NCBI RefSeq assembly: GCF_900156625.1
Contig: NZ_FTOB01000004.1
Coordinates: forward strand, 434,001 to 498,000
From: Zobellia uliginosa
GTDB taxonomy: Bacteria; Bacteroidota; Bacteroidia; Flavobacteriales; Flavobacteriaceae
Direction of reading: 5' to 3'
Length of the DNA: 64,000 nt
Positions 1-64,000 of this stretch are shown one piece after another. A program made the translations under genes and the position numbers. How positions within the stretch are numbered: the stretch's first letter is position 1; every line of letters starts with the position of its first letter. Below the pieces are notes generated by a model, which ran no database searches, was not told the DNA's origin, and was given only the letters and a program-made list of their open reading frames with translations.

Positions 1-1036
1 TGGGGAATCCGGATAAATCTTTCCCGAAGCATGTCTTTCCGTTTTCCTTTGGGGATTTTGAACCAAAATTGGGCATGGGGGTATATTTGTAACTATACTG
101 GGTACTATCGAGAAAAGAGGCCCCGTAACACTGAAATTGCAATTCGGTTCCACGTCCGGCATTGATGTTCGTTCCTTCAAAAAGACCTAGGCTCGGATAT
201 AGGTTGATCGCCGTATCGTTGGGCAGGTTCGGCGAAGGCCTGACCGGTATGCTGTAGGGGGTGTCATATGTCCAATTTTCCAATGGAATCACCGTAAGGT
301 CGGCTTTAGTACCATTCCCAAGCCATTTCTCTTCATTGATCATTCGGGCGTATTCGCCAATGGTCATGCCGTAGACCAAGGGGATTTCGGTCATGCCCAA
401 AAAGCTGGTGTGCTCTTTTTTCATGGTCGGGCCGTCTATATAAGCGCCGTTAGGGTTAGGGCGGTCAAGTACTATAATGGGAACGTTCTGTTCCGCACAG
501 GCCTCCATGACCAATTGTAAGGTGGCTATATAGGTGTAGAAGCGAACCCCCACATCTTGAATGTCGAAAAGAACGATATCGATATCCTCTAATTGCTCGG
601 CGGAAGGTTTCCGGTTTTTCCCGTAGAGGGAAATCAATGGGAGTCCCGTCTTATTGTCGATCCCGTCCTTAACTTTTTCGCCGGCATCGGCGCTACCTCG
701 AAAACCGTGCTCGGGAGCGAACACTTTTATGATATCGACACCGCGTGCCAATAAAGAATCGACGAGATGGACATATGGAAGGGGGGTGTTTTTAACCTGA
801 TCTTTAAAAATAATGGTCGTCTGGTTTCCTACAATGCCGACTTTCTTTCCCTTAAGTAAAGGAAGGTAGGCTTCGGTTCTATTGGCTGCCACTACAACGG
901 GCTTTGCCTTGACCGAATCGTTTAGTGAGACCGCAGGTTTTGATTGGGTTTTCTCGGCTTTCGTTTGGTTTCCGCAGGCGATAAGAAGCAAAAACCAAAT
1001 GAAAAATGTACTTTTGAGAGAGTTTAAAAACGCCAT
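1..1036 (-). CDS. DUF1343 / NamZ-type exo-beta-N-acetylmuramidase lipoprotein (3' end outside window)
   Basis: The reading frame is open from an ATG at 1036 to the window edge, so the C-terminus is missing. It starts with a lipoprotein signal ending in the lipobox LIAC (Cys21). Family hallmarks are APEHGFRGSADAGE at residues 107-120 and DIQDVGVRFYTY at 158-169, both typical of DUF1343. Characterised members (NamZ) remove terminal MurNAc from peptidoglycan fragments, so a role in cell-wall recycling in the periplasm is likely. The start codon lies only 3 bp from the divergent start of the next gene, so the ribosome-binding and promoter signals must sit inside that neighbour. The family call is firm; the exact substrate is inferred. 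Confidence 0.88.
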   Translation of the reverse strand, partial: MAFLNSLKSTFFIWFLLLIACGNQTKAEKTQSKPAVSLNDSVKAKPVVVAANRTEAYLPLLKGKKVGIVGNQTTIIFKDQVKNTPLPYVHLVDSLLARGVDIIKVFAPEHGFRGSADAGEKVKDGIDNKTGLPLISLYGKNRKPSAEQLEDIDIVLFDIQDVGVRFYTYIATLQLVMEACAEQNVPIIVLDRPNPNGAYIDGPTMKKEHTSFLGMTEIPLVYGMTIGEYARMINEEKWLGNGTKADLTVIPLENWTYDTPYSIPVRPSPNLPNDTAINLYPSLGLFEGTNINAGRGTELQFQCYGASFLDSTQYSYKYTPMPNFGSKSPKENGKTCFGKDLSGFP

Positions 1037-1039
1037 AGA

Positions 1040-2281
1040 TTGAATTTTGAATATTTTTTGGCCAAGCGGCTCATCAAAGGTGAGGCGCATAAAATTAGTA
1101 TTTCCGCACCAATAATAAAAATAGCTATTGCAGCTATTGCATTGGGGGTGGTAATGATGCTCATTGCGATAGCTACCGGTATTGGCCTGAAGTACAAGAT
1201 ACGCGAAAAAGTAGCCGCCTTCAACGGGCACATCCAAATTTCCAGTTATGACAATAATGCATCTGATGTATCGGTCATTCCGGTTTCATTGGATCAAGAG
1301 TTTTATCCCGAGTTTAAAAACATTGACGGTATCCGTCACGTACAGGCCGTAGCTAGCAAGGCGGGCATTATTAGAACCGAGACCACCTTTGAGGGTATTA
1401 TTGCCAAGGGGGTAGGGGCAGATTACGACTGGTCGGCATTTGAGGAGTATTTGGTAGAGGGGCGGTTGCCGAACTATTCCGGGGATTTGAATGAAGAGGT
1501 ACTGATGTCAGACCTTATGGCCAACCGACTGCACTTAAAAACCGGCGATACCTTTTACGCCTTTTTTCTCAAGGATGGCGATGTTTCGAAATTGCCCAAC
1601 CAAAGAAAATTTAAAATTACCGGCCTCTACGATAGCGGATTTGAGGAATTTGACGGACTTTATCTTTTTACCGATATACGGCACATACAACGTATGAACA
1701 AGTGGGAGGATGACCAAGTAGGTAATTTTGAGGTGTTCTTGAACAGTTTTGACGATATTGACGCCAAGAGTAATGAGATTTACGGGAATACCGTCTCTAC
1801 ACTAGATACACAGACCATCGTAAACAAATATTACAAGATCTTTGAATGGATCAGTCTTTTCGACTTTAATATCATTCTGATCATCGGTATCGTGATCATC
1901 GTAAGTGGCTTCAATATGATTACGGCACTGCTGGTGTTGATTTTAGAACGCACCCAAATGATCGGTATCCTCAAGGCTTTGGGATCGGCCAATTGGAGCA
2001 TACGTAAGGTGTTTTTGTACAATGCTACATACCTTATCGGTATCGGTCTGCTTTGGGGGAACCTTATTGGCTTGGGAGGTATTGTATTGCAAGACCGGTT
2101 CAAGGTTTTGAAGTTTCCGAACCCGAAGGAGTATTACATAGAATACGTGCCCGTACATATCGACGTATTTACGGTCTTGGCCCTCAATGCGGGCGTGTTG
2201 GTTCTATGTGTGCTGATGCTGTTGATTCCATCGTATATTATCACCAAAATTTCTCCGGTCAAGGCCATCAAATTCGAATAG
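1040..2281 (+). CDS. FtsX/LolE-type ABC transporter permease
   Basis: A 413-residue protein with the MacB/FtsX layout: one membrane helix near residues 25-50, a long periplasmic domain (about 55-270), then three helices near 275-300, 320-350 and 375-400. The C-terminus ILERTQMIGILKALG followed by ISPVKAIKFE is typical of lipoprotein-releasing permeases. It starts with TTG, and the N-terminus NFEYFLAKRLI supports that start because it matches the family. No ATPase gene is adjacent. It is likely part of a LolCDE-like system that extracts lipoproteins from the inner membrane, but other MacB-type substrates are possible. Confidence 0.88.
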   Translation: MNFEYFLAKRLIKGEAHKISISAPIIKIAIAAIALGVVMMLIAIATGIGLKYKIREKVAAFNGHIQISSYDNNASDVSVIPVSLDQEFYPEFKNIDGIRHVQAVASKAGIIRTETTFEGIIAKGVGADYDWSAFEEYLVEGRLPNYSGDLNEEVLMSDLMANRLHLKTGDTFYAFFLKDGDVSKLPNQRKFKITGLYDSGFEEFDGLYLFTDIRHIQRMNKWEDDQVGNFEVFLNSFDDIDAKSNEIYGNTVSTLDTQTIVNKYYKIFEWISLFDFNIILIIGIVIIVSGFNMITALLVLILERTQMIGILKALGSANWSIRKVFLYNATYLIGIGLLWGNLIGLGGIVLQDRFKVLKFPNPKEYYIEYVPVHIDVFTVLALNAGVLVLCVLMLLIPSYIITKISPVKAIKFE

Positions 2282-2356
2282 AAAATACCTTAGGGTATTT
2301 CTGTGTGGTAAGGTCTTTCTATTTTTTTTGCTAGATTACATGATAATTTATAGCTC

Positions 2357-3337
2357 ATGAGATACGCAAAAAATATTCTTGGAACCATAGGGAATACGCC
2401 TTTGGTAAAGCTAAATAAGTTAACCTCCGACCTTCCTTGCCTAGTGTTGGCCAAATACGAGACCTTTAACCCGGGTAACTCGGTGAAAGACCGTATGGCC
2501 CTACAAATGATAGAGGATGCCGAAGCGGCTGGGCTTCTAAAGCCGGGCGGTACCATTGTAGAGGCAACCTCGGGCAATACCGGAATGGGCTTGGCATTGG
2601 CCGCTACGGTGAAGGGCTACCGGCTTATTTGTGTAATAAGTGATAAGCAATCCGTAGAAAAGATAGATATATTAAAGGCTATGGGCAGTGAAGTGCACGT
2701 ATGTCCTACCGATGTCGAACCGAGCGACCCAAGAAGTTATTATGCCACGGCCAAAAGGCTGGCCAAGGAAACTCCGAATGCCTGGTACGTGAACCAATAC
2801 GATAACCCGAGTAATACAAAGGCCCATTACCTTAGTACCGGACCGGAAATTTGGGAACAGACCGACGGTAAGGTTACCCATTTTGTCGTTGGTGTGGGTA
2901 CCGGAGGTACAATTTCGGGCGTAGGTAAGTTTTTGAAGGAGAAAAATCCGGATATAAAGGTTTGGGGCGTCGATACCTATGGTTCGGTCTTTAAAAAATA
3001 CCACGAGACCGGAGTGTTCGACGAGAATGAGATCTACCCCTACATTACCGAAGGAATCGGGGAGGATATTCTCCCGGAAAACGTAGATTTTGACATTATT
3101 GACGGCTTTGTTAAAGTTACCGATAAAGATGCCGCCATGTATACCCGACGTTTGGCCAGGGAAGAGGCCATGTTTGCGGGGAATTCTGCAGGTGCAGCCA
3201 TAAAAGGGTTATTGCAGCTCAAGGAACACTTTACGAAAGACGATGTGGTGGTCGTGTTGTTCCATGATCACGGAAGTCGCTATGTCGGAAAAATGTTCAA
3301 TGACGATTGGATGCGTGAAAAGGGGTTTTTAGATTAG
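2357..3337 (+). CDS. PLP-dependent cysteine synthase / cystathionine beta-synthase family
   Basis: A 326-residue fold-type II PLP enzyme. The Schiff-base lysine is K44 in NSVKDR, the substrate loop is TSGNTG (71-76), and the phosphate-binding loop is GVGTGGTISG (179-188). The family condenses activated serine with sulfide or homocysteine to make cysteine or cystathionine. The stretch EGIGEDILPENVD fits the CBS/CysM side of the family, but the C-terminal CBS regulatory domains are absent. It stands alone with its own 75-bp leader. Whether it is a cysteine synthase or a cystathionine beta-synthase cannot be settled from sequence alone. Confidence 0.9.
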   Translation: MRYAKNILGTIGNTPLVKLNKLTSDLPCLVLAKYETFNPGNSVKDRMALQMIEDAEAAGLLKPGGTIVEATSGNTGMGLALAATVKGYRLICVISDKQSVEKIDILKAMGSEVHVCPTDVEPSDPRSYYATAKRLAKETPNAWYVNQYDNPSNTKAHYLSTGPEIWEQTDGKVTHFVVGVGTGGTISGVGKFLKEKNPDIKVWGVDTYGSVFKKYHETGVFDENEIYPYITEGIGEDILPENVDFDIIDGFVKVTDKDAAMYTRRLAREEAMFAGNSAGAAIKGLLQLKEHFTKDDVVVVLFHDHGSRYVGKMFNDDWMREKGFLD

Positions 3338-3362
3338 TTTTGTAAGCGTGTTCAAGAAAAGC

Positions 3363-3384
3363 GACTTCTATTTCAGTAGAAGTC
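3363..3384. other. short perfect hairpin between genes
   Basis: GACTTCTA (3363-3370) and TAGAAGTC (3377-3384) form an 8-bp stem with a 6-nt loop between the cysteine synthase and epimerase genes. No T-run follows on the plus strand, so it is not a classical terminator. It may stabilise the upstream mRNA end. Confidence 0.4.
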
Positions 3385-3400
3385 TATAAAAAAGTGAGAG

Positions 3401-4180
3401 ATGACAGAGTTAAGTTTTAAAAATCAAAACGTAAAAATAGATGCCGGTGAATTGGTAGGTTATACCGTAGACGGGCACGAATATATCCATCAAAAAGGCA
3501 GTCCGGGATGGCGCAGTTCCGATACCGAAATGTTTCCGATCATCGGCCCCACTGCCGATGCCAAGTTTATGGTACAGACCCCAAGGGACATTGCGGTTCA
3601 AGACCAGCACGGATTGCTACGGGAGATGGAGTACGAGTTGATATCGGAAACGGAGAACGAGGCGGTTTTTCAAAAGGCGTATAAGGCCAATTCGCGGGTG
3701 AAGAATTCGAAATATCCGAACAAGTCGAACAAGGAATGGTTGTTTTGGACCTATGATTTCAATTTTAAAAAGACCTTTCGATTGGGAGAAGACGGGCTGG
3801 AAGTAAGCTTTACGGTTTCCGGGGAACGCGATATGCCTTTTATGTTGGGCTATCACCCTGCTTTTAAGCTTCACACCGAAAGTCCCGTAGTAATTGTGGG
3901 CGATAAAGAAATAAGTCTTGATGAGATTATGGCGGTAGGAAGCCGGGCGCTAGAAGTGGCCGACTGTGAGGAAATCGTATTAAAGGACCAAAAAGAGCTT
4001 CGTATCCGTACCGAAGGCTTTGGCAATTTTATGTTGTGGACGGAAGTACCCAATATGCTGTGTATAGAACCTATTACGTTCTATCCGTATGCCGTACCAC
4101 AGGCGAAGCTGTTTGAAGGTTTTAGTTATTTGAAGGACGAAGATGCCCAACTGAGGGTCTTTATAACTGCGGTCAATTAA
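3401..4180 (+). CDS. aldose 1-epimerase family protein
   Basis: A 259-residue galactose-mutarotase-like protein without a signal peptide, so cytoplasmic. Family features are DTEMFPIIGPT near residue 47, QDQHGLLRE near 68 (the H is a probable catalytic histidine), GYHPAFKL near 150 (second histidine) and LCIEPITFYPYAVP near 225 (the E is the probable catalytic acid). Relatives interconvert alpha and beta anomers of aldohexoses or hexose 6-phosphates. It is followed after 9 bp by a Crp-type regulator in the same direction, so the two may be co-transcribed. Confidence 0.85.
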   Translation: MTELSFKNQNVKIDAGELVGYTVDGHEYIHQKGSPGWRSSDTEMFPIIGPTADAKFMVQTPRDIAVQDQHGLLREMEYELISETENEAVFQKAYKANSRVKNSKYPNKSNKEWLFWTYDFNFKKTFRLGEDGLEVSFTVSGERDMPFMLGYHPAFKLHTESPVVIVGDKEISLDEIMAVGSRALEVADCEEIVLKDQKELRIRTEGFGNFMLWTEVPNMLCIEPITFYPYAVPQAKLFEGFSYLKDEDAQLRVFITAVN

Positions 4181-4189
4181 ATAGGAAAT

Positions 4190-4822
4190 ATGGAAGAAGG
4201 TCTTTTGCAGAATTATGGCTATCTCTTTGAAGATGCACTCTTGGCAGAGATGCAAGAGGTGGGATTGGTAAAAAAGTATGGTCAAGGTAGGGTAATCATG
4301 GATATCGGTGAGACCATTTCACACATGCCCTTATTGTTGAACGGAGCGATCAAGATTTTGCGCGAAGATGAAAACGGAGACGAACTGTTACTTTATTTTT
4401 TAGAGCGTGGCGACACCTGTGCCATGACCTTTTCATGTTGTGTGGGAACCCATAAAAGTGAGATACGTGCCGTTGCCGAAAGTGATACGGAGCTTATCAT
4501 GATTCCCGTAGAGAAGATGGAAGCCTGGATGTCTAAATACGCGACATGGCGTCAGTTTATCTTGGACAGTTACCATACCCGAATGACCGAATTGCTCGAA
4601 ACCGTCGATACCATAGCCTTTCTTCGAATGGATGAACGGCTGCTCAAGCACCTTCAAGACAAGGCCATGGTCAACCACGACGAATACGTCCAGACAACAC
4701 ACCAAGATATTGCCTATGACCTGAATACTTCAAGAGTGGTCATCTCAAGGCTGCTTAAAAAGCTTGAGAAGGAAGGAAAGATAGAGATGCAGCGTAACCG
4801 GATCAAAGTCATCGACTTATAA
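4190..4822 (+). CDS. Crp/Fnr-family transcriptional regulator
   Basis: A 210-residue protein with an N-terminal cyclic-nucleotide-binding-like beta-roll (about 10-120) and a C-terminal winged helix (about 145-205, containing QTTHQDIAYDLNTSRVVISRLLKKL as the recognition region). The effector domain lacks the arginine and glutamate signature of cAMP-binding CRP, as is usual for flavobacterial members. It has two adjacent cysteines (SCC) in the beta-roll but no N-terminal Fe-S cysteine cluster like E. coli FNR. Its ligand is unknown. FNR-like boxes exist at 14.6 and 15.0 kb in this window, but nothing shows that this protein binds them. Confidence 0.9.
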   Translation: MEEGLLQNYGYLFEDALLAEMQEVGLVKKYGQGRVIMDIGETISHMPLLLNGAIKILREDENGDELLLYFLERGDTCAMTFSCCVGTHKSEIRAVAESDTELIMIPVEKMEAWMSKYATWRQFILDSYHTRMTELLETVDTIAFLRMDERLLKHLQDKAMVNHDEYVQTTHQDIAYDLNTSRVVISRLLKKLEKEGKIEMQRNRIKVIDL

Positions 4823-4874
4823 AAGGCTTCGTTCGCCAGGACGTCATTTTCCCAAAAAAAATATAAAATAGAAA

Positions 4875-4904
4875 AGAGTTTTGGAATGTTTGTTCCAAAA
4901 CTCT
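4875..4904. promoter_or_regulatory. 30-bp perfect palindrome, probable TetR operator 1
   Basis: AGAGTTTTGGAA (4875-4886) and TTCCAAAACTCT (4893-4904) are perfect 12-nt inverted arms around TGTTTG. The palindrome directly precedes the -7 box of the TetR gene, where a dimeric repressor would block transcription. A related site, with GGAGTGAA-TGT-TTCATTCC-like arms, lies before the next gene. Confidence 0.8.
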
Positions 4905-4911
4905 ACATTTG
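4904..4911 (+). promoter_or_regulatory. -7 promoter box of the TetR gene (leaderless start)
   Basis: TACATTTG matches the Bacteroidota -7 consensus TAnnTTTG and sits only 4 nt before the GTG start codon at 4916. The transcript would therefore start at or next to the start codon. This excludes the upstream ATG at 4886, which lies inside the operator. Confidence 0.65.
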
Positions 4912-4915
4912 CCTC

Positions 4916-5467
4916 GTGAATAAAAAAGACAGCATCTTACGGTCGGCTCTAGCGCTTTTGGTTGAAAAGGGAGTACATAACACCCCCATGTCGGCCATTG
5001 CCAAAAATGCGGGTACCGGTATGGGGACCATATATAACTATTTTCCCAATAAGGAAGTTCTGATCAACGAGATTTACGCCGGAATAAAGGAAAAGGAAAA
5101 TACCATTTTCCCGGAGTTTGATACCGCCCGCCCCATAAAGACCCAATTCGAGCGGTATTATACGGCCATGGTTGAATTTTTTATCGAGAATGCCGAGTTC
5201 TTCAAGTTTATGGAGCAAGTTCAAGCTTCGCCCATCATCACCGAGGAGACCCGGAAAAAGGGATTGGAGACGGTAGCGCCGGTTTATGATTTGCTCGAAA
5301 GGGGAAAGGAAGAACGCATTGTTAAAAATTTGGAAACCGAAGAATTGATCCAGTTCATCGGAGGTTCGGTATTCTCCTATTTACGTTGGTACCATGGCCA
5401 AGTGAAAGTAGGGGCGTCTACGGTTCAAAACCAGGTGCGAATGGTTTGGGACGGAATAAAAGAGTAA
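4916..5467 (+). CDS. TetR/AcrR-family transcriptional repressor
   Basis: A 183-residue protein starting with GTG at 4916. An upstream ATG at 4886 is rejected because it falls upstream of the -7 box and inside the operator. The N-terminal helix-turn-helix (about 5-50) contains TPMSAIAKNAGTGMGTIYNYFPNK, the classic TetR signature. The C-terminal ligand domain is helical with no recognised ligand. It lies directly upstream of, and in the same direction as, an SDR gene whose leader carries a related palindrome. I infer autoregulation plus control of the SDR gene, perhaps in response to a hydrophobic or aldehyde ligand. Confidence 0.9.
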   Translation: MNKKDSILRSALALLVEKGVHNTPMSAIAKNAGTGMGTIYNYFPNKEVLINEIYAGIKEKENTIFPEFDTARPIKTQFERYYTAMVEFFIENAEFFKFMEQVQASPIITEETRKKGLETVAPVYDLLERGKEERIVKNLETEELIQFIGGSVFSYLRWYHGQVKVGASTVQNQVRMVWDGIKE

Positions 5468-5486
5468 AAAAAATTTATATAAAAAT

Positions 5487-5506
5487 TGGAGTGAATGTTC
5501 ATTCCA
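5487..5506. promoter_or_regulatory. probable TetR operator 2 upstream of SDR gene
   Basis: TGGAGTGAA (5487-5495) and TTCATTCCA (5498-5506) form an inverted repeat with one mismatch. It shares the outer GGA...TCC core and the central TGTT with the palindrome at 4875-4904, so the same TetR protein probably binds both. Confidence 0.65.
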
Positions 5507-5540
5507 TTGTAAATAAGGTGAACTATTTAATATTTTAAAA

Positions 5541-6401
5541 ATGAAAAGAGTTGTTTTAATTACGGGTACATCATCGGGAGTAGGTTTTGAAAGTTCCCTG
5601 CTTTTTGCGGAGAAGGGGTATAAGGTTTATGCTTCCATGAGAAATTTAAAAAAGGCCGACCGCCTAAGGGAAAAAATAGAAGAAGGCAATTTAGACGTTG
5701 ACATATTGGAACTCGATGTGACCAAGGTCGACAGTATCAAGGCGGCAGTCGATACCATTATCGGGAAAGAGGGGCGAATTGATGTCTTGATCAATAATGC
5801 CGGGGCAGGTTTTGCAAAAGCCGTGGAACAGGCGAGCGAAGAGGAGGTAAGATGGGTCACCGAAGTCAATTATTTGGGAACGGTATTTTGCACCCAAGCC
5901 GTCATGCCCCATATGCGGAAACAAAGATCAGGGCAAATTATAAACCTGAGTTCGGTGGGTGGATTGGTAGGCCAGCCCTTTAATGAGCTCTATTGCGCCG
6001 CGAAATTTGCGATAGAAGGCTTTGCAGAGGGTTTGGCGGCCTATGTTACCGACGCCTTCAATATCAAGATCAGTAATGTAGAACCAGGGGGGATCTCTAC
6101 CGAATTTATGAATTCGGCCGTTGAAAAGACCGCGGTTGACGGTAAATTGGCCTCAGGTGAATACCTTCCTATTTTTGAGCGTTACCTCGCGGGCAACCAG
6201 CAGAGGGCTGCCGAATCTGAGGAGCAAGTCTATCAAACGGGCCGAGAGGTTGCCGAAGTCGTACTCGATGTGGCCGAAAACGAAAATCCGCCGATGCGTA
6301 TCCGTACTTCGGAATGGGCCCAAAACCTATGTGAGCTTAAAACCAAGGCCGATCCCGATGGAAACAAATTGGTAGATCAGATCAAGCGCAGTTTTTTATA
6401 G
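5541..6401 (+). CDS. short-chain dehydrogenase/reductase (SDR)
   Basis: A 286-residue classical SDR with the Rossmann motif TGTSSGVG (8-15), NNAGAG (85-90), catalytic Ser138 and the YxxxK pair Tyr151/Lys155. It has no signal peptide. The extended C-terminus (about 190-286) resembles the SDR group that acts on retinol- or steroid-like hydrophobic substrates, but the substrate cannot be read from sequence. The gene sits 73 bp after the TetR regulator and carries its own palindromic operator, so it is the likely regulated target. Confidence 0.88.
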   Translation: MKRVVLITGTSSGVGFESSLLFAEKGYKVYASMRNLKKADRLREKIEEGNLDVDILELDVTKVDSIKAAVDTIIGKEGRIDVLINNAGAGFAKAVEQASEEEVRWVTEVNYLGTVFCTQAVMPHMRKQRSGQIINLSSVGGLVGQPFNELYCAAKFAIEGFAEGLAAYVTDAFNIKISNVEPGGISTEFMNSAVEKTAVDGKLASGEYLPIFERYLAGNQQRAAESEEQVYQTGREVAEVVLDVAENENPPMRIRTSEWAQNLCELKTKADPDGNKLVDQIKRSFL

Positions 6402-6507
6402 CGTTTGGGAAAGGGGCCGAAAAAAAATATTCGGACAAATTTATCCTCTTTCTGTGTGGTTTCTATTGAATTACTTATTTTTACCTTTCTACTTGTGCAA
6501 TTAAGAT

Positions 6508-7689
6508 ATGGCTAGAATGGTGAAAATAGGGGTGCGTTTAATGGTAGTCTTGTTATTGGTGAGCTGTAAGGACACCGATGGGAAGCCTAAAAAAACGTCA
6601 AAATCGAACCGGGTCGTAACAACTTATATTGCCTTGCCCCAAAAGGTGAAATCACCTAAGGACAATCCGGCTTCCCCTGAAAAGGAGGCCTTGGGAAAAT
6701 TACTTTTTTACGACCCCGTTCTTTCCGGAAACAAAGATGTGGCCTGTGCTACCTGCCATCACCCCCAAAACGGTTATGCAGAGTTTTTGGATATCAGTAT
6801 CGGTCCCAATGCCACTGGTCTGGGTGCGCGTAGAAAATTCAATGCGCCCAACGATATTCCCTTTGTAAAAAGAAATGCCCCTACCATTATCAATTCGGCC
6901 TACAATGGCATAGACCCCTTCGGCAACTATGATCCGGAACAAGCCACTATGTTTTGGGACGATCGCGTTAAGAGTCTTGAAAAACAGGCCTTGGAGCCGA
7001 TAAAGGCCTTTGAGGAAATGCGTGGGCACGGTATTGGTGTCGATAGTATCTTACAGGTAGTGGTGGATCGCGTAAAGCAAATTCCCGAATATCAAAAAAT
7101 GTTCGCCGATGCCTTTGGTGTGCCGAATGCCGTAACGGTAGAAAATTTAGGAAAGGCCATCGCTGCCTTTGAGCGTTCGTTGGTGACGAACAATTCGCGC
7201 TTCGATCAGTTCATGAGGGGAGATGAGGATGCAATTCTCATTTCGGAAAAAGAAGGCTTCGAACTGTTTAAGTCGGTGGGGTGCGTCAATTGCCACAATG
7301 GTCCCATGTTTTCAGATTATAAGATGCACGTATTGGGTACCCCTGAAAACGATAAGCTGGGCGAACCCGATAGAGGGGTGAAGGATACGTTTGCCTTTCG
7401 TACACCAACCCTACGGAATCTACGCTTTACCGCCCCTTATATGCATAATGGGAGTTTGCCCACCCTTAAAAAGGTACTGGAGTTTTATGAGGATATAGCC
7501 AATGGGAAGGAGCGTAACCCACATGTGCCGGTCCAAAAATACGATCCCTTTGTGCGCGAACTTAACTTGTCGGTCAAGGAAATGTCGCAAATCATTTCAT
7601 TTTTAAACACGCTTAATGACGATGGTTTTGACAAGACCGTACCCGAGCGTGTACCCAGTGGCTTGCCGGTAGGGGGCAATATTCAATAA
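6508..7689 (+). CDS. di-haem cytochrome c peroxidase / MauG family lipoprotein
   Basis: A 393-residue periplasmic protein with a lipobox (LVSC, Cys20). Two c-type haem motifs are visible: CATCH at 79-83 and CVNCH at 258-262. TLRNLRFTAPYMHNGSLPTL near residue 300-320 is the conserved C-terminal segment. Bacterial di-haem peroxidases reduce hydrogen peroxide with electrons from cytochrome c; MauG relatives modify proteins. Its length and both haem sites are intact. It is monocistronic, with no electron donor gene beside it. Confidence 0.92.
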   Translation: MARMVKIGVRLMVVLLLVSCKDTDGKPKKTSKSNRVVTTYIALPQKVKSPKDNPASPEKEALGKLLFYDPVLSGNKDVACATCHHPQNGYAEFLDISIGPNATGLGARRKFNAPNDIPFVKRNAPTIINSAYNGIDPFGNYDPEQATMFWDDRVKSLEKQALEPIKAFEEMRGHGIGVDSILQVVVDRVKQIPEYQKMFADAFGVPNAVTVENLGKAIAAFERSLVTNNSRFDQFMRGDEDAILISEKEGFELFKSVGCVNCHNGPMFSDYKMHVLGTPENDKLGEPDRGVKDTFAFRTPTLRNLRFTAPYMHNGSLPTLKKVLEFYEDIANGKERNPHVPVQKYDPFVRELNLSVKEMSQIISFLNTLNDDGFDKTVPERVPSGLPVGGNIQ

Positions 7690-7761
7690 ATTTTTCGGTT
7701 TTAAGACTGGTTTCTTGATGTTCATGTAACACAGGTAACATAGCTGTTTTAGATTAAATGG

Positions 7762-7769
7762 TACATTTG
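7762..7769 (+). promoter_or_regulatory. -7 promoter box of the SulP gene (leaderless start)
   Basis: TACATTTG is followed after 4 nt by the ATG at 7774. This is the same box and spacing as in front of the TetR gene and again predicts a leaderless transcript. Confidence 0.55.
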
Positions 7770-7773
7770 TCCC

Positions 7774-9504
7774 ATGCGAAGATTTCTCCCTTTTTTGGAG
7801 TGGATTCCAGACTATAACAAGAACTGGTTTTCCAAAGATTTGGTGGCGGGCCTAACGGTCGGGATTATATTGATCCCTCAGGGCATGGCCTATGCCATGA
7901 TTGCGGGCCTACCTCCGGTATACGGCCTGTATGCTTCCTTATTGCCCATGATTGCCTACGCCTTTTTCGGTACATCTAGACAATTGGCCGTGGGGCCTGT
8001 TGCGATGGACTCGCTTTTGGTAGCGGCAGGTTTGGCTACCTTGGCTATTACTTCGGTTGACGATTATATTGGTATGGCCCTGCTTTTGGCCTTTACCGTT
8101 GGGACCATACAATTGACATTAGGACTCTTACGAATGGGTTTTTTGGTGAATTTTCTATCAAAACCGGTCATAAGTGGCTTTACCTCGGCCGCCGCATTGA
8201 TAATTATGTTCAGTCAGCTGAAGCACCTTTTGGGGGTAGACATTACCCGTAGCAACCGCTTTGATGTATTATTGGTGAACGCATTTGAAAAAATGCCCGA
8301 CACCAATTTATACGATTTTGCCATTGGCATGGTAGGCATTGTGATTATTGTGGCCTTAAAAAAGTTCGATAAACGTATACCCGGTATACTCTTCGTGGTC
8401 ATTTTGGGTATTTTGGTGGTTTACTTTTTGCAATTGCCCGCTTTTGGGGTACATATCGTAGGGGAGATCCCTACCGGCTTGCCTTCGTTCCGGCTTCACA
8501 GTTTTAATGTCGATACCTTGTTGGAATTGGCACCCATTGCGGTGACACTTGCGCTTATTGGGTATTTGGAAGCCATTTCCATAGGGAAATCGATGGAGGA
8601 ACAAACCGGGGAAGAGACCATAGATGCCAATAAAGAACTCATTGCCCTGGGTAGCTCGAATATGTTGGGTTCCTTTTTTCAGTCGTACGTGGTAACGGGT
8701 AGTTTTTCGCGTTCGGCCATCAATGCACAAGCCGGGGCAAAAACCCCTATGGCCTTGTTCTTTAGCGCCATTGTCGTAGCCATCACCCTTTTGTTTCTTA
8801 CGCCGCTTTTCTATTATTTGCCCAATGCCGTCTTGGCGAGCATTATTATGGTTTCGGTATTCGGGCTCATCGATATCGCTTACCCGAAAAGCCTTTGGGA
8901 GTACCGTAAAGACGAACTCTTTGTACTGGTCATCACGTTCTTGGTCACTCTTTTTGCCGGTATATCAGAGGGCATCCTGATCGGTGTGTTATTGTCGCTG
9001 TTATTAATGGTATACAAAAGCTCAAAGCCGCATTTCGCCGTTTTGGGGCGAATAGAAGGGTCCGACTATTATAAGAATATCGATAGGTTCAGCCAGAATG
9101 TTTTGGTACGTGACGATTTGCTTATTGTACGTTTTGATTCACAGTTGTATTTTGGGAATAAAAACTATTTCAAAAAAGAACTTTTAAAAAATGTGGACAA
9201 AAAAGGCAGCAAGCTCAAAGGCATCATTCTTAATGCCGAGGCTATAAGTTATATCGATTCCAGTGCGGCACTAATGCTTAAACGGGTGATTGAAGAGCTT
9301 CATGATAAAGGACTTCAGTTTTATATTTCGGGGGCTACAGGGCCGACAAGGGACACGATTTTTAGCAGCGGTATCATCGATGCCCTGAACAAGAAGTACC
9401 TCTTCGTTCAGACAAAGGAAGCGGTCGATTATTTTGACAACATGACGCCCTTGTCCGTTTTAAGCGAGAGGGTAGCCTGCCAAAACCAACGGAACAGTAA
9501 CTAA
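7774..9504 (+). CDS. SulP-family anion transporter with STAS domain
   Basis: A 576-residue protein with a membrane domain of about 12-14 helices (roughly 15-415) and a C-terminal cytoplasmic STAS domain (about 430-555, with SYIDSSAALML at its core). GLTVGIILIPQGMAYAMIAGLPPVYGLYASL is the SulP sulfate-transporter signature. Members carry sulfate, bicarbonate or other anions, often with protons or sodium. The next gene encodes a sulfur-metabolism enzyme in the same direction, which makes sulfate or sulfite plausible but not proven. Confidence 0.92.
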   Translation: MRRFLPFLEWIPDYNKNWFSKDLVAGLTVGIILIPQGMAYAMIAGLPPVYGLYASLLPMIAYAFFGTSRQLAVGPVAMDSLLVAAGLATLAITSVDDYIGMALLLAFTVGTIQLTLGLLRMGFLVNFLSKPVISGFTSAAALIIMFSQLKHLLGVDITRSNRFDVLLVNAFEKMPDTNLYDFAIGMVGIVIIVALKKFDKRIPGILFVVILGILVVYFLQLPAFGVHIVGEIPTGLPSFRLHSFNVDTLLELAPIAVTLALIGYLEAISIGKSMEEQTGEETIDANKELIALGSSNMLGSFFQSYVVTGSFSRSAINAQAGAKTPMALFFSAIVVAITLLFLTPLFYYLPNAVLASIIMVSVFGLIDIAYPKSLWEYRKDELFVLVITFLVTLFAGISEGILIGVLLSLLLMVYKSSKPHFAVLGRIEGSDYYKNIDRFSQNVLVRDDLLIVRFDSQLYFGNKNYFKKELLKNVDKKGSKLKGIILNAEAISYIDSSAALMLKRVIEELHDKGLQFYISGATGPTRDTIFSSGIIDALNKKYLFVQTKEAVDYFDNMTPLSVLSERVACQNQRNSN

Positions 9505-9624
9505 TGTTACGTCCACATTCAACGATTAAAGGTATTTTTGTAAGGAACGACGCATATAGACTTCCCTTTTCGGGAAGGCATAAGAAACGTATAATTTTCC
9601 TATCGGGAAATAAAAAAAACAATT

Positions 9625-11034
9625 ATGAAGATAGAACAGATATATACCGGATGCCTGGCACAAGGCGCATATTACATTGAAAGCAGTGGTGAAGTGGCGA
9701 TTATAGATCCACTTCGTGAAGTTCAGCCCTATATCGAAAGAGCCGAAAAAGACGGGGCAAAGATCAAATATATTTTTGAAACCCATTTTCACGCCGATTT
9801 TGTCAGTGGCCACGTTACCCTTTCCAAGGAAACCGGTGCGCCCATCGTATACGGACCCCATGCCAACCCTTCCTTTGACGCTATTATAGCAAGTGACGGA
9901 CAGGTATTCAAGCTTGGGGACATTAGCATACAAGTATTGCACACCCCTGGACATACTATGGAAAGTACCACCTATTTGTTGAAGGACGAAACGGGAAAAG
10001 ACCATGCTATTTTCTCAGGGGATACTTTGTTCCTAGGAGATGTAGGTAGGCCCGACCTGGCCCAAAAGGCGGCCAATATGACCCAAGACGATCTTGCGGG
10101 CCTATTGTTCGATAGCCTACGCAACAAGATTATGCCCTTATCCGACGATATTACCGTTTATCCCGCACATGGTGCAGGTTCGGCCTGTGGTAAAAATATG
10201 ATGAAGGAGACAGTGGATACTTTGGGCAATCAAAAAAAGGTAAACTACGCATTGCGGGCCGATATGACCAAAGAGGAGTTCATCAAAGAAGTGACCGACG
10301 GTTTGCTTCCTCCACCAAAATATTTTCCGCTGAACGTTAAAATGAACAAAGAAGGCTATGAAGATATAGCCGATGTTTTGGATCGCGGCACCACCGCTTT
10401 AGATCCAGATGCCTTTGAGGCCATGGCCAATGAAACCGGTGCCGTGGTGTTAGACGTAAGGCATCAAGACGATTTTGTAAAAGGCCATATTCCTAGGTCG
10501 ATTTTTATCGGGCTTAACGGTGATTTTGCTCCGTGGGTAGGGGCCCTTATCGCAGATACCGAGCAACCGCTTTTATTGGTGACGCCGGAAGGTATGGAAG
10601 AAGAGGCGATAACCCGGTTGTCCCGCGTTGGCTTCGATGCCACTATCGGAATTCTTGAAGGGGGATTCGAGGCTTGGAAGAAAGCCGGGAAGGATTACGA
10701 TACCATTAACTCCGTTTCTGCGGAAGAGGCAAAACCACAAATAGAAAATAAGCAAATGCCTGTTTTCGACGTGAGAAAGGAGAGTGAGTATCTTTCGGAA
10801 CACGCGGTCAATGCGGAAAACACCCCCTTGGATTTTATAAACGACTACATGGGGGAATTCCCTAAGGAAAAAACTTTTTTTGTTCACTGTGCCGGAGGCT
10901 ATCGTTCGGTCATAGCGGAATCGATATTAAAGAGTAGGGGGATACATAATTTTGTCGATATAGGCGGCGGTTTCGGAGCCATGAAGAATGCAGGTATTCC
11001 GTCAACGGACTATGTTTGCCCTACGACCTTATAA
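9625..11034 (+). CDS. metallo-beta-lactamase fold + rhodanese protein (persulfide-dioxygenase-like)
   Basis: A 469-residue cytoplasmic fusion. The MBL domain (about 1-240) has HFHADFVSGH at 54-63 with metal ligands H54, H56, D58, and further ligands H110 (HTPGH) and D133 (SGD). Two rhodanese domains follow. The first (about 260-355) lacks a cysteine in its active loop, and the second (about 370-465) has the intact loop CAGGYRS. Such fusions oxidise glutathione- or protein-persulfides to sulfite in sulfide detoxification. The last ~55 codons are duplicated as a decayed fragment near 13.6 kb. Confidence 0.9.
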   Translation: MKIEQIYTGCLAQGAYYIESSGEVAIIDPLREVQPYIERAEKDGAKIKYIFETHFHADFVSGHVTLSKETGAPIVYGPHANPSFDAIIASDGQVFKLGDISIQVLHTPGHTMESTTYLLKDETGKDHAIFSGDTLFLGDVGRPDLAQKAANMTQDDLAGLLFDSLRNKIMPLSDDITVYPAHGAGSACGKNMMKETVDTLGNQKKVNYALRADMTKEEFIKEVTDGLLPPPKYFPLNVKMNKEGYEDIADVLDRGTTALDPDAFEAMANETGAVVLDVRHQDDFVKGHIPRSIFIGLNGDFAPWVGALIADTEQPLLLVTPEGMEEEAITRLSRVGFDATIGILEGGFEAWKKAGKDYDTINSVSAEEAKPQIENKQMPVFDVRKESEYLSEHAVNAENTPLDFINDYMGEFPKEKTFFVHCAGGYRSVIAESILKSRGIHNFVDIGGGFGAMKNAGIPSTDYVCPTTL

Positions 11035-11226
11035 GTAGGTACGAAACTTTAAAAACCCCATAGACAAAAGACTATGGGGTTTTCTTTTTAATGCTGTTTG
11101 TAATCGACGTGGGCTAATTGCTAGCGTCTTTCATTCGGTTTTCTATTTCTGTCCAATGGTCTTTTCGCATCGAGAATAAGAAGTAATCGTAAAATTGGAT
11201 CTTCCACCTGAACCAGCGGTTGTTTC
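10861..11226. repeat. direct repeat copy A (parent of decayed copy B at 13585-13940)
   Basis: This stretch covers the 3' end of the MBL-rhodanese gene, the intergenic terminator and the 3' end of the DUF7079-like gene. The same order and orientation recurs at 13585-13940 with many substitutions and small gaps. The two copies flank the GH16 gene. Confidence 0.85.
11051..11089. terminator. intrinsic terminator after the MBL-rhodanese gene
   Basis: AACCCCATAG and CTATGGGGTT form a strong stem with an A-run before and a T-rich run after (TTTTCTTTTT). It can act in both directions and separates two convergent genes. Confidence 0.85.
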
Positions 11227-11563
11227 TTTTTAGATAGTGCTTTGTGCATTCTTCATTCAACCAGGTCTCATCGAAACCTCTCCATTCGCCTAAGGTATTT
11301 ATTAAGTTGGCCTTTAGCACGGGTAAAACCTCGTAGCGGTCAATAGCTTTTAATTCGTTCAGGGATAGACCTGAGTCAAGAAAAGTACGGGTGATGAAAT
11401 TGTAATCGTGAGGTTGTAGTTCCGTATCTAGATAAAATTCTGAAATGGACTGCCATATCGGAAGTCTTTGTTCCAATACTACGTTCGGGGATTTGTCTCC
11501 GGCCCATGAACCATCGGGCGATTTACCTAGGGATTCTTTAGCTTTCTTTTTGTCGGCTTTCAT
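11114..11563 (-). CDS. DUF7079-like conserved hypothetical protein
   Basis: A 149-residue soluble protein with no signal peptide. The motif RLPIWQSISEFYLDTEL (about 33-49) and the C-terminal RWFRWKIQFYDYFLF resemble the DUF7079 family, which I recognise only loosely. No function is known. It is convergent with the MBL-rhodanese gene across the terminator. The last part of its coding region is also present as a degenerate copy near 13.85 kb, showing that the gene took part in the local duplication. Confidence 0.6.
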   Translation of the reverse strand: MKADKKKAKESLGKSPDGSWAGDKSPNVVLEQRLPIWQSISEFYLDTELQPHDYNFITRTFLDSGLSLNELKAIDRYEVLPVLKANLINTLGEWRGFDETWLNEECTKHYLKRNNRWFRWKIQFYDYFLFSMRKDHWTEIENRMKDASN

Positions 11564-11972
11564 ATAGAAAAGGTTGTTTCAACTACACTTTCATTTTTTA
11601 TCGGTTGAATTTTTCATGACATATCGCGTATACTACATGTATTTGCTTGATGAGCTTTCTTGCTAAGAGAGCTCAAATGTAAGTGCGGCTCAGCTCCCTT
11701 GTTCTTTGGGATTTCAATAGGCTAGCCATGGTTAAATTTTCTAATAGGACTGTAATTTAACCATATTTATACTTTATTAGGTCTTTCGGGCAATTGGCTT
11801 TTAAGGCCTGTTGTTTTGTTTGGACCCAAGTATTTTAGCTGATTATATGAAACGTTCTTTTGGTAGCAATTATAAAAAAAATCCCGAGCCTTGACAAAGC
11901 TTTGAATTTGTCGTGGGCTCGGGAAAGTTATCATTAATTTTAGATTAGGCTATGTTACAGTTGCCTCCAAAA
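11564..11972. other. intergenic region upstream of DUF7079-like gene and downstream of GH16
   Basis: No coding sequence is convincing here. The right part carries the GH16 terminator; the rest is AT-rich and holds whatever promoter drives the DUF7079-like gene. Confidence 0.5.
11874..11923 (-). terminator. intrinsic terminator of the GH16 gene
   Basis: CCCGAGCC (11883-11890) pairs with GGCTCGGG (11916-11923), with a further inner ACAAA/TTTGT stem. Read on the minus strand it ends in a T-run (complement of the A-run at 11874-11881). Confidence 0.85.
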
Positions 11973-13505
11973 TCAGTTTTTCTGAAACCAGGTTTGCTCA
12001 CCTGATCCAGTGCGCAATAGGTAGTTGCCTTTGATAAGACCGGAAACGTTCAATCGTTCTTTTGGGCTTAGTATGCCCTCTTTTTTAAGGACTGGATTGC
12101 CGGATGAGTCAAAAACACGTAATCCATTTTCCCCTTCCACACCTTCAATGGTCAAGGTTTCCGATGCAGGGCTGGGATACACTCTTATTCCATCTAGGGT
12201 CTTTGTCTCCAACTGGGCGGAAAGTGCCGTACTGGCGGTGGGTGGTGTCTCCTTTTTCCAAGAAAAAGTTTCCCAACCATTATCTACGGGCCCTTTAGGT
12301 CTGACTATAGCGTTGTTTTGGGTCCATGGAGCCTGTAGCCATTTGCCCGTATGCACGCTTTTCAAGGCTACAAGTCCGTTTCCTTTAGATTTCCATTCGA
12401 ATTGTTCCCAATCACCCTGAAAATCACCTGCGGCCCTTACCGGTTTGTTACTGTCGCTTCCTTGAACTTGTACATATTTGCCGTTCGAATTCGCCTTAAG
12501 GCTTATCCCGCCTTTAGGGTGTTTTTCTACTTTGAATTTTTCCCAGCTTTGAACGGTCGCGCCTCTTGCGATCAATTGGCTGCCATCTTTTTCGCCCGTT
12601 ACAAATTTACCGTCGCCTTGCGTTTTTTTGAGGGAAATGTAACTGCCGATCGGAGCGTCGGAACTGTCTTCCGCGCCGGTGCCGTCAACCAATTTGTACA
12701 CCCGTACCCAATCGACTTTCATGGTATTTTTAGAATTGTCACGGAGGTTTTCCGGCTTAGGAAGTCCGATATTGGCAACACCGGCCGTAGCAAATGGAAA
12801 TACTTCGGTATCAAAAATCATTCTTAGTTCCTCGTCTAACGGTACTCTTGGAATGATACGCATAACCTGCTCTCCGTTGAAGTAAAAGAGAAGTTCATTG
12901 GGACTCTTCCACCAGAATCCATAGGTGTAAAAATTATCCCTTCCCCTGCCGGGCATTTTATATTCGGTTCCAAGTGGTTGCAATCCGGCATGTTTTCCGT
13001 AATAATGTGTGTTAACGTGGTATTGATAAGGAAGGTCGTCTTGTCGGTTTTCTTTCGATGGATTTCCAATATGCTCGATAACATCGATTTCAGAAAATTT
13101 TCCGACGCGGAACCAAAACGAGGAGGTCATAGACAAAGAGGAAGCCTTAAAGCGTGCCTCATAATAATACCCGGGTTGGGCCATGGTCTTGGAAACCGCC
13201 GCGGCCGCATCTACCCAAATATCCTTAAAAGGATCTTGAACGCTGCTTGGTTCTTTTCTCAATGTAGAACGGAGGTTTAGATAACCGTCGCTGACGAAAG
13301 CATTCCCTTTTTTAAAATTGCTGGGCGCGCGGCCACTCCAAAAAGGGTGGTAATCATACCATTTACTGGTGTCAATGGAGTTGCCGTTAAATTCGTCGGA
13401 CAATTGTTCAACCTTTTCCCATTTTTTTCCGTTTGTGGGAGATGGTAATTGCGCAGAAAGGTTTGCGGTTACTAGAAGAACTAAAAATAGTAATACTTTT
13501 TTCAT
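11973..13505 (-). CDS. secreted GH16 galactanase (agarase/porphyranase type) with beta-trefoil and T9SS domains
   Basis: A 510-residue protein starting at ATG 13505, chosen because a signal peptide (1-19, ending LSAQ) follows directly. The GH16 domain (about 28-272) has the catalytic motif EIDVIE at 139-144: nucleophile E139, acid/base E144. A beta-trefoil, fascin- or CBM13-like domain spans about 287-415. A T9SS sorting domain (about 437-510, [14 protein letters not shown]) closes the protein. GH16 members of this shape cleave red-algal agar or porphyran; which one is not decidable here. There is no SusC/SusD neighbour. The gene is bracketed by a direct duplication. Confidence 0.88.
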
Positions 13506-13584
13506 GTTGTAAGATTTAGCGTTGCGTAAGTGTTTACGTACAAAATCGATTATTGGATTTTGTGCAGGACCAAAAGCGGAAATT

Positions 13585-13940
13585 TCCAAAGAAAAAATAT
13601 GTTTTGTTCACTGTACCGGAGGCTATCGTTCAGTCATAGCGGAATCGATATTAAAGCGGGAATATGATTTTGTAAATATTGGCAACGGTTTCGGAGCCAT
13701 AAGAAATGTAGATATTCCGTCAACGGGCTATGCTTGCCCTACAATCTTATGCGTAGAACAAAGATTTGAAAATCCCTTAAACAAAAACTGGTGGAGTCTT
13801 CTTCTTAATGCGGTTTGAAATCGATGCTTGCTAGTTGCTAAGGTCTTTCATTCGGTTTTCTATTTCGGTCGAATGGTCTTTTCACATGGGCATAAGAAAT
13901 AATCGTAAAATGGATCTTCTATTTGAAGCCGCCGTTGTTT
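13585..13940 (+). pseudogene. decayed duplicate of MBL-rhodanese 3' end plus DUF7079-like 3' end
   Basis: An open frame here encodes [16 protein letters not shown] and ends near CPTIL, matching the last rhodanese segment of the 9625-11034 gene (VHCAGGYRSVIAESIL, CPTTL). The following ~150 bp match the terminator region and the reversed 3' end of the DUF7079-like gene. The original terminator hairpin is destroyed by substitutions. The copy has no start of its own and lies just upstream of the GH16 signal peptide on the other strand. It is a relic, not a functional gene. Confidence 0.85.
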
Positions 13941-13945
13941 TGTTC

Positions 13946-14485
13946 TCACGGCCATAGGGTTTCAAAATACTCACAAACAACGAGCATGTCTTCCGTGGCT
14001 TGCTTTTCGCTTTCTTTCATTGTACTTGTAAAGAAATCCCAATGCGCCTTCTTCCATTTTTGTAGAGGTTCATCGGTCGTTCCCATATCTAGGGCGGCGT
14101 AGGCTTCGGAGATTTCGTTAAAGGGAATGGTATCTACCTTTTTAATTTCAATGATAGCCCTTGCGGTTCCGTCAAAATCGGTAATGATGTGTTTTGTGCC
14201 TATGGATGGCAATTCTGCCTTGGCTTCTTCGTACCAAGAATAGAGCCCGGAACCCGCTTGCTTTTTCTTTTGTACGACCAATTCGGCCAAACGATCGGCA
14301 TCTGCCGCATTATCGTGAAAAAACCAAGATTCCGGTGCTTCCCCTTCCTTAAACTCCGGATAGGATGTGGTAAAACGCTCCCACATCTCTTGAACGGAAG
14401 GATCTATGGCAAGCTCTTGCTCCGCTTTTGTTTCGCCTTTACAGCTGCTTAATACGAGGAAGGTAATTAGGATGAGGTGTTTCAT
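13946..14485 (-). CDS. hypothetical lipoprotein
   Basis: A 179-residue protein with a lipoprotein signal ending in LSSC (Cys15). The rest is rich in charged residues and predicted helical, without a domain I recognise. The central part contains IGTKHIITDFDGTARAIIEIKKVD, which looks like the beta-rich ASCH-type fold (as in YhfF-like proteins), but this is a tentative impression. It follows immediately after the decayed duplicate and is transcribed away from it. No operon partner is present. Confidence 0.65.
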   Translation of the reverse strand: MKHLILITFLVLSSCKGETKAEQELAIDPSVQEMWERFTTSYPEFKEGEAPESWFFHDNAADADRLAELVVQKKKQAGSGLYSWYEEAKAELPSIGTKHIITDFDGTARAIIEIKKVDTIPFNEISEAYAALDMGTTDEPLQKWKKAHWDFFTSTMKESEKQATEDMLVVCEYFETLWP

Positions 14486-14597
14486 TGTATTCTATATTTT
14501 ATTGAATCTTGCGGCTGTCTTGTTGGTTAAACGAAAAGTAATATAGATATCCGTAACCTTCAAAAGGGGCAATAGGGACTAGAAAGAACGGAGCTCC

Positions 14598-14640
14598 TGA
14601 TAATTATCATATTTTTTGAGGGGGAATCATTTTAACTTTA
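14598..14640 (+). promoter_or_regulatory. FNR/CRP-like box and -7 box before small membrane gene 1
   Basis: TGATAATTATCA (14598-14609) is a perfect 12-bp palindrome fitting TGAT-N4-ATCA. A -7-like box TAACTTTA lies at 14633-14640. The start-to-start distance is 35 bp, which puts the box centre close to -41 of the expected transcription start, a typical class II activator position. The identical arrangement recurs at 15028-15070. Confidence 0.6.
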
Positions 14641-14665
14641 AAGTAGTAATTCAAAAATCAAAGTT

Positions 14666-14794
14666 ATGATCTCTCAAATTTTCTCCTCGTTAGATTTCGA
14701 CCTTAGAAGCGTAATAATTTTGGTACTTGGTTTCGTATTCATCGGTTTTGTGATAAGCTCGGTACTTTTTGGGCAACATGACCATAAATGCTAG
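14666..14794 (+). CDS. 42-residue single-pass membrane protein 1
   Basis: The ORF MISQIFSSLDFDLRSV... has one hydrophobic helix (about 16-36) and ends in QHDHKC. It is shorter than usual ORF cut-offs. Support comes from the shared first residues (MISQ) and the identical promoter architecture with the protein at 15092. No function is recognised. The C-terminal His/Cys residues could bind metal, which is speculative. Confidence 0.6.
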   Translation: MISQIFSSLDFDLRSVIILVLGFVFIGFVISSVLFGQHDHKC

Positions 14795-15027
14795 ACGAAG
14801 CGGCATTTTATTATTTAGGAAAGGGTGTTTTGGGTGTGAAGCGCCCAATTGAATCCGTATGGGCCTTTTAGGGGCAAGGCCATTAAATGGATTTTAAGTC
14901 CATATTCAGCTTTTACGATATCAAGGTCAACTTTTTTCAGTTGGTTGGTGTAGGTGGCTTCTTCAGGGCAAATGGTCGGGCATACCTATAGTGTATTGAC
15001 TTTGTTTAGTCTAAAATATTGTAATAC

Positions 15028-15070
15028 TGATAATTATCATATTTTAAAATTGGACTTCATCTTAAATTTG
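15028..15070 (+). promoter_or_regulatory. FNR/CRP-like box and -7 box before small membrane gene 2
   Basis: TGATAATTATCA (15028-15039) and TAAATTTG (15063-15070), a full match to TAnnTTTG, are again 35 bp apart start to start. The first 18 bp around the palindrome (CTGATAATTATCATATTT) are identical to the upstream copy. Confidence 0.65.
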
Positions 15071-15091
15071 AAGGAAATAAATAATCGACCT

Positions 15092-15220
15092 ATGATCTCA
15101 CAAAATTTACCTCTCGTCAATTACGGCAATGGCATTATCATGATTGCCGTTTTCGCCATAGTGTGCTTGGCCCTGGTAGTCACCGTTGTACTTTTTATGA
15201 ATAGCGGCAAGAAAAAATAA
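15092..15220 (+). CDS. 42-residue single-pass membrane protein 2
   Basis: The ORF begins MISQNLPLVNYG, has a hydrophobic helix (about 13-36) and ends in SGKKK. A longer frame reaching back to 14954 is rejected because it would start upstream of the predicted promoter. It looks like a short membrane subunit or membrane-stress peptide. The related start sequence and promoter make it a sister of the gene at 14666. Confidence 0.65.
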   Translation: MISQNLPLVNYGNGIIMIAVFAIVCLALVVTVVLFMNSGKKK

Positions 15221-15457
15221 TTGTATATCCTTGATTATCTGCATTTAAGTCATTTTTTATTGCGAATAAGTCACGGTTTGGGCGTTTTTCTTAACATTTT
15301 TACAAATGTTAAAGCAATCTTAATTCATAAGGGTTGTTTTTATTGATTTTTGGTTATCTTTAATAAGAATCGGATTACAAACTAGCGAAGTGCATCTTTT
15401 GCTAGTATTGTAATGCTTTTATGACCACCAATCTTTGTACCACCTGAAACCAAACTT

Positions 15458-15553
15458 ATGGACGCTATATCGATATATACTACCGTTGTAATCGTAATAT
15501 TTAGTGTGTGGTTGTTGTTTGTAATTCTTATGTATAAAAAGTTGAACAAATAA
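15458..15553 (+). CDS. 31-residue single-pass membrane peptide
   Basis: MDAISIYTTVV... is almost entirely one hydrophobic helix followed by a positive tail (YKKLNK). It is the third tiny membrane ORF in a row in the same direction. No FNR-like box was found before it. It could be a genuine small protein or a chance ORF; its position next to the other two is the main support. Confidence 0.45.
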   Translation: MDAISIYTTVVIVIFSVWLLFVILMYKKLNK

Positions 15554-15562
15554 GTCCAGCCA

Positions 15563-16948
15563 CTAATCCTTGTGATGTTCGCTGTTTAAAATCACGATTT
15601 TATCGGGATTTTTACTAAGATATGATTTGATGATACTCTCCGTTTCCAAGGTGTTGTTCTGCTGAACGAGAAAAGTTTCCAGTTCGTGTTCGGCACTTAT
15701 GTGTTCTTGTCGGTCGACGAAGCCATACCCCATATACGTACTGTTTTTTACATATACAAAAGCCTGCTCGTTTGCGTTTCTTCCTTTTTCCCTTATGAGA
15801 AAATCTTCTTTTTGCGCTCGAATGTGATGTAGGGCCCGATGTACTTTTTGGTTGTAACGGTCGGTGGCTTCTTCTTCTCGGCAGATACCGTCGCAAGATG
15901 CGATGCGGTAATGTGAGCAGCTCTTTACGTTTTCCTGCAGATGGCAATACTTGGGGCAGAGCCTAAAGCGCTTACAGATTTCTTCGATGAACAATCGGCA
16001 ATCGGTAGGCCCGTAGAGGGTCAATACCGAGTTTGGGGCCATTTTCAGTTTATTGAAGGCCAAGTGCATAATGCCGTTGCGGTCTTCATAACTGAATATG
16101 CCGTAGGGTTGAATCTTTCTTTTTTGGGCACGGTTGAATTCGGGGTAGTGGTGCTTGATGGCATTCGATTCCATCAATAGGGCCAAGAGCTCGCTTCCCG
16201 AGAGTTCAAAATCGATATCGGCCGTGGCCTGGCAGAGCTGTATTTCTTTAGTGGACTTGTCGTAAAAATGGCTTAACACCCTCTTCTTGATGTTAATGGC
16301 CTTTCCTACATAGATGATCTTCCCCTTCCCGTCCTTGAAATAATAAATGCCGGGCGCTGCGGGCAGTTTTTCAAAGGCTTCCTTGGGCAATGAAGCGGGC
16401 AAGGTAGCTTCTTGTGAGCGGGCGTTGAGGTGGCTTTTGAACACTTCTTCGGCCCCATCGGCACGCAATAATTTTTCAAAGAGAAGGGTAGTGGCATGGG
16501 CATCGCCGCGGGCACGGTGCCTGTCGGTCAAGGGAATGCCCAAAGAAGAGCATAGCTTTCCTAGACTGTACGAATGGTAGCCCGGTAAGAGCTTCCGCGA
16601 TAAACGGACGGTACAGAGTTTTTTCCTGATAAAGTCCCTGCCCAAGAGCTTTAATTCGTTCTTGATTACATTGTAGTCGAAGTTGACGCTATGGGCTACA
16701 AAAATGGTGTTTTCCGTAATTTTTAGAATGTCATCCGCAATTTCGTCCAGTGTAGGTGCGTCACGGACCATATCGCCATCGATTCCCGTCAGTCGCGTGA
16801 TGAAATAGGGTATTTCACATTGTGGGTTTACCAAGGAGGTAAACTCCTCGACAATTTCGTAACCGTCAAATTTAAAAATGGATATTTCGGTAATCTTATT
16901 ACCCTTTATGCCATTGCCGGTGGTTTCTATGTCTACGATGCTGTACAA
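15563..16948 (-). CDS. DEDDh exonuclease + GIY-YIG nuclease fusion
   Basis: A 461-residue protein. The N-terminal domain (about 1-165) is a DnaQ-like 3'-5' exonuclease with DIETTG, HSVNFDYN and HRARGDA motifs. The middle domain (about 195-280) is a UvrC/Cho-type GIY-YIG nuclease (GIYYFKDGKGKIIYVGKA). A C-terminal cysteine-rich part (CPKYCHLQENVKSC...CDGIC) resembles UvrC-like regions. This architecture is common in Bacteroidota and is usually annotated as a DNA polymerase III epsilon-like protein. A role in DNA repair, perhaps incision plus resection, is inferred. Confidence 0.9.
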   Translation of the reverse strand: MYSIVDIETTGNGIKGNKITEISIFKFDGYEIVEEFTSLVNPQCEIPYFITRLTGIDGDMVRDAPTLDEIADDILKITENTIFVAHSVNFDYNVIKNELKLLGRDFIRKKLCTVRLSRKLLPGYHSYSLGKLCSSLGIPLTDRHRARGDAHATTLLFEKLLRADGAEEVFKSHLNARSQEATLPASLPKEAFEKLPAAPGIYYFKDGKGKIIYVGKAINIKKRVLSHFYDKSTKEIQLCQATADIDFELSGSELLALLMESNAIKHHYPEFNRAQKRKIQPYGIFSYEDRNGIMHLAFNKLKMAPNSVLTLYGPTDCRLFIEEICKRFRLCPKYCHLQENVKSCSHYRIASCDGICREEEATDRYNQKVHRALHHIRAQKEDFLIREKGRNANEQAFVYVKNSTYMGYGFVDRQEHISAEHELETFLVQQNNTLETESIIKSYLSKNPDKIVILNSEHHKD

Positions 16949-17143
16949 ATGCGAATGTGGTGGAATTATACCCTAAAATTAAGCAAACTAAGATTGGCAT
17001 TACAAAGTTTAACGTTATATCGACACGTAGGGGGAAGGTGAGAAACTAAGAGGAACGCCATGACAAGGCTTTTGAGTTGATCAAACATTGTATAAAGAAC
17101 AGGTCTGAACGGGCCCAGGGCTATTTTTACGAAAACGATACAC

Positions 17144-18661
17144 ATGCCGATCATAGGACATTTTATTAAGGGATTTATTGAGGTAAGGGATAAGCTCTCG
17201 GGAACGAAAGATCCCATAGCGGAACAAAACGCCATGCTTGAAGAGCTTTTAAAGAAGGCCGAAAACACGGCTTTCGGGAAGCATTATAACTTTAAGGCTA
17301 TTCAAGAATCGGAACGCCCTGCCCAAGCTTTTGCCAAGTCCGTTCCCTATTTCGACTACAACCGGATCGATAAGGAATGGTGGCAAAAACTACATGAGGG
17401 TGAAGCGGATGTGACCTGGCCGGGGCGGCCCGATTATTTTGCCTTGAGTTCGGGCACCACGGGAAAGACGAGTAAAAGAATTCCCGTAACCGATGCTATG
17501 ATTGATGCCATCCGAAAAACCGGGTTAGAACAGGTCTTTGCCTTGAGCAATTTCGACTTGCCCCCCGATTTCTTTGAACTCGGTATCTTGATGCTGGGCA
17601 GTTCAACGGATCTGAACAAGGTGGAGGGCCATCAAGAAGGGGAGATAAGCGGCATCAGTGCCAGCAATATTCCCACTTGGTTTCGCGGGTATTACAAGCC
17701 GGGCGAGGAAATAGCCGAAATCGATGATTGGGACAAACGCGTGCAAAAAATAGCCGAAGAAGCACCCAATTGGGATATTGGGGCATTGAGTGGAATTCCG
17801 TCGTGGATTGAGCTAATGTTGCAAAAGGTCATAGATTACCACGGCTTGACCCATATCCATGAGATTTGGCCCAACCTTCAGGTATACACTTCGGGCGGAG
17901 TGGCTTTTGGCCCGTATAAAAAGAGTTTTAACGCACTCTTGGGAAAACCCATTACCGTAATAGATACCTATTTGGCTTCGGAGGGATTTATGGCATTCCA
18001 GGCCAGGCCTGAAACCGATGCAATGCAGCTTTCTACCGACTCAGGCATCTATTTTGAGTTTATACCCTTTGAGCCCGAATATATAAAACCGGACGGATCG
18101 TTAAGCGATGATGCACCCGCCCTACAACTTTCGGAAGTGGAAGCGGGGCAAGATTATGTGCTCCTTATCAGTACGGTTTCCGGGGCATGGCGTTACCTGA
18201 TCGGAGATACCATAGCCTTCACCGATGTAGCAAGGGCGGAAATAAAAATCACAGGGCGGACCAAGTTCTTTTTGAACACCGTAGGTTCGCAACTTTCCGT
18301 GAACAAGTTGGATGATGGCGTACAAGGCTTGGAGGAAAAATTCGGGGTCCGTATTCCCGAATATACACTTTGTGCCAAACGGATAGAAGGGGAATTCTAC
18401 CATTGCTGGTATTTAGGAACGGAAGATAAAACCGATGATCAAGAGTTGGCCCGCGCCTTGGATGCGTCCCTTAAAAACGCCAATAAGAATTATAAAGTGG
18501 CCCGTTCAAAAGCGCTGAAGGGCGTGAAGGTCGTTTCGGTTCCGCCATCCGTATTCCATGACTGGAACGGCAAGAATAAAAAAAAGGGCGGACAAGTAAA
18601 GATGGAACGGGTTATGGGCGAGGAGAAGTTCGAAGAATGGGAGGCTTTTGTACGATCATAA
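17144..18661 (+). CDS. GH3 auxin-responsive-promoter-type acyl-acid amido synthetase
   Basis: A 505-residue protein of the GH3 family. The ATP/AMP-binding signature LSSGTTGKTSKRIPVT lies near residue 101-116 and YLASEGFMAF near 280. Plant members conjugate amino acids to auxin or jasmonate through acyl-adenylates. Bacterial homologues are widespread in Bacteroidota but their substrates are unknown. The protein is cytoplasmic, full length and monocistronic. The name does not mean that it belongs to glycoside hydrolase family 3. Confidence 0.88.
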   Translation: MPIIGHFIKGFIEVRDKLSGTKDPIAEQNAMLEELLKKAENTAFGKHYNFKAIQESERPAQAFAKSVPYFDYNRIDKEWWQKLHEGEADVTWPGRPDYFALSSGTTGKTSKRIPVTDAMIDAIRKTGLEQVFALSNFDLPPDFFELGILMLGSSTDLNKVEGHQEGEISGISASNIPTWFRGYYKPGEEIAEIDDWDKRVQKIAEEAPNWDIGALSGIPSWIELMLQKVIDYHGLTHIHEIWPNLQVYTSGGVAFGPYKKSFNALLGKPITVIDTYLASEGFMAFQARPETDAMQLSTDSGIYFEFIPFEPEYIKPDGSLSDDAPALQLSEVEAGQDYVLLISTVSGAWRYLIGDTIAFTDVARAEIKITGRTKFFLNTVGSQLSVNKLDDGVQGLEEKFGVRIPEYTLCAKRIEGEFYHCWYLGTEDKTDDQELARALDASLKNANKNYKVARSKALKGVKVVSVPPSVFHDWNGKNKKKGGQVKMERVMGEEKFEEWEAFVRS

Positions 18662-18681
18662 GGTACTGATCCGATTCGATA

Positions 18682-19290
18682 CTATGAGCTTGGCCCTGAA
18701 GCTTCACGTTTTTTTACGATGGCCATTATTTCTTCGGGGGAAAGGTAGTAGCGGCGTATACGGGCTTTGTACTTTTCTTCTATATCGGCATTTTCAAGAA
18801 TGAACCTCTTGGTCTTTAGAATGTATTCGTGCATGCCGTGGGCCACGGCAAAAGTGTCTGCAGCACGTTCGGCTTCCTTGATATAAGCTCCTGAAAAATA
18901 ATATTTGAGTCCGAACCAGATGAGGTTTAGGGTGCTTCGTTCCCGATAATCCATCACGTGGCCGAGCTCATGGCCCAACCAGCCGATCATAATATCTTTT
19001 GGTACATCTTGGGTTAAAAACACTTGGTTTGAAATTTTTATGTGTTCACTGATCAGAATAACATAGGCCCGTTTTTGCCTTCCTTTGATGAGGCTGTTGA
19101 ATTTCGGTTGGGCCCGCATGGTAGACTGTTTGATTTTCTTTACGATCTTAAAGGTAATAGGGGTGTCGGCCAGCTCGGGGTAATGGGAAAGCGCGATACC
19201 CGCCTCTTCTTTAATTGCGTCGGGCACAAGGTGCTGTGCGTTGAGTGGAACAAAGGCCATAAGGAATATACAGAATTGAAAAGGATGCAA
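18682..19290 (-). CDS. secreted M48-like zinc metalloprotease domain protein
   Basis: A 202-residue protein with a signal peptide (about 1-18, VPLNAQ). The zinc motif HELGH is near residues 107-111, and EAERAAD about 30 residues later supplies the probable third ligand, as in M48 peptidases. The protein is short for a peptidase. It is convergent with the GH3 gene, with only 20 bp between stop codons. Confidence 0.75.
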   Translation of the reverse strand: MHPFQFCIFLMAFVPLNAQHLVPDAIKEEAGIALSHYPELADTPITFKIVKKIKQSTMRAQPKFNSLIKGRQKRAYVILISEHIKISNQVFLTQDVPKDIMIGWLGHELGHVMDYRERSTLNLIWFGLKYYFSGAYIKEAERAADTFAVAHGMHEYILKTKRFILENADIEEKYKARIRRYYLSPEEIMAIVKKREASGPSS

Positions 19291-19477
19291 AATTGAAATA
19301 ATATCGGTTTTAAATGACGGTTAGCCTCAAGATATAAAACCTTAGAATATTTTAGCCTCCTTTTTTCTTAACCGGTTAAATATAAATCTAAAAACACACG
19401 TATTTTAAGTGGTAAAGGGGCACTTTTAGGTTAGGGGAGGCTACGTTGGTGCCACTCGCCTTAATTAAACAAAACGC

Positions 19478-21058
19478 ATGCATCTAAAACGGACAAAAAG
19501 AATTATTCTTAGGACACTTTTCGCGCTGTTCACCCTATTGATATTCGTTATTATCGGTGCCCAGTGGATGGCTAAAGATGCCATAGCGGGTTTTTTGAAG
19601 AACAAATTACCGGCCCATGTCCAATTGGATTATAACGATATTGAGGTGAATGTGTTGACGGGTAGTGCCAAATTGAAAACGATAGGGCTAAAATTGGGAA
19701 GCCAAGATTCCCTTCGGGGCGATACCGCCAAAATAAATGCCTTAGAGGTTGTCGGGCTGGGGTATTGGCAGTTTCTTTTCCATCGAAAAATCACATTAAG
19801 GACTTTATACATTGAAAGGCCGATCCTGGCCTATGGTTTAAAAAACAAGAAAACCGATACGGCCAGTAGGGGAAAGAATCCCTTAGGCAACCTAGAAGCG
19901 CTGGAGATTGGTAGTATCAAGGTAGTGGATGGTAGTGTTACGCTCTACAAAGACCGAAGCGACAGTGTAGCCTTAAAGCTCGATTCGGTAAATATTGAAA
20001 TGAGCGATGTGGCTACCGATGCCTCCCGTATCGTTACCAAGCTTCCGCTTACCTATTCCACCCTTGGGTTTAGTGCGACCTCCTTAATGGCCGACCTGGG
20101 CCCGTATGAAACTTTAGGGGGAAGTAAGGTCGAAATAAACCATGGGGCGGTCGTTATCTCTGATTTGACGTTAAAGTCGAAATATTCCAAGACAGAATTG
20201 TCCCTGCATCTGCATAAGGAACATGACTTTATTGATTTAAAAATTCCCAAGCTCAGTTTTGAAAGTATCGTTCTAGGGTATCGAAAAAGTAGCTATTGGG
20301 TGCGTACAGGGGTTGCGGTCTTAGAGGACCCCGATCTTGAACTGTACCGGGATAAGCTCTTGCCCGATGATACCAAACGGAAAAAATTATATAGCGAGGC
20401 CCTTCGCGAGCTCCCCATACAATTGGATATACCCAAGATAGAGATAAGCGGGGGCCATATCGCCTATAGTGAACGGGTCAATAGGGAAACCGCTCCGGGT
20501 AAAATTAATTTCGCCAAAGTGAGTGCCCAAATCCTCCATGTACAGAACATTCCGAACAAGAACCTAAAAACAAGTGTGGAGGCCAAGGCCTTATTAATGA
20601 ACGAAGCGCCTATTACCCTCAATTGGTCTTTTGATACCCAGAAGAAATCAGATGCCTTTTTGGCTTCCGGAACGGTAAAGGGGTTTAATCCGAAGAAGCT
20701 GAATCCTTTTTTGGAATCCAATCTAAGGGTAAGGGCCCGGGGCGACATTCAAGAACTGTATTTCACGGTGAGTGGCGACGCCATATCCTCCTCGGGGGAT
20801 ATGAAGATGAAATATGAAGATTTTGAGTTTTCCGTCTTAAAAAAAGACCGCTTGCGCATCAATAAATTATTGACGGCCATAGGGAAGGTTTTTGTAAACG
20901 ATGGGTCGAACACCGATGAAAACGGATATCGTTATGGTGGCATAGAGGCCCAAAGAGATCCTACCAAGTCCTTTTTTAATTACCTATGGTTAAATGTGAG
21001 CGATGGGCTGACTTCCACCATTATCGGCAACGGAAAGAACGAAAGGAGAAAAAAATAA
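19478..21058 (+). CDS. AsmA-like / DUF748 envelope protein
   Basis: A 526-residue protein with an N-terminal membrane anchor (about 10-30) and a long beta-rich periplasmic part. The opening KNKLPAHVQLDYNDIEVNVLTGSAKLKTI is typical of AsmA/DUF748 proteins, which form bridge-like beta-taco structures at the envelope. Relatives are linked to lipid transport and outer-membrane homeostasis. It is followed by an ArsC-like gene in the same direction, but with a 69-bp gap. Confidence 0.78.
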   Translation: MHLKRTKRIILRTLFALFTLLIFVIIGAQWMAKDAIAGFLKNKLPAHVQLDYNDIEVNVLTGSAKLKTIGLKLGSQDSLRGDTAKINALEVVGLGYWQFLFHRKITLRTLYIERPILAYGLKNKKTDTASRGKNPLGNLEALEIGSIKVVDGSVTLYKDRSDSVALKLDSVNIEMSDVATDASRIVTKLPLTYSTLGFSATSLMADLGPYETLGGSKVEINHGAVVISDLTLKSKYSKTELSLHLHKEHDFIDLKIPKLSFESIVLGYRKSSYWVRTGVAVLEDPDLELYRDKLLPDDTKRKKLYSEALRELPIQLDIPKIEISGGHIAYSERVNRETAPGKINFAKVSAQILHVQNIPNKNLKTSVEAKALLMNEAPITLNWSFDTQKKSDAFLASGTVKGFNPKKLNPFLESNLRVRARGDIQELYFTVSGDAISSSGDMKMKYEDFEFSVLKKDRLRINKLLTAIGKVFVNDGSNTDENGYRYGGIEAQRDPTKSFFNYLWLNVSDGLTSTIIGNGKNERRKK

Positions 21059-21127
21059 TTCTTTTGGGCTAAGGAGGCATACGGTAAAGTCCTAGTTTAA
21101 GGGTATTGTAAACTAAAACACGGAAAA

Positions 21128-21538
21128 ATGGGAGTTATATCAAAAGACAAAAAGAAAATTACCCTGTATTACAATTCTGGGAATTCTATCGGGAAGCAGA
21201 CCTATGCCTACGTTGAATCTGCGGATGAAGACATTCTGGCCATAGACATATCAAAAACAAAGGTAACCGGTACCCAATGGGCAGAGATCGCCCATAGTAT
21301 GAACCGGCCTGTAGGAAGTCTTGTAAACCAAGACCACCCTGACTTCAAGGAAAAATACGGTGACCAAAAGGTAGACCTCGACGAACATGATTGGTTACGG
21401 GTATTGGAAAAATCGCCATCTACTTTGGCATATCCCGTTGTTATAAAGGGCAATCGCTTTATTCCGATAAAAAACCCATCTGATTTTGTAAAGTTCTTAG
21501 ACGATGATAGCGCAGGAATAGATAAACCCTATGCATAA
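21128..21538 (+). CDS. ArsC/Spx-fold protein lacking the catalytic cysteine
   Basis: A 136-residue cytoplasmic protein with the length and order of arsenate-reductase-like proteins: ITLYYNSGNSIGKQTYAY at the N-terminus replaces the usual YxxxxCxxS loop, and PSTLAYPVVIKGNRFIPIKNPSDFVKFL matches the C-terminal ArsC/Spx segment. No cysteine is present anywhere, so reductase chemistry is excluded. A binding or regulatory role, Spx-like, is possible. Confidence 0.7.
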   Translation: MGVISKDKKKITLYYNSGNSIGKQTYAYVESADEDILAIDISKTKVTGTQWAEIAHSMNRPVGSLVNQDHPDFKEKYGDQKVDLDEHDWLRVLEKSPSTLAYPVVIKGNRFIPIKNPSDFVKFLDDDSAGIDKPYA

Positions 21539-21641
21539 GCGTTTAGGTCAAAAACAGAATTTTTTGCAGCAAGCTAAGAAGGGGAACCTGTTTAACTTTA
21601 GGTAGAGTTTAAAAAGAAGTAGAATCTTAAAAATAAAGAAA

Positions 21642-21827
21642 ATGAACCAAGAACAATTAGAAGGTAAGTGGAAGCAAGTAAAAGGAAAACTCAAACAGAA
21701 ATATGGAAATCTGACCGATGACGATGTCACCTATTCAGAAGGTAAATTTGATGAAATGCTGGGTAGGGTACAGGAAAAAATCGGAAAGGGAAAAGAAGAA
21801 TTGAAAGAGGAGATTGCCAGTTGGTAA
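21642..21827 (+). CDS. CsbD-family stress protein
   Basis: A 61-residue hydrophilic protein. The sequence EGKWKQVKGKLKQKYGNLTDDDV is the CsbD signature. Family members are induced by general stress, but their activity is unknown. A -7-like box (TAACTTTA) lies about 50 bp upstream and a clear terminator follows. Confidence 0.93.
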   Translation: MNQEQLEGKWKQVKGKLKQKYGNLTDDDVTYSEGKFDEMLGRVQEKIGKGKEELKEEIASW

Positions 21828-21854
21828 CACAAGGTAGTACCAACCTAAATAAGA

Positions 21855-21887
21855 AGGCCAGGACGTTTAAGTCCGGGCCTTTTTTTA
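21855..21887 (+). terminator. intrinsic terminator of the CsbD gene
   Basis: AGGCC-A-GGAC pairs with GTCC-G-GGCCT around GTTTAA, followed by seven or more T residues. Confidence 0.85.
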
Positions 21888-22205
21888 TTCCCTATGGTAG
21901 TTTTTATCGGGTATGGCCGTGAAAAATGCGGCAGTTTCTGTATCTGCCGACGGTCCATAGGCCATAAGGAAGATGCCTTTAATAGCGTCATTCGTTTCAA
22001 TAATATAGAGAATGGAGAGGTCTTCGGGGTCGCTCATACCCTCATATCTGATTTCCTTGACGATGGTGATATCTTCAGGGGTGTAGCCCTTGTCGGTCTC
22101 AAGGTCGACCAATGCCCCGTTCAAGTATCGGAAGCGGCGGGTATATCCCTTTTTTTCATAGGCGTCCATGGCGTCCATTTCGTGCTTGGCATATTCACTG
22201 TCCAT
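21885..22205 (-). CDS. hypothetical protein, about 106 residues
   Basis: A small soluble acidic protein with start chosen at ATG 22205 (MDSEYAKHEMDAMDAYEKKGYT). The longer frame to 22253 runs through the neighbouring terminator and is rejected. SDPEDLSILYIIETNDAIKGIFLMAYGPSADTETAAFFTAI suggests a beta-sheet core. I do not recognise the family. The stop codon overlaps the T-run of the convergent CsbD terminator. Confidence 0.6.
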   Translation of the reverse strand: MDSEYAKHEMDAMDAYEKKGYTRRFRYLNGALVDLETDKGYTPEDITIVKEIRYEGMSDPEDLSILYIIETNDAIKGIFLMAYGPSADTETAAFFTAIPDKNYHRE

Positions 22206-22233
22206 AATGTTAGGTATTAAGGTGAAACAAAAA

Positions 22234-22257
22234 GAGGATGGTCGCATAACCATCCTC
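22234..22257 (-). terminator. intrinsic terminator of the DUF1328 gene
   Basis: GAGGATGGT and ACCATCCTC form a perfect 9-bp stem. On the minus strand it is followed by TTTTTG. Confidence 0.85.
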
Positions 22258-22286
22258 TACAAGTAAAATTTATATCGTGATCGGTT

Positions 22287-22448
22287 CTATATCTTCTTGC
22301 GGCCCATAATCAAACTGATTATGAAAAGTACTATAAAGATAAAGAATAAAATCTTGGCAATACTAGCAGCTCCGGCGGCAATTCCACCAAATCCAAAGAT
22401 TCCTGCAATTATGGCAAGTATGATAAATATAACGGTCCAACGTAACAT
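22287..22448 (-). CDS. DUF1328 (YtjA-like) small membrane protein
   Basis: A 53-residue protein beginning [20 protein letters not shown] with two hydrophobic helices separated by [12 protein letters not shown], and ending MGRKKI. This is the standard DUF1328 pattern. The family is widespread and often stress-induced; its molecular role is unknown. The plus-strand ORF over the same bases is an antisense shadow. Confidence 0.9.
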
Positions 22449-22607
22449 AGTTTTTGGTTTTAAGATTACTGTTCATTTGTCATCGGCAAGAGTGGTCTTG
22501 CTCCATGTTTTACAAATGTCCCAAAAGGTGTGTATACCGCTTAGCTGCATTAGATATAAAAATAACCGTATGCCTTAATTAACAGGGGTATAGGAAGGGA
22601 GGCTATT

Positions 22608-23876
22608 CTAGAAATAATTCCAGAGGGCCACGGCCCCATTATACGAGATAATGATGGAGAAGAACAGTGCCGCTGTGAGTCCAATATTAAGCCATACGGT
22701 CGCCTTGTGTTCCTTCATGAGTTTTTTGTTGTTACACAACAGTATGATGCCAAGGATCACTAAGGGAAGCACAAATACGTTGAACACCTGTGAAACGATC
22801 TGCATCTGGATCGGGTTGGCCCCGAATACGGGTACGATCAAGGCGAACAAACAAGCAATGGCAGTGATGAGCTTAAATTGTTTTGAGGTAGTGTCCAATT
22901 CTCCCGATTGGTAATCGGCAAGTAGAATAGGGGCAATGAGCAAGCAGGGAAAAATAGAAGATAGCCCGGCACTTAGTGTGCCGAAAAAGAAAAGGGTCAA
23001 TGCAAATTTGCCCGCCACCGGCTCAAGGGTGTTTACCATGTCGAGCACCTTGGTTACGGGTTGTCCTTGATGAAAAAGGGCCCCACAGGCAACGGCCATG
23101 ACCGAAGCACTGATGATAAAGACCAAAGTGGCCGCTATAATGGAGTCTTTCTTTTGTTGTTTTAGGTTTTTGATCGTCCATCCCTTTCCTTTAACGAACA
23201 AGGGACGCGATAAAAAGGTGGCCGCGGCCATGGTCGTTCCAACGAAAGCGGCGACCATCATTCCTCCGCCCTCGACCTTTGGAACGGTCGGAATAAGTCC
23301 CTTGGCCACTTCTATGGGAAGGGGAGAGACCATAAAGAGCGACACTAAAAATGAGAGTCCCATTATAGTAACGAAAATCACCAGTATCTTTTCAAAGAAG
23401 GTGTACTTTCCGATAAGCAGAAAATAATACATGACGATAATGACCACAACGGCAATGGTGAGTACCAATTCATATTGATAGGCCGCCAAGGCCGGAAAAT
23501 AGATGAGGAATATCTCAAAAATAATATTGGCCGAGATACCGAGAATGCCCATAAGCGAGTTCCACTGGCCGAAAGAAACCCCCAAAATAATCAGTATGGC
23601 AATGGGTTTGCCCCATTTTAGATGTTTTTTGAACGCATAGAGGGCGGTTTCGCCCGTTATCAATGCATAATTACCATAGGCGAACATAAGCATGCCCGAA
23701 AAAACGCAGCTCAAGACCAAGACCCATAATAACTGCATACCATAGGTGCTTCCCGCAACGATCATAGAGGTGACGCTTCCCGTACCAATGGTGTATCCTA
23801 TGGCAAAGATACCAGGGCCAAAGGCGAGTATTATAGCAAGAATCTTTTTTAGCAGGCCCGGTTTCTCTTCAAGCAT
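22608..23876 (-). CDS. Nramp-fold transporter lacking canonical metal ligands
   Basis: A 422-residue membrane protein with about 11 helices. The N-terminal GPGIFAIGYTIGTGSVTSM aligns with the Nramp TM1 region, but GTGS stands where the metal-binding DPGN should be. In TM6, GTTMAAATFLSRP lies where family members have MPHN. Both ligand sets of Mn/Fe transport are therefore missing. It is the last gene of the MFS-SDR-KdgK-PFK run (56 bp after PFK), suggesting a link to alginate use. Transport of another cation or an organic substrate is possible; the substrate is unknown. Confidence 0.75.
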   Translation of the reverse strand: MLEEKPGLLKKILAIILAFGPGIFAIGYTIGTGSVTSMIVAGSTYGMQLLWVLVLSCVFSGMLMFAYGNYALITGETALYAFKKHLKWGKPIAILIILGVSFGQWNSLMGILGISANIIFEIFLIYFPALAAYQYELVLTIAVVVIIVMYYFLLIGKYTFFEKILVIFVTIMGLSFLVSLFMVSPLPIEVAKGLIPTVPKVEGGGMMVAAFVGTTMAAATFLSRPLFVKGKGWTIKNLKQQKKDSIIAATLVFIISASVMAVACGALFHQGQPVTKVLDMVNTLEPVAGKFALTLFFFGTLSAGLSSIFPCLLIAPILLADYQSGELDTTSKQFKLITAIACLFALIVPVFGANPIQMQIVSQVFNVFVLPLVILGIILLCNNKKLMKEHKATVWLNIGLTAALFFSIIISYNGAVALWNYF

Positions 23877-23932
23877 TGTTTCAAATAGTTTAAAGGTTCG
23901 TTTATGGCTATCGTTCTATAGTGGCCGCCAGT

Positions 23933-25159
23933 TTACACTTCTCCGGATAGAATTTTGTTGAAATCGTACGATTCGGGATCGGGAAGATAGGCCTTGGCCG
24001 CTTCGTAGTCGCTCTCTTCAATATAGTGCATGTTTTGAAAGCAGAGCCTTGCAAATTCAGAGTCCACCTCCACTAGCCGGGGGGCTATTTTGCCGTCTTC
24101 ACCTTGTAGGTCTTCCAAAAACAGGGGCGTTACCTCCCCACGGGAGTTTGCGGTAACGATACAGCCGCTAAGGCCTTGGTCAAATAGTTTTTTAACGCCA
24201 ATTCCCAAGAGCGTACAGAGCGTAAGGTCAAAACCTATGGGTCTGCAGCAACGGAGTTCATAGCCAAGCTCTACGGGCCTGCTCTTTATGTGGATGCCTA
24301 GTTCCTTTAGTTTTACCTGAACGAGCATATTAAAGATATGTGACTTGCTTACGTTGCCCAATTCAGGGTGGCCGTGGTCGTCATAGGTGAAGTTGATACC
24401 ACAATGATCGAGTTCATTGTCGGGCATGATGTGGAAGACCCCCTCACTTACCAAGGCTACGCCGTAGTTGATGTTTTTTATCTTTCGTTTTACGATAGAC
24501 GATATGATCAAGCGGACCACCTTATCAAAAGTAATAGGGGTCTTGTAGAACATTTCGGGTATGACCATCATGGGAAAATGGCAACTGGCAGCGATACCGA
24601 AGGCCAAATGGCCGGCCGAACGCCCCATGGTAGACATTACGAACCAGTTTTGGCTCGTACGTGCATCTTCGTATGTGGTATTACCGATACGTACCCCTTC
24701 GTCTTTGGCCGAATGAAATCCAAAAGTTGGGTTTCGGTCGGGCAAGGGCAAATCGTTATCTATGGTTTTGGGCACATGTATGTTCGATATCGATATGTTC
24801 TCTTTTGACAGGTACCCTGTAATTCTGTTGGCCGTAGAGGCGGTGTCGTCACCACCGATACTGACCAACAGTTTTACATTGTTATCGGAAAAAAGTTTCG
24901 TATTTATTTTTTCGTCGCTCGGTTTGAACCTACTCATGATCAAAGTAGACCCGCCGCGACTAAAAATACGATCGGCATGTGCAAAATCGAATTCCTTGAT
25001 TTGCGGTTCTTCGGAAAAAATACCTTTAAAACCTTCGTGAAGGCCAAGTACGCGGTAGCCATCTTTGAGAAAGATTTTAGCTACGGTGCTTATAACGGCA
25101 TTGATGCCCGGTGCGGGACCTCCGCCACAAATGATCAGTATCGACTTTTTAGAAGCCAT
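23933..25159 (-). CDS. 6-phosphofructokinase, probably pyrophosphate-dependent
   Basis: A 408-residue group II-like PFK. GGGPAPGINAVIS (12-24) binds phosphate, GGDDT (102-106) has Asp where ATP enzymes have Gly, and PKTIDND (130-136) has Lys where ATP enzymes usually have Gly. Both residues mark PPi-dependent enzymes. The reversible reaction fructose 6-phosphate + PPi to fructose 1,6-bisphosphate + Pi could run toward gluconeogenesis when cells live on alginate. It lies 18 bp downstream of kdgK in the same operon. PPi use is inferred from those two residues. Confidence 0.85.
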   Translation of the reverse strand: MASKKSILIICGGGPAPGINAVISTVAKIFLKDGYRVLGLHEGFKGIFSEEPQIKEFDFAHADRIFSRGGSTLIMSRFKPSDEKINTKLFSDNNVKLLVSIGGDDTASTANRITGYLSKENISISNIHVPKTIDNDLPLPDRNPTFGFHSAKDEGVRIGNTTYEDARTSQNWFVMSTMGRSAGHLAFGIAASCHFPMMVIPEMFYKTPITFDKVVRLIISSIVKRKIKNINYGVALVSEGVFHIMPDNELDHCGINFTYDDHGHPELGNVSKSHIFNMLVQVKLKELGIHIKSRPVELGYELRCCRPIGFDLTLCTLLGIGVKKLFDQGLSGCIVTANSRGEVTPLFLEDLQGEDGKIAPRLVEVDSEFARLCFQNMHYIEESDYEAAKAYLPDPESYDFNKILSGEV

Positions 25160-25177
25160 CTTTTGTATTTTAAAAAA

Positions 25178-26218
25178 TTATCGCGCTACCCTTCCGGAAG
25201 CGTCGCCACCCATTAATTTCTCTACTTCGCTTACCGTAACCAAATTGGCATCACCTTTAATGGTGTGCTTTAAACAGGATGCGGCCACGGCAAAATCGAG
25301 GGCATTTTGGTCGTCTTCGGGGTATTGTAAAAGACCGTATATCAATCCACCCATAAAAGAATCGCCACCCCCTACGCGGTCTACGATATCGGTAATCTGA
25401 TACTGTCGGGTCTCGTACATTTTTTTACCATCGTAAAGTACACCGGCCCATGTGTTGTGCGATGCGGAGATGGATCCCCTTAAAGTGGTTATCACTTTTT
25501 TGGCTTTCGGGAATTTTTTCATCATTTGTTTGCAGACCGATAGAAAAGCCTCGGCCTTTACCTCGCTACCTTGTTTGTGCACATCAAGCCCTTCAGGATG
25601 GATCCCGAAATGTTTTTCGGCATCTTCCTCGTTGCCCAAGATAATATCGCAGTAGGAGGTAAGCTCCGTCATTATGGCCTCGCGGTCACCGCCATAGTTC
25701 CATAGCTTGGCCCTATAGTTAAGGTCGGTGGAAATGGTAATGCCCATATCGCTGGCCACTTTTACGGCCTCCAAACAAACATCGGCGGCACTCTGTGAGA
25801 TGGCGGGGGTAATGCCCGTCCAATGGAACCATCCGGCCCCTTCAAAGACTTTTTTCCAGTCGATCATTCCTGGTTCAATTTCGGAAATGGCCGAATGGGC
25901 ACGGTCGTAGACTACCTTGCTTCCTCGGCTTACGGCCCCGGTTTCCAAAAAATAGATTCCGAGACGGTCGCCACCAAAAATAATATTTTGGGTGTTGACG
26001 CCTCTTTTTCGCATTTCCATCAAGGCGCATTCACCGATGTCGTTTTTGGGCAAACGCGTAACAAAATCTACCGGAACCCCATAATTGGCGAGTGATACCG
26101 CTACATTGGACTCGCCACCACCATAGACAACATCAAAGCTGTTGGCCTGTGAGAAGCGTAAGAATCCTGGAGGTGCTAAACGGAGCATGATCTCTCCGAA
26201 GGTTACTACTTTTTTCAT
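25178..26218 (-). CDS. kdgK: 2-keto-3-deoxygluconate kinase 1 (PfkB/ribokinase family)
   Basis: A 346-residue PfkB-family kinase. The C-terminal motif DRVGGGDSFMGG contains the catalytic Asp. The opening KKVVTFGEIMLRLAPPGFLRFSQA and the substrate motif YGGGESNVAVSLA are typical of KdgK. It phosphorylates KDG to KDPG in the Entner-Doudoroff branch used for alginate. It sits between the SDR (54 bp) and PFK genes in the catabolic operon. A paralogue with the same ending pattern (GDxSGxxxR) lies at 53823. Confidence 0.9.
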   Translation of the reverse strand: MKKVVTFGEIMLRLAPPGFLRFSQANSFDVVYGGGESNVAVSLANYGVPVDFVTRLPKNDIGECALMEMRKRGVNTQNIIFGGDRLGIYFLETGAVSRGSKVVYDRAHSAISEIEPGMIDWKKVFEGAGWFHWTGITPAISQSAADVCLEAVKVASDMGITISTDLNYRAKLWNYGGDREAIMTELTSYCDIILGNEEDAEKHFGIHPEGLDVHKQGSEVKAEAFLSVCKQMMKKFPKAKKVITTLRGSISASHNTWAGVLYDGKKMYETRQYQITDIVDRVGGGDSFMGGLIYGLLQYPEDDQNALDFAVAASCLKHTIKGDANLVTVSEVEKLMGGDASGRVAR

Positions 26219-26272
26219 TTTAAATCGTGTTACTTTATTACTGTTCTTAAGTGTTGTTTTAGATATAAGCGG

Positions 26273-27028
26273 TTAGATTCCTAAAGCTTGCCCACCACCA
26301 ATTTGTATGGTTTCGGCGGTAATGAATTTTGCGTCGTTGCTTGCCAGGAAAGATACTACACCGGCTACATCTTCGGGTTGACCTAATCTGCCCAGCATAA
26401 TGCTGTTGGCCCATGAAGCAAAAACTTCGGGCTTGGTAGCTTTGATCTGTGCGTGAAATGGGGTGTCTATGGTACCTGGGGATATTGCATTTACCCGAAT
26501 CCCATATTCGGCCAAATCTTTAGCCAATGCTTTGGTGATAGTGTTTACTCCCGCTTTCGAGGTTCCATAGATTCCCGCTCCGGGTCCACCAGCGGTCCAA
26601 GCTGCATTTGAAGTATAATTTATGATAGAGGCACCTTCTCCTTTTTTTAGATAAGGGATAGCCGCCCGTGAGGCAAAAAAGGTAGAATCTAGATTCAGTG
26701 CCATTACCGATCGGTAAAACTCCGTAGTCATTTCCTCAAATCTTGATCGGCCTCCTAGACCTCCGGCATTGTTTACCAGGGTGTCTATTTTGCCGTGTTT
26801 CTCACCAATTGCCTTAATATTTTTGGTGACGGCTTCCTCATTGGTAACATCAAAACTATAATATTCAGCGTCAATACCTTCTGAGGTAAGTTCCTTTACC
26901 CTTTCTGCGCCGGCTTCATCGTCTATACCATTTAAAATAACGGTATAGCCATCTTGCCCTAATCTTTTTGCTACGGCAAAACCTATTCCGCCTGTTGCTC
27001 CTGTTATTACTGCTACTTTTCTTTTCAT
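26273..27028 (-). CDS. SDR-family reductase, probable DEH reductase
   Basis: A 251-residue classical SDR with TGATGGIG near residue 9, NNAGG near 88 and the catalytic YGTSKAG segment near 152. There is no signal peptide. In alginate clusters such SDRs reduce 4-deoxy-erythro-5-hexoseulose uronate (DEH) to KDG with NAD(P)H. It lies 34 bp after the MFS carrier gene and 54 bp before kdgK, which fits the order import, reduction, phosphorylation. A second SDR gene (36431) is beside kdgF, so the exact division of labour is open. Confidence 0.82.
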   Translation of the reverse strand: MKRKVAVITGATGGIGFAVAKRLGQDGYTVILNGIDDEAGAERVKELTSEGIDAEYYSFDVTNEEAVTKNIKAIGEKHGKIDTLVNNAGGLGGRSRFEEMTTEFYRSVMALNLDSTFFASRAAIPYLKKGEGASIINYTSNAAWTAGGPGAGIYGTSKAGVNTITKALAKDLAEYGIRVNAISPGTIDTPFHAQIKATKPEVFASWANSIMLGRLGQPEDVAGVVSFLASNDAKFITAETIQIGGGQALGI

Positions 27029-27062
27029 TTGTATGTTAGTTACTGTTAATGATTTTTTTTAA

Positions 27063-28340
27063 TTAAACTGACTCAAGTTCTACGGGGCGTATCCGCTTTA
27101 TCAATCCATAGATTGATAGTATCGCTAGAGGGGCCAGTACCGCAATTACAATAAATGCGGGAGTATACGATACTGATGCTATCATTGGGATCAAAGAGTT
27201 CATAATGATGACCGAGACGGCCGCCACGGTACCGGCCAAACCGGCCAAGGTGCCCACAGAGGGTCCGCGGAACAGGTCGCTTGAAATAGTTTGGATATTA
27301 CCAATGGCAAACTGAAATCCGAAGAGTACGACGGCCACGATATAAATAAAGGTCATCGGGTTCTTTTCGGTAACGAGGAATATGATTCCCAACAAGCCTA
27401 AGAAAATCAGTGCTCCCCCGATGGTTATGGTAATCTTTCTCGCGGCATCTACCGTTTTGGTTTCCATTAATTTACCGCTGTACCAGCCACCGACAATACT
27501 TCCTGCCATACCGCCCAAATACGAGATCCAGATGGTAGATCCTATTTCTTCGATACTGAAACCGAACTTCGAGTTGAGGTAGAGGGGCATCCATCCTACA
27601 AAGAGCCACCATATCGGTTCGATGAAAAAACGGGACATGAGTACGCCCCAAGATTCCTTATAACTCAATATTTTAAGTACCGAAAGTCCTTTTTCCTTCT
27701 TCTCTGGCGAACTAAAGGCAATTTGATCGGCAAGGATGATCTTTTGTTCTTCTTCGGTGATCCAAGGGTGGTTTTCAGGCTTGGCCTTGTTGATAACCAA
27801 CCAAGGAATGACCCAAAGCAAGCCGATGGTACCGATGATGATAAAGGTGGTACGCCAGCCGAAATGCCCGTATAAATAGGCGATAAGTACCGGGGCGATA
27901 ACACTTCCTAGTGAAGCGCCCGCGTTGAAAATACCTTGTGCAATGGCCCGCTGTTTAACGGGGAACCATTCACCGTTGCTCTTTACTGCTCCTGGCCAGT
28001 TTCCGGCTTCTCCCAAGCCCAACATGGCCCTGAAGAGCGTTAATGAAACCAAACCTCTGGCGAAAGCATGGAAAATTGATGCTACGGACCACACTACAAT
28101 AGAGACCACAAACCCCATACGGGTGCCGATGATATCATAGAGTTTGCCCGATAAAAACTTACCGGCGGCATAGGTGATCATAAAAACATTGAGCATTATG
28201 GCGTAGTCGGACTCGTCCATACCCAAATCTTTACCCATTTCAGGCCACATAACACCAAAAGCGGTACGGTCTATATAGTTAATGACCGTTGCCAAACAAA
28301 TTAGGGCGATAACCCACCATCTTAAACCTTTGACTTTCAT
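27063..28340 (-). CDS. MFS hexuronate/sugar-acid transporter (ExuT-like)
   Basis: A 425-residue protein with 12 predicted helices. RWWVIALICLATVINYIDRTAFGVMWP is the typical ExuT/GudP-type start, and LGLGEAGNWPGAVKSNGEWFPVKQRAIAQGIFNAGASLGS carries the anion:cation symporter signature. Such carriers import hexuronates or their unsaturated derivatives with protons. First gene of the MFS-SDR-KdgK-PFK-Nramp run. An inverted repeat unlike the GntR operator lies about 90-110 bp upstream. Confidence 0.9.
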   Translation of the reverse strand: MKVKGLRWWVIALICLATVINYIDRTAFGVMWPEMGKDLGMDESDYAIMLNVFMITYAAGKFLSGKLYDIIGTRMGFVVSIVVWSVASIFHAFARGLVSLTLFRAMLGLGEAGNWPGAVKSNGEWFPVKQRAIAQGIFNAGASLGSVIAPVLIAYLYGHFGWRTTFIIIGTIGLLWVIPWLVINKAKPENHPWITEEEQKIILADQIAFSSPEKKEKGLSVLKILSYKESWGVLMSRFFIEPIWWLFVGWMPLYLNSKFGFSIEEIGSTIWISYLGGMAGSIVGGWYSGKLMETKTVDAARKITITIGGALIFLGLLGIIFLVTEKNPMTFIYIVAVVLFGFQFAIGNIQTISSDLFRGPSVGTLAGLAGTVAAVSVIIMNSLIPMIASVSYTPAFIVIAVLAPLAILSIYGLIKRIRPVELESV

Positions 28341-28429
28341 CTTCGTTCTTTTAAATTATTCAATGTATTTAGGCATACGAGTAACTGGCCTAGTCTTTTG
28401 GAATAGGCAACAAGCAATTCAGGATACCT

Positions 28430-28452
28430 GTATTTAAGGTACTTTTAAATAC
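28430..28452. promoter_or_regulatory. inverted repeat upstream of the MFS gene
   Basis: GTATTTAA (28430-28437) and TTAAATAC (28445-28452) are perfect 8-bp arms with a 7-nt spacer, 90 bp upstream of the MFS start. It does not resemble TTGGTTAACCAA, so a different factor may act here. AT-rich chance palindromes are possible. Confidence 0.35.
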
Positions 28453-28571
28453 GTATTATATAAATAGGATATGGTATGGGCGGCTTAGCCGTCTACCTTC
28501 ATAGGATAAGTTGTTTTTTAGTATTATTAGTCTTCCCTTCAGTATTTGAGATCAGGATAAATCGTGCACTT

Positions 28572-29300
28572 CTATCCTTTTCCAATTTTAATTTCACGGT
28601 CTTTGCCATAGATGTAATCGTACAATTTGCTAAAGTGCAATTTCATCTTTTCCTTGGCGAGTTGTGGATTTTGGTCCTTAATGGCCATATAGATGTCTTC
28701 ATGCTTTTTTACCTCAGCCAAGGCTACATCGCCATCACAAACGCGATCTTGGTCATAGGCTACGATAATCTCGGGGGTTATCAATAGCATGAGGGTGTTC
28801 ATGGTGCTGTTCTTGCTTGCCGAAGCGATCGCCAAATGAAAGAGTAAATCTTCTTCAAGGCAATCATCACCGGCTATCATTTTTGTTTTGTAGGCCTTAA
28901 AGGCTTGTTTAAGGCGTTCTAAGTCGTCCTCGGTTCTTCTGATGGCCGCTAATTTCACGGTTTTGAGTTCAAGTAAAATACGGGTTTCGACCAGTGATTT
29001 AAAATCTTGCTCTTCCAAGCTAAGAATATCGTCGATCATACCGTTCATGGCAATTTGGCCAATATTGGCGATGAAAGTCCCGCTTTGGGGTTTAGAATTC
29101 AATATGCCGTAGAACTCCAATTTTTGAATGGCTTCGCGAACGTTACTTCTACTAACACCGAACTTTTCTGAGAGAACCCGCTCTGCAGGTAGTTTATCCC
29201 CAGGTTCGAGGTTTTTGTAATTGATAAGGTCACGAATCTTGGATATGATCCCATTTTGGATATTCCTGTTTTCGTGTTTGGTCAATATTTCTAGTTTCAT
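28572..29300 (-). CDS. ausR: GntR-family (FadR/FCD subfamily) alginate repressor
   Basis: A 242-residue protein: winged helix about 15-85 (EPGDKLPAERVLSEKFGVSRSNVREAIQKLEFYGIL is the GntR signature) and an all-helical FCD ligand domain about 100-230. I recall a GntR-family repressor of alginate catabolism named AusR in Zobellia galactanivorans, and both position and family fit; the symbol rests on that memory. FadR-type proteins recognise TnGTnnnACnA-like palindromes, matching the TTGGTTAACCAA sites at four promoters here, including its own 19-43 bp upstream. A DEH- or KDG-like effector is inferred. Confidence 0.88.
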   Translation of the reverse strand: MKLEILTKHENRNIQNGIISKIRDLINYKNLEPGDKLPAERVLSEKFGVSRSNVREAIQKLEFYGILNSKPQSGTFIANIGQIAMNGMIDDILSLEEQDFKSLVETRILLELKTVKLAAIRRTEDDLERLKQAFKAYKTKMIAGDDCLEEDLLFHLAIASASKNSTMNTLMLLITPEIIVAYDQDRVCDGDVALAEVKKHEDIYMAIKDQNPQLAKEKMKLHFSKLYDYIYGKDREIKIGKG

Positions 29301-29313
29301 AGCGTAAGCGGTT

Positions 29314-29343
29314 CAAAATTGGTTAACCAGATTGGTTTGTTAA
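29314..29343. promoter_or_regulatory. GntR (AusR) operator at the regulator's own promoter
   Basis: TTGGTTAACCAG (29319-29330) and the weaker TTGGTTTGTTAA (29332-29343) start exactly 13 bp apart. A near-consensus -7 box on the minus strand (CAATTTTG, complement of 29314-29321) overlaps the first copy, about 14 bp before the start codon. This predicts negative autoregulation and a very short leader. Confidence 0.8.
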
Positions 29344-29431
29344 AATTATAAAAAAATAATCTACTAAAAAAGTATTTTTTGTTTAATAAAAATCAGCTTT
29401 TATGGGGTGTTGAAGCGATTTTTGAATTTTA

Positions 29432-29454
29432 CCGACCCGTGGTGAGCGGGTCGG
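29432..29454 (-). terminator. hairpin after the PL7 gene
   Basis: CCGACCCG (29432-29439) and CGGGTCGG (29447-29454) form an 8-bp GC-rich stem downstream of the susC-susD-PKD-PL7 operon. The following T content is weak, so it may be a terminator or an mRNA-stabilising end. Confidence 0.55.
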
Positions 29455-29540
29455 CAAAATTACTGCCAATCTAACTCAAAACAACATAATTTTAATTCTT
29501 ATTTTATGTAGTAGGTATTTCGTTTTTATAGAAAAACCAA

Positions 29541-30461
29541 CTAGTGTGCAACTTCTAAATCGTAAAATTTCACCTTGGCGTAACTCCCTTCATCCTTACT
29601 TTGAAAGTAGTTTCCTGCCTTGAAGTAATTTTCGAAGATTCCCCACCTTTTGATATTGACATCATCATAGACCGCATATTCCGTATTGTTCATAATGACT
29701 ACCAGTTTCCCTTTGGAAACCTTGACCTCAAGTTTGAACTTTTTAAATCCAACATAGTCAGGGAAGGTATATCCCTCATCGTCGCCCCAGGCTTCTTCGT
29801 GTAAAATTTCTTGATCTGAAGCGCTTTTGTTCTTCAGTACCTTGGTCTTTACCCGCACATAGCCTTTGTCCCAATATATTTTTAGAATGGGCGGGGCATT
29901 GTTGTCTTTTGCCCCAATGCGCTCTTTTTGCTCGTTGGTCAATCGGCCATGGATTTGCATGATAATGGTTCGATGGTACTTGCCACTGGTGTCTTTGGTG
30001 ATTTCATCTACCGCCAAAGTTCCCTTCATCCTTCCTCCTTGTTCAAATGTCCAATTTACATTGTTGTCACCAGGTACCATTTGCTCGCGTAGCTCGCTTC
30101 TTGAATACTTGGTGTTGGCCGTAGTTGAATTCGGAAAAGCATAAAATACCACTGAACCATCGGTGGAATCATTATAGAAATAGGGACGTACGACTTCATT
30201 CGTAGCATAGTCCAGAATTTCGGGAGGCTCAACTTCTGTTGGTTTTCCAACAGGAAGGGTAAGCTTCCAATGACTCAGGTCTATTTTGGGTAACTTATAT
30301 TTCTTGATATCGACACTCTCGGTTTCCGGGGTGTCTATATTCGCATAGGGCCCATCTTGATTTGCCGCAACTGCCAAGTCATTACTGTCTTGGCAGTTTC
30401 CGGCAGAAACCAAAACTAAACTCAAATAACAAGCTCTAAAAAAGTTGCTTAAAAACTGCAT
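29541..30461 (-). CDS. alyA2: PL7 alginate lyase
   Basis: A 306-residue secreted protein with signal peptide and Cys23 near its end (a weak lipobox, AGNC). The PL7 jelly-roll domain spans about 60-306 with the three hallmark strands: RSELRE (121-126), QIH (169-171) and YFKAGNYFQ (279-287). R121, H171 and Y285 are the expected catalytic-site residues. QIH rather than QVH is usually linked to activity on guluronate. It depolymerises alginate by beta-elimination, probably at the cell surface. Last gene of the susC operon, 8 bp after the PKD gene. The symbol follows my memory of the Zobellia locus. Confidence 0.92.
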   Translation of the reverse strand: MQFLSNFFRACYLSLVLVSAGNCQDSNDLAVAANQDGPYANIDTPETESVDIKKYKLPKIDLSHWKLTLPVGKPTEVEPPEILDYATNEVVRPYFYNDSTDGSVVFYAFPNSTTANTKYSRSELREQMVPGDNNVNWTFEQGGRMKGTLAVDEITKDTSGKYHRTIIMQIHGRLTNEQKERIGAKDNNAPPILKIYWDKGYVRVKTKVLKNKSASDQEILHEEAWGDDEGYTFPDYVGFKKFKLEVKVSKGKLVVIMNNTEYAVYDDVNIKRWGIFENYFKAGNYFQSKDEGSYAKVKFYDLEVAH

Positions 30462-30469
30462 TTTTTTCT

Positions 30470-31351
30470 TTAAGGTTGTTCTTCTACCGGAGCAATGGCA
30501 ACATTATCCAAGTAGGAATCCTTTGCGTTACCGTCGTGGTCGAACAAAATGCTTATCTCACCATTGGCACCTGTTTCGAAGGCTACCGTAAGCGTGTTAA
30601 AGTTGCCTTTGCCTTCATTTACGGTTCCTGATTCTTGAGCCAATAAGGTAGCGTCGGCAAACTCACTGAAATTACCCAGTTGTCCATCGATAACACTTGC
30701 CCGAACACTGTCTCCGTCGGCTTGCAATGCATATCTGGCGGTCAAGACATATTTGGTGTTCGGTGAAACTTTAACGGCTTGATAGGTGACACGGTTATTA
30801 TCGCTTCCAGAGGGGTATTTGGCACCTCTTGTATCAGCCTCCCCGTCACTGGTGGTTTGGTGAATGGTCGCCCCTTCAATTCTCCAACAATCCCTACTGT
30901 CAAGACAACTGTCATCAACACCGTCATCAAAAGCGGCTCCGCCAATTTTTGGTGTGATGGCCAATGGTACCTCGGGCTCAATAACTTCGATGGTTTGTGA
31001 AACCGTACTTGACACACCTAACTTATCGGTTGCGGTCAAGGTAACCGTGTAGGTTCCTTCATCTGGGTAGGTATTGGTGCCATCTACATCGGTAGATGTA
31101 TTACCGTCACCAAAATCCCATACATAATCGGTGGCACTATTGGAGTTGTTACCAAAGGTAAACGTCAGGAAGTCATCGGTCGGCGAGATTGAAAAACTTG
31201 CCGATGGAGGGGTCAGGTCAGCCTTTGAATTTGCTTCGGGCAGTTCGTACTCGAAGGTGTCTTCACAAGCAATACCGGATAGAATTACGACGAGCGATAG
31301 AAATCCGTAGTACTTGTTTTTCAATATTTCGATATTTAAAATATGTTTCAT
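30470..31351 (-). CDS. PKD-domain surface glycan-binding lipoprotein
   Basis: A 293-residue lipoprotein (lipobox ending SGIAC, Cys29). A PKD domain lies about 48-130 (YVWDFGDGNTSTDVDG is the core motif). The C-terminal part (about 150-290) is a beta-sandwich-like region resembling a carbohydrate-binding module (YLDNVAIAP near the end). Between susD and the PL7 gene, it fits the role of a surface glycan-binding protein that captures alginate chains for the SusCD complex. Binding specificity is inferred from position only. Confidence 0.82.
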   Translation of the reverse strand: MKHILNIEILKNKYYGFLSLVVILSGIACEDTFEYELPEANSKADLTPPSASFSISPTDDFLTFTFGNNSNSATDYVWDFGDGNTSTDVDGTNTYPDEGTYTVTLTATDKLGVSSTVSQTIEVIEPEVPLAITPKIGGAAFDDGVDDSCLDSRDCWRIEGATIHQTTSDGEADTRGAKYPSGSDNNRVTYQAVKVSPNTKYVLTARYALQADGDSVRASVIDGQLGNFSEFADATLLAQESGTVNEGKGNFNTLTVAFETGANGEISILFDHDGNAKDSYLDNVAIAPVEEQP

Positions 31352-31381
31352 TTTTTACAGTTTTTATGGTAAACCAAGTGA

Positions 31382-32812
31382 TTAGTATCCCGGATTTTGA
31401 CTCATTGATCCGTTGCTCAGGTTAATCTCGTTTTGCGGAATAGGCAGTAACAAGTCGGTTGAAGAATACCCAAGGTTATTAGCTGAGGAGAAGGCGGAAA
31501 AAACCGATTCCGCTTGACCAAATCGAAGCAAATCGAAGAAGCGATGATTCTCGAAGGCTAATTCGACCCTTCTTTCCAACAACAAATCTTCTTTTGTAAC
31601 TTCGGTAACCGCGTCGGTAAGCCCCGCTCTGTTGCGTACAGCCTGAAACGAGGCCAAAGCTTTTGAAGCGGTAGTACTGGCACCACCGGCCATAATGGCT
31701 TCTACATGGAGAAGAAGTACATCGGCGTATCGGATTACGATCCAATCGTTGCCCGCAAGTGTCGGGTCGCTATCAAAGCTTTTTCCATTCGAACCGCCAT
31801 CTTCGCCGTTCGGAAGGTATTTGGTTACCTGATACTGACCTACCTGTGAAGGGTCCGGCCTATATGAGACTGCGGTCCTGTCACCCCCAAATTCATCTAA
31901 TACGGCAACGGCCTCACTGGTTACATAGTTAACCCCTGAAGTTCTACCTACACCGTTCAACCATTCGGCCGAAAAGTTTTGACTGTCTGAACTTAGGTTT
32001 GGAAGGTAGCCTATCGAGAAGATAACTTCATTGTTTTCTTCGTTGTAAAATACATCTCCAAAGTCGGGCTCTAGGGAATAGCCTGAAGCCATAACACTTT
32101 CCAATAGGGTTTGGGCTTCTGAATAGTTTTCTCCCAAGGTCAAGTATACTTTTGCCAATAGGGTCTGTGCAGCAGCTTTGGACGCTCTAGTGCGGTAGGT
32201 GTTGTCTAGCCCGTTAACTGCAGTAGACAAGTCGCTCTTGATAAAGTCATATATAGACGATGCGGCAACACGGGCAAATTGAACATCGGTTTCCAAAGGT
32301 CCGACTACTCTATCTATCAAAGGAACATCGCCATAGAGGCGCACTAAATTGAAATAGGCATAGGCTCTAACGAATTTAGCTTCGGCTTCATATGATGCTT
32401 TAGTCGCTGCGTTTTCTATTACATCAAGATTGTCCAATACTACATTGGCCCTATAGATGATGTTGTAATAGCTCTCGTAATAATTGGCAATAATACCGTT
32501 GTTCGGTGTTATGTTATAACTTTCGAACTGCGCTGCTTCACCCTCGCTACTTTTGGTACGGGTATTGTCGCTCCGCATTTCGGTGATGTAGAATTCGTAT
32601 TGAATGCCATGTCTGTCATCGGGATCCGTCGAATTTACTCCTTGAATACCGTCATACATGTTGATCAAAGCGGTTTCTAGTTCTTCTTCCGTAGAGAAGT
32701 AGGTTTCCGAAGATACCCCTGATGTTGGTGCGGGAGACAAGAAGTCCTTTTCGCAGGCCGTAAAGGATACGACTACCACCAGAAGCATCGTTATTAGTTT
32801 GAATTGTTTCAT
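31382..32812 (-). CDS. susD: SusD-like surface glycan-binding lipoprotein
   Basis: A 476-residue RagB/SusD protein with lipobox SFTAC (Cys20). It has the helical TPR-type scaffold, the family motifs ALINMYDGIQG near residue 48 and ALASFQAVRNRAGL near 388, and the typical C-terminus LLPIPQNEINLSNGSMSQNPGY. It caps the SusC barrel and delivers alginate oligosaccharides. It starts 33 bp after susC, in the same operon. Confidence 0.95.
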   Translation of the reverse strand: MKQFKLITMLLVVVVSFTACEKDFLSPAPTSGVSSETYFSTEEELETALINMYDGIQGVNSTDPDDRHGIQYEFYITEMRSDNTRTKSSEGEAAQFESYNITPNNGIIANYYESYYNIIYRANVVLDNLDVIENAATKASYEAEAKFVRAYAYFNLVRLYGDVPLIDRVVGPLETDVQFARVAASSIYDFIKSDLSTAVNGLDNTYRTRASKAAAQTLLAKVYLTLGENYSEAQTLLESVMASGYSLEPDFGDVFYNEENNEVIFSIGYLPNLSSDSQNFSAEWLNGVGRTSGVNYVTSEAVAVLDEFGGDRTAVSYRPDPSQVGQYQVTKYLPNGEDGGSNGKSFDSDPTLAGNDWIVIRYADVLLLHVEAIMAGGASTTASKALASFQAVRNRAGLTDAVTEVTKEDLLLERRVELAFENHRFFDLLRFGQAESVFSAFSSANNLGYSSTDLLLPIPQNEINLSNGSMSQNPGY

Positions 32813-32845
32813 AATATATCGTGAATTTTGTTTATACTGTTCTGA

Positions 32846-35800
32846 TTAAAAATCAAGGTTAAGTCCTATAGAAATCGTTCTATATATAGGGGAACCTGCC
32901 CTTTGGTAACCGTAAGATGTCGGACTTGTCCTATCTATGGATTCAGGATTGAAACCTGTATAGTCATCTGCCGTCTTATACATAAGGTTTTGGCCAGTAG
33001 CATATATCCTTAAACCAGACACACCATAATCGCTCAAAACGTCTTTTGGGAAGTTGTATCCAATATTTACGTTTCTCAATGCTAGGTACGAAGCGTCTTG
33101 AATAATATCATCGGTGAATATTTTTTCTTTGATAAATTCTTGGTTAGGAGTTGTTTCAGGATTGAAATCTTGGGAAGAATTAAAATGGTTGAACAGGTAC
33201 TGGTCTCCCATGTTTCTGATTTCGGCACCATGTGAACCTTGGAACATAAAACTAAAATCGAACTTGCCAAGATTGAACTCGTTGGTGAAACTCCAGACCA
33301 ATTCTGGATATGGGTCTCCTAAAGCAGCTTTGTCTTCATCATCAATAATACCATCGCCATTTAAATCTTTTACGTAAACATCTTGGGCTTCGCCACCTAC
33401 GGGGTGGAAAGCATCGTTCAAGTATTCAAGCGGAATGTCTTTGTCGACGACCCAGCCATAGAATGTGGAAATCGGTTGTCCTTCAAGGTTGATCCACTCT
33501 GCTGCCCTCTTAGAGTCTACATTTGTAATTTGACCGTTAGAGTCGGCGAAATCGACCAAAGTGTTCTTGTTCGTTGAAGCGATGATCGTCGAGGCCCACC
33601 TGAAGTTTTCTGTAGCAATGTTCTTTGTTCTCAGTTCAATTTCATAACCTTCGTTTTTGACTTCACCCAAATTAACAAGGGCACTGTTGAAACCTGTAGT
33701 TACTGAAATTGGATTGTTCAATAATAGTTGGTCACTGGTTCGTTGGTAATAATCAACGGACCCCGATACTCTATTGTTGAAAAAGCCGAAATCCAGACCA
33801 GGGTTGAATTCTCTCAAACGCTCCCATTGAAGTCCCGCATTGGCTATGTTCAGAGGGTTAAAGCCCGCTTGTAATGAACCGTCTACCGAATAGGTCGTTG
33901 AGCCTAAAAGGGCCAAGTAGGGGTAGTTGTCTACCAAAATATTACCTGTGCTCAAAGAACTTGTACTACTACTGGTATCGGGATCAACACTACCTACGTT
34001 GAGCAAATCGTTTCCTGTTAGACCGTAACTGGCCCTCAATTTAAAAGTGCTTACGATATCACTATCCTGTAAAAAGTTTTCCTTGGCAACGTTCCAACCA
34101 ATGGAAGCAGCGGTGAAATTACCGTATTTGAAATCTTGACCGAAGATAGAGCTACCGTCCCTTCTATAGCTAAATGAGGCTAGGTATTTATCGTCATAGG
34201 CATAGTTCAGTCTGGAAACGTATGATAGGCCGTTCTTTTCCCATTCAAAGGCATCTGCATTTGAAATGGTCGTAGCGTTGGTGATTTGCTTAACGGCATC
34301 GGAAGTATAACCGGTTCCGCTAATTTGTGAATAAAACGATTTTTTCGTTTCGGCGGTTACCCCTAAAATTACACTTAGATCATGCTTGCCGAAACTCTTG
34401 TTAAAGGATAGGAAGTTGTCGGTAATAAGATAGATCTCTTTTTGTGAATATTCATCCATTGAGGCACCGGCGGCACCGTTTCTGCTGGATAGGGTACCTT
34501 GCCACCTTGTCCTTTTGGTGTCTTGGTACGAACCGGAAAGGGTAGATCGGAAACTTAAACCGTCAATGATGTTGTAATTACCGTAAACGCTACCGAACAT
34601 TTTGAATTTTTTGTCGTAACGTTCGCGCTCCAATACTTTGGCCGCTGGGTTGGCGTTCGATGTGTTACTGATGCTTACCCCGCCAGAATCTGCAGGGGCA
34701 CCTGCATCTAGGTCGTAACCATCAAAATGATATTGTTGCGCGTAATCACCGACCTTAATATCGGCCCATGCCCCATTATCTTGAACCCTGTTTACGAATT
34801 GAATCGTATTTTCATCATGATAGAGAGGCAGCCAATTGGTCTGTCTTAATATATCGTGGGTACTTCCATCAAACCTTCTTCTGTTGGTGTAAGAAGGGGT
34901 AAAGTTTACACCAAAGGAAAACTTATCGTTTATTTTGGTATCTACTTTAAGTCTTAATCCGTATTTTTTGAAATCGTCGGTAATTAAGACACCTTCGTCA
35001 TGTGAGTAGTTAAGGGCGGTGCTATACTTGGTTTTTTCACTTCCACCGCGAGCCGATAGGGAATGACTGGTAATGGTACCACCATCAAAAATGACATCTT
35101 GCCAAGAACGGTCAACACCTATGAGTTGTTTGTATTTCGTTCTGTCGGATAATGAGCCGGTGGCGGCCAATTGGGCTTGTGCTGTTTCTTCTATTGAAAA
35201 GGTATAGGCTTCACTATGTCTGGCTTCTTTAAAACCGGTATAGGTACTATAGTTGATACGGGTCTTACCTTCAACACCACCTTTTGTGGTTATCATGATA
35301 ATACCGTTGGCACCTTTTGAACCGTAAATGGCAGATGATGCTGCATCCTTTAAAATCTCGAAAGACTCTACATCGTTCATGTTCAATGAACCTAGGAAGT
35401 CTGAACTTACAATTACACCATCGACAACGACCAATGGGGTAGAGTCACCGGCCATAGAGCCTACACCCCTGATATTTATGGTAGGAGCGGCTCCGGCTTC
35501 GCCATCGGTGGCTTGGATATTTACCCCCGATACCTGCCCGACCAAGGCGTCATCGACACGGGCTACTGCTATTTGATCGAGGTTTTCGTTGACTACTTTT
35601 GAGATCGAACCGGTCAAATGTGATTTCTTTTGGGTTCCCCCATAACCAATAACCACTACCTCGTCTAATTGTTTGGCGTCTTCGGCCATGGTTATATTTA
35701 ACTCGGTCTGACCCGTTATGGGTATGGTTTGTGTAACGTAGCCGATGTATGAAAATTGAAGAATATCGCCTTCTGAAACGTTTATTTGAAATAATCCGTC

Positions 35801-35971
35801 AAAATCTGTTGAGGTGCCTTTGGTTGTATTGGCGATTATGACGTTAACTCCCGGTATTGGAACATTGTCCGCATCGGAAACCGTGCCTGACAGTGTGTAA
35901 CCGTCTTGGGCAAATAGCGATATATTGAGACACAATAATGCTATTAGTGTGAGTTGAGTTTTTAAATTCAT
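32846..35971 (-). CDS. susC: SusC/RagA-type TonB-dependent outer-membrane transporter
   Basis: A 1041-residue protein: signal peptide (1-21, SLFAQ), carboxypeptidase-like beta-sandwich (about 25-105), plug domain (about 115-230, with the SusC signature AIYGSKGANGIIMITTKGG) and a C-terminal beta-barrel ending SIGLNLDF. It imports alginate oligomers across the outer membrane with energy from TonB. First gene of susC-susD-PKD-PL7. The predicted promoter and operator are some 330 bp upstream, so the mRNA leader is unusually long. Confidence 0.96.
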   Translation of the reverse strand: MNLKTQLTLIALLCLNISLFAQDGYTLSGTVSDADNVPIPGVNVIIANTTKGTSTDFDGLFQINVSEGDILQFSYIGYVTQTIPITGQTELNITMAEDAKQLDEVVVIGYGGTQKKSHLTGSISKVVNENLDQIAVARVDDALVGQVSGVNIQATDGEAGAAPTINIRGVGSMAGDSTPLVVVDGVIVSSDFLGSLNMNDVESFEILKDAASSAIYGSKGANGIIMITTKGGVEGKTRINYSTYTGFKEARHSEAYTFSIEETAQAQLAATGSLSDRTKYKQLIGVDRSWQDVIFDGGTITSHSLSARGGSEKTKYSTALNYSHDEGVLITDDFKKYGLRLKVDTKINDKFSFGVNFTPSYTNRRRFDGSTHDILRQTNWLPLYHDENTIQFVNRVQDNGAWADIKVGDYAQQYHFDGYDLDAGAPADSGGVSISNTSNANPAAKVLERERYDKKFKMFGSVYGNYNIIDGLSFRSTLSGSYQDTKRTRWQGTLSSRNGAAGASMDEYSQKEIYLITDNFLSFNKSFGKHDLSVILGVTAETKKSFYSQISGTGYTSDAVKQITNATTISNADAFEWEKNGLSYVSRLNYAYDDKYLASFSYRRDGSSIFGQDFKYGNFTAASIGWNVAKENFLQDSDIVSTFKLRASYGLTGNDLLNVGSVDPDTSSSTSSLSTGNILVDNYPYLALLGSTTYSVDGSLQAGFNPLNIANAGLQWERLREFNPGLDFGFFNNRVSGSVDYYQRTSDQLLLNNPISVTTGFNSALVNLGEVKNEGYEIELRTKNIATENFRWASTIIASTNKNTLVDFADSNGQITNVDSKRAAEWINLEGQPISTFYGWVVDKDIPLEYLNDAFHPVGGEAQDVYVKDLNGDGIIDDEDKAALGDPYPELVWSFTNEFNLGKFDFSFMFQGSHGAEIRNMGDQYLFNHFNSSQDFNPETTPNQEFIKEKIFTDDIIQDASYLALRNVNIGYNFPKDVLSDYGVSGLRIYATGQNLMYKTADDYTGFNPESIDRTSPTSYGYQRAGSPIYRTISIGLNLDF

Positions 35972-36173
35972 TTGTAATAATGTTAAGTTAGTAATGTTTA
36001 TCGGTTAAGGTCCGATACCTAAATGAGATTGTGTGGAATCGCATTTGTTCTTCAACTTACTAGTGCACGTTACTCATTAATGTCCCTGAATTTTGTACTT
36101 TTGTAATGAGCGTGTATAGTAAAGTGTACATGTTCTTAGTATTACTTCCCTTCAGAATGAAGTAAATTTTTTT

Positions 36174-36204
36174 AAAAGGATGGGCGTGCACCCATCCTTT
36201 TTTT
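36174..36204. terminator. strong hairpin within the susC leader
   Basis: AAAGGATGGG (36175-36184) and CCCATCCTTT (36191-36200) form a perfect 10-bp stem. The T-run is longest on the plus strand; on the minus strand TTTT follows the stem. It lies between the susC operator/promoter and the susC start, so it could terminate read-through from the PL17-kdgF-SDR operon or attenuate susC transcription. Confidence 0.7.
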
Positions 36205-36273
36205 ATTGAAAATAGGCTATGGTATCATTAGTGTTTTTCTTTTATTAGTATTAGCATTTTCTTCAAGTTTTAA

Positions 36274-36316
36274 TTGGTTTTCCATATTGGTTAACCAATT
36301 TGGTTTACCAAATATA
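36274..36316. promoter_or_regulatory. triple GntR (AusR) operator and susC promoter
   Basis: TTGGTTTTCCAT (36274), TTGGTTAACCAA (36287) and TTGGTTTACCAA (36300) are three 12-bp sites starting exactly 13 bp apart. A perfect minus-strand -7 box TATATTTG (complement of 36309-36316) overlaps the last site, so the downstream sites lie over the transcription start. This is the strongest operator array in the window. Confidence 0.85.
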
Positions 36317-36430
36317 ACTTAATAGTTTGTTAAAAAAAAATTAATGTCAAAATTTGTGATGTTAATTTTAGGTATCTAATACTTAAAAGGGGTCTAAGAT
36401 GCCAAATCGGCAATTTGTGGTGGTTCTAGC

Positions 36431-37183
36431 CTATGAAAAGGCGAGTCCGCCATTGATGTCAATATTGGCCCCGGTAATAAAAGTGGTTTCGTCGGAAGCT
36501 AGACAAGCTACGGTATTGGCTATCTCTTCAGCCGTACCTTCCCTGCGTAATGGGGTGGCTCCCGCTACCTTTTTACGTACATCGCCCGTGGTAAAAGTGT
36601 CGTGAAAGGTGGTGGCGATCATTCCTGGGCAAAGGGCGTTGACGCGAATATTCTTGGGGCCTACTTCTTTGGCCAAACCTCGTGTAAAGGTCATAACGGC
36701 CCCTTTTGAAGTGGCATAGGCCAAAGAACCGCCGCCGCCGCCGTCACGGCCTGCTTGTGATGCAATGTTTATAATCGAAGCACCCGACTTCATATGGGGC
36801 AATATGGCTTGTGAGACCAGAAAGGTAGAGTTGAGGTTCAAGGCAATGACCTTGTTAAAGAAGGCCTCGTCCATTTCGGCAATACTCTTACGGGCTACCA
36901 GTCCGCCGGCATTGTTTACCAAGATGTCAATGGTACCGCCAAATGCCTTTATCGCTTCCGATACCAAATGGTCGACATCGGCTTTTTGGGTCATATCCCC
37001 TTTAACGATTATAGCTTCGCCCGAGAATGACCTTATCTCATCAAGGGTCTTCTTTGCATTGGCTTCGTTGTTGTAATAGTTGACTACTACCTTGGCGCCT
37101 TCTTTTGCCAATTTAAGTGAAATGGCCTTGCCAATATCCCTTGTTCCGCCTGTGACAACGGCAATTTTTCCTTTTAAATTCAT
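36431..37183 (-). CDS. SDR-family oxidoreductase of the alginate operon
   Basis: A 250-residue classical SDR: TGGTRDIG near residue 11, NNAGG near 90, catalytic YATSKG near 156. It has no signal peptide. It starts 5 bp after kdgF and is the last gene of the PL17-kdgF-SDR operon. It is a second candidate, beside the SDR at 26273, for reduction of DEH to KDG; the two may differ in cofactor (NADH or NADPH). Confidence 0.85.
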   Translation of the reverse strand: MNLKGKIAVVTGGTRDIGKAISLKLAKEGAKVVVNYYNNEANAKKTLDEIRSFSGEAIIVKGDMTQKADVDHLVSEAIKAFGGTIDILVNNAGGLVARKSIAEMDEAFFNKVIALNLNSTFLVSQAILPHMKSGASIINIASQAGRDGGGGGSLAYATSKGAVMTFTRGLAKEVGPKNIRVNALCPGMIATTFHDTFTTGDVRKKVAGATPLRREGTAEEIANTVACLASDETTFITGANIDINGGLAFS

Positions 37184-37188
37184 AGTTA

Positions 37189-37539
37189 TTATTTAGTCAT
37201 AAAATCTTCCCTGATCGGGCTGAAAACATCTATTAATACGCCTGCTTCTTGACAAACGGTTCCGTGCATTACGTGGGGAGGAATGTAAAATGAATCGCCT
37301 CCTTTTAGCATTTTGGTCTCTTCACCTATTGTCATCTTGAATTTTCCGCTTACCACGTAAGTTACTTGTGAGTGGTAGTGCTCGTGCATGGGGCCTATAC
37401 CGCCCTTTTCAAATTTTACGTTTACGAGCATGATCTTATCATCGTAGCCCATAATTTGACGTTGCACGCCTTCGCCTACGGTTTCCCAAGGGATTTCGTC
37501 CCCGATTAAAAACTCCTTACTTGATCCAAAACTTTCCAT
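37189..37539 (-). CDS. kdgF: KdgF-type cupin (unsaturated uronate linearisation)
   Basis: A 116-residue single cupin. The predicted metal ligands are H52 and H54 (HEH), Q58 and H92 (VMHG). KdgF converts the 4,5-unsaturated uronate released by exolytic lyases into linear DEH. The gene lies 9 bp after the PL17 gene and 5 bp before an SDR gene, matching the pathway order. No signal peptide, so cytoplasmic or co-localised with cytoplasmic steps. Confidence 0.92.
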   Translation of the reverse strand: MESFGSSKEFLIGDEIPWETVGEGVQRQIMGYDDKIMLVNVKFEKGGIGPMHEHYHSQVTYVVSGKFKMTIGEETKMLKGGDSFYIPPHVMHGTVCQEAGVLIDVFSPIREDFMTK

Positions 37540-37548
37540 AGTTTAATT

Positions 37549-39804
37549 TTAATTGATTTTAATAAATTGAAAGGGCCCCGTCCAACGGTATTCCTTGCCC
37601 TTGATTTCTATAATATGCTCTTTATTGACATTTTTGTTTTCATTGGCCAGTATGAATAGCGTTTGTTCGGTGCTGGACTTGGCATCGATCAGTACTGCCG
37701 TGTACTCCTCCGTATCTAACATAAGCTTGATTTTAGAGATTGAACTGTTCGCATTTACCGAAAACTCTGAAACAGGACTATAATGGCCGTGTGATTCTAG
37801 TATCGATACGAAGGTGGTGTTCTTTGTGTTCTTTCTTCTGATGATCAAACCGGCATCCCTTCTCAGGTTGAATTCCGGATCATTGGCCCCGATGCGCACA
37901 AAGTGTAGCTCGTCATCGTTGTTCGTTGCCGTGGTCAGGGTATAGAAATGTCCCTTTTCCAACCAGCTGAGCTGGGAGTTGTCTCCTTTGGGCTGGCCAA
38001 GTCCCTCTGACCAAAGGTGCTGATAGCCGTTATCGGAACCTAGGGGTTCTAAGTTTTTTGGGGTGGTGTAATCGAAATTGCTTTGCATCACCTGACCCTT
38101 AAAGTAGAAGGGAAGGTCGTATTGGTTTGCGGCATTCGAACTGACCCTTAGAATATCGAGTACAAAGGGTTTTTCAAAACCATCGGTTTTTATCAGGGCC
38201 ATGGTCCGGTGCATTTCCGTACCCGGATAGGCGTTTTGTTCCTTGGCGCTCACCACCTGTACTTCTGGATTGGAAGCATCAAAAAAGTAGAGCTCCGAAT
38301 GGTGTTGGCTTCCCACTTCGTACTTTCCTTCAAAATGCGAGGTTTCGTTTTGTACAAGGGTGTTGTGGGCTATGGTTTGTTTGGCCCAGGTCGTGTTTTC
38401 CTTGAGGTAATTGCCCCCACCTTTTTGCTCGATGTTGACAAAACGGGCAAGACCGTAATCTTGTAATACTTCCGTTCCCTTTTCGTAAAGTGAGAACGAT
38501 AGTTTGTCGTAGTGCCCGTGGCTTAGCCCTTGCGCCGCATATTTGTAGACCAAGGTCATGGCTTCGTTGCCGTACCTGAGTATGGCCACGCCCCCTTGTT
38601 CGCCCTTGGCCCCATCGCTAAGCTTGATCGATTTTTTATCGAAGGCCTCACTTTTTCCTTCCCTGATACCCAAGGCTACGGCCAGCCCCGAATCGTCCAA
38701 TAAAACTTGGCCCTGTTCTTCGGCTATGCTGAGCAATTGCGGATTGTGGTTTCCGTAGTGATAGGCGATATCAACGGCGGTGACCAGTTCCCTAGAGTGA
38801 TATGACATTCCTTTTTGGGCGTCGTTCAAGGGAAAGAATTCGCCATCGGCATCGGAGAGGCTCAAAAGCGTATTTACCGATTTCAGCAATACGCCATTCT
38901 TATGTTCGAATATTTTCTGTTGGGGTCTTACATTATGCAGGGCCTCGGCAAAGATCAAAAAGGGGTACATGGCATACCTTTGGTAGTAAGGGCCTTCGGT
39001 ATAGTATCCGTCAGGGGAAAAAGGCTCGTCTATATTGGCTAGAAAACCGGCTTTTTGGCCTTCCACCTTAATGAACCCACCGTCGTTGTCCTTGGCCCCA
39101 ATGGGCAAGCCATCATTTTCAATACCGTAGAGCGCCCTTTGGATCAACTCCTCATCGTTCATTACCAAACCGATCATTCCTACGGCGGCATTGCCCCAAG
39201 TACTGTGGTTGTGTACGCGGTTGTAGAATTGCGGATTGTCTATGGATATATAATCGGCAAAAGGCCTGAAAAGGTTTTTTTCAAGTTGCTTGCGTTCTTT
39301 TTTCGAAAGGTAGTCATATACGCAGTCATAGGCCTGGCTCACGTATACCAGCCAGTTGGAATCGTTTAGGCACTGCCAGAACAACTTACCCCTGGCATAG
39401 GAACGCGTTTGTGGGTGTACCGGAAGGTCTTTGTACATTCCTTCGTATTGAAACAACATGTCCTTTATGTAGAGGGCATATTTTTCGTCGTTTAGAATTT
39501 GATACAATACCCCTGCTTTTTGAAGGATCAAAAAATTGCGCTTATGGCGTTCATGGGTATAGCCTCCGGAATAATCTTTGGGTAGGGGCGTATCTATGCC
39601 CAATGCGATTTCGGCATCCACTTCGGCCTTTACCTTTTCCAAGGTGGCGTCAAAAATGGGGATGTTACCTAATTCGGCCCTTATTTTTTCTACTCCTGAC
39701 TTGGTCAATATCAGGCTGGGGTGTTCTTGCGAACGTCCACTGAAGGAAACCAACAGGGCGAAGGCGAAGAATTGCAGTACGGGTATGTATTTGATCATTT
39801 TCAT
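37549..39804 (-). CDS. alyA3: PL17 oligoalginate lyase
   Basis: A 751-residue protein starting at ATG 39804, where a signal peptide begins (about 1-25, ending SGRSQ). The longer frame to 39894 is rejected because it lacks a secretion signal. The alginate-lyase alpha-toroid (about 40-340) carries NHSTWGN near 199-205 and YYTEGPYYQRY near 267-277, both in the PL17 active site. A heparinase II/III-like beta-sandwich follows (about 395-700). PL17 enzymes release monomers from alginate oligomers, probably in the periplasm. First recognised gene of the PL17-kdgF-SDR operon. The symbol follows memory of the Zobellia locus. Confidence 0.92.
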   Translation of the reverse strand: MKMIKYIPVLQFFAFALLVSFSGRSQEHPSLILTKSGVEKIRAELGNIPIFDATLEKVKAEVDAEIALGIDTPLPKDYSGGYTHERHKRNFLILQKAGVLYQILNDEKYALYIKDMLFQYEGMYKDLPVHPQTRSYARGKLFWQCLNDSNWLVYVSQAYDCVYDYLSKKERKQLEKNLFRPFADYISIDNPQFYNRVHNHSTWGNAAVGMIGLVMNDEELIQRALYGIENDGLPIGAKDNDGGFIKVEGQKAGFLANIDEPFSPDGYYTEGPYYQRYAMYPFLIFAEALHNVRPQQKIFEHKNGVLLKSVNTLLSLSDADGEFFPLNDAQKGMSYHSRELVTAVDIAYHYGNHNPQLLSIAEEQGQVLLDDSGLAVALGIREGKSEAFDKKSIKLSDGAKGEQGGVAILRYGNEAMTLVYKYAAQGLSHGHYDKLSFSLYEKGTEVLQDYGLARFVNIEQKGGGNYLKENTTWAKQTIAHNTLVQNETSHFEGKYEVGSQHHSELYFFDASNPEVQVVSAKEQNAYPGTEMHRTMALIKTDGFEKPFVLDILRVSSNAANQYDLPFYFKGQVMQSNFDYTTPKNLEPLGSDNGYQHLWSEGLGQPKGDNSQLSWLEKGHFYTLTTATNNDDELHFVRIGANDPEFNLRRDAGLIIRRKNTKNTTFVSILESHGHYSPVSEFSVNANSSISKIKLMLDTEEYTAVLIDAKSSTEQTLFILANENKNVNKEHIIEIKGKEYRWTGPFQFIKIN

Positions 39805-39823
39805 ATCTGATGAGGTGTTGGGC

Positions 39824-40123
39824 CTAAATGAAACCCTTGAGTGAAAAAAAATGGCCATCGGTCGCTTTTGACGTTTCAGAAATACCCTGGGCATAGTTGC
39901 TGATGTTAATTATGGGCTTACCGACGACCAAGTGCATGCTAATGGTCCTACTATCGTTATATGTTTTCTTTTTACTATCTTTTTCCTGCACATTGCCAAA
40001 TATAGAGGCTGGGGCATTTTTAAGGAACAACCCATTCGTCGAACCTGTATAGTCGGTTTGTCTTGCACCGATATCACCAATGGAAGCCACAAAAGAAATA
40101 CTAGGGACGAATGGCGACTTCAT
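39824..40123 (-). CDS. possible small gene or leader ORF before PL17
   Basis: An open frame of 99 residues fills the space between the operator and the PL17 start, ending 19 bp before it. It has normal-looking composition but no signal peptide and no family I recognise. If real it would be the first gene of the operon. It could equally be an untranslated leader that is open by chance. Confidence 0.35.
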   Translation of the reverse strand: MKSPFVPSISFVASIGDIGARQTDYTGSTNGLFLKNAPASIFGNVQEKDSKKKTYNDSRTISMHLVVGKPIINISNYAQGISETSKATDGHFFSLKGFI

Positions 40124-40136
40124 ATGGATTGTAAAA

Positions 40137-40176
40137 TTGGTTAACCAAATTGGTTGACCAAAAATAAGTATATTTG
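40137..40176. promoter_or_regulatory. GntR (AusR) operator with divergent promoters
   Basis: TTGGTTAACCAA (40137-40148) and TTGGTTGACCAA (40150-40161) start 13 bp apart. A plus-strand -7 box TATATTTG lies at 40169-40176 (toward the TIM-barrel gene) and a minus-strand box TATTTTTG (complement of 40159-40166) faces PL17. Both overlap or abut the operator, so one bound repressor could close both promoters. Confidence 0.85.
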
Positions 40177-40233
40177 TGGAACTAACAAATTTTTAACAGT
40201 TAGTGGGGGTATTTAATCATTTAAGCAGGTGTT

Positions 40234-41202
40234 ATGGGGAAAGGATATAATCATATATCAAGAAGGCATTTTTCAAAACGGACGGCCGCCGCATTGTGCA
40301 GTGTGCCCTTTATGCCATTACATGAATGGAACGCTTTATCTTCCCATACATCGGAAGAGGATATTAAGGTACATCTTTTTTCTAAGCACTTACAGTTTTT
40401 GGGCTACGAAGAAATGTCGGAGCTTGCCGCAGATATCGGTTTTGACGGATTGGATTTGACCGTAAGGCCGAAAGGCCATGTATTGCCGGAAAATGTGCAA
40501 GATGACCTGCCCAAGGCCGTTGAGGCCATGAGAAAATACGGACTGCAACCTAGAATGATGACCACTAAGGTGCTCGATGCCCATGCGGAAATAGACCAAC
40601 AGGTGTTGAAAACGGCCAGTAAGCTAGGGTTGACCCATTATAGGACCGGATGGCTCAGTTATCCTGAAGACCGAAGTATTCAAGAAAGCCAAGAAATCTA
40701 TAAGTCCCTTTTCAAATCCTTGGAAGCGGCGAACGAAAAGTGGGGCTTGATAGGCTGTTATCAAAACCATGCGGGCAAGCACGTTGGGGCCCCTATTTGG
40801 GATTTGCCCCCTATGCTGCCCGGTCCACAAAGCAAACATTTGGGCAGTCAATACGATATACGGCATGCGGTGGTCGAAGGTGGTATGAGCTGGGAACTTG
40901 ACCTTCGGCTTATAGCACCATATATAAGGTCGATCGTGATAAAGGATTTTAAATGGGGAATGCAAGAAGGCCAATGGAAACCGGTGAATACGCCGCTTGG
41001 TGAGGGTATGGTGGACTTTGATCATTATTTTTCATTGCTGAAAAAATACGGGATAAACGTACCCATATCGCTGCACTTGGAATACGATCTAGGGGGAGCC
41101 GAACATGGTGCCAAACAAATAAGTGTCGACAAGAAAGTAGTCTATGCCAAGATGAAAAAGGATTTGACTTTTTTAAGGAAGGCATGGAAAACCGCCGAAT
41201 AA
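40234..41202 (+). CDS. Tat-exported sugar phosphate isomerase/epimerase-like TIM-barrel protein
   Basis: A 322-residue protein. The N-terminus has a twin-arginine motif SRRHFSKR followed by a short hydrophobic stretch, so export in folded form is likely. The rest is an AP-endonuclease-2-type TIM barrel (about 45-315), with a GFDGLDLTVRPKGHV segment near the start and LHLEYDLGGAEHGAK near the end. Such proteins are isomerases or epimerases that often bind Mn or Zn. It is divergent from PL17, shares the GntR operator, and precedes an RraA-family gene by 22 bp. The substrate is unknown. Confidence 0.75.
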   Translation: MGKGYNHISRRHFSKRTAAALCSVPFMPLHEWNALSSHTSEEDIKVHLFSKHLQFLGYEEMSELAADIGFDGLDLTVRPKGHVLPENVQDDLPKAVEAMRKYGLQPRMMTTKVLDAHAEIDQQVLKTASKLGLTHYRTGWLSYPEDRSIQESQEIYKSLFKSLEAANEKWGLIGCYQNHAGKHVGAPIWDLPPMLPGPQSKHLGSQYDIRHAVVEGGMSWELDLRLIAPYIRSIVIKDFKWGMQEGQWKPVNTPLGEGMVDFDHYFSLLKKYGINVPISLHLEYDLGGAEHGAKQISVDKKVVYAKMKKDLTFLRKAWKTAE

Positions 41203-41224
41203 TATAAATTAAACTAACCGGAGT

Positions 41225-41953
41225 ATGAGCAAAAAAGAAGAGAGTACCATAGAGAAGTTGAGAAAGGTCAGTACGGCCACTATTGCCACCTGTTTGTTTA
41301 AAAGGGGGTTGAAAAACCAATTTATACAGAAGGTTAGGCCGTTAAGGTCCGGTCGGCCTACAATGGTCGGGAGGGCCTATACGCTCCGGTACATACCGGC
41401 ACGCGAAGATCTCAACCCTATAGAGGCTTTTCAAGACCGGAGACACCTACAGCGTGTTGCGGTAGAGGAATGTCCCGAAAAATATGTTCTGGTCATAGAT
41501 AGTAGAAAAGATGCCCGTGCGGCTTCGGCGGGTTCTATCTTGGCAACACGTTTAATGGTGCGCGGGGTAGAGGGTATGGTAACCGATGGCGGCTTTCGTG
41601 ATTCCACCGAGATTGCCGATCTTGATTTTGCGGCTTATCACCAACGGCCATCGGCGCCTACGAATTTGACCTTGCACCACGCCATTGGCGTTAATGAACC
41701 TATTGCATGTGGCGATGTGGCGGTATTTCCCGAGGATTTTATTGTCGGCGATGATGATGGGGTCATGGTAATACCGGCCCACCTGGCCGAAAGCGTGGCG
41801 GAGGAGTGCACAAAAATGACCCTTTTTGAAGACTATGTGATGAAGGAAGTCCAAAAAGGGAAGTCGATTATGGGGCTTTATCCGCTTACCGATAAGGAGT
41901 ACAAGGCCCGTTTTGATGCATGGATGTTTTTAAAAGGCAAGGAAAAGTCATAG
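41225..41953 (+). CDS. RraA/HMG-aldolase family protein
   Basis: A 242-residue protein of the RraA-like fold. The conserved segment VEGMVTDGGFRDSTEI (about 113-128) contains the Arg-Asp pair used by class II HMG/CHA aldolases of this fold for substrate and divalent-metal binding, and DDDGVMVIP (about 177-185) is the C-terminal family motif. Members include pyruvate aldolases as well as RNase E inhibitors; Bacteroidota lack the classical RNase E context. Co-regulation with alginate genes suggests a metabolic role, perhaps an aldolase or decarboxylase step. No canonical KDPG aldolase is in the window. Confidence 0.8.
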   Translation: MSKKEESTIEKLRKVSTATIATCLFKRGLKNQFIQKVRPLRSGRPTMVGRAYTLRYIPAREDLNPIEAFQDRRHLQRVAVEECPEKYVLVIDSRKDARAASAGSILATRLMVRGVEGMVTDGGFRDSTEIADLDFAAYHQRPSAPTNLTLHHAIGVNEPIACGDVAVFPEDFIVGDDDGVMVIPAHLAESVAEECTKMTLFEDYVMKEVQKGKSIMGLYPLTDKEYKARFDAWMFLKGKEKS

Positions 41954-41960
41954 TCCGGAA

Positions 41961-42770
41961 TTACTGCGAATGGCTTCCCTGCCCCGACTTGTGGTGGAAG
42001 GGGTTGTTGATTGCCACATCAAAGGCGAGATAATGGGCGTCTTTGGAAAAATCCCTTCCCAAGAGGTTGTTCATGTAGCCCATATTAAGGGTGATATCTT
42101 GTCGGGGCAGGGTAAGGGAGTAGTAGAGGGAAAAGCGACTTTCCTTATAGGTGAATTTGCTCCAGTTTTCCGTTTTTCCCATGGCGAATAGCGATTCTGC
42201 GGCGGTGCTGATCTGCTGCGTTTTTGAGCCGTTGAGATAAAAGGAAAGTTTGGCCTTGAAACGGGAGCGGAATTGTAAAGATTCGGTCGCTAAAGTGAAA
42301 TCGGGATCGTAAAAGCGTCGGACCTCAGGGCGGTAAGTGAACGCATAGTTGATTTTTTTAAAGGAATTGAGATAGGAGATACTGCCGTAAGCCCGCAGTT
42401 CTTGACGTGCTTTTGGGGTGTCGTAGTCGTAAGGAGGCCTTGGTGTATACCTGTTTTGCCATCGGTAACTCAATGCGAGGGCATACTTCCAATGGGGTTT
42501 GAAGCGGTGTGTGACTTCTTGGTTTATCACGTAAATCGATGGTTTTTCTACCGGATTGTAGTTGTTCGGGTCACTTACACTACCAAATCCTAAATAGGTG
42601 GACGACACTGTAGTCCCTTTTTGGTCAAGGTCTTGCTTTGCCCCTAGGGCCAACCACGCGGCCGTATGGACCTCGCCCAATCCCGGAGGGGAAAATTGGG
42701 CAAGGCCTTTGGAATGGGACATAAGTACGAAAAGAAGAAGGGGGATGACTTTACAAATGCTTCTTTCCAT
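41961..42770 (-). CDS. DUF2490 family outer-membrane beta-barrel protein
   Basis: A 269-residue protein with signal peptide (about 1-25, SKGLAQ), then alternating aromatic-rich strands (YALALSYRWQNRYTP, LRAYGSISYLNSFKKINYAFTYRPEVRRFYDP) typical of DUF2490 barrels. The start is ATG 42770; a TTG 12 bp upstream would overlap the preceding gene. It lies 1 bp after the stop of the PepSY-like gene, so translation is likely coupled. Function unknown. Confidence 0.75.
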   Translation of the reverse strand: MERSICKVIPLLLFVLMSHSKGLAQFSPPGLGEVHTAAWLALGAKQDLDQKGTTVSSTYLGFGSVSDPNNYNPVEKPSIYVINQEVTHRFKPHWKYALALSYRWQNRYTPRPPYDYDTPKARQELRAYGSISYLNSFKKINYAFTYRPEVRRFYDPDFTLATESLQFRSRFKAKLSFYLNGSKTQQISTAAESLFAMGKTENWSKFTYKESRFSLYYSLTLPRQDITLNMGYMNNLLGRDFSKDAHYLAFDVAINNPFHHKSGQGSHSQ

Positions 42771-42771
42771 T

Positions 42772-43215
42772 TTAGTCTTCAATTTGGCTCAATATATTTC
42801 CATTGGCATCGAAGACCACTTCCCAGTCTTGTTTGAGCAAGGAGTTCAATTCCATCTTATAGAAGATTTTTCCCTCGTCGGTTATGCGTTCCACATCGTC
42901 GGTGGAGTAGCCCTCAAAATCGGTTTCGATTGTTTTGTGTACGGCTTGGGGCAATTCCTTTGAAGCTATTTCTTCCTTTTGTTTTACCATCTTTCCTTCG
43001 GCATCGTACCATACGTCGTGATCCCTGTTCCATCCAATTTCAAATTCCACATTGTATAGGGTGCCGTCCATTTCCCACTCCACATCCGTGGCTTTTGGAA
43101 ATTGGCTGTTGAACCGATTTAAGATTACGGAAGGAACCTGGCTTTTAGGAAGGTCTTGGGCTTGTGAAAAACTGAGGGTTCCCAATGCCGCTAAGAATAA
43201 AATTTGCTTTTGCAT
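42772..43215 (-). CDS. PepSY-like periplasmic protein
   Basis: A 147-residue secreted protein (signal peptide about 1-19, FSQAQ). Two PepSY-like repeats are visible: a first with WEMDGTLYNVEFEIGWNRDHDVWYDAEGKMV (about 47-77) and a second with KIFYKMELNSLLKQDWEVVFDANGNIL (about 115-142). Such proteins are common targets of, or partners to, adjacent two-component systems in Bacteroidota. A putative response-regulator site lies upstream at 43258-43276. Confidence 0.8.
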   Translation of the reverse strand: MQKQILFLAALGTLSFSQAQDLPKSQVPSVILNRFNSQFPKATDVEWEMDGTLYNVEFEIGWNRDHDVWYDAEGKMVKQKEEIASKELPQAVHKTIETDFEGYSTDDVERITDEGKIFYKMELNSLLKQDWEVVFDANGNILSQIED

Positions 43216-43257
43216 GTGTATACTGTTTTAAATTATACCGTAAAAAAAGCATGTGAA

Positions 43258-43276
43258 TTTGGAAACAATTGGGAAT
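43258..43276. promoter_or_regulatory. putative response-regulator binding site upstream of the PepSY-like gene
   Basis: TTTGGAAACAATTGGGAAT differs from the copy at 45276-45294 by one base. On the minus strand it reads as two TTCC half-sites 11 bp apart, the usual layout for OmpR-family dimers. It lies 43-61 bp upstream of the PepSY-like start. Confidence 0.7.
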
Positions 43277-43293
43277 GCCGGAAGTTGGGGGAC

Positions 43294-44580
43294 TTACATG
43301 GTGGAGAAGCGTATACTGAAGGAATGCACGCCTTTGTCGAAGGCGTATCTTACGGGGAAGCCATATAGGTCGGCAATGGCTTTTACAATGGCCAGCCCCA
43401 GGCCGCTTCCGCTTGTTGTTGCGTCGGTTTTATGAAATCGGCTGAATACCTTGCCCTGGTCTAAGGTTTGGTCTTTTCCCGTATTGCGGACGGTAAGCGT
43501 ATCCTTCGAAATATGCACTTCTACCGTACCGTTCCCGTAATTGTGGAGGATGGCATTTTTAAGTAGGTTCGACACAATGATCTGGGCAAGGGTAGGGTCT
43601 AGGTGTACCTCTAGTTCATCGGTTTCGGAAACCGTTGTTTTCAATTTTTTGTAGCTACTGATTTCCTCAAGGTCGCCCAAGGTTTGGTTGACGATGGGGT
43701 TTAAGTGGATGGGCTGATTGTCAAAAAACTGTTTGTTGTCTATTTTGGAAAGTAGGAGCAGGGATTTGTTCAGTCGGACCGAGCGTTCGACAATCTGAAA
43801 GATTTCGGCGATCTTTAGCGCATGTGCTTCTTTCAGGTCTTCTTTTTCCAAGAGCAGTTCGAGCTTGTTGATGACCATGGCCAAGGGGGTTTGTAGCTCG
43901 TGGGAGGCATTTCCGATAAATTCCTTTTGCTGTTCGAATGCCGATATGCTATGTTGCAACAAGGTGTTTACGGCATATTCCAAATCTTTGAACTCCTTGG
44001 TTTTTGTGGCAGTCGCCGGAAGTTTTTCGGTGCTTCCGAGCCGGTACGTTTTTAGTTGGCGCAAGAAGTCGTAAAAGGGTTTCCAAAGCTTTTTCAATAC
44101 CACATTGTTAATGAGCGTGATGCTGGCGATTAAGATGATGTAGAGCCAGACCACATCCCAGAACAGTTCGTCGATCAGATCGTCTTCCTCCACCATGGAG
44201 TTGGCCACTTTTAGCTCGTAGTACTGTCCCTTTACTTCAAAGGAGGTGATGAGCATGCGTACCGGTTCGGGTTCGGGTGCTTTGTCGTCGGCATCTTGCA
44301 TGTAGATGATCGTATCGACGTATTGGTCCTTTGCCGAAAGCGCCCTTGCCTTATCGATTTTTTGTAGGGTAAAGAAACTCTCGTCAAAACCGCGTTTGGT
44401 TAAAATGGTGGAGTCGGTCTGTGCCTTTTCTATGATGATGCGCTTGTAGTTTTCCAGGCCTTCATCGATGCTGCTTTTGATCTCGTTGAGCATGCTTATA
44501 TAAAAGACCACGCTCCATACCGTAACGATGGCCAAAATGGAAATGGACAGGTATTTTAGCGATTGGTTGAGCAGCTTCAT
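43294..44580 (-). CDS. sensor histidine kinase
   Basis: A 428-residue kinase: helix 1 (about 10-30), periplasmic sensor (about 31-140), helix 2 (about 143-165), DHp domain with the phospho-acceptor His in FIGNASHELQTPLAMV (about 222), and an HATPase domain with NLLKNAILHNYGNG, SGLGLAIVKAI. Its start overlaps the response-regulator stop by 4 bp (ATGA), so they are translationally coupled. The signal is unknown. Confidence 0.93.
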   Translation of the reverse strand: MKLLNQSLKYLSISILAIVTVWSVVFYISMLNEIKSSIDEGLENYKRIIIEKAQTDSTILTKRGFDESFFTLQKIDKARALSAKDQYVDTIIYMQDADDKAPEPEPVRMLITSFEVKGQYYELKVANSMVEEDDLIDELFWDVVWLYIILIASITLINNVVLKKLWKPFYDFLRQLKTYRLGSTEKLPATATKTKEFKDLEYAVNTLLQHSISAFEQQKEFIGNASHELQTPLAMVINKLELLLEKEDLKEAHALKIAEIFQIVERSVRLNKSLLLLSKIDNKQFFDNQPIHLNPIVNQTLGDLEEISSYKKLKTTVSETDELEVHLDPTLAQIIVSNLLKNAILHNYGNGTVEVHISKDTLTVRNTGKDQTLDQGKVFSRFHKTDATTSGSGLGLAIVKAIADLYGFPVRYAFDKGVHSFSIRFSTM

Positions 44581-45254
44581 TTTTCAACAAGTTTATAGCC
44601 TACCCCGTAAACGGAGGCTATTTCTATATCGGCTTCTGAGCGCTGCAGTTTTTTCCGTAGGTTTTTGATCTGTGAGTATACAAAGTCCAAACTGTCGACT
44701 TGATCGGTATTGTCGCCCCAAACATGTTCGGCCAGTGCGGTTTTGGTGACCAGTCGTTTTTTGTTGAGAAGGAAGTAATTAAGGGTATCGAACTCTTTGC
44801 GGTTAAGGGGCGTGTCCTTTCCGTTTACGGAAAATTTACGTTCGCTCAGGTCCAAAACCGTATTGCCGAATTCAATGCTGTTTTTTCCATTGAGGTTTTT
44901 CCTTCGGAGGACGGCCTTGACACGCGCATTGAGCTCGGCAAGGTGAAAGGGCTTGGTAAGGTAGTCGTCGGCCCCAAGTTCAAGGCCCTTGAGTTTGTCA
45001 TCTAGGGAATCTTTGGCCGAAATGATAATGATGTTCCCGCTCTTGCCCTCTTTTTTCAGTTCTTTTAGAATGTCGAATCCACTGCCGTTGGGCAGCATAA
45101 TATCGAGTAAGATACAGTCGTAATCGTAGACGAAGACCTTTTCCGTAGCGGTATGGTAGTCCGCCGCGGTCTCCACTAAAAAATTTTCTTTTTCCAGTGA
45201 TTCCGTTATGCTGTTCTGCAGCTGAGGTTCGTCTTCTATTACTAAAATCTTCAC
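44577..45254 (-). CDS. OmpR-family response regulator
   Basis: A 225-residue regulator. The receiver domain (1-115) has the phospho-acceptor Asp in DCILLDIMLPNGSG (about residue 51); the C-terminal winged helix (about 128-222) ends with SVYGVGYKLVEK. It partners the kinase encoded downstream. A 19-bp motif in its own promoter recurs before the PepSY-like gene, suggesting autoregulation and control of that gene. Confidence 0.95.
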   Translation of the reverse strand: MKILVIEDEPQLQNSITESLEKENFLVETAADYHTATEKVFVYDYDCILLDIMLPNGSGFDILKELKKEGKSGNIIIISAKDSLDDKLKGLELGADDYLTKPFHLAELNARVKAVLRRKNLNGKNSIEFGNTVLDLSERKFSVNGKDTPLNRKEFDTLNYFLLNKKRLVTKTALAEHVWGDNTDQVDSLDFVYSQIKNLRKKLQRSEADIEIASVYGVGYKLVEK

Positions 45255-45275
45255 CTTGCAAAATTGCTACAAGAT

Positions 45276-45294
45276 TTTGGAAAGAATTGGGAAT
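45276..45294. promoter_or_regulatory. putative response-regulator binding site at its own promoter
   Basis: TTTGGAAAGAATTGGGAAT, one base different from the copy at 43258-43276, lies 22-40 bp upstream of the response-regulator start. Two TTCC half-sites on the minus strand are 11 bp apart. Confidence 0.7.
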
Positions 45295-45354
45295 TTCCGA
45301 TTTTTTTTGGCCTTCCTTCCCAGGTCGTAGTGTTTTGCAGATCGAGGTCCTTGC

Positions 45355-47034
45355 CTAATTTTCCGTTGGGTCGTTTTCGTATACTAATTTTCCTCCGAGA
45401 TAGGTGGCCATCACTTTGACTTCCCTGATTTTCTTTGGATCTATTTTTTGTATGTCCTCGCTTAAGATGACGAAATCCGCTAGTTTTCCGGGTTCAAGAG
45501 TGCCTTTTACCGTTTCGTCAAAAGAGGCGTAGGCCCCATTTTGGGTATAGGCCCGCAAGGCTTCTTCCAAACTTATCTTTTGTTCTGGCACCCAGCCATT
45601 CGGGTTTTTACCATCTAAGGTATTTCGGGTAACGGCGGCATATATGCCCGTAAGGGGATTGCCAGGGGCCACGGGCCAATCACTGCCAAAGGCCAATATC
45701 GTATTGGCTTCCAAGAGCGATTGAAAAGCGTAAGTTGTCTTGATCCGTTCGGGCCCGATCAAGGCTTCGGCCCATCTTCCATCATCAATGGCGTGATAGG
45801 GCTGCACGCTGGCAATGATGCCTAGTTCGCCAAATCGGTGCAGGTCTTGTTCTGAGATGTGTTGGGCATGTTCAATACGCGGTCGGCGTTCCTTTTCCCC
45901 GTTTTCCCTGACGATGCGCTCATAGATTTCCAATAAGGTGTGAATGGCATTATCGCCTATGGCGTGGACCTGAATATGAAGGCCGGCCTTGTCTGCCTCC
46001 GAAATCCATTGGTATAGATTCGCTTCACTATTAATAAATAATCCACTGTCGGCGGGTTTGTCGGTATACGGTTCCATAAAGGAAGCGGTATGAGATCCCA
46101 GGGATCCATCGATAAAGCCCTTGACTATTCCCGTTTTTAACCACAGTTCGTCTGTGCTTATTTTTCTTTGTGCCTCTTTCCATCGATTTAGGGGTTTTGC
46201 GGAATAAATACGCAGGGAGAGTTCCTTGGCATCTAGTAATTCTTGGGCTACTTCGGCGGTGCCCAAACTATCCACATCGTGCACGGAGGTCACTCCGTGC
46301 GACAAAAAGTAGTGCGAAGCTTTTTTAAGGGCCTTTTTCTTTTGTGTTTTGGTCAGTGGGGGAATCTTGTCGAGCAAAAGTCCCATGGCATTGCTCTTTA
46401 ATATTCCTGTCGGTATGCCGTTATCATCCCTTACGATTTCGCCATTAGGGACATCCGGGGTGTCTTTGTCTATACCGGCAAAATCGAGGGCGGCGGAATT
46501 CGCAAAGACCATATGTCCGTCAAGACGGTAGACGGCTACGGGATTGTTCTTCGTATAGGGGTCGATCCATTCTTTTTTGGGTAGTTCACCACCCCAAAGG
46601 GTGTGGTCCCAATTGCCTTCCATGATCCAGGTTCCGGGGTCTAGGGTATTGGCAAAATCGGCGATGCGCCGCGTAAATTCTTCCGGTGTTTGCGCATCGC
46701 GGAGCTCTACGTTGAGTAAGCTGTTGCCGCCCATGAGTAGATGTACGTGCGAATCGATAAAACCAGGTGTAATAAAACGGTTGTTTACATTTATTATTTC
46801 CGTGGTATGGCCCTTGTATTTTTCGAGTTCGCCGTTGGATCCGATGGCCAAAATGGTATCGGCCAATACGGCTATGGCCTGCGCACTGGGCTGGGACTCG
46901 CTGCCCGTCCAAATGTTGGCATTGGTGAGTATCAGGTCTGCTTTAGGGCCGGCTTCCTGGCAAGAGACCAAGGAAAGCAGGGCCAAGAAAAAAAGGTAAG
47001 GAGGCAGTACTTTTAAGGACAGGCGGTTCTTCAT
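45355..47034 (-). CDS. YtcJ-like amidohydrolase lipoprotein
   Basis: A 559-residue protein with lipobox LVSC (about Cys25). Metal-dependent amidohydrolase features are GFIDSHVHLLMGGN (about 93-106), SVHDVDSLG, VHAIGDNAIHTLLE, RIEHAQHIS and FGSDWPVAPGNPLTG. The family hydrolyses amide or related bonds with one or two metal ions; YtcJ-like members have undefined substrates. The lipoprotein signal points to the periplasm or outer membrane. It is followed upstream-to-downstream by no clear partner; the M28 peptidase gene is 30 bp before it in the same direction, so the two may be co-transcribed. Confidence 0.88.
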   Translation of the reverse strand: MKNRLSLKVLPPYLFFLALLSLVSCQEAGPKADLILTNANIWTGSESQPSAQAIAVLADTILAIGSNGELEKYKGHTTEIINVNNRFITPGFIDSHVHLLMGGNSLLNVELRDAQTPEEFTRRIADFANTLDPGTWIMEGNWDHTLWGGELPKKEWIDPYTKNNPVAVYRLDGHMVFANSAALDFAGIDKDTPDVPNGEIVRDDNGIPTGILKSNAMGLLLDKIPPLTKTQKKKALKKASHYFLSHGVTSVHDVDSLGTAEVAQELLDAKELSLRIYSAKPLNRWKEAQRKISTDELWLKTGIVKGFIDGSLGSHTASFMEPYTDKPADSGLFINSEANLYQWISEADKAGLHIQVHAIGDNAIHTLLEIYERIVRENGEKERRPRIEHAQHISEQDLHRFGELGIIASVQPYHAIDDGRWAEALIGPERIKTTYAFQSLLEANTILAFGSDWPVAPGNPLTGIYAAVTRNTLDGKNPNGWVPEQKISLEEALRAYTQNGAYASFDETVKGTLEPGKLADFVILSEDIQKIDPKKIREVKVMATYLGGKLVYENDPTEN

Positions 47035-47064
47035 TCGATTCTTTTTTTACTTTACATCTTATTC

Positions 47065-48684
47065 CTATTCCCGGGCCGCCTTAAACTCGCTGCCCTCGTA
47101 CCATTTTGGAAAATAGGTCTCGTTCGCCAATTTTCTTCCCACCTCAAAAAACAACTGCAGGTCGAAGCTTACCCCGCTCAATTCGGTGGTTTCGGGATCG
47201 TATTCATCCGAAGGTTGATGGTACTTATGGGTGTTGTAGTCGTCTAAGGTGGCTTTTATCGATTCCCTACTTTGGTCGAAAGCTTCGTAACTGCCACTGG
47301 CGTAGAGGGCGGGAATACCGATTTTTGCAAAATTAAAATGGTCCGATCTAAAAAAGTACCCCTTTTCGGCATGGGGATCGGGAATGATATAACGCCCTTG
47401 TTTTCGTGCGGCCTCCTCGGCATATTGGTCCATTTCCGACTGGCCGTAACCCGTTATGGTCAGGTCTTTCATTTTTCCGGGACTGCCCAAGGCATCCATA
47501 TTGATATTGGCTACGGTTTTTTTAGGGTCGAAAACCGGATTCTCGGCATAGTAGGCGGAGCCTAGCAAACCTTGCTCTTCCGCGGTAACCGCTATAAAGG
47601 CGACGGAACGTTTTGTGGGACCGTTTTTCTTGAAGGCCTCGGCAATGGCAAGAAGGCCCGCGGTACCCGAAGCATTGTCTATGGCACCGTTGTAAATGGA
47701 ATCGCCATCAATGGGCTTACCTACGCCAAGGTGGTCCCAGTGGGCCGAGTAGATGATGACCTCGTCCTTTTTTTCCGTACCCGGAATAAGGGCGATTACG
47801 TTTTTTGAAACGTCTTTTTTGATCTTGTTTTGAATGGAAACCGAAACGTCTAGGCCCAAGGGGATGGGTTCAAAGCCTTTGCTTCGGGCCAATACCTTAT
47901 AGTCTTCCCCTTTCATGATGGAGGCATCGAAGATCTTTTGGGCGCTTTCTTGGTTTACCCAAGATTCGACCTTTAAGAGGGGCAGGTCGCTTTCAATGAT
48001 CAATTTGGCACCGCTCCAACCCGATTCGACCACGTTCCAGCCATAGGAAGCCGGTTCGGTATCGTGAATGATAATAAGTCCGTCGGCCCCTTGTCTTGCG
48101 GCCTCCTCATATTTGTAGGTCCAACGCCCGTAATAGGTCATGGCGTTTCCCTTGAACAAGGTAGAGTCGCCCGATTGAAATCCCGGGTCGTTGACCAAGA
48201 CCACGGCGGTCTTTCCTTTCCAGTCGATACCTTCGTAGTCGTTCCATCCGTATTCGGGGGCCACGATGCCGTAGCCGGCAAAGACCAGCTCGGAGCGGTC
48301 AAGGCCGATTTCGGTCTCCACTTGGCTGGTAGTGGCTACAAAATCGCTCAGGACCTTGAGGTCAAAGCTTCCGTCTTTTCCCGATATCACCATTTTTTCC
48401 GAAGGGCTACCATCGATTTCTACCAAGGGCACCTCTTGAAAGTAGCTATCGCCGTTACCCGGTGAAAGTCCGAGTTTTTCAAATTCATCCTTTAAGTAAT
48501 TCACGGTCTTTACCTCGCCTTCCGTAAAGGGCTTCCTCCCTAAAAAGGCATCCGAAGCCAAGCGCTCTATATGTTTGGCCAAGGTGGCTTGGTCTATCTC
48601 CACCGGTTTTTCGGCGTTTTTATTTTCCGTATTACAGCTTATACATAAGGCGAGTACTAAAAATTTCAAGAGATTCTTGGTCAT
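47065..48684 (-). CDS. M28-family zinc aminopeptidase lipoprotein with PA domain
   Basis: A 539-residue protein starting at ATG 48684 (a start 9 bp earlier is possible). Lipobox ISC at Cys17. A PA-type insert lies about 125-255. The M28 zinc site is complete: SAHWDHLG (H, D), GAIDNASGTAG (bridging D), AVTAEEQGLLG (EE), NMDALGSPG (D) and FRSDHFNFAKIG (H). It likely trims peptides at the cell envelope. Confidence 0.92.
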   Translation of the reverse strand: MTKNLLKFLVLALCISCNTENKNAEKPVEIDQATLAKHIERLASDAFLGRKPFTEGEVKTVNYLKDEFEKLGLSPGNGDSYFQEVPLVEIDGSPSEKMVISGKDGSFDLKVLSDFVATTSQVETEIGLDRSELVFAGYGIVAPEYGWNDYEGIDWKGKTAVVLVNDPGFQSGDSTLFKGNAMTYYGRWTYKYEEAARQGADGLIIIHDTEPASYGWNVVESGWSGAKLIIESDLPLLKVESWVNQESAQKIFDASIMKGEDYKVLARSKGFEPIPLGLDVSVSIQNKIKKDVSKNVIALIPGTEKKDEVIIYSAHWDHLGVGKPIDGDSIYNGAIDNASGTAGLLAIAEAFKKNGPTKRSVAFIAVTAEEQGLLGSAYYAENPVFDPKKTVANINMDALGSPGKMKDLTITGYGQSEMDQYAEEAARKQGRYIIPDPHAEKGYFFRSDHFNFAKIGIPALYASGSYEAFDQSRESIKATLDDYNTHKYHQPSDEYDPETTELSGVSFDLQLFFEVGRKLANETYFPKWYEGSEFKAARE

Positions 48685-49098
48685 AGATATCATGTTTTGT
48701 TGAACAGATGGTCGATAGGGTCATAGGTTGCGCTAAGATCTACTAAAACACCTATAGAACTAAGGTCGAAGATCTAGAGGGATTTTCCAACTTTAAGGGG
48801 GCAAACAAAATTAAGGTACGGGCTTGTGCCTCTATCGTTTAGGCGCTATAAAATAGGGAGAGAGGAAGGCCTTGGGCACAGTCTTTCATTCTAGGGCGCT
48901 GTGGGTGAAAAGCCTATTTTATAGCTCTTGGGCCAAGGAGCAAACAAAAGCTTGAACGGTGTTTTTTTGAAACCCGAAATAGGAAGGATAGAAGATATGG
49001 TTTGTGGTATGGATGAATCATATGTGATTTAAAATAAATCAAATGTAAGGTAATGGATGCTTATCTTTTTCGATATTTATAGTATAAAACTTACACCT
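48685..49098. other. intergenic region before the GH86 gene
   Basis: About 400 bp between divergent M28 and GH86 genes. It holds both promoters by position. I found no GntR operator, no long palindrome and no credible ORF. Confidence 0.5.
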
Positions 49099-51258
49099 AT
49101 GAAATTATTTTATTTTACAGCAAAGCTATCGCTTACTTTTTGTCTCTGTCTTATGTTTACCTCGCTTTACAGCCAGGGAGAAGTAACAATTGATCACAAA
49201 ACCAAGCGTGTGGTCAATGGGGAATCTTTTTTTAAACGGAAGAAATATTTTAATATCCACCAATTGACCGATCCCGATGATCCCGATTTTAAAAAGTTTA
49301 AAACCACTTATGGAATGGCCGATAGTTACCGAGGGGGACGCTTGTTAGACAGTCCCATGAAAAAAGGAAGGAACGGAAACTTCCCGGCGGTCAACAAACG
49401 CTTTACGGGAGTACGTTCCGTAGAGGACCGTTTTGCCTCAGGTTTTCCGAACGATTTCTTTTATGACGGAGAAGCCGATTATTCAAAGGTAGACATGACG
49501 GATTATATCGACCGGTTAACAAACTATATAAGGGATTACTATCGATATGAAGAAGAACAAGTACCAAAGTATATAGAACCTTTGAACGAACCCATGGTCC
49601 ATGCCGTAGATTTTTATCCTGAGGGAAGGGCGACCCCCAAAAAGTATTTGTCGGAAAAGATCAATATTATAAATACACGGGTTTCGGAATTTCACCGTGA
49701 ACTTGGGAAAAAGATCCATGCGACCCCGGAACTGGCAAATATGAAGGTTGCCGGCTATGCTTCGGCCTTTCCGATGTTCGAATCGAATGATTTTAGGCTG
49801 TGGACCAATCGATACAAGCGATTTATTGATATAGCGGGTAAGGATGTAGATGTCTTTAGCCTGCACCTGTATGATGGTGTAGGGGTAAACAATAGTGGGG
49901 GGCGTAGATCGGGCTCCAATGTAGAGGCGATATTGGATATGGTGGAAACCTATAGCAAACTAAAACTCAATACGGTCAAACCCATTGCCGTTACTGAATA
50001 CGGCCGTTTGGTAGCGGATCGCCCCGGTTGGCCCGGAGACGGGGTGTCTAACTATGACCCGGTGGAAAACTCCCAGGCCTTGCGTTCGCAAATGCACATG
50101 GCCATGTCGTTTATAGAGCGGGGCGGCGATATCGTATATAGCATTCCCTTTACCATGGCAAAAACTCCCCCTACGGCCAAATATTCAAAATCGGGACTCT
50201 GGAACCGGGTTTCAAGAAATCCTGATGTGTGGGAATATACGCCACGGGTAAAATTCTTTGAGATATGGAAAAATGTCAGGGGCAAAAGAGTGCAGATCAA
50301 CTCCAGCAATATTGATGTTCAGGCACAAGCCTTTGTAAACAAAAAAAAGTTATATGTAGTGCTGAACAACCTGAACGATGAAACGCAAACGGTAGATTTA
50401 AATCTCTTGAACAAAAGCGGATTGCAAGGGGTGGCGATAAAACGGCTCAAGGTATTTCTCGATAGGCCGGCCGAAATAACGCAACATTCCCAAGATACAG
50501 CTCCGAAAAAGGTGAGTCTTGAATATGGGGAATCGGTGGTGTTGACCTATACTTTTGATACCGAAATAGCTTTGAACAATACGATCACGAGCAAAAAATA
50601 TTATGCGGATTCGTATTTGAAAGCCATTGAAGCCAATAAAAAATTGGTCTTTAATTTTAAGAACGTGACCGCAAAAACGGGTGTGGCCACCATTAGGGTC
50701 AGTATCGGTAGGGCCCATGCCAAAAACCGTAGGCCCAAAATATATGTAAACCATCGGCAAGTGGACTATAGCGGTGATGTTGTTCGTGGATATGATCAAG
50801 GGACGCGAAGCAGTTTTTTTGGCACCCTTGAGATTCCCGTAGCCATGGACCGATTAAAAAGCGATGGTAAGAACGTAAGGGTTGAGGTTGAATTTCCGGA
50901 TCAAGGCGGGCATGTGAGTTCCGTGGTCTTGCAGGTAGAGAACTATACCGATGCCCGAAATACTGCGGCCATGGGAATGGGTGAAGCCGATGGTCTTTTG
51001 TCGGATGAAAACGATAAGGTACGGGTGTATCCGAACCCCGTTAACGAAAATAGCCTGATTCGTGTAGAGGTGAAAACCGAAACGAAGGACCCCAGTGTAC
51101 AAATCTCAATGCGGGATATGTCGGGGAAATTGGTCTATAGGGAAAGCTTCGATAAAGGGCCGATCCAGATACCCACCGCTAAGTTTAGGGAAGGGATTTA
51201 TTTTATGAACATCGCCTCGGAGGGCACTACGGTTTCAAAAAAGATAATTATAGAGTAG
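49099..51258 (+). CDS. secreted GH86 beta-agarase/beta-porphyranase with T9SS domain
   Basis: A 719-residue protein starting at ATG 49099, where a signal peptide begins (about 1-26, LYSQ). The GH86 (beta/alpha)8 domain covers about 30-400: the acid/base is E164 in EPLNEP and the nucleophile E300 in VTEYGR. Beta-sandwich domains follow (about 405-620), then a T9SS sorting domain (about 635-719, VRVYPNPVNENSLIRVEV to KKIIIE). GH86 enzymes cleave agar or porphyran; which one is not decidable. No SusCD pair lies beside it, so it acts as a stand-alone secreted enzyme. A strong terminator follows. Confidence 0.9.
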   Translation: MKLFYFTAKLSLTFCLCLMFTSLYSQGEVTIDHKTKRVVNGESFFKRKKYFNIHQLTDPDDPDFKKFKTTYGMADSYRGGRLLDSPMKKGRNGNFPAVNKRFTGVRSVEDRFASGFPNDFFYDGEADYSKVDMTDYIDRLTNYIRDYYRYEEEQVPKYIEPLNEPMVHAVDFYPEGRATPKKYLSEKINIINTRVSEFHRELGKKIHATPELANMKVAGYASAFPMFESNDFRLWTNRYKRFIDIAGKDVDVFSLHLYDGVGVNNSGGRRSGSNVEAILDMVETYSKLKLNTVKPIAVTEYGRLVADRPGWPGDGVSNYDPVENSQALRSQMHMAMSFIERGGDIVYSIPFTMAKTPPTAKYSKSGLWNRVSRNPDVWEYTPRVKFFEIWKNVRGKRVQINSSNIDVQAQAFVNKKKLYVVLNNLNDETQTVDLNLLNKSGLQGVAIKRLKVFLDRPAEITQHSQDTAPKKVSLEYGESVVLTYTFDTEIALNNTITSKKYYADSYLKAIEANKKLVFNFKNVTAKTGVATIRVSIGRAHAKNRRPKIYVNHRQVDYSGDVVRGYDQGTRSSFFGTLEIPVAMDRLKSDGKNVRVEVEFPDQGGHVSSVVLQVENYTDARNTAAMGMGEADGLLSDENDKVRVYPNPVNENSLIRVEVKTETKDPSVQISMRDMSGKLVYRESFDKGPIQIPTAKFREGIYFMNIASEGTTVSKKIIIE

Positions 51259-51279
51259 ATGATTATTGCGTAAAGGATA

Positions 51280-51311
51280 AGCACAGCCCTTCTTTTTAGG
51301 AGGGCTGTGCT
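51280..51311 (+). terminator. intrinsic terminator of the GH86 gene
   Basis: AGCACAGCCCT (51280-51290) and AGGGCTGTGCT (51301-51311) form an 11-bp perfect stem with a T-containing loop. Confidence 0.8.
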
Positions 51312-51332
51312 GTATTCTTATCCGATATGTTT

Positions 51333-51378
51333 CCCCAACCCCAACCCCAACCCCAACCCCAACCCCAACCCCAACCCC
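51333..51378. repeat. telomere-like (CCCCAA)7CCCC tandem repeat
   Basis: Eight CCCC runs separated by AA. The minus strand reads GGGGTT repeats, enough for two adjacent G-quadruplexes. It lies 22 bp after the GH86 terminator in non-coding DNA. ORFs across it are composition artefacts. Confidence 0.95.
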
Positions 51379-51572
51379 ATCCCAAAAGCATTGAAAATTC
51401 AAAATCGGTAAGGGGCAAAATGCGTCATTGACACGTGTATCGCTACCGCCCATACATTTTAAAGGAATATGTAACTCTCTGGTTACTAGATTTATTGTAG
51501 TCGTATCGCCATAAGGTAAGAGCTTGTGGCGACGCTAAAAAAAATGCTTTATACACCTTAAAACAGAAAAAG

Positions 51573-52514
51573 ATGATACGAGTTACAGCCGATTTATTTT
51601 CAGGTCGCCCCAATCCGAGTTGGATCATGGCCGATGCCAATGGGGAAGAAATCCTTAAGCAGATAGCAAAAGAGAAACAGATCATTTCCAAACCCAATGC
51701 CGGTTACGACGGTTTGGGGTTCAGGGGCATAGAGATCGAGGTCATTAGCGATGAAAAACTGCGGGGCATACCCAATTCCTTTAAAATTGCCGATGGTACG
51801 GCCGAAGACCAAAAAACCAGTATTGGAATCGCCAGTAGGATCGTGGAGCAAATGACCCGCTACAGCAAGTTGAGCCTCGATTCGCACAGGCTGACGCCCA
51901 TAGACAAACACATTCAGAAGATCATCTTGGCGAGTATCGAACAGTATCAACTGGACCTTGAACGAATTGGAAAGGTGATAAAAAAGCGCTATCCCAAACT
52001 TCCTAAAAACTCCAAAAGGGTTACCGTAGACGATGCCTCTTGCTGTGATTGTAAATACGAGGAAAGCAAGTTCAACCCGAATTTTTGGAATGCCGACAGC
52101 CATGTGCGACGCAATAACAATTGCTATAACTACGGGAGGAACTGGAAGACCAACACCTTTGCCCAGCCCGGCCGGTTCTCGGGCCAAACCGCGGGAGCGA
52201 TGAGTTGTAGCGAGGTCAAGGCGGCTTCCCTTCGCGATGGCTTGAAGTTGCGATGTGATTGCCTTCCGCAAAGCGAATATCCGAGGAGGTTGATGGCATT
52301 GGTCATTGCCCCGGGCGTCGATTACCACTGGTACAGAAAACAAGACGGTGGGTTTTGGGGGCATAAGCCTGGCGGAACCCCTGCCAAGAACACCGATAAT
52401 AGCGGTAATCTCATTACCGATCCCGAGACTTGCGACCGAGGTTCGGGCTCCACTTTGAACTATACCGATTTTTGTGATTATTTTTATGCGGGCAAAAGTG
52501 TGTCCATTATCTAA
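51573..52514 (+). CDS. SGRPNP-domain protein with Cys-peptidase-like (NlpC/P60-like) C-terminal domain
   Basis: A 313-residue protein without signal peptide. The N-terminal domain (about 1-140) carries LFSGRPNPSW (8-17) and YDGLGFRGIEIEV (45-57), also found in the next gene's product. The C-terminal domain (about 155-313) has NNNCYNYG (candidate nucleophile C184), TFAQPGR, DYHWYRK (candidate H252), GHKPGGTPAKNTDNSG and DPETCDRG. This order resembles papain/NlpC-P60-like amidases, but I do not recognise a named family. Nine cysteines are unusual for a cytoplasmic protein. It may be a peptidase or amidase whose partner is the following gene. Confidence 0.6.
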   Translation: MIRVTADLFSGRPNPSWIMADANGEEILKQIAKEKQIISKPNAGYDGLGFRGIEIEVISDEKLRGIPNSFKIADGTAEDQKTSIGIASRIVEQMTRYSKLSLDSHRLTPIDKHIQKIILASIEQYQLDLERIGKVIKKRYPKLPKNSKRVTVDDASCCDCKYEESKFNPNFWNADSHVRRNNNCYNYGRNWKTNTFAQPGRFSGQTAGAMSCSEVKAASLRDGLKLRCDCLPQSEYPRRLMALVIAPGVDYHWYRKQDGGFWGHKPGGTPAKNTDNSGNLITDPETCDRGSGSTLNYTDFCDYFYAGKSVSII

Positions 52515-52525
52515 ATAAGACGGCC

Positions 52526-52879
52526 ATGGAGGTATACAAACTGGAACTGGATATACTTTCAGGCGGACAGAATCCACAATTTGAGATAGGGCCCTATGAA
52601 TTCATGGGGCTTTTTCATACCATTGAAGCCTTGGAGGAAAGTGCCACGGATGGTTTTTTTGACGGCCTCGGTTTTCGGGGTTTTGTCTTGTCGAAGGGAG
52701 AACGATTGCGGTGTACGGTGCAGAAGACCATCATAAAAATAGAGGAGGGGGCCGAAACAAGATATAAACGGGGCGATCCCGGCTTGATCCGTCAGTTGTT
52801 CGAACTGGTCCGTAAATACGACCCCGATAAACGATATGGGCAGCTGATCGCCATGGCCGCCAAAGATTATAGGTCCTGA
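52526..52879 (+). CDS. stand-alone SGRPNP-like domain protein
   Basis: A 117-residue protein beginning 11 bp after the previous gene. LDILSGGQNPQF (8-19) and FDGLGFRGFVLS (45-56) align with LFSGRPNPSW and YDGLGFRGIEIE of its neighbour, and both continue with a helix rich in RxxxQLFELVRKY or RIVEQMTRY. It lacks the Cys-peptidase domain. As a free copy of its neighbour's N-terminal domain it could be an inhibitor, adaptor or immunity-like partner. No signal peptide, no recognised family. Confidence 0.6.
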   Translation: MEVYKLELDILSGGQNPQFEIGPYEFMGLFHTIEALEESATDGFFDGLGFRGFVLSKGERLRCTVQKTIIKIEEGAETRYKRGDPGLIRQLFELVRKYDPDKRYGQLIAMAAKDYRS

Positions 52880-53067
52880 CCTCGGTATATAGAAATACAC
52901 CGAAGGCAAAGACCTTTCTTTTGAGGCGGTCTCGCTTCGGGTTCTAGGGGCAATATAGGGGAAGGTTTCGGGGGAACCGAGAGCTATCCACTTGGCATAA
53001 CTTAGGCCTTCCGTATGAAAAACACAGTTGGGTATTCCTGTTAAAAACAGCGCCTAAAACTAGGATA

Positions 53068-53568
53068 TCATCCGTATTTACGGGCGAGGTATTTTAAGAT
53101 AGTATCGATATTTTCCGGTTCGGGCGAAGCGATATCGATGGTCAGGGCGCGTTTGGGTATTTCAAGGGCCTCAAAATCCGATTTGATCATAGAGGCCGGA
53201 CGGTCGTGGTTTTCCGTTTGTTCCGCACGTTGGATCAGGTGTTCGTACGAACCGTTCATAAAGACCCAATCCAATTCGTGGTCTACTTGGTCCGCGATAA
53301 ATAAACGGTGTTCTTTCTTCAATACCGAACAAGAGATCACGCAGCCTTTTTTTGCCGATTCGGCAATAATGATTTCTTTAATGGACATCAACCATTTTTC
53401 AAGGTCTACGTCTTGGGGCAATTGGCCCTCGGGTAGTGCTTTGGAAAGGGGCAGCTTTTCCGCATCAAAGAACGGAATTTCCAATCGCTGGGCGACCTTT
53501 TCGCCTACGGAACGCTTTCCCGAACCGCAAACCCCTACTAAAATGACGATGTAATTGTGCTTTTTCAT
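53068..53568 (-). CDS. gluconokinase-like (GntK) P-loop kinase with atypical Walker A
   Basis: A 166-residue protein from ATG 53568; an extended start is rejected because it would cross the operator. GntK features are PEGQLPQDVDLEKWL (about 46-60), CVISCSVLKKEHR (about 76-88), HDRPASMIKSDFEALE and the C-terminal LTIDI. The Walker A motif reads GVCGSGKRS (12-20): Arg19 replaces the Ser/Thr that binds Mg after Lys18. Kinase activity may be altered or lost. It is divergent from kdgK2 and under the same GntR operator, so a role in alginate-derived sugar-acid metabolism is likely. Confidence 0.8.
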   Translation of the reverse strand: MKKHNYIVILVGVCGSGKRSVGEKVAQRLEIPFFDAEKLPLSKALPEGQLPQDVDLEKWLMSIKEIIIAESAKKGCVISCSVLKKEHRLFIADQVDHELDWVFMNGSYEHLIQRAEQTENHDRPASMIKSDFEALEIPKRALTIDIASPEPENIDTILKYLARKYG

Positions 53569-53580
53569 ACGTTGCTTTAA

Positions 53581-53620
53581 TTGGTTAACCAAATTGGTTA
53601 ACCAAATATATGTATATTTG
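53581..53620. promoter_or_regulatory. GntR (AusR) operator between gntK-like and kdgK2, divergent promoters
   Basis: TTGGTTAACCAA occurs twice, perfect, at 53581-53592 and 53594-53605, again 13 bp apart. Minus-strand -7 TATATTTG (complement of 53603-53610) faces the gntK-like gene, and plus-strand TATATTTG (53613-53620) faces kdgK2. Confidence 0.88.
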
Positions 53621-53822
53621 TTCAACTATCAAATTTTGTGGCCTAAAAGGCAGGTAAAATCGTATGGGCTTCCGAACGGGCGGGTATAGCTTCTTGGGTT
53701 TCGGGGCTTTTCTTTGCTTTGGCCCGCCACGGCGATAGTCGGTATACGGATGCAATGGAGGTGCCATTCCATACAAGCGTATGCCAAGGATCTACTAACG
53801 ATATGACATTAAAATCTATGCT

Positions 53823-54824
53823 ATGGCTAAAAAAGTGATCACTTTCGGAGAAGTAATGATGCGTTTATCGCCCCCGGGATATTCAAAATTTGCCCAGGCG
53901 ACCTCTTTTGAGCTGGCCTATGGGGGAGGAGAGGCCAATGTAGCCATCTCACTGGCCTATTTGGGCATGAAGGCGGCCCATGTAACCCGCTTTCCCGATA
54001 ATGCCTTGGGGAAGGCCGCTACCCAATTCCTTCGTAAACACTGGCTGAGTACCGAACACGTTTTTTACGGCGGTGATATGCTGGGCAAGTATTTTTTGGA
54101 AAAGGGCGCGGTACACCGCCCCAGTGAGGTGATCTATGAAAGGGAGGGCTCTTCCTTTTCCTTGATAGCACCGGGCATGGTCGATTGGGAAGCGGTGCTC
54201 AAGGATGCGGATTGGTTCCATTGGACGGGTATTACGCCCGCTATTTCCGAAGGGGCCGCCATGTGTTGCCTTGAGGGAATAAAAACTGCCAACCGAATGG
54301 GCGTCAAGGTATCGGGCGATATCAACTCGCGAAAGAACATGTGGAAGTTTGGCAAGAGCATGCAGGAAGTCATGCCCGAACTGGTTCAAAATTGCGATGT
54401 GGTCATTAGCAGTAGCCGCGGGATACGCGAAATATTCGGACTGGGGAAGGCCGGTGATAGATTCCGGACTTTGGCCGAGCAGCTCATGTATACCTTTCCC
54501 CGGATCGAAAAAGTCGTAGGGAAGACCCGCAAATCCATTAGTGCCTCGCACCAGCAGATCCACGGCAAGATGTGGGACGGCGAAAAGTACGTAAAGACCG
54601 AAAGACTGAACATTACCCACGTGATCGATCGCGTCGGTACGGGCGATGCCTTTGCAGCGGGACTCATCTATGGCCTATTGCATTATGGGGATATAGAGGC
54701 CTTGAAGTTTGCTTCGGCCGCCTGTGCGCTCAAACATACCCTTCCCGGGGATGCCAATATGGTGTCTTTGGAAAACGTCTTGAGCCTGATGCAGGGCGAT
54801 ACTTCGGGCGCCATAAGAAGATAG
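53823..54824 (+). CDS. kdgK: 2-keto-3-deoxygluconate kinase 2 (PfkB family)
   Basis: A 333-residue PfkB kinase, paralogous to the one at 25178. The start KKVITFGEVMMRLSPPGYSKFAQA and the motif YGGGEANVAISLA are shared; the catalytic loop is DRVGTGDAFAAG. Both paralogues end with GDxSGxxxR. It lies about 200 bp downstream of its predicted promoter, leaving a long leader. It could handle KDG from a second source or at another concentration. Full length and intact. Confidence 0.88.
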   Translation: MAKKVITFGEVMMRLSPPGYSKFAQATSFELAYGGGEANVAISLAYLGMKAAHVTRFPDNALGKAATQFLRKHWLSTEHVFYGGDMLGKYFLEKGAVHRPSEVIYEREGSSFSLIAPGMVDWEAVLKDADWFHWTGITPAISEGAAMCCLEGIKTANRMGVKVSGDINSRKNMWKFGKSMQEVMPELVQNCDVVISSSRGIREIFGLGKAGDRFRTLAEQLMYTFPRIEKVVGKTRKSISASHQQIHGKMWDGEKYVKTERLNITHVIDRVGTGDAFAAGLIYGLLHYGDIEALKFASAACALKHTLPGDANMVSLENVLSLMQGDTSGAIRR

Positions 54825-54873
54825 GGAAAGGAAGCCTTTTAAAGCGACTTGCACGCGATGTGGAATGGGTTTT

Positions 54874-55554
54874 TTAAGAGTTTGGCTTCCCTAGGTCCGT
54901 GATTTCCTCATTTTTATAGGCCAGTCGGTAGGCCTTGCCCTTTTCGACCAATTCGATCTCGAAGGGAGAGGAAAAGGCTTTGTCGTTCGTAGGATACCAA
55001 TCTTTTATGGCCTTGTCGATACATATGAAAAGTCCGTGTTCATCGCCAATGGCACAGAACCTCTCGAATCCGCCATCGAAGATTTCAATACCGGTCAAAC
55101 GGGCCAGTTGTTCATAATTCTTTTGAATATCGGTAGTGGGCATGCCTATCTCAGAAATCTCAAGAAACTGGTCGAGGCCAAATTTTTGGTCTGATGGATT
55201 GTTCAGGTTTTTGCGGGCTATAAGCTCTACTATATTTTGGTCGTTGTCGTAAAAGTAAATGGCCTTGGCGTTCCAGAAATCAAAATCCTGTATTTCACGA
55301 TCCCCATCCTTTAGAATTTTCACTTTCGATTTGAGCCAATTCAAGGCCTCGACCTCTTTGTTGGCTGGAATGTTGATGGCAAAATGGTAAGGGCTGGTAT
55401 CGGCATTGAACTCGATATGGAGTATCGATTTGCCACATTGAAAGGAGACCTTGTTCGCGCTTTCCCCGATCCGGGGCAATCCCAAGACCTGGGCGTAAAA
55501 TTCGCTTTGTTCCTTGATCTTCGAGCTGTATATCTTTAATTCCTTAATCTGCAT
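54874..55554 (-). CDS. VOC/glyoxalase-family protein
   Basis: A 226-residue protein with two VOC modules: the first (about 1-115) contains FYAQVLGLPRI and IYFYDNDQNIVELIARKN; the second (about 125-220) covers IGMPTTDIQKNYEQLARLTG. VOC proteins bind metals and act as lyases, dioxygenases or isomerases. The substrate is unknown. It is convergent with kdgK2 and probably unrelated to alginate use. Confidence 0.8.
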   Translation of the reverse strand: MQIKELKIYSSKIKEQSEFYAQVLGLPRIGESANKVSFQCGKSILHIEFNADTSPYHFAINIPANKEVEALNWLKSKVKILKDGDREIQDFDFWNAKAIYFYDNDQNIVELIARKNLNNPSDQKFGLDQFLEISEIGMPTTDIQKNYEQLARLTGIEIFDGGFERFCAIGDEHGLFICIDKAIKDWYPTNDKAFSSPFEIELVEKGKAYRLAYKNEEITDLGKPNS

Positions 55555-55644
55555 TTTTCATTCCATCGGATCGTACTGGCCATGGTACAAGTTATGAAAA
55601 AAAGCAAATGGGGGCACGGTAGGGAAGTTTTTAAAATCGATGTG

Positions 55645-55780
55645 CTATTCTTTTTTGGTGAACGGGTCTTTGTGTTTTAGGTAGGTGTTCTTGGGGTGCA
55701 GCTCAATGTTGATCTGGTGTAAAAGCTTTGATTTTACGGTGTCTCCACGCTTGGCCAGCAAGAGGCTCAAAGGGCCCATT
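55645..55780 (-). pseudogene. short fragment sharing its start with the bPH gene at 59160-59552
   Basis: Bases 55758-55789 match 59531-59562 with three mismatches; on the minus strand this covers the leader and the first ~8 codons of the bPH-domain gene. The frame then diverges to KRGDTVKSKLLHQINIELHPKNTYLKHKD. It is probably a truncated or chimeric remnant rather than a gene. Confidence 0.45.
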
Positions 55781-55832
55781 AGGGTATATTCGAATTTTGA
55801 GCTATGGGTTTTTATGTATCTGTAAGGGGGCT

Positions 55833-56546
55833 TTAGTGGCAACTTCTATTTTCTTTTTTTCTGAACAGATTTCCTATTCTTCTAAAAATGTTCTGTTTTT
55901 TCATAATAACTACTTCCCCAAGTATGGCGGGATCTTCTAACATATTCACCTTTAGAAACCCTGTTTGGGAAGTGACTTTTATCTCTTGGGTTTCAAATCC
56001 AATATAAGAGAAGACTAGAGTGGGGTTCTTACCCAATTCTTTAGTGCTGATGGGTATTGAAAAATTCCCGTCAAAATCGGTTTCCGCACGGTAGGAAGTG
56101 CCTTTTATCCTAATACTTGCACCGGGTAAACCACCACTTTCATCAAATACGTTTCCTTTTATCTGAACGGAATCTGAGGTATTCCCAGGTACAAGCGTTT
56201 CTTCCCCTATTGTATTTCGTTGCTCGATTTTACGGCTTTCAGTGGGTTCACTTTGGCTAAATGCAGGAGTCGATAAGGAGAGTAGGGTGGTTATACCCAT
56301 GAGAAGTCCTGTTTTTGGGAACCGATGGTTCTGAGCAGATGAGATGGACTTGTTTAGCTGTGTGGGCAGGAATTTTCCGCACATTTTATGCTCGCTGTCT
56401 AAGAGTAGGGCCAGTTGATAGTGAGACTTACCGGTAAAATCAATGACCTCTTTTTGGCAGTTGAAACAAAACGCACCTTTTTCCGTAGGAGTCATTTCAC
56501 TCCATTTTGAACTACAAGGTTTCGGTATTTTTATTTCGTATTTCAT
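55833..56546 (-). CDS. carboxypeptidase-like regulatory-domain protein
   Basis: A 237-residue protein. The N-terminal motif CSSKWSEMTPTEKGAFCFNCQKEVIDFT (about 12-39) is a conserved Bacteroidota cysteine motif (C-x3-W ... C-x2-C). A membrane helix (about 80-97) leads to a carboxypeptidase-like beta-sandwich (about 128-215, VKGNVFDESGGLPGASIRIKGTSYRAETDFDGNFSI pattern). Such proteins are thought to anchor at the membrane and may act near TonB-type systems. Function unknown. Confidence 0.7.
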   Translation of the reverse strand: MKYEIKIPKPCSSKWSEMTPTEKGAFCFNCQKEVIDFTGKSHYQLALLLDSEHKMCGKFLPTQLNKSISSAQNHRFPKTGLLMGITTLLSLSTPAFSQSEPTESRKIEQRNTIGEETLVPGNTSDSVQIKGNVFDESGGLPGASIRIKGTSYRAETDFDGNFSIPISTKELGKNPTLVFSYIGFETQEIKVTSQTGFLKVNMLEDPAILGEVVIMKKQNIFRRIGNLFRKKENRSCH

Positions 56547-56758
56547 TCTACTTACAGGAAACAGTTCATTTCTCTAATGTAAGAAAATAGGGATGGATTT
56601 ATCTAATGCTTTGTTGGACTCTTTTCAAAAACCTTTGTGCTATTGGTTTTTATACCGCGTAGTTTATTTTAAATCAAGTTAATGGTTAAATAATCTTGTG
56701 ATTTTATCACATCTCATGTTAGATGCTAATTGCAAATGAGTATGGCTTTAAGCGTTGG

Positions 56759-57742
56759 CTATTTTCCCGTTTCAATGTTCCACTCAACTGTTTTTAGTCT
56801 TTTGGCAATTACTTTTATGGTATTCATGATTTCATTTTCTGATGGAAACTCGCCAAAAACTAATTCCCTAAAACGGGTTTCATAAGTGTCTTTGATTTGA
56901 TTCCAAGTGTTTTCTGTGTCTGAAAATAATATGGTGCTTATTGGATGGTTTGATAACCAATTATTATTGTTTTTAAAGCTTTGCACATCATCATTGGCTA
57001 CTTTTAATAGCATTACGTCAAATGCTGTAGAATTGAAAAATGAGTTGAGTTCATCATCTTTTAACATCATGTGAATATCATAAGTATGTCGAATCTTATT
57101 GCTCAAATCAGTTATGGGGTTTTCTGTTTGAGAGAAGCGAACTAAACTCATTATTTTTTCGCATAGAGTCCTTTTGGTACTTAATATTAAAACATCAAAA
57201 GGTTTCATTGCATATTGATTAATGATATCCTCTTGGTTAGCTTTCAACATCATTTCGTAAATGTAGGATGATACTGTGCCTTTAGTATATGGTTCAAAAT
57301 GTCCTAGCCAAGAAGATTCTACAATGATATTGTCTCTTACTTGTCCAAAATCCCCATCAAAACTCTTTTTATACCTGTGAGCAGTTTTCCGTATCATACC
57401 CATTTTGTGAGTTATTCCGTCAATTTCTATTTCTGGAATCACATCGGTAACACATTTTGAAATCATTGTAATTTTCGATTTAAGTTGATTGTTTGATTCT
57501 CCTTCCTTTCTTAAAACTACTAAATCAATATCTTCTGAAAATCTGTCGATTAACTGATTACATTTAGACAGTGCCGTGCCTCCTTTGAAAACGGTTTCTT
57601 TTCCAATCTCACTGTTGAAAATGGCATACAAAGCAAATGTTACCCAATAATCCTTTTCAATATAGATTTCTGGAATTTCTTTTTGTTGAGCAGTTGCGAT
57701 TATAGCATCTTGGAATAGTTCTTTATTTTCGTGTAGTTTCAT
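56759..57742 (-). CDS. abiEii: AbiEii-type nucleotidyltransferase toxin 1
   Basis: A 327-residue protein with GGTALSK (54-60) and DRFSEDIDL (66-74), the first nucleotidyltransferase motifs of the AbiEii/AbiGii family, and a conserved segment TLCEKIMSLVRFS near 197. Start at 57742 gives an ATGA overlap with the antitoxin stop; the upstream frame (MEYE) is rejected. AbiEii toxins act with AbiEi-type partners as type IV toxin-antitoxin and phage-abortive systems. The first 80 residues are about two-thirds identical to the second copy at 61631. Confidence 0.9.
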   Translation of the reverse strand: MKLHENKELFQDAIIATAQQKEIPEIYIEKDYWVTFALYAIFNSEIGKETVFKGGTALSKCNQLIDRFSEDIDLVVLRKEGESNNQLKSKITMISKCVTDVIPEIEIDGITHKMGMIRKTAHRYKKSFDGDFGQVRDNIIVESSWLGHFEPYTKGTVSSYIYEMMLKANQEDIINQYAMKPFDVLILSTKRTLCEKIMSLVRFSQTENPITDLSNKIRHTYDIHMMLKDDELNSFFNSTAFDVMLLKVANDDVQSFKNNNNWLSNHPISTILFSDTENTWNQIKDTYETRFRELVFGEFPSENEIMNTIKVIAKRLKTVEWNIETGK

Positions 57743-58464
57743 TTCATATTCCAATTAGTTGTGGTTGGTAGTATTTTTTTATCAATTCCGTAGTTATATT
57801 CAGAAAGGGGATTAAGACTCTTTTTTAATGTTTTGAGTTCAATTGATAAGTCTATTTGTTCTAGTAAAGAACCCAAAAAAGCTCTAACCCTAGGTGGATA
57901 AGATAATGCACAGTTAATGAGTAGTTTTATCTCTTTTGTGTTTAGTTTTTTTAGTTGGTTCGAAATAATTTTGATTCCCGAACCCTTGTCTAAATCAGGT
58001 ATTTTTTTAAAATCTTTTAAGGCGTCTAAAATTTCTAACAGAATGTAGTTTCTATCTGTTACATCTACATAACTTTTTACTGGATTCCCTTTAATATTTC
58101 CAATTGATACTGTTATTCGTTTATCTCTACTTGCAATTTTTATAATTCTTGGAACTTGGGTTGTTAAACCCATTCTGTTGTATAAAGAAATGCCTGTTAT
58201 GTAAGCGATTCTTTTATTGTTTTGAAACAAATAAGCTTTCAATAATTCTTCTTCATTGGGTTTTAATTCTCCAAAAACGGTTTGTTTAGGTTTATAAAAA
58301 ACTCCTGTTGAAACTCTTTTGATGATTCCTTTTTTAATTAAACGTTCAATTGCCTTTGCAGCTGCACTATATTCGTTTGATTTAATAGGAAGTTGTTGAT
58401 ACTTAAAAGTAGTACCTTCTTTTATCTTGTTGATTCGCTTTTCTATTTTTTGAGTGATTTTCAT
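57739..58464 (-). CDS. abiEi: AbiEi-type antitoxin/regulator 1 (DUF6088)
   Basis: A 241-residue protein of the DUF6088/AbiEi type: a winged-helix N-terminus (about 1-75, ending YKPKQTVFGELKPNEEELLKAYL) and a C-terminal domain with ISLYNRMGLTTQVPRIIKIAS. The ATG at 58464 lies 6 nt after the -7 box TACTTTTG, so the transcript is nearly leaderless; a TTG at 58473 falls inside the box and is rejected. AbiEi antitoxins repress their own promoter by binding inverted repeats; one lies just upstream. Confidence 0.88.
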   Translation of the reverse strand: MKITQKIEKRINKIKEGTTFKYQQLPIKSNEYSAAAKAIERLIKKGIIKRVSTGVFYKPKQTVFGELKPNEEELLKAYLFQNNKRIAYITGISLYNRMGLTTQVPRIIKIASRDKRITVSIGNIKGNPVKSYVDVTDRNYILLEILDALKDFKKIPDLDKGSGIKIISNQLKKLNTKEIKLLINCALSYPPRVRAFLGSLLEQIDLSIELKTLKKSLNPLSEYNYGIDKKILPTTTNWNMK

Positions 58465-58470
58465 TAAAAA

Positions 58471-58524
58471 CAAAAGTACGACATTTTAATTATTTGTCAA
58501 GTAAACGAAACATAATACTTGACA
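58471..58524 (-). promoter_or_regulatory. abiE-1 promoter and inverted-repeat operator
   Basis: Minus-strand -7 box TACTTTTG (complement of 58471-58478). TGTCAAGTA (58495-58503) and TACTTGACA (58516-58524) are perfect 9-bp inverted arms with a 12-nt spacer, placed where AbiEi would repress transcription. Confidence 0.7.
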
Positions 58525-58538
58525 TTCTATTTTCTTTG

Positions 58539-58655
58539 TTATTGATTTGTTTCAGTTTTTATTCCTTCCTTGGCAAAGTCAATAAATAGTCTATATGCTT
58601 TGATAAATGAGAATTTGTCGTCCGAGTGTTTCTCCGCAATATTCCTTTTTACCAT
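58539..58655 (-). CDS. possible 38-residue ORF or gene remnant
   Basis: MVKRNIAEKHSDDKFSFIKAY... is a natural-looking, charged sequence ending at TAA 58539, just upstream of the abiE-1 operator. No family recognised. It may be the 3' remnant of a lost gene. Confidence 0.25.
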   Translation of the reverse strand: MVKRNIAEKHSDDKFSFIKAYRLFIDFAKEGIKTETNQ

Positions 58656-58700
58656 AGTCGAACCAAGTAGTTTTTAATACTGTCAACATTATTTAATTGT

Positions 58701-59054
58701 TTGTTGGCCTTGACTACATCCGCTTGCCCCAAGAGGACTATTCAAAAACTCTATGCGGAAAGCGTACTAAAAAAGAACCTTCAAAACCCGCCTACGATTT
58801 TAGAGCTATCGGTGATTACGGGAATTAACCAGTTTAAGCTGAAGCAGAATTTTAAATGGGTCTTTGGGAAGCCTATTTTTACCTATGTGACCGAGTTGCG
58901 AATGGAGGAGGCTAAAAAACTGACCCGGGACGAGGGGTGTACCATTAGCGAAACGGCCTATAGGGTCGGCTATAAGAATCCGCAACATTTTACGGCGGCC
59001 TTTAAACGAAAGTACAATTACCTTCCTAGTCGCTTAAAAACTTCAGGGGTATAG
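58701..59054 (+). CDS. AraC-family DNA-binding domain without sensor domain
   Basis: About 117 residues that form a complete AraC helix-turn-helix pair: LELSVITGINQFKLKQNFKWVFGKPIFTYVTELRMEEAKKL and ISETAYRVGYKNPQHFTAAFKRKYNYLPSRLK. The N-terminal sensor domain found in full proteins (about 170-200 residues) is missing, and the start is only a TTG in poor context. This looks like a truncated regulator, perhaps non-functional. The different base composition of the two sides (AT-rich upstream) suggests that an insertion or deletion cut the gene. Confidence 0.6.
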   Translation: MLALTTSACPKRTIQKLYAESVLKKNLQNPPTILELSVITGINQFKLKQNFKWVFGKPIFTYVTELRMEEAKKLTRDEGCTISETAYRVGYKNPQHFTAAFKRKYNYLPSRLKTSGV

Positions 59055-59131
59055 GGCAGGTGTCCCGCAGGGCTTGAGGGCAAAACCCTGGTATGGCCTG
59101 TAAATTCTTATGGTTAGGGAAGCACAAACTA

Positions 59132-59163
59132 GGGAGCAATGGCCTCCGTTGCTCCCCTTTTAT
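59132..59163 (+). terminator. terminator after the AraC fragment
   Basis: GGGAGCAA (59132-59139) and TTGCTCCC (59149-59156) form an 8-bp stem followed by CTTTTATT. It overlaps the stop of the convergent gene. Confidence 0.75.
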
Positions 59164-59552
59164 TCCGCTAAGTGGTTTTCGGTTTTCGGATTTATGCTCA
59201 ACACGTCTTCTGCAAATTGTTTTTTGTTTTTGGGGGAAATAATGAGCAGGTCGAATTTTCCATAAGCCAGTTCGATCCGGTCTAGGGAAGGCGCAGGGGA
59301 TGACATCAGGTTATTGGACTTGCGAATGGAGGTGAACCGGTCGATATCGAAGGTTTTGTTGTACAGTAGAGCGCATTTGAGCTTTAAGCAGCCCTTGTCG
59401 CTGATCGTGTATTGGGTGGAAAGGTTGAGGTATAGGCAGAAGCCATAGATCAATGCAAAGGTCCCGACAAGGGAGAGGATGGCTTCCACAGGCTCGTTTT
59501 GGTAGAGCATATACCCCGTGATGGAAAGCAGCAAGAGGCTTAAAAGGTCCAT
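59160..59552 (-). CDS. bacterial PH-domain (bPH_4-like) membrane protein
   Basis: A 130-residue protein with two N-terminal helices (about 2-20 and 25-45) and a C-terminal PH-like domain (about 48-125) containing YTISDKGCLKLKC, SNNLMSSPAPSLDRIELAYG and LIISPKNKKQFAEDVL. This matches the small bPH_4 family of unknown function. Its first codons and leader recur as a fragment at 55758-55789. Confidence 0.72.
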   Translation of the reverse strand: MDLLSLLLLSITGYMLYQNEPVEAILSLVGTFALIYGFCLYLNLSTQYTISDKGCLKLKCALLYNKTFDIDRFTSIRKSNNLMSSPAPSLDRIELAYGKFDLLIISPKNKKQFAEDVLSINPKTENHLAE

Positions 59553-59578
59553 TAGGGTATATCTGTTGTCAGCCTACG

Positions 59579-60310
59579 TTATAATATTATTCCAATACCT
59601 AAATTTATTGTTGTAGGCTCTTTTTCGTTCTTAAATTCAATAAATTGGTTCGAATCAGCGTCATTGTTCTTTATGGAATTAAAATATTGGTTGATTCTTA
59701 GAAGTATAAACCCCTTTTTATCAGTCGAAAAGGATATACTTTTCTTTAACTGAACGAATGCACCAACACCAACTGAATTATAATTATCCTTAAGGTTATT
59801 GTCATAACTTATTGTAGCGTTATTATTAAAATTTGGGTCGTTCGGGTTAAATATGTCAAGTTGCGAAAAGTCGGTTATGGTATCTCCTTTTTCTTTGGCA
59901 GATAATAGAAAACTTGCAAATCCTCCAATTCCAAGTTGATAAGAATTATCTTGACCAAAATGGAAGTTAAAGTTTATTGGCGTTTGAATTTGGCTAATAC
60001 TTCGGTTTCCTTTGTTGGTGACCGGTCCAATTTTGTTTTCGATAGAAAACCGATCCAGATAAAATCCAATTCCAAAGTCAAGAGAGGATTTTTCATTGAG
60101 CGAATAGTTTACACTTGGTAAAATATATGCTCCAATATGTACTGAGGATTTGATTTCAGGGCTTCCGTCAACATTCGTATTAGCTAATTCACTCGTTTTT
60201 GGGATTGAAAATGTTGGGCCAAGAGATAATTGAATTTCAGTTTTCTTGTCTTGTGAATAAATTTGGGTTAAAAACCCAATCATAAAAATCAATAAAATTT
60301 TCTGTTTCAT
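59579..60310 (-). CDS. outer-membrane beta-barrel (OMP_b-brl-type) protein
   Basis: A 243-residue protein with a signal peptide (about 1-19, QIYSQ), then alternating strands with aromatic ends (IQLSLGPTFSIP, LDFGIGFYLDRF, YQLGIGGFASFLLSA, TTINLGIGIIL at the C-terminus). This is a small 8-10-strand barrel of the OprF/PorT-like type. No other domain. It is AT-rich, like the island around it. Confidence 0.72.
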   Translation of the reverse strand: MKQKILLIFMIGFLTQIYSQDKKTEIQLSLGPTFSIPKTSELANTNVDGSPEIKSSVHIGAYILPSVNYSLNEKSSLDFGIGFYLDRFSIENKIGPVTNKGNRSISQIQTPINFNFHFGQDNSYQLGIGGFASFLLSAKEKGDTITDFSQLDIFNPNDPNFNNNATISYDNNLKDNYNSVGVGAFVQLKKSISFSTDKKGFILLRINQYFNSIKNNDADSNQFIEFKNEKEPTTINLGIGIIL

Positions 60311-60656
60311 AATCGTTAAATCTTTCTAAGACTACCATTTGAATTTGCTTCAAATTGTAATCTAAAAATGTGTAAAGGATGTTTCTATATCGTAGCGGCT
60401 TCTGCCTAATGCTTGGGTTCGTATGTTTGTTTCTTGAGTTGAAGGTAGAATATTTATAAGAATCTATTAGTTTAAAAGTAAGAGTGATTTTGTGCCTGTT
60501 GCACAAGCATGAATTCCATCAATACCTACTTGTTAGGTTATTTCTAGTAAAATATAACTAACAGATATAATGGGTTTTTATTATTTTTTATAATTCAAAA
60601 ACCATCAATTTATTGCTGATGAGGGGTTGTGGAAGGGTTACTTGTGTTGGCAATAG
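60311..60656. other. AT-rich intergenic region in the accessory island
   Basis: No credible ORF. It ends (60645-60654) with GTTGGCAATA, the inverted partner of TATTGCCAAC at the other end of the next gene. Confidence 0.5.
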
Positions 60657-61199
60657 TTATTTTTCGCCCTGTTTTGCTTTTCGTTTCTTATCCTTCACTT
60701 TTTTTCCGTTAACATACTCGAAAGTCAATTGATTTCCATCATCATCATAACAAAGCTCCTGTCCATTTTTCTTTTTCCCAGAATATTGACAACTATAGGT
60801 TAGTTTTTCCTTTTCAAACTGTTCAATTAATACCTTTTTTCCGTTTTCATCAAAGCTTGTTATTTGAGTCCATTTACCTGATTTTGGATAGTAATACTCT
60901 TTTTCTTTAGACCAAAGCTTATATCGATTATAGTCCGTCTTGTACATTAACTTTTTTTCAGTTCCCTTGAAGTATTGATATTCAAATAATATTACTCCGT
61001 CCTTATAAACTTCCTCTAAATAAACCTCTCCATTCCGCCTTGTTAATTGGGCAACCCCCGTAAAACGATTATCATCGGAATATCTATAAACTAAATCATT
61101 CTCAATATAGACTTCTTCCATAGCCAAAGTGTCTTGAGAATTGACATTCACAGAAACTAAAATGAAGATTAAAAAGATGAAGTATTTGATATGATTCAT
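60657..61199 (-). CDS. secreted MORN-variant-like repeat protein
   Basis: A 180-residue protein with a signal peptide (about 1-21, VNSQD), start at ATG 61199. The repeats (YRYSDDNRFTGVAQLTRRNGEVYLEEVYKDG, YYYPKSGKWTQITSFDENGKKVLIEQFEKEK) resemble the YwqK-like MORN-variant repeats common in Bacteroidota. The positive C-terminus (KKVKDKKRKAKQGEK) is notable. The gene is bracketed by inverted GTTGGCAATA/TATTGCCAAC sequences. Confidence 0.6.
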   Translation of the reverse strand: MNHIKYFIFLIFILVSVNVNSQDTLAMEEVYIENDLVYRYSDDNRFTGVAQLTRRNGEVYLEEVYKDGVILFEYQYFKGTEKKLMYKTDYNRYKLWSKEKEYYYPKSGKWTQITSFDENGKKVLIEQFEKEKLTYSCQYSGKKKNGQELCYDDDGNQLTFEYVNGKKVKDKKRKAKQGEK

Positions 61200-61220
61200 A
61201 ATTATTGCCAACGGTTTGGC

Positions 61221-61252
61221 TATGCGCAGTGTCCCGAAGGGCATTGCGTATA
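61221..61252. other. imperfect hairpin directly before the group II intron relic
   Basis: TATGCGCAGTGTCCC can pair with GGGCATTGCGTATA around GAA (one bulge, two non-Watson-Crick positions). The intron 5' end lies 8 nt after it. It may be the structured DNA target of the intron or part of a recombination site. Confidence 0.5.
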
Positions 61253-61260
61253 GGTGTTGT

Positions 61261-61617
61261 GTGTGCCCAGTATGGGCATCTTTTACGCTACAGAAATGTA
61301 GTTAATTAATCTAGAGGGTGCAAGTCCCTTATGGGCAGGGGTAACGCCTTGAACCATTAGTAAGTCGCAAGGGTGGTAACCGCGAGGTTACATCTGAAGA
61401 AAGCGAGTTTTCATTAATTGGGGGACCGATTTCCAAGAAAATTTGTAGCCTATTCTAAAGTATGGAATAGTTTCAATTGTTGTAAAGAACGATGGGAAAG
61501 ATGGATTGCGAACCGCCGTATACGGCCCGTTCCGCACCGGCTGCGGGAAGACCCGTATGGCAGGTGGTGTGAGAGGCGCAGTCCGTCCCTAATTAGGGGC
61601 GGACCCGTCTACTCGAT
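61261..61617 (+). ncRNA. truncated group II intron RNA (ORF-less relic)
   Basis: The 5' end GTGTGCCCAGTATGGGC matches the GUGYG boundary of bacterial group II introns; GAGGGTGCAAGTCCC and GAACCATTAGTAAGTCGCAAGGGTGGTAACCGCGAGGTTAC fit domain I. GAACCGCCGTATACGG...GGTGGTGTGAGAGG is domain V (with an extra internal hairpin), and GTCCGTCCCTAATTAGGGGCGGAC...CTACTCGAT is domain VI and the 3' end. Domains II-IV, including the reverse transcriptase ORF, are missing. At about 357 nt it is far shorter than a full intron. It lies 14 bp beyond the stop of the second abiEii gene. Confidence 0.8.
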
Positions 61618-61630
61618 TGTGCGTTCGTCT

Positions 61631-62617
61631 TTATTTGTTTTCCAATTTGATATTCCAATCAATCGTTTTTATTCTTTCCTGAATGAGGATTAAAGTATTT
61701 AATAATTCTGTTTCATCTGGAAAAGAACCATAAACCAAGTTCTTAAAGTCTGACTCATATACGATTTTCAAATCAGTCCACACTTTTGCTGGGTTTTCAA
61801 ATATTAATGAATTAATAGGATGATTTTTCAGCCATTCATTGTTGTTTTTAAAGCTAGCTACATCATCTTGTGCAACTTTTAATAGCATAATGTCAAATTC
61901 TTTTGATTTAAAATAGGTAAGCAGTTCTTTTACAGAAAGAAGTTGGTTTAGGTCATATACGTGTCTAATTTTATTCTTTAAATCTGTAATTGGGTTTTCT
62001 CCATATGAGAACCGAACTAAACTCATAATTTTTTCACAAATAGTTCTACTTGGTTCTAAAACAAGTACATTGAATGGTAATAAATTTTGTTCTTTAGCGA
62101 TTTCACGTTGTTCATTGTTCATCATCATTTCACCTATAAAAGAGCAAACACTTTTAGTTATATGGGGTTCAAAGTATCCAAGCCAAGTAGCTTCCACCAC
62201 AATAGCATCTCTTATTTGACCATAATCTCCTTTAAATTCTTTGTTGTATGAGTGTGCTGTTTTACGATTCATTCCCATTTTGTGAGTTAAACCTGCTATT
62301 TCTATTTCTGGCAGTACATTGCTCACTACATTACTAATTGTTCTTATTTTAGTGGTAAGTTTATTATTTGATTCTCCCTCTCTTCTTAAGACAACTAGGT
62401 CAATGTCTTCTGAAAATCTTTCAATTATGTTGTAACATTTAGATAATGCTGTTCCACCTTTGAAAACTGTATCACTACCAATTTTATCATTGAATATTGT
62501 AAAAAGTGCATATGTCACCCAATAGTCTTTTTCTACAAATATTGCGGGTATTTGCATTTGGTCAGATGTAAACTGTATAGCTTGTCTAAATAGCTTTTTG
62601 TCTAGATGAAGTTTCAT
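61631..62617 (-). CDS. abiEii: AbiEii-type nucleotidyltransferase toxin 2
   Basis: A 328-residue paralogue of the toxin at 56759, with GGTALSK (54-60) and ERFSEDIDL (66-74) at the same positions and ICEKIMSLVRFS near 197. Its start overlaps the antitoxin stop by ATGA, as in copy 1. It is intact. Having two diverged but similar toxins 4 kb apart implies either cross-talk or insulated specificity. Confidence 0.9.
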   Translation of the reverse strand: MKLHLDKKLFRQAIQFTSDQMQIPAIFVEKDYWVTYALFTIFNDKIGSDTVFKGGTALSKCYNIIERFSEDIDLVVLRREGESNNKLTTKIRTISNVVSNVLPEIEIAGLTHKMGMNRKTAHSYNKEFKGDYGQIRDAIVVEATWLGYFEPHITKSVCSFIGEMMMNNEQREIAKEQNLLPFNVLVLEPSRTICEKIMSLVRFSYGENPITDLKNKIRHVYDLNQLLSVKELLTYFKSKEFDIMLLKVAQDDVASFKNNNEWLKNHPINSLIFENPAKVWTDLKIVYESDFKNLVYGSFPDETELLNTLILIQERIKTIDWNIKLENK

Positions 62618-63339
62618 ATGATATTCCAGTTAGAAGCTTTAGTTAATACTTTTTTTACACCAGGGATCTCATATTTAGTAATTGGATTTAGGGATTCTTT
62701 CAAGCTAATCGTTATTGATTTATTTTGTATTTCATCTAATAATGCACCTAATAAAGCTCTTGTAGATGGTGGATACTTTAAAGACAGTCGTATTAATTCT
62801 TTTTTATCATCTAAACTTAATTTTCTAATTATTTCCAAAAACCTTAAACAAGATGTTTCTATGGTAGTGTCGGGTATTTTCTTTACATACTTAATTGAAT
62901 CTAGAATCCGTAATAGAGGAATATTTTTTTTGGTAATTATATTTTTTTGTTTGATAAATGATATCGTGTAACGCTCTCGTTTGAATTTAGGACGTGTTTG
63001 ATTTTTTCCTATTTGTATTATATTACTAACTTGAGTTGTTAATCCTAGCTTATTATATATGCTATAGCCGGTTAGGTACCCAACCACTTTTCCATCTTCA
63101 TTTATTAAGTCTTTAACTATTTGTTCTTGACTAGGTTGAAGAGTACCGAAAGGGGTTTTTTCAGGCTTGAAGTACTTTCCTTTTGATAGTTTTTCAATTT
63201 TGCCTGAATTTACCATACGATTTAAGGCTTTGATAATAGCTTCTTTTTTGTTCACATCAATATCAAAGTCCTCATAGGTGAAGATATATCCTTTTGGTAA
63301 TCGGTCTATCGTATTTCTAATATATTCAGTTACTTTCAA
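62614..63339 (-). CDS. abiEi: AbiEi-type antitoxin/regulator 2 (DUF6088)
   Basis: A 241-residue paralogue of copy 1. The probable start is TTG 63339 (VTEYIRNTIDRLPKGYIFTYEDF aligns with ITQKIEKRINKIKEGTTFKYQQL); an upstream TTG at 63357 lies inside the -7 box TAGATTTG. The same GFFTKPEK-like to FKPEKTPFGTLQPSQEQIVKDLI region and YSIYNKLGLTTQVSNIIQIG segment are conserved. It is preceded by an inverted repeat unrelated in sequence to that of copy 1. Confidence 0.85.
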   Translation of the reverse strand: MKVTEYIRNTIDRLPKGYIFTYEDFDIDVNKKEAIIKALNRMVNSGKIEKLSKGKYFKPEKTPFGTLQPSQEQIVKDLINEDGKVVGYLTGYSIYNKLGLTTQVSNIIQIGKNQTRPKFKRERYTISFIKQKNIITKKNIPLLRILDSIKYVKKIPDTTIETSCLRFLEIIRKLSLDDKKELIRLSLKYPPSTRALLGALLDEIQNKSITISLKESLNPITKYEIPGVKKVLTKASNWNII

Positions 63340-63354
63340 AGTTTTTTGTTTATT

Positions 63355-63398
63355 CAAATCTAATAAAAATGTCCAGTTTTTTAACTAATAAACTGGAC
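63355..63398 (-). promoter_or_regulatory. abiE-2 promoter and inverted-repeat operator
   Basis: Minus-strand -7 box TAGATTTG (complement of 63355-63362). GTCCAGTTT (63371-63379) and AAACTGGAC (63390-63398) are perfect 9-bp arms with a 10-nt spacer. The arms differ completely from those of abiE-1. Confidence 0.7.
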
Positions 63399-63685
63399 AA
63401 AAAAATAATTTATTTGGAAAGTAACACCTTCCTTTTTTTATTTATTGATTTTCAGAGTGCTATTTTTAGATGACGCCCAAAGTCAGTCTGTCTCAAAACC
63501 ACCTTTGATTTTGAATACATACGCAATTTGTGATATACGGCCTATCGGCCTGAAAGAAGGTTGGATTTTCATAAATATCCTTCTTTTTAATACCTGTGAT
63601 ATAGCACCTTTATGAGGCTTATATGAATTCGTTCCGTGGAGAATCAACGGCTTGAGCAAGGGTTACTGTTGTTATATGCTGGATT
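63399..63685. other. AT-rich intergenic region
   Basis: No gene is supported. A weak hairpin GAAGG...CCTTC near 63555-63585 followed by T-rich sequence may be a terminator of the plus strand. A string resembling transposon ends (CAGTCTGTCTCAAAA) is present but has no partner. Confidence 0.4.
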
Positions 63686-64000
63686 TTAATCGTTCGTATT
63701 TAGGTTAGCAATCAATTCTTCTAAACCATTAACAATTTGATCATACTTTTGTCGGTTATAATTTTCAAGTGAATTAATTACTAGTACCGCATAATTATTC
63801 AGCAATCGTGTTTGTTCAGGATTTATAAACCGGTATAGTGAAAGACTTTGATTATTAATGGCTATTTGTTCAAGCCAATTCTTCATTAGCTCATTCTCAA
63901 AGTGTTCAGCATTATTTTTCATCTCTATTAAAATTTCCTTCAGCATATTGACATAATAAGGTAATGCTTGATCTTTATTAAGCCGGATAAGCGTTTGAGG
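63686..64000 (-). CDS. hypothetical helical protein (5' end outside window)
   Basis: The frame runs from the window edge (PQTLIRLNKDQALPYYVNML...) to a stop at 63686, so at least 104 residues of the C-terminus are visible and the start is missing. The internal ATG at 63946 is not necessarily the start. The sequence is helical and acidic, without recognised motifs. Confidence 0.5.
   Translation of the reverse strand, partial: PQTLIRLNKDQALPYYVNMLKEILIEMKNNAEHFENELMKNWLEQIAINNQSLSLYRFINPEQTRLLNNYAVLVINSLENYNRQKYDQIVNGLEELIANLNTND

What the first reader, a model, noticed from the sequence alone, without database searches (positions are those of the whole stretch)
29314..53620. A 13-bp-pitch tandem palindrome code marks an alginate regulon across 24 kb
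Seen: TTGGTTAACCAA and close variants occur at four promoter regions: 29319/29332, 36274/36287/36300, 40137/40150 and 53581/53594. In every case adjacent copies start exactly 13 bp apart. Known: FCD-type GntR proteins bind palindromes of the TnGT...ACnA kind, and I recall AusR as a GntR repressor of alginate genes in Zobellia. Inference: the fixed 13-bp pitch, slightly over one helical turn, means that two or three dimers bind side by side, probably cooperatively. Copy number differs (two, three, two, two), which could set promoter strength order. The site count at susC is highest.
Basis: partly seen in the sequence, partly recalled or inferred. Interest (0 to 1): 0.75.

Follow-up and report, generated by a model that had tools for sequence, protein, structure and literature searches.

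The report
Alginate operators plus conserved antisense RNA
A seaweed-eating marine bacterium marks its alginate-digestion genes with repressor sites stacked exactly 13 bases apart and built into the promoter, and its main uptake gene also carries a conserved, predicted antisense RNA that may hold it in check.

Summary
The arrays are real. In the 5.3-Mb genome every perfect pair of TGGTNNACCA cores at any pitch from 10 to 40 bp (5 of 5) has pitch 13 and lies before an alginate-pathway gene; weaker arrays precede ausR and, on another contig, an alyA1-like lyase gene. In 75 loci of related regulators, sites with at most one mismatch pair at 13 bp (106) or 26 bp (33), with 5 at other distances up to 70. 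Among 60 family genomes, perfect pitch-13 pairs occur only where the AusR-type FCD GntR regulator occurs. The first palindrome is fused to the Bacteroidetes -7 box (TAnnTTTGGT, 86 of 88 arrays), so the regulator should cover box and start site. susC arrays mostly have 3-4 copies (52 of 65), others 2 (20 of 23). Cooperativity is plausible (NanR precedent) but untested. The susC leader holds a second layer: a conserved predicted antisense RNA (~97 nt) with its own -7 box and terminator, in 61 of 75 loci, 12 of 13 regulator-bearing and 0 of 47 regulator-free family genomes, matching no Rfam family. It resembles DonS-type antisense RNAs of Bacteroides. There are no binding or expression data, and the primary AusR paper could not be read.

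The parts
28572..29300 (-). AusR-type FCD GntR regulator, 242 aa
   Evidence: Pfam GntR 65.1 bits and FCD 77.4 bits; 2 FCD matches in the genome; 11 of 11 aligned proteins keep D151, H155, H200, H222
29319..29343 (.). Operator array upstream of ausR, 2 copies, the gene-distal one degenerate; 18 bp from the ATG (autoregulation inferred)
   Evidence: 3 mismatches; no TAnnTTTG within 45 bp
36274..36311 (.). Operator array of the susC operon, 3 copies at 13-bp pitch
36309..36316 (-). -7 box TATATTTG of the susC promoter; its TTTG overlaps the first palindrome; start site inferred near 36304
   Evidence: box position -12 to -5 from passages of PMC9723704
36217..36228 (-). Short upstream reading frame ATG-ATA-CCA-TAG in the susC leader
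   Evidence: an ATG 16-26 nt from the edge of the RNA match in 54 of 63 leaders, shuffles 15% (the range was chosen)
36108..36204 (+). Predicted antisense RNA (~97 nt) complementary to the middle of the susC leader: variable 5' part, hairpin ACTTC..GAAGT, terminator hairpin and T7
   Evidence: no Rfam family over its gathering score in the window
36096..36103 (+). -7 box TACTTTTG of the antisense RNA
   Evidence: TAnnTTTG in 48 of 64 matches (63 in related loci and the window), shuffles 6.6%
40137..40161 (.). Operator array, 2 copies, upstream of the PL17 operon (minus strand)
40159..40166 (-). -7 box TATTTTTG fused to the array, with TTTG 19 bp upstream
40169..40176 (+). Possible divergent -7 box TATATTTG on the other strand (towards 40234)
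53581..53605 (.). Operator array, 2 perfect copies, between two divergent sugar-kinase-like genes
53603..53610 (-). -7 box TATATTTG fused to the array, facing the 53068-53568 kinase gene, with TTTG 19 bp upstream
53613..53620 (+). Possible -7 box TATATTTG for the divergent PfkB (KDG-kinase-like) gene 53823-54824
29541..30461 (-). PL7 alginate lyase
   Evidence: Pfam Alginate_lyase2, 194.6 bits
32846..35971 (-). SusC-type TonB-dependent transporter
   Evidence: TIGR04056, 762 bits
37549..39894 (-). PL17-type oligoalginate lyase
   Evidence: NF042990 at 697 bits, below its cut-off of 1400; Hepar_II_III_C and Alginate_lyase over cut-off
53068..53568 (-). Gluconokinase/shikimate-kinase-like gene, first gene on the minus side of the 53581 array
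   Evidence: the longer TTG-start form
53823..54824 (+). PfkB family kinase, KDG-kinase-like

Best explanation
The arrays are the operators of an AusR-type FCD GntR repressor that controls the alginate regulon. Shown by sequence: palindromes TTGGTnnACCAA repeated at exactly 13-bp pitch at seven promoters on three contigs, at five of them with the first palindrome fused to the -7 box as TAnnTTTGGT. Inferred: with the box at -12 to -5, palindrome 1 covers -7 to +5, palindrome 2 +7 to +18, palindrome 3 +20 to +31, so bound dimers (each turned about 86 degrees from the next) block RNA polymerase at the -7 box and start site, until an alginate breakdown product releases them. The outer-membrane uptake gene susC has an extra copy and so probably tighter, steeper control. 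A second layer is inferred at susC: a conserved ~97-nt antisense RNA, transcribed from inside the susC leader towards the operator, pairs with leader RNA that escapes repression and keeps susC off until induction is strong.
For: Pitch. Gene context: (88 arrays in ortholog loci: next gene susC 65, PL genes 11, ausR 7, the MFS gene 2, unclassified 3). Regulator. Co-occurrence in 60 family genomes: perfect pitch-13 pairs in 12 of 13 regulator-bearing and 0 of 47 other genomes; the 13th, G019, has two places with 1 mismatch. -7 fusion: 86 of 88 arrays on the gene-facing side, 1 of 88 on the other. Antisense RNA: a terminator-like hairpin on the antisense strand in 50 of 66 leaders versus 5 on the sense strand; 49 G-U versus 2 A-C cells, which marks the antisense strand as the folded one; 98.8% of cells paired, covariation score and double-changed cells above 500 of 500 shuffles; -7 box in 48 of 64; 61 of 75 loci; one strong copy in the genome; 12 of 13 regulator-bearing and 0 of 47 other family genomes. 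Precedents, passages read: AusR represses most alginate genes (PMC8286568); NanR cooperativity (PMC8012715); DonS-type antisense RNAs (PMC7366714).
Against: No binding, footprint, start-site or expression data. The ausR and alyA1-like arrays lack the fused box and are imperfect, and so do the two arrays of G144, a relative outside the family. AusR lacks the N-terminal extension that NanR needs for cooperativity. 10 of 75 ortholog loci have no strict array; 5 of these are held as stretches of 20.7 kb, the other 5 are shorter. 16 of 64 antisense loci lack a perfect TAnnTTTG; for the window's antisense promoter I saw no -33 element by eye. Of the 50 antisense hairpins at least one (L054) is not the conserved one. 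24 of the 49 G-U cells come from one pair, and two covariation measures were reached by 10 and 6 of 500 shuffles. Part of the hairpin could act as a weak terminator on the sense strand. The loci were chosen by similarity to AusR (best 80 of 284), so they are related and not independent. Gene context of arrays in the unnamed family genomes was not examined.
Confidence: 0.75

Rival explanations
1. The unit read by the protein is not TTGGTnnACCAA but the whole 25-bp element, for example by one tetramer, or the inverted register ACCAA-n-TTGGT centred on the linker base.
For: Tandem palindromes also make this second palindrome; single sites hardly occur (1 of 102 perfect sites).
Against: Outer half-sites are as conserved as inner ones (in 85 arrays TTGG 100%, CCA at the end of copy 2 100%, linker base 54%), though the first TTGG is also held by the -7 box. 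Copies run 2, 3, 4 in whole 13-bp steps. NanR and most GntR proteins act as dimers (PMC8012715 passages).
Confidence: 0.15
2. The 13-bp pitch reflects promoter geometry or local duplication rather than protein-protein contact: dimers bind independently and the second copy only adds occupancy.
For: AusR has no NanR-like N-terminal extension. The first copy is tied to the -7 box.
Against: Duplication alone would not keep one exact pitch in many genera; no pairs at 12 or 14 bp among sites with up to 2 mismatches; second and third copies differ in sequence yet keep the pitch.
Confidence: 0.25
3. The conserved leader element is a sense-strand attenuator: the short upstream reading frame just before the hairpin couples translation to premature termination of susC transcription, and the antisense strand is not transcribed.
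For: An upstream ATG in 54 of 63 leaders, a frame of at most four further codons in 36 of 50; the hairpin also folds on the sense strand, there followed by about four T.
Against: G-U/A-C asymmetry of 49 to 2 points to the antisense strand; terminator scan 50 antisense to 5 sense of 66; antisense TAnnTTTG in 48 of 64.
Confidence: 0.2
4. The arrays belong to another regulator, such as the second FCD protein of the genome (C12:803794) or a non-GntR protein.
For: A second FCD match exists, about 57 kb from the C12 arrays.
Against: Arrays follow presence of the window regulator over 60 genomes; an array lies directly before its own gene; a review names AusR of this family as the alginate repressor (PMC8286568 passages).
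Confidence: 0.04

Closest known systems
AusR of Zobellia galactanivorans (Dudek 2020, NAR; not held, known here from passages of PMC8286568 and PMC8073546)
   Same: GntR-family protein inside the alginate PUL; repressor of most alginate genes; released by alginate oligosaccharide products
   Different: Whether that paper already gives the tandem palindrome, its 13-bp pitch or the -7 fusion could not be checked. The window's protein was compared with relatives from three named Zobellia species (87-88% identity), not with that strain by name.
NanR of Escherichia coli (PMC8012715, abstract and passages read)
   Same: FCD-type GntR repressor of a sugar-acid regulon; two or three repeats with defined spacing; one repeat binds poorly; longer spacers weaken binding
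   Different: NanR repeats are GGTATA units and cooperativity needs a 32-residue N-terminal extension that AusR lacks; the sites here are full palindromes at 13 bp
DonS-type PUL cis-antisense RNAs of Bacteroides (passages of PMC7366714, PMC10994844, PMC11697453; Cao 2016 not held)
   Same: 78-128 nt antisense RNAs against susC homologs of PULs; reported to lower susC expression
   Different: Here in marine Flavobacteriaceae, at an alginate PUL with GntR operators, usually one copy per genome, conserved in sequence and structure; expression not shown
FopS sRNAs of Bacteroides (RF04319; passages of PMC11697453)
   Same: Bacteroidetes sRNAs that repress PUL operons at their first gene, typically susC-like; terminator hairpin at the 3' end
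   Different: 18.6 bits against a gathering score of 56; FopS come in 12-15 copies per genome with a shared seed, this RNA is usually single and lies opposite its presumed target

Membership tests
FCD-subfamily GntR regulators | GntR winged helix plus FCD domain | tested here: met
   Pfam PF00392 and PF07729, both over cut-off
FCD-subfamily GntR regulators | Metal-site residues Asp and three His in FCD (motif recalled) | tested here: met
   D151, H155, H200, H222 invariant in 11 of 11 aligned; metal binding itself not testable
AusR alginate repressors | Encoded in the alginate PUL | tested here: met
   Beside PL7, SusC and PL17 genes
[quoted passage not shown]
   Arrays at seven promoters are consistent
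NanR-type cooperative tandem operators | Two or more repeats at fixed spacing required for binding | tested here: inconclusive
   Fixed pitch and near absence of single sites; requirement for binding not tested
NanR-type cooperative tandem operators | N-terminal extension of about 32 residues | tested here: not met
   AusR GntR domain starts at residue 16; AusR residue 18 aligns with NanR residue 36
DonS-type PUL antisense RNAs | Antisense to or divergent from a susC homolog, about 78-128 nt | tested here: met
   Predicted 36108-36204, antisense to the susC leader; length and transcription are predictions
DonS-type PUL antisense RNAs | Lowers expression of the susC operon | not testable with these tools
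   No expression data
DonS-type PUL antisense RNAs | Sequence relation to DonS | not tested
   DonS sequence not at hand; no Rfam family over gathering score in the window
FopS (RF04319) | Score over the Rfam gathering cut-off | tested here: not met
   18.6 of 56 bits, E 2.4

The most novel reading that the evidence does not exclude
The alginate susC operon of marine Flavobacteriaceae is run by a conserved three-part switch: a repressor array fused to the -7 box and start site, a tiny upstream reading frame, and an antisense RNA that starts inside the leader and ends about 70 bp short of the operator. Repressor and antisense RNA together make a sharp threshold for induction, and the RNA founds a new family that travels with AusR.
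Probability: 0.6. Interest if true: 0.72.

Novelty: new variant of a known kind. Interest (0 to 1): 0.6.

Why it matters
Alginate is a main polymer of brown algae, and flavobacteria are important degraders of it. The operator grammar found here (exact pitch, fused to the -7 box, more copies at susC) makes the alginate regulon readable from sequence alone in many genera, including lyase genes far from the PUL. If the antisense RNA is real, it carries the Bacteroides idea of antisense control of susC into marine bacteria, and it gives a well-defined case, usually one copy per genome, in which repressor and antisense layers can be tested apart.

Tried and rejected
Single-site counting in the window: uninformative, 50 matches versus 47 expected. 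Genome search at 3 mismatches: near noise (31 versus 25 control hits); I rely on 0-1 mismatches and on the pitch distribution. The five places at 2 mismatches lie inside open frames and were set aside; of the 19 at 3 mismatches only the ausR array was looked at. Rfam: nothing over gathering; sub-threshold matches, FopS included, treated as chance. Weaker R1 matches in the genome, 32 bits or less (six), were set aside: one is the other strand of the same locus, one (window 22227-22348) holds a terminator-like hairpin, four were not looked at. Trans targets of the RNA loop: one pattern scan of four sequences found the cis site and two places inside C12 open frames, not followed. Membership in FopS and NanR-like cooperativity through an N-terminal extension: rejected. 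Paper searches for AusR or Zobellia, for antisense RNA at susC, for Zobellia antisense RNA with alginate and for GntR-alginate motifs listed no paper that I recognised as describing the motif or the RNA; of the listings only some papers were opened, as passages. The primary AusR paper is not held, so I do not claim that the motif is unpublished.

Choices that shape the counts: the 75 loci are distinct loci among the best 80 of 284 relatives. Array counts use a sum of at most 2 mismatches for a seed pair and extension at up to 3 mismatches per copy. Next-gene labels come from BLAST against 22 proteins of this genome, and gene starts are the first ATG/GTG/TTG of the frame, so distances are rough. 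Alignment A1 holds 46 sequences, those of the 66 leaders that were long enough and passed a regular expression; model R1 built on it then found more. In one search, 65 model matches of 39 bits or more were taken from the 128, and one (L111) was dropped for lack of a core. In one search, leaders shorter than 40 nt after trimming were left out (50 of 65 kept); the 16-26 nt range was chosen. One search used 10 of 75 orthologs plus the window. print only part of their 149 genomes; the tallies cover all. Searches used stricter filters that can lose weak matches.
Full report
What was claimed and what is there. All four are there. The copy at 29332 keeps only its left half well, and the copy at 36274 is imperfect. 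Counting single sites says nothing (50 matches versus 47 expected). Counting pairs says much. In the whole genome (G000, 5,303,163 bases, 27 contigs; the window is C6:434001-498000), pairs of perfect TGGTNNACCA cores at any pitch between 10 and 40 bp occur at five places, all with pitch 13; the reversed control pattern occurs at none.

The regulon is wider than the window. Three perfect arrays are in the window (susC, PL17, the kinase pair). The other two lie on contig C12, before two genes that match Pfam Chondroitinase B (PL6-type; the PL number is recalled), with a PL7 lyase gene between them. With one mismatch there is one more array, on C16, 27 bp before a PL7 lyase gene with an F5/8C domain, which resembles AlyA1 (name recalled). 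The ausR array passes only at three mismatches, where the search is near noise (31 hits in all, 25 in the control); its place directly before ausR is what makes it credible. The five places with two mismatches lie inside open frames of 363 codons or more and are probably chance; the places with 0-1 mismatch are intergenic, one of them overlapped only by a TTG-start extension. That the two kinase genes serve alginate use is an inference from their families.

The regulator. The gene at 28572-29300 (minus) has a GntR helix and an FCD domain; the best curated models are LldR, NanR and PdhR, all far below their cut-offs. The genome has one other FCD match, on C12, and no other relative of the full protein at E 0.001. 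Orthologs in three Zobellia species are 87-88% identical, so the genome is probably a Zobellia (inference). Eleven aligned proteins keep the aspartate and three histidines of the FCD metal site (motif recalled). Reviews describe AusR, a GntR repressor of most alginate genes in Z. galactanivorans, released by oligosaccharides (PMC8286568 and PMC8073546, passages).

The pitch is conserved. One scan of named genomes gave 75 loci with relatives 67-88% identical (from the best 80 of 284). Sites with at most one mismatch form 106 pairs at 13 bp, 33 at 26 bp and five at all other distances up to 70 bp (33, 39, 56, 68, 69); with up to two mismatches there are 157 at 13, 62 at 26, 7 at 15 and none at 12 or 14. 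Five control palindromes gave no pair at 13. The strict array search finds 88 arrays in 65 of 75 loci and none on the reversed sequences. 101 of 102 perfect sites have a partner. In 60 genomes drawn from the family (the own one included), 13 have the regulator. Of these, 12 have perfect pairs at 13 bp (38 pairs, and one more at 26 bp in one of them); the two other genomes with a pair have it at 12 and 17 bp and lack the regulator. The thirteenth, G019, has two places with one mismatch. G144, from another family of the class (63% identity), also has two places at up to one mismatch; three more distant relatives (45-48%) have none.

The operator is built into the promoter. Bacteroidetes promoters have a -7 box TAnnTTTG and in B. 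fragilis TTTG near -33 (PMC7366714 passages); in Flavobacterium psychrophilum the box lies at -12 to -5 (PMC9723704 passages). In 86 of 88 arrays the five bases before the first palindrome read TAnnT, so that the box ends inside it: TAnnTTTGGT. On the other side of the array this holds in 1 of 88. In the genome itself five of seven arrays show it; ausR and the alyA1-like gene do not, and neither do the two arrays of G144. Four of the five (PL17, kinase, both PL6) also have TTTG exactly 19 bp upstream; susC has TTTT there. In the 85 upstream stretches examined, TTTG peaks at that gap (12 of 85). With the box at -12 to -5 the palindromes cover -7 to +5, +7 to +18 and, at susC, +20 to +31. This predicts a plain steric block of RNA polymerase. 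A pitch of 13 bp turns neighbouring dimers by about 86 degrees (13/10.5 turns; arithmetic), which leaves room for side-by-side binding. Two arrays (40137, 53581) have a second box on the opposite strand 7 bp away and may control divergent genes as well.

Copy number. Arrays before susC have 3 copies (47), 4 (5) or 2 (13); arrays before other genes have 2 (20) or 3 (3). Whether it sets tightness or order of induction is untested.

Cooperativity. NanR, an FCD GntR protein, binds (GGTATA)3 as three dimers cooperatively; one repeat binds poorly and longer spacers weaken binding (PMC8012715, abstract and passages). NanR needs a 32-residue N-terminal extension, which AusR lacks: its GntR domain begins at residue 16, and residue 18 aligns with NanR residue 36. 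So AusR may work like NanR but by other contacts, or without cooperativity.

A second layer in the susC leader. The array lies about 300 bp before susC in the window, and 186 bp or more before it in 59 of 65 related cases (gene starts are rough). A terminator scan of 66 leaders found a terminator-like hairpin on the antisense strand in 50 and on the sense strand in 5; at least one of the 50 is another hairpin, and two of the five are the operator palindromes themselves. Alignment shows a conserved stretch of about 65 bases in otherwise variable sequence: GTATTACTTCCCTYC..GAAGTAAT, then AAAAGGATRGGCGTGCACCYRTCCTTTTTTT. The consensus fold has two hairpins. In 46 sequences 98.8% of cells pair; covariation score and double-changed cells (19) exceed 500 of 500 shuffles and every slid version, while two other measures were reached by 10 and 6 of 500 shuffles. 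Related sequences can exceed shuffles without structure, so this is support, not proof. On the antisense strand 49 cells are G-U (24 of them at one pair) and 2 are A-C; on the sense strand this would be reversed, so the antisense strand is the one kept foldable. A -7 box TAnnTTTG lies 33-54 bases before the first hairpin in 48 of 64 cases, against 6.6% in shuffles. In the window it is TACTTTTG at 36096, which predicts an RNA of about 97 nt at 36108-36204, antisense to about +101 to +197 of the predicted susC leader. A covariance model finds it in 61 of 75 loci (65 matches of 39 bits or more with the window), once strongly in the own genome (96.9 bits; the next match has 32), in 12 of 13 regulator-bearing family genomes (two of these with two copies) and in 0 of 47 others, and in 1 of 149 genomes drawn from the class, the own one. 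G014 (regulator 59% identical) has arrays but no convincing match (24 bits at best in the stretches searched). No Rfam family reaches its gathering score in the window. The known kind is the DonS group, cis-antisense RNAs of 78-128 nt that lower susC expression in Bacteroides (PMC7366714 passages; 32 PUL-associated antisense RNAs in B. thetaiotaomicron, PMC10994844 passages). I therefore call it a new candidate family of a known kind, in another class of the phylum.

A short upstream reading frame. In 54 of 63 leaders an ATG lies 16-26 nt from the sense-side edge of the RNA match (shuffles 15%), followed by AAA in 28; in 36 of 50 the frame stops after at most four further codons (shuffles 24%). 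The range was chosen after seeing the data. In the window it is ATG-ATA-CCA-TAG at 36228-36217. It may load a ribosome ahead of the hairpin; its role is open.

Mechanism proposed. Without alginate, AusR dimers sit on the arrays and hold the promoters shut; leaky susC leader RNA is met by the antisense RNA. A breakdown product releases AusR; strong sense transcription then runs over the antisense promoter and susC is made. The first step is published for AusR (passages of reviews read), the operator anatomy is shown here by sequence, the antisense step is inference.

Limits. There are no expression or binding data. The primary AusR paper could not be read, so the operator motif itself may already be published. 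The loci are related by descent and were picked by similarity to AusR. E-values from the covariance model are rough.

Noticed in passing
window 36217-36228 (-) and 54 of 63 related leaders: A conserved upstream ATG, often ATG-AAA, with a very short reading frame just before the susC leader hairpin; function unknown.
   Followed up: partly
window 40169-40176 and 53613-53620 (+): A second TAnnTTTG on the opposite strand 7 bp beyond the array suggests that two arrays serve divergent promoters.
   Followed up: partly
L089:9386-9551: An operator array and the antisense RNA match are kept although the next gene labelled by BLAST is ausR, not susC.
   Followed up: no
G001, G002, G144: Some relatives carry two copies of the AusR-type gene; a paper passage reports AusR duplication in part of Zobellia.
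   Followed up: no
window 22227-22348 (-): Weak match to the antisense RNA model (32 bits); contains a terminator-like hairpin with a T run.
   Followed up: partly
window 49057-51258 (+): A protein with porphyranase-type domains and a Por secretion tail lies between the alginate genes, although porphyran is a red-algal polymer (recalled).
   Followed up: no
G026:C4:41133-41837: The AusR-type match of this relative has one internal TAA, yet arrays and two antisense RNA matches are present.
   Followed up: no
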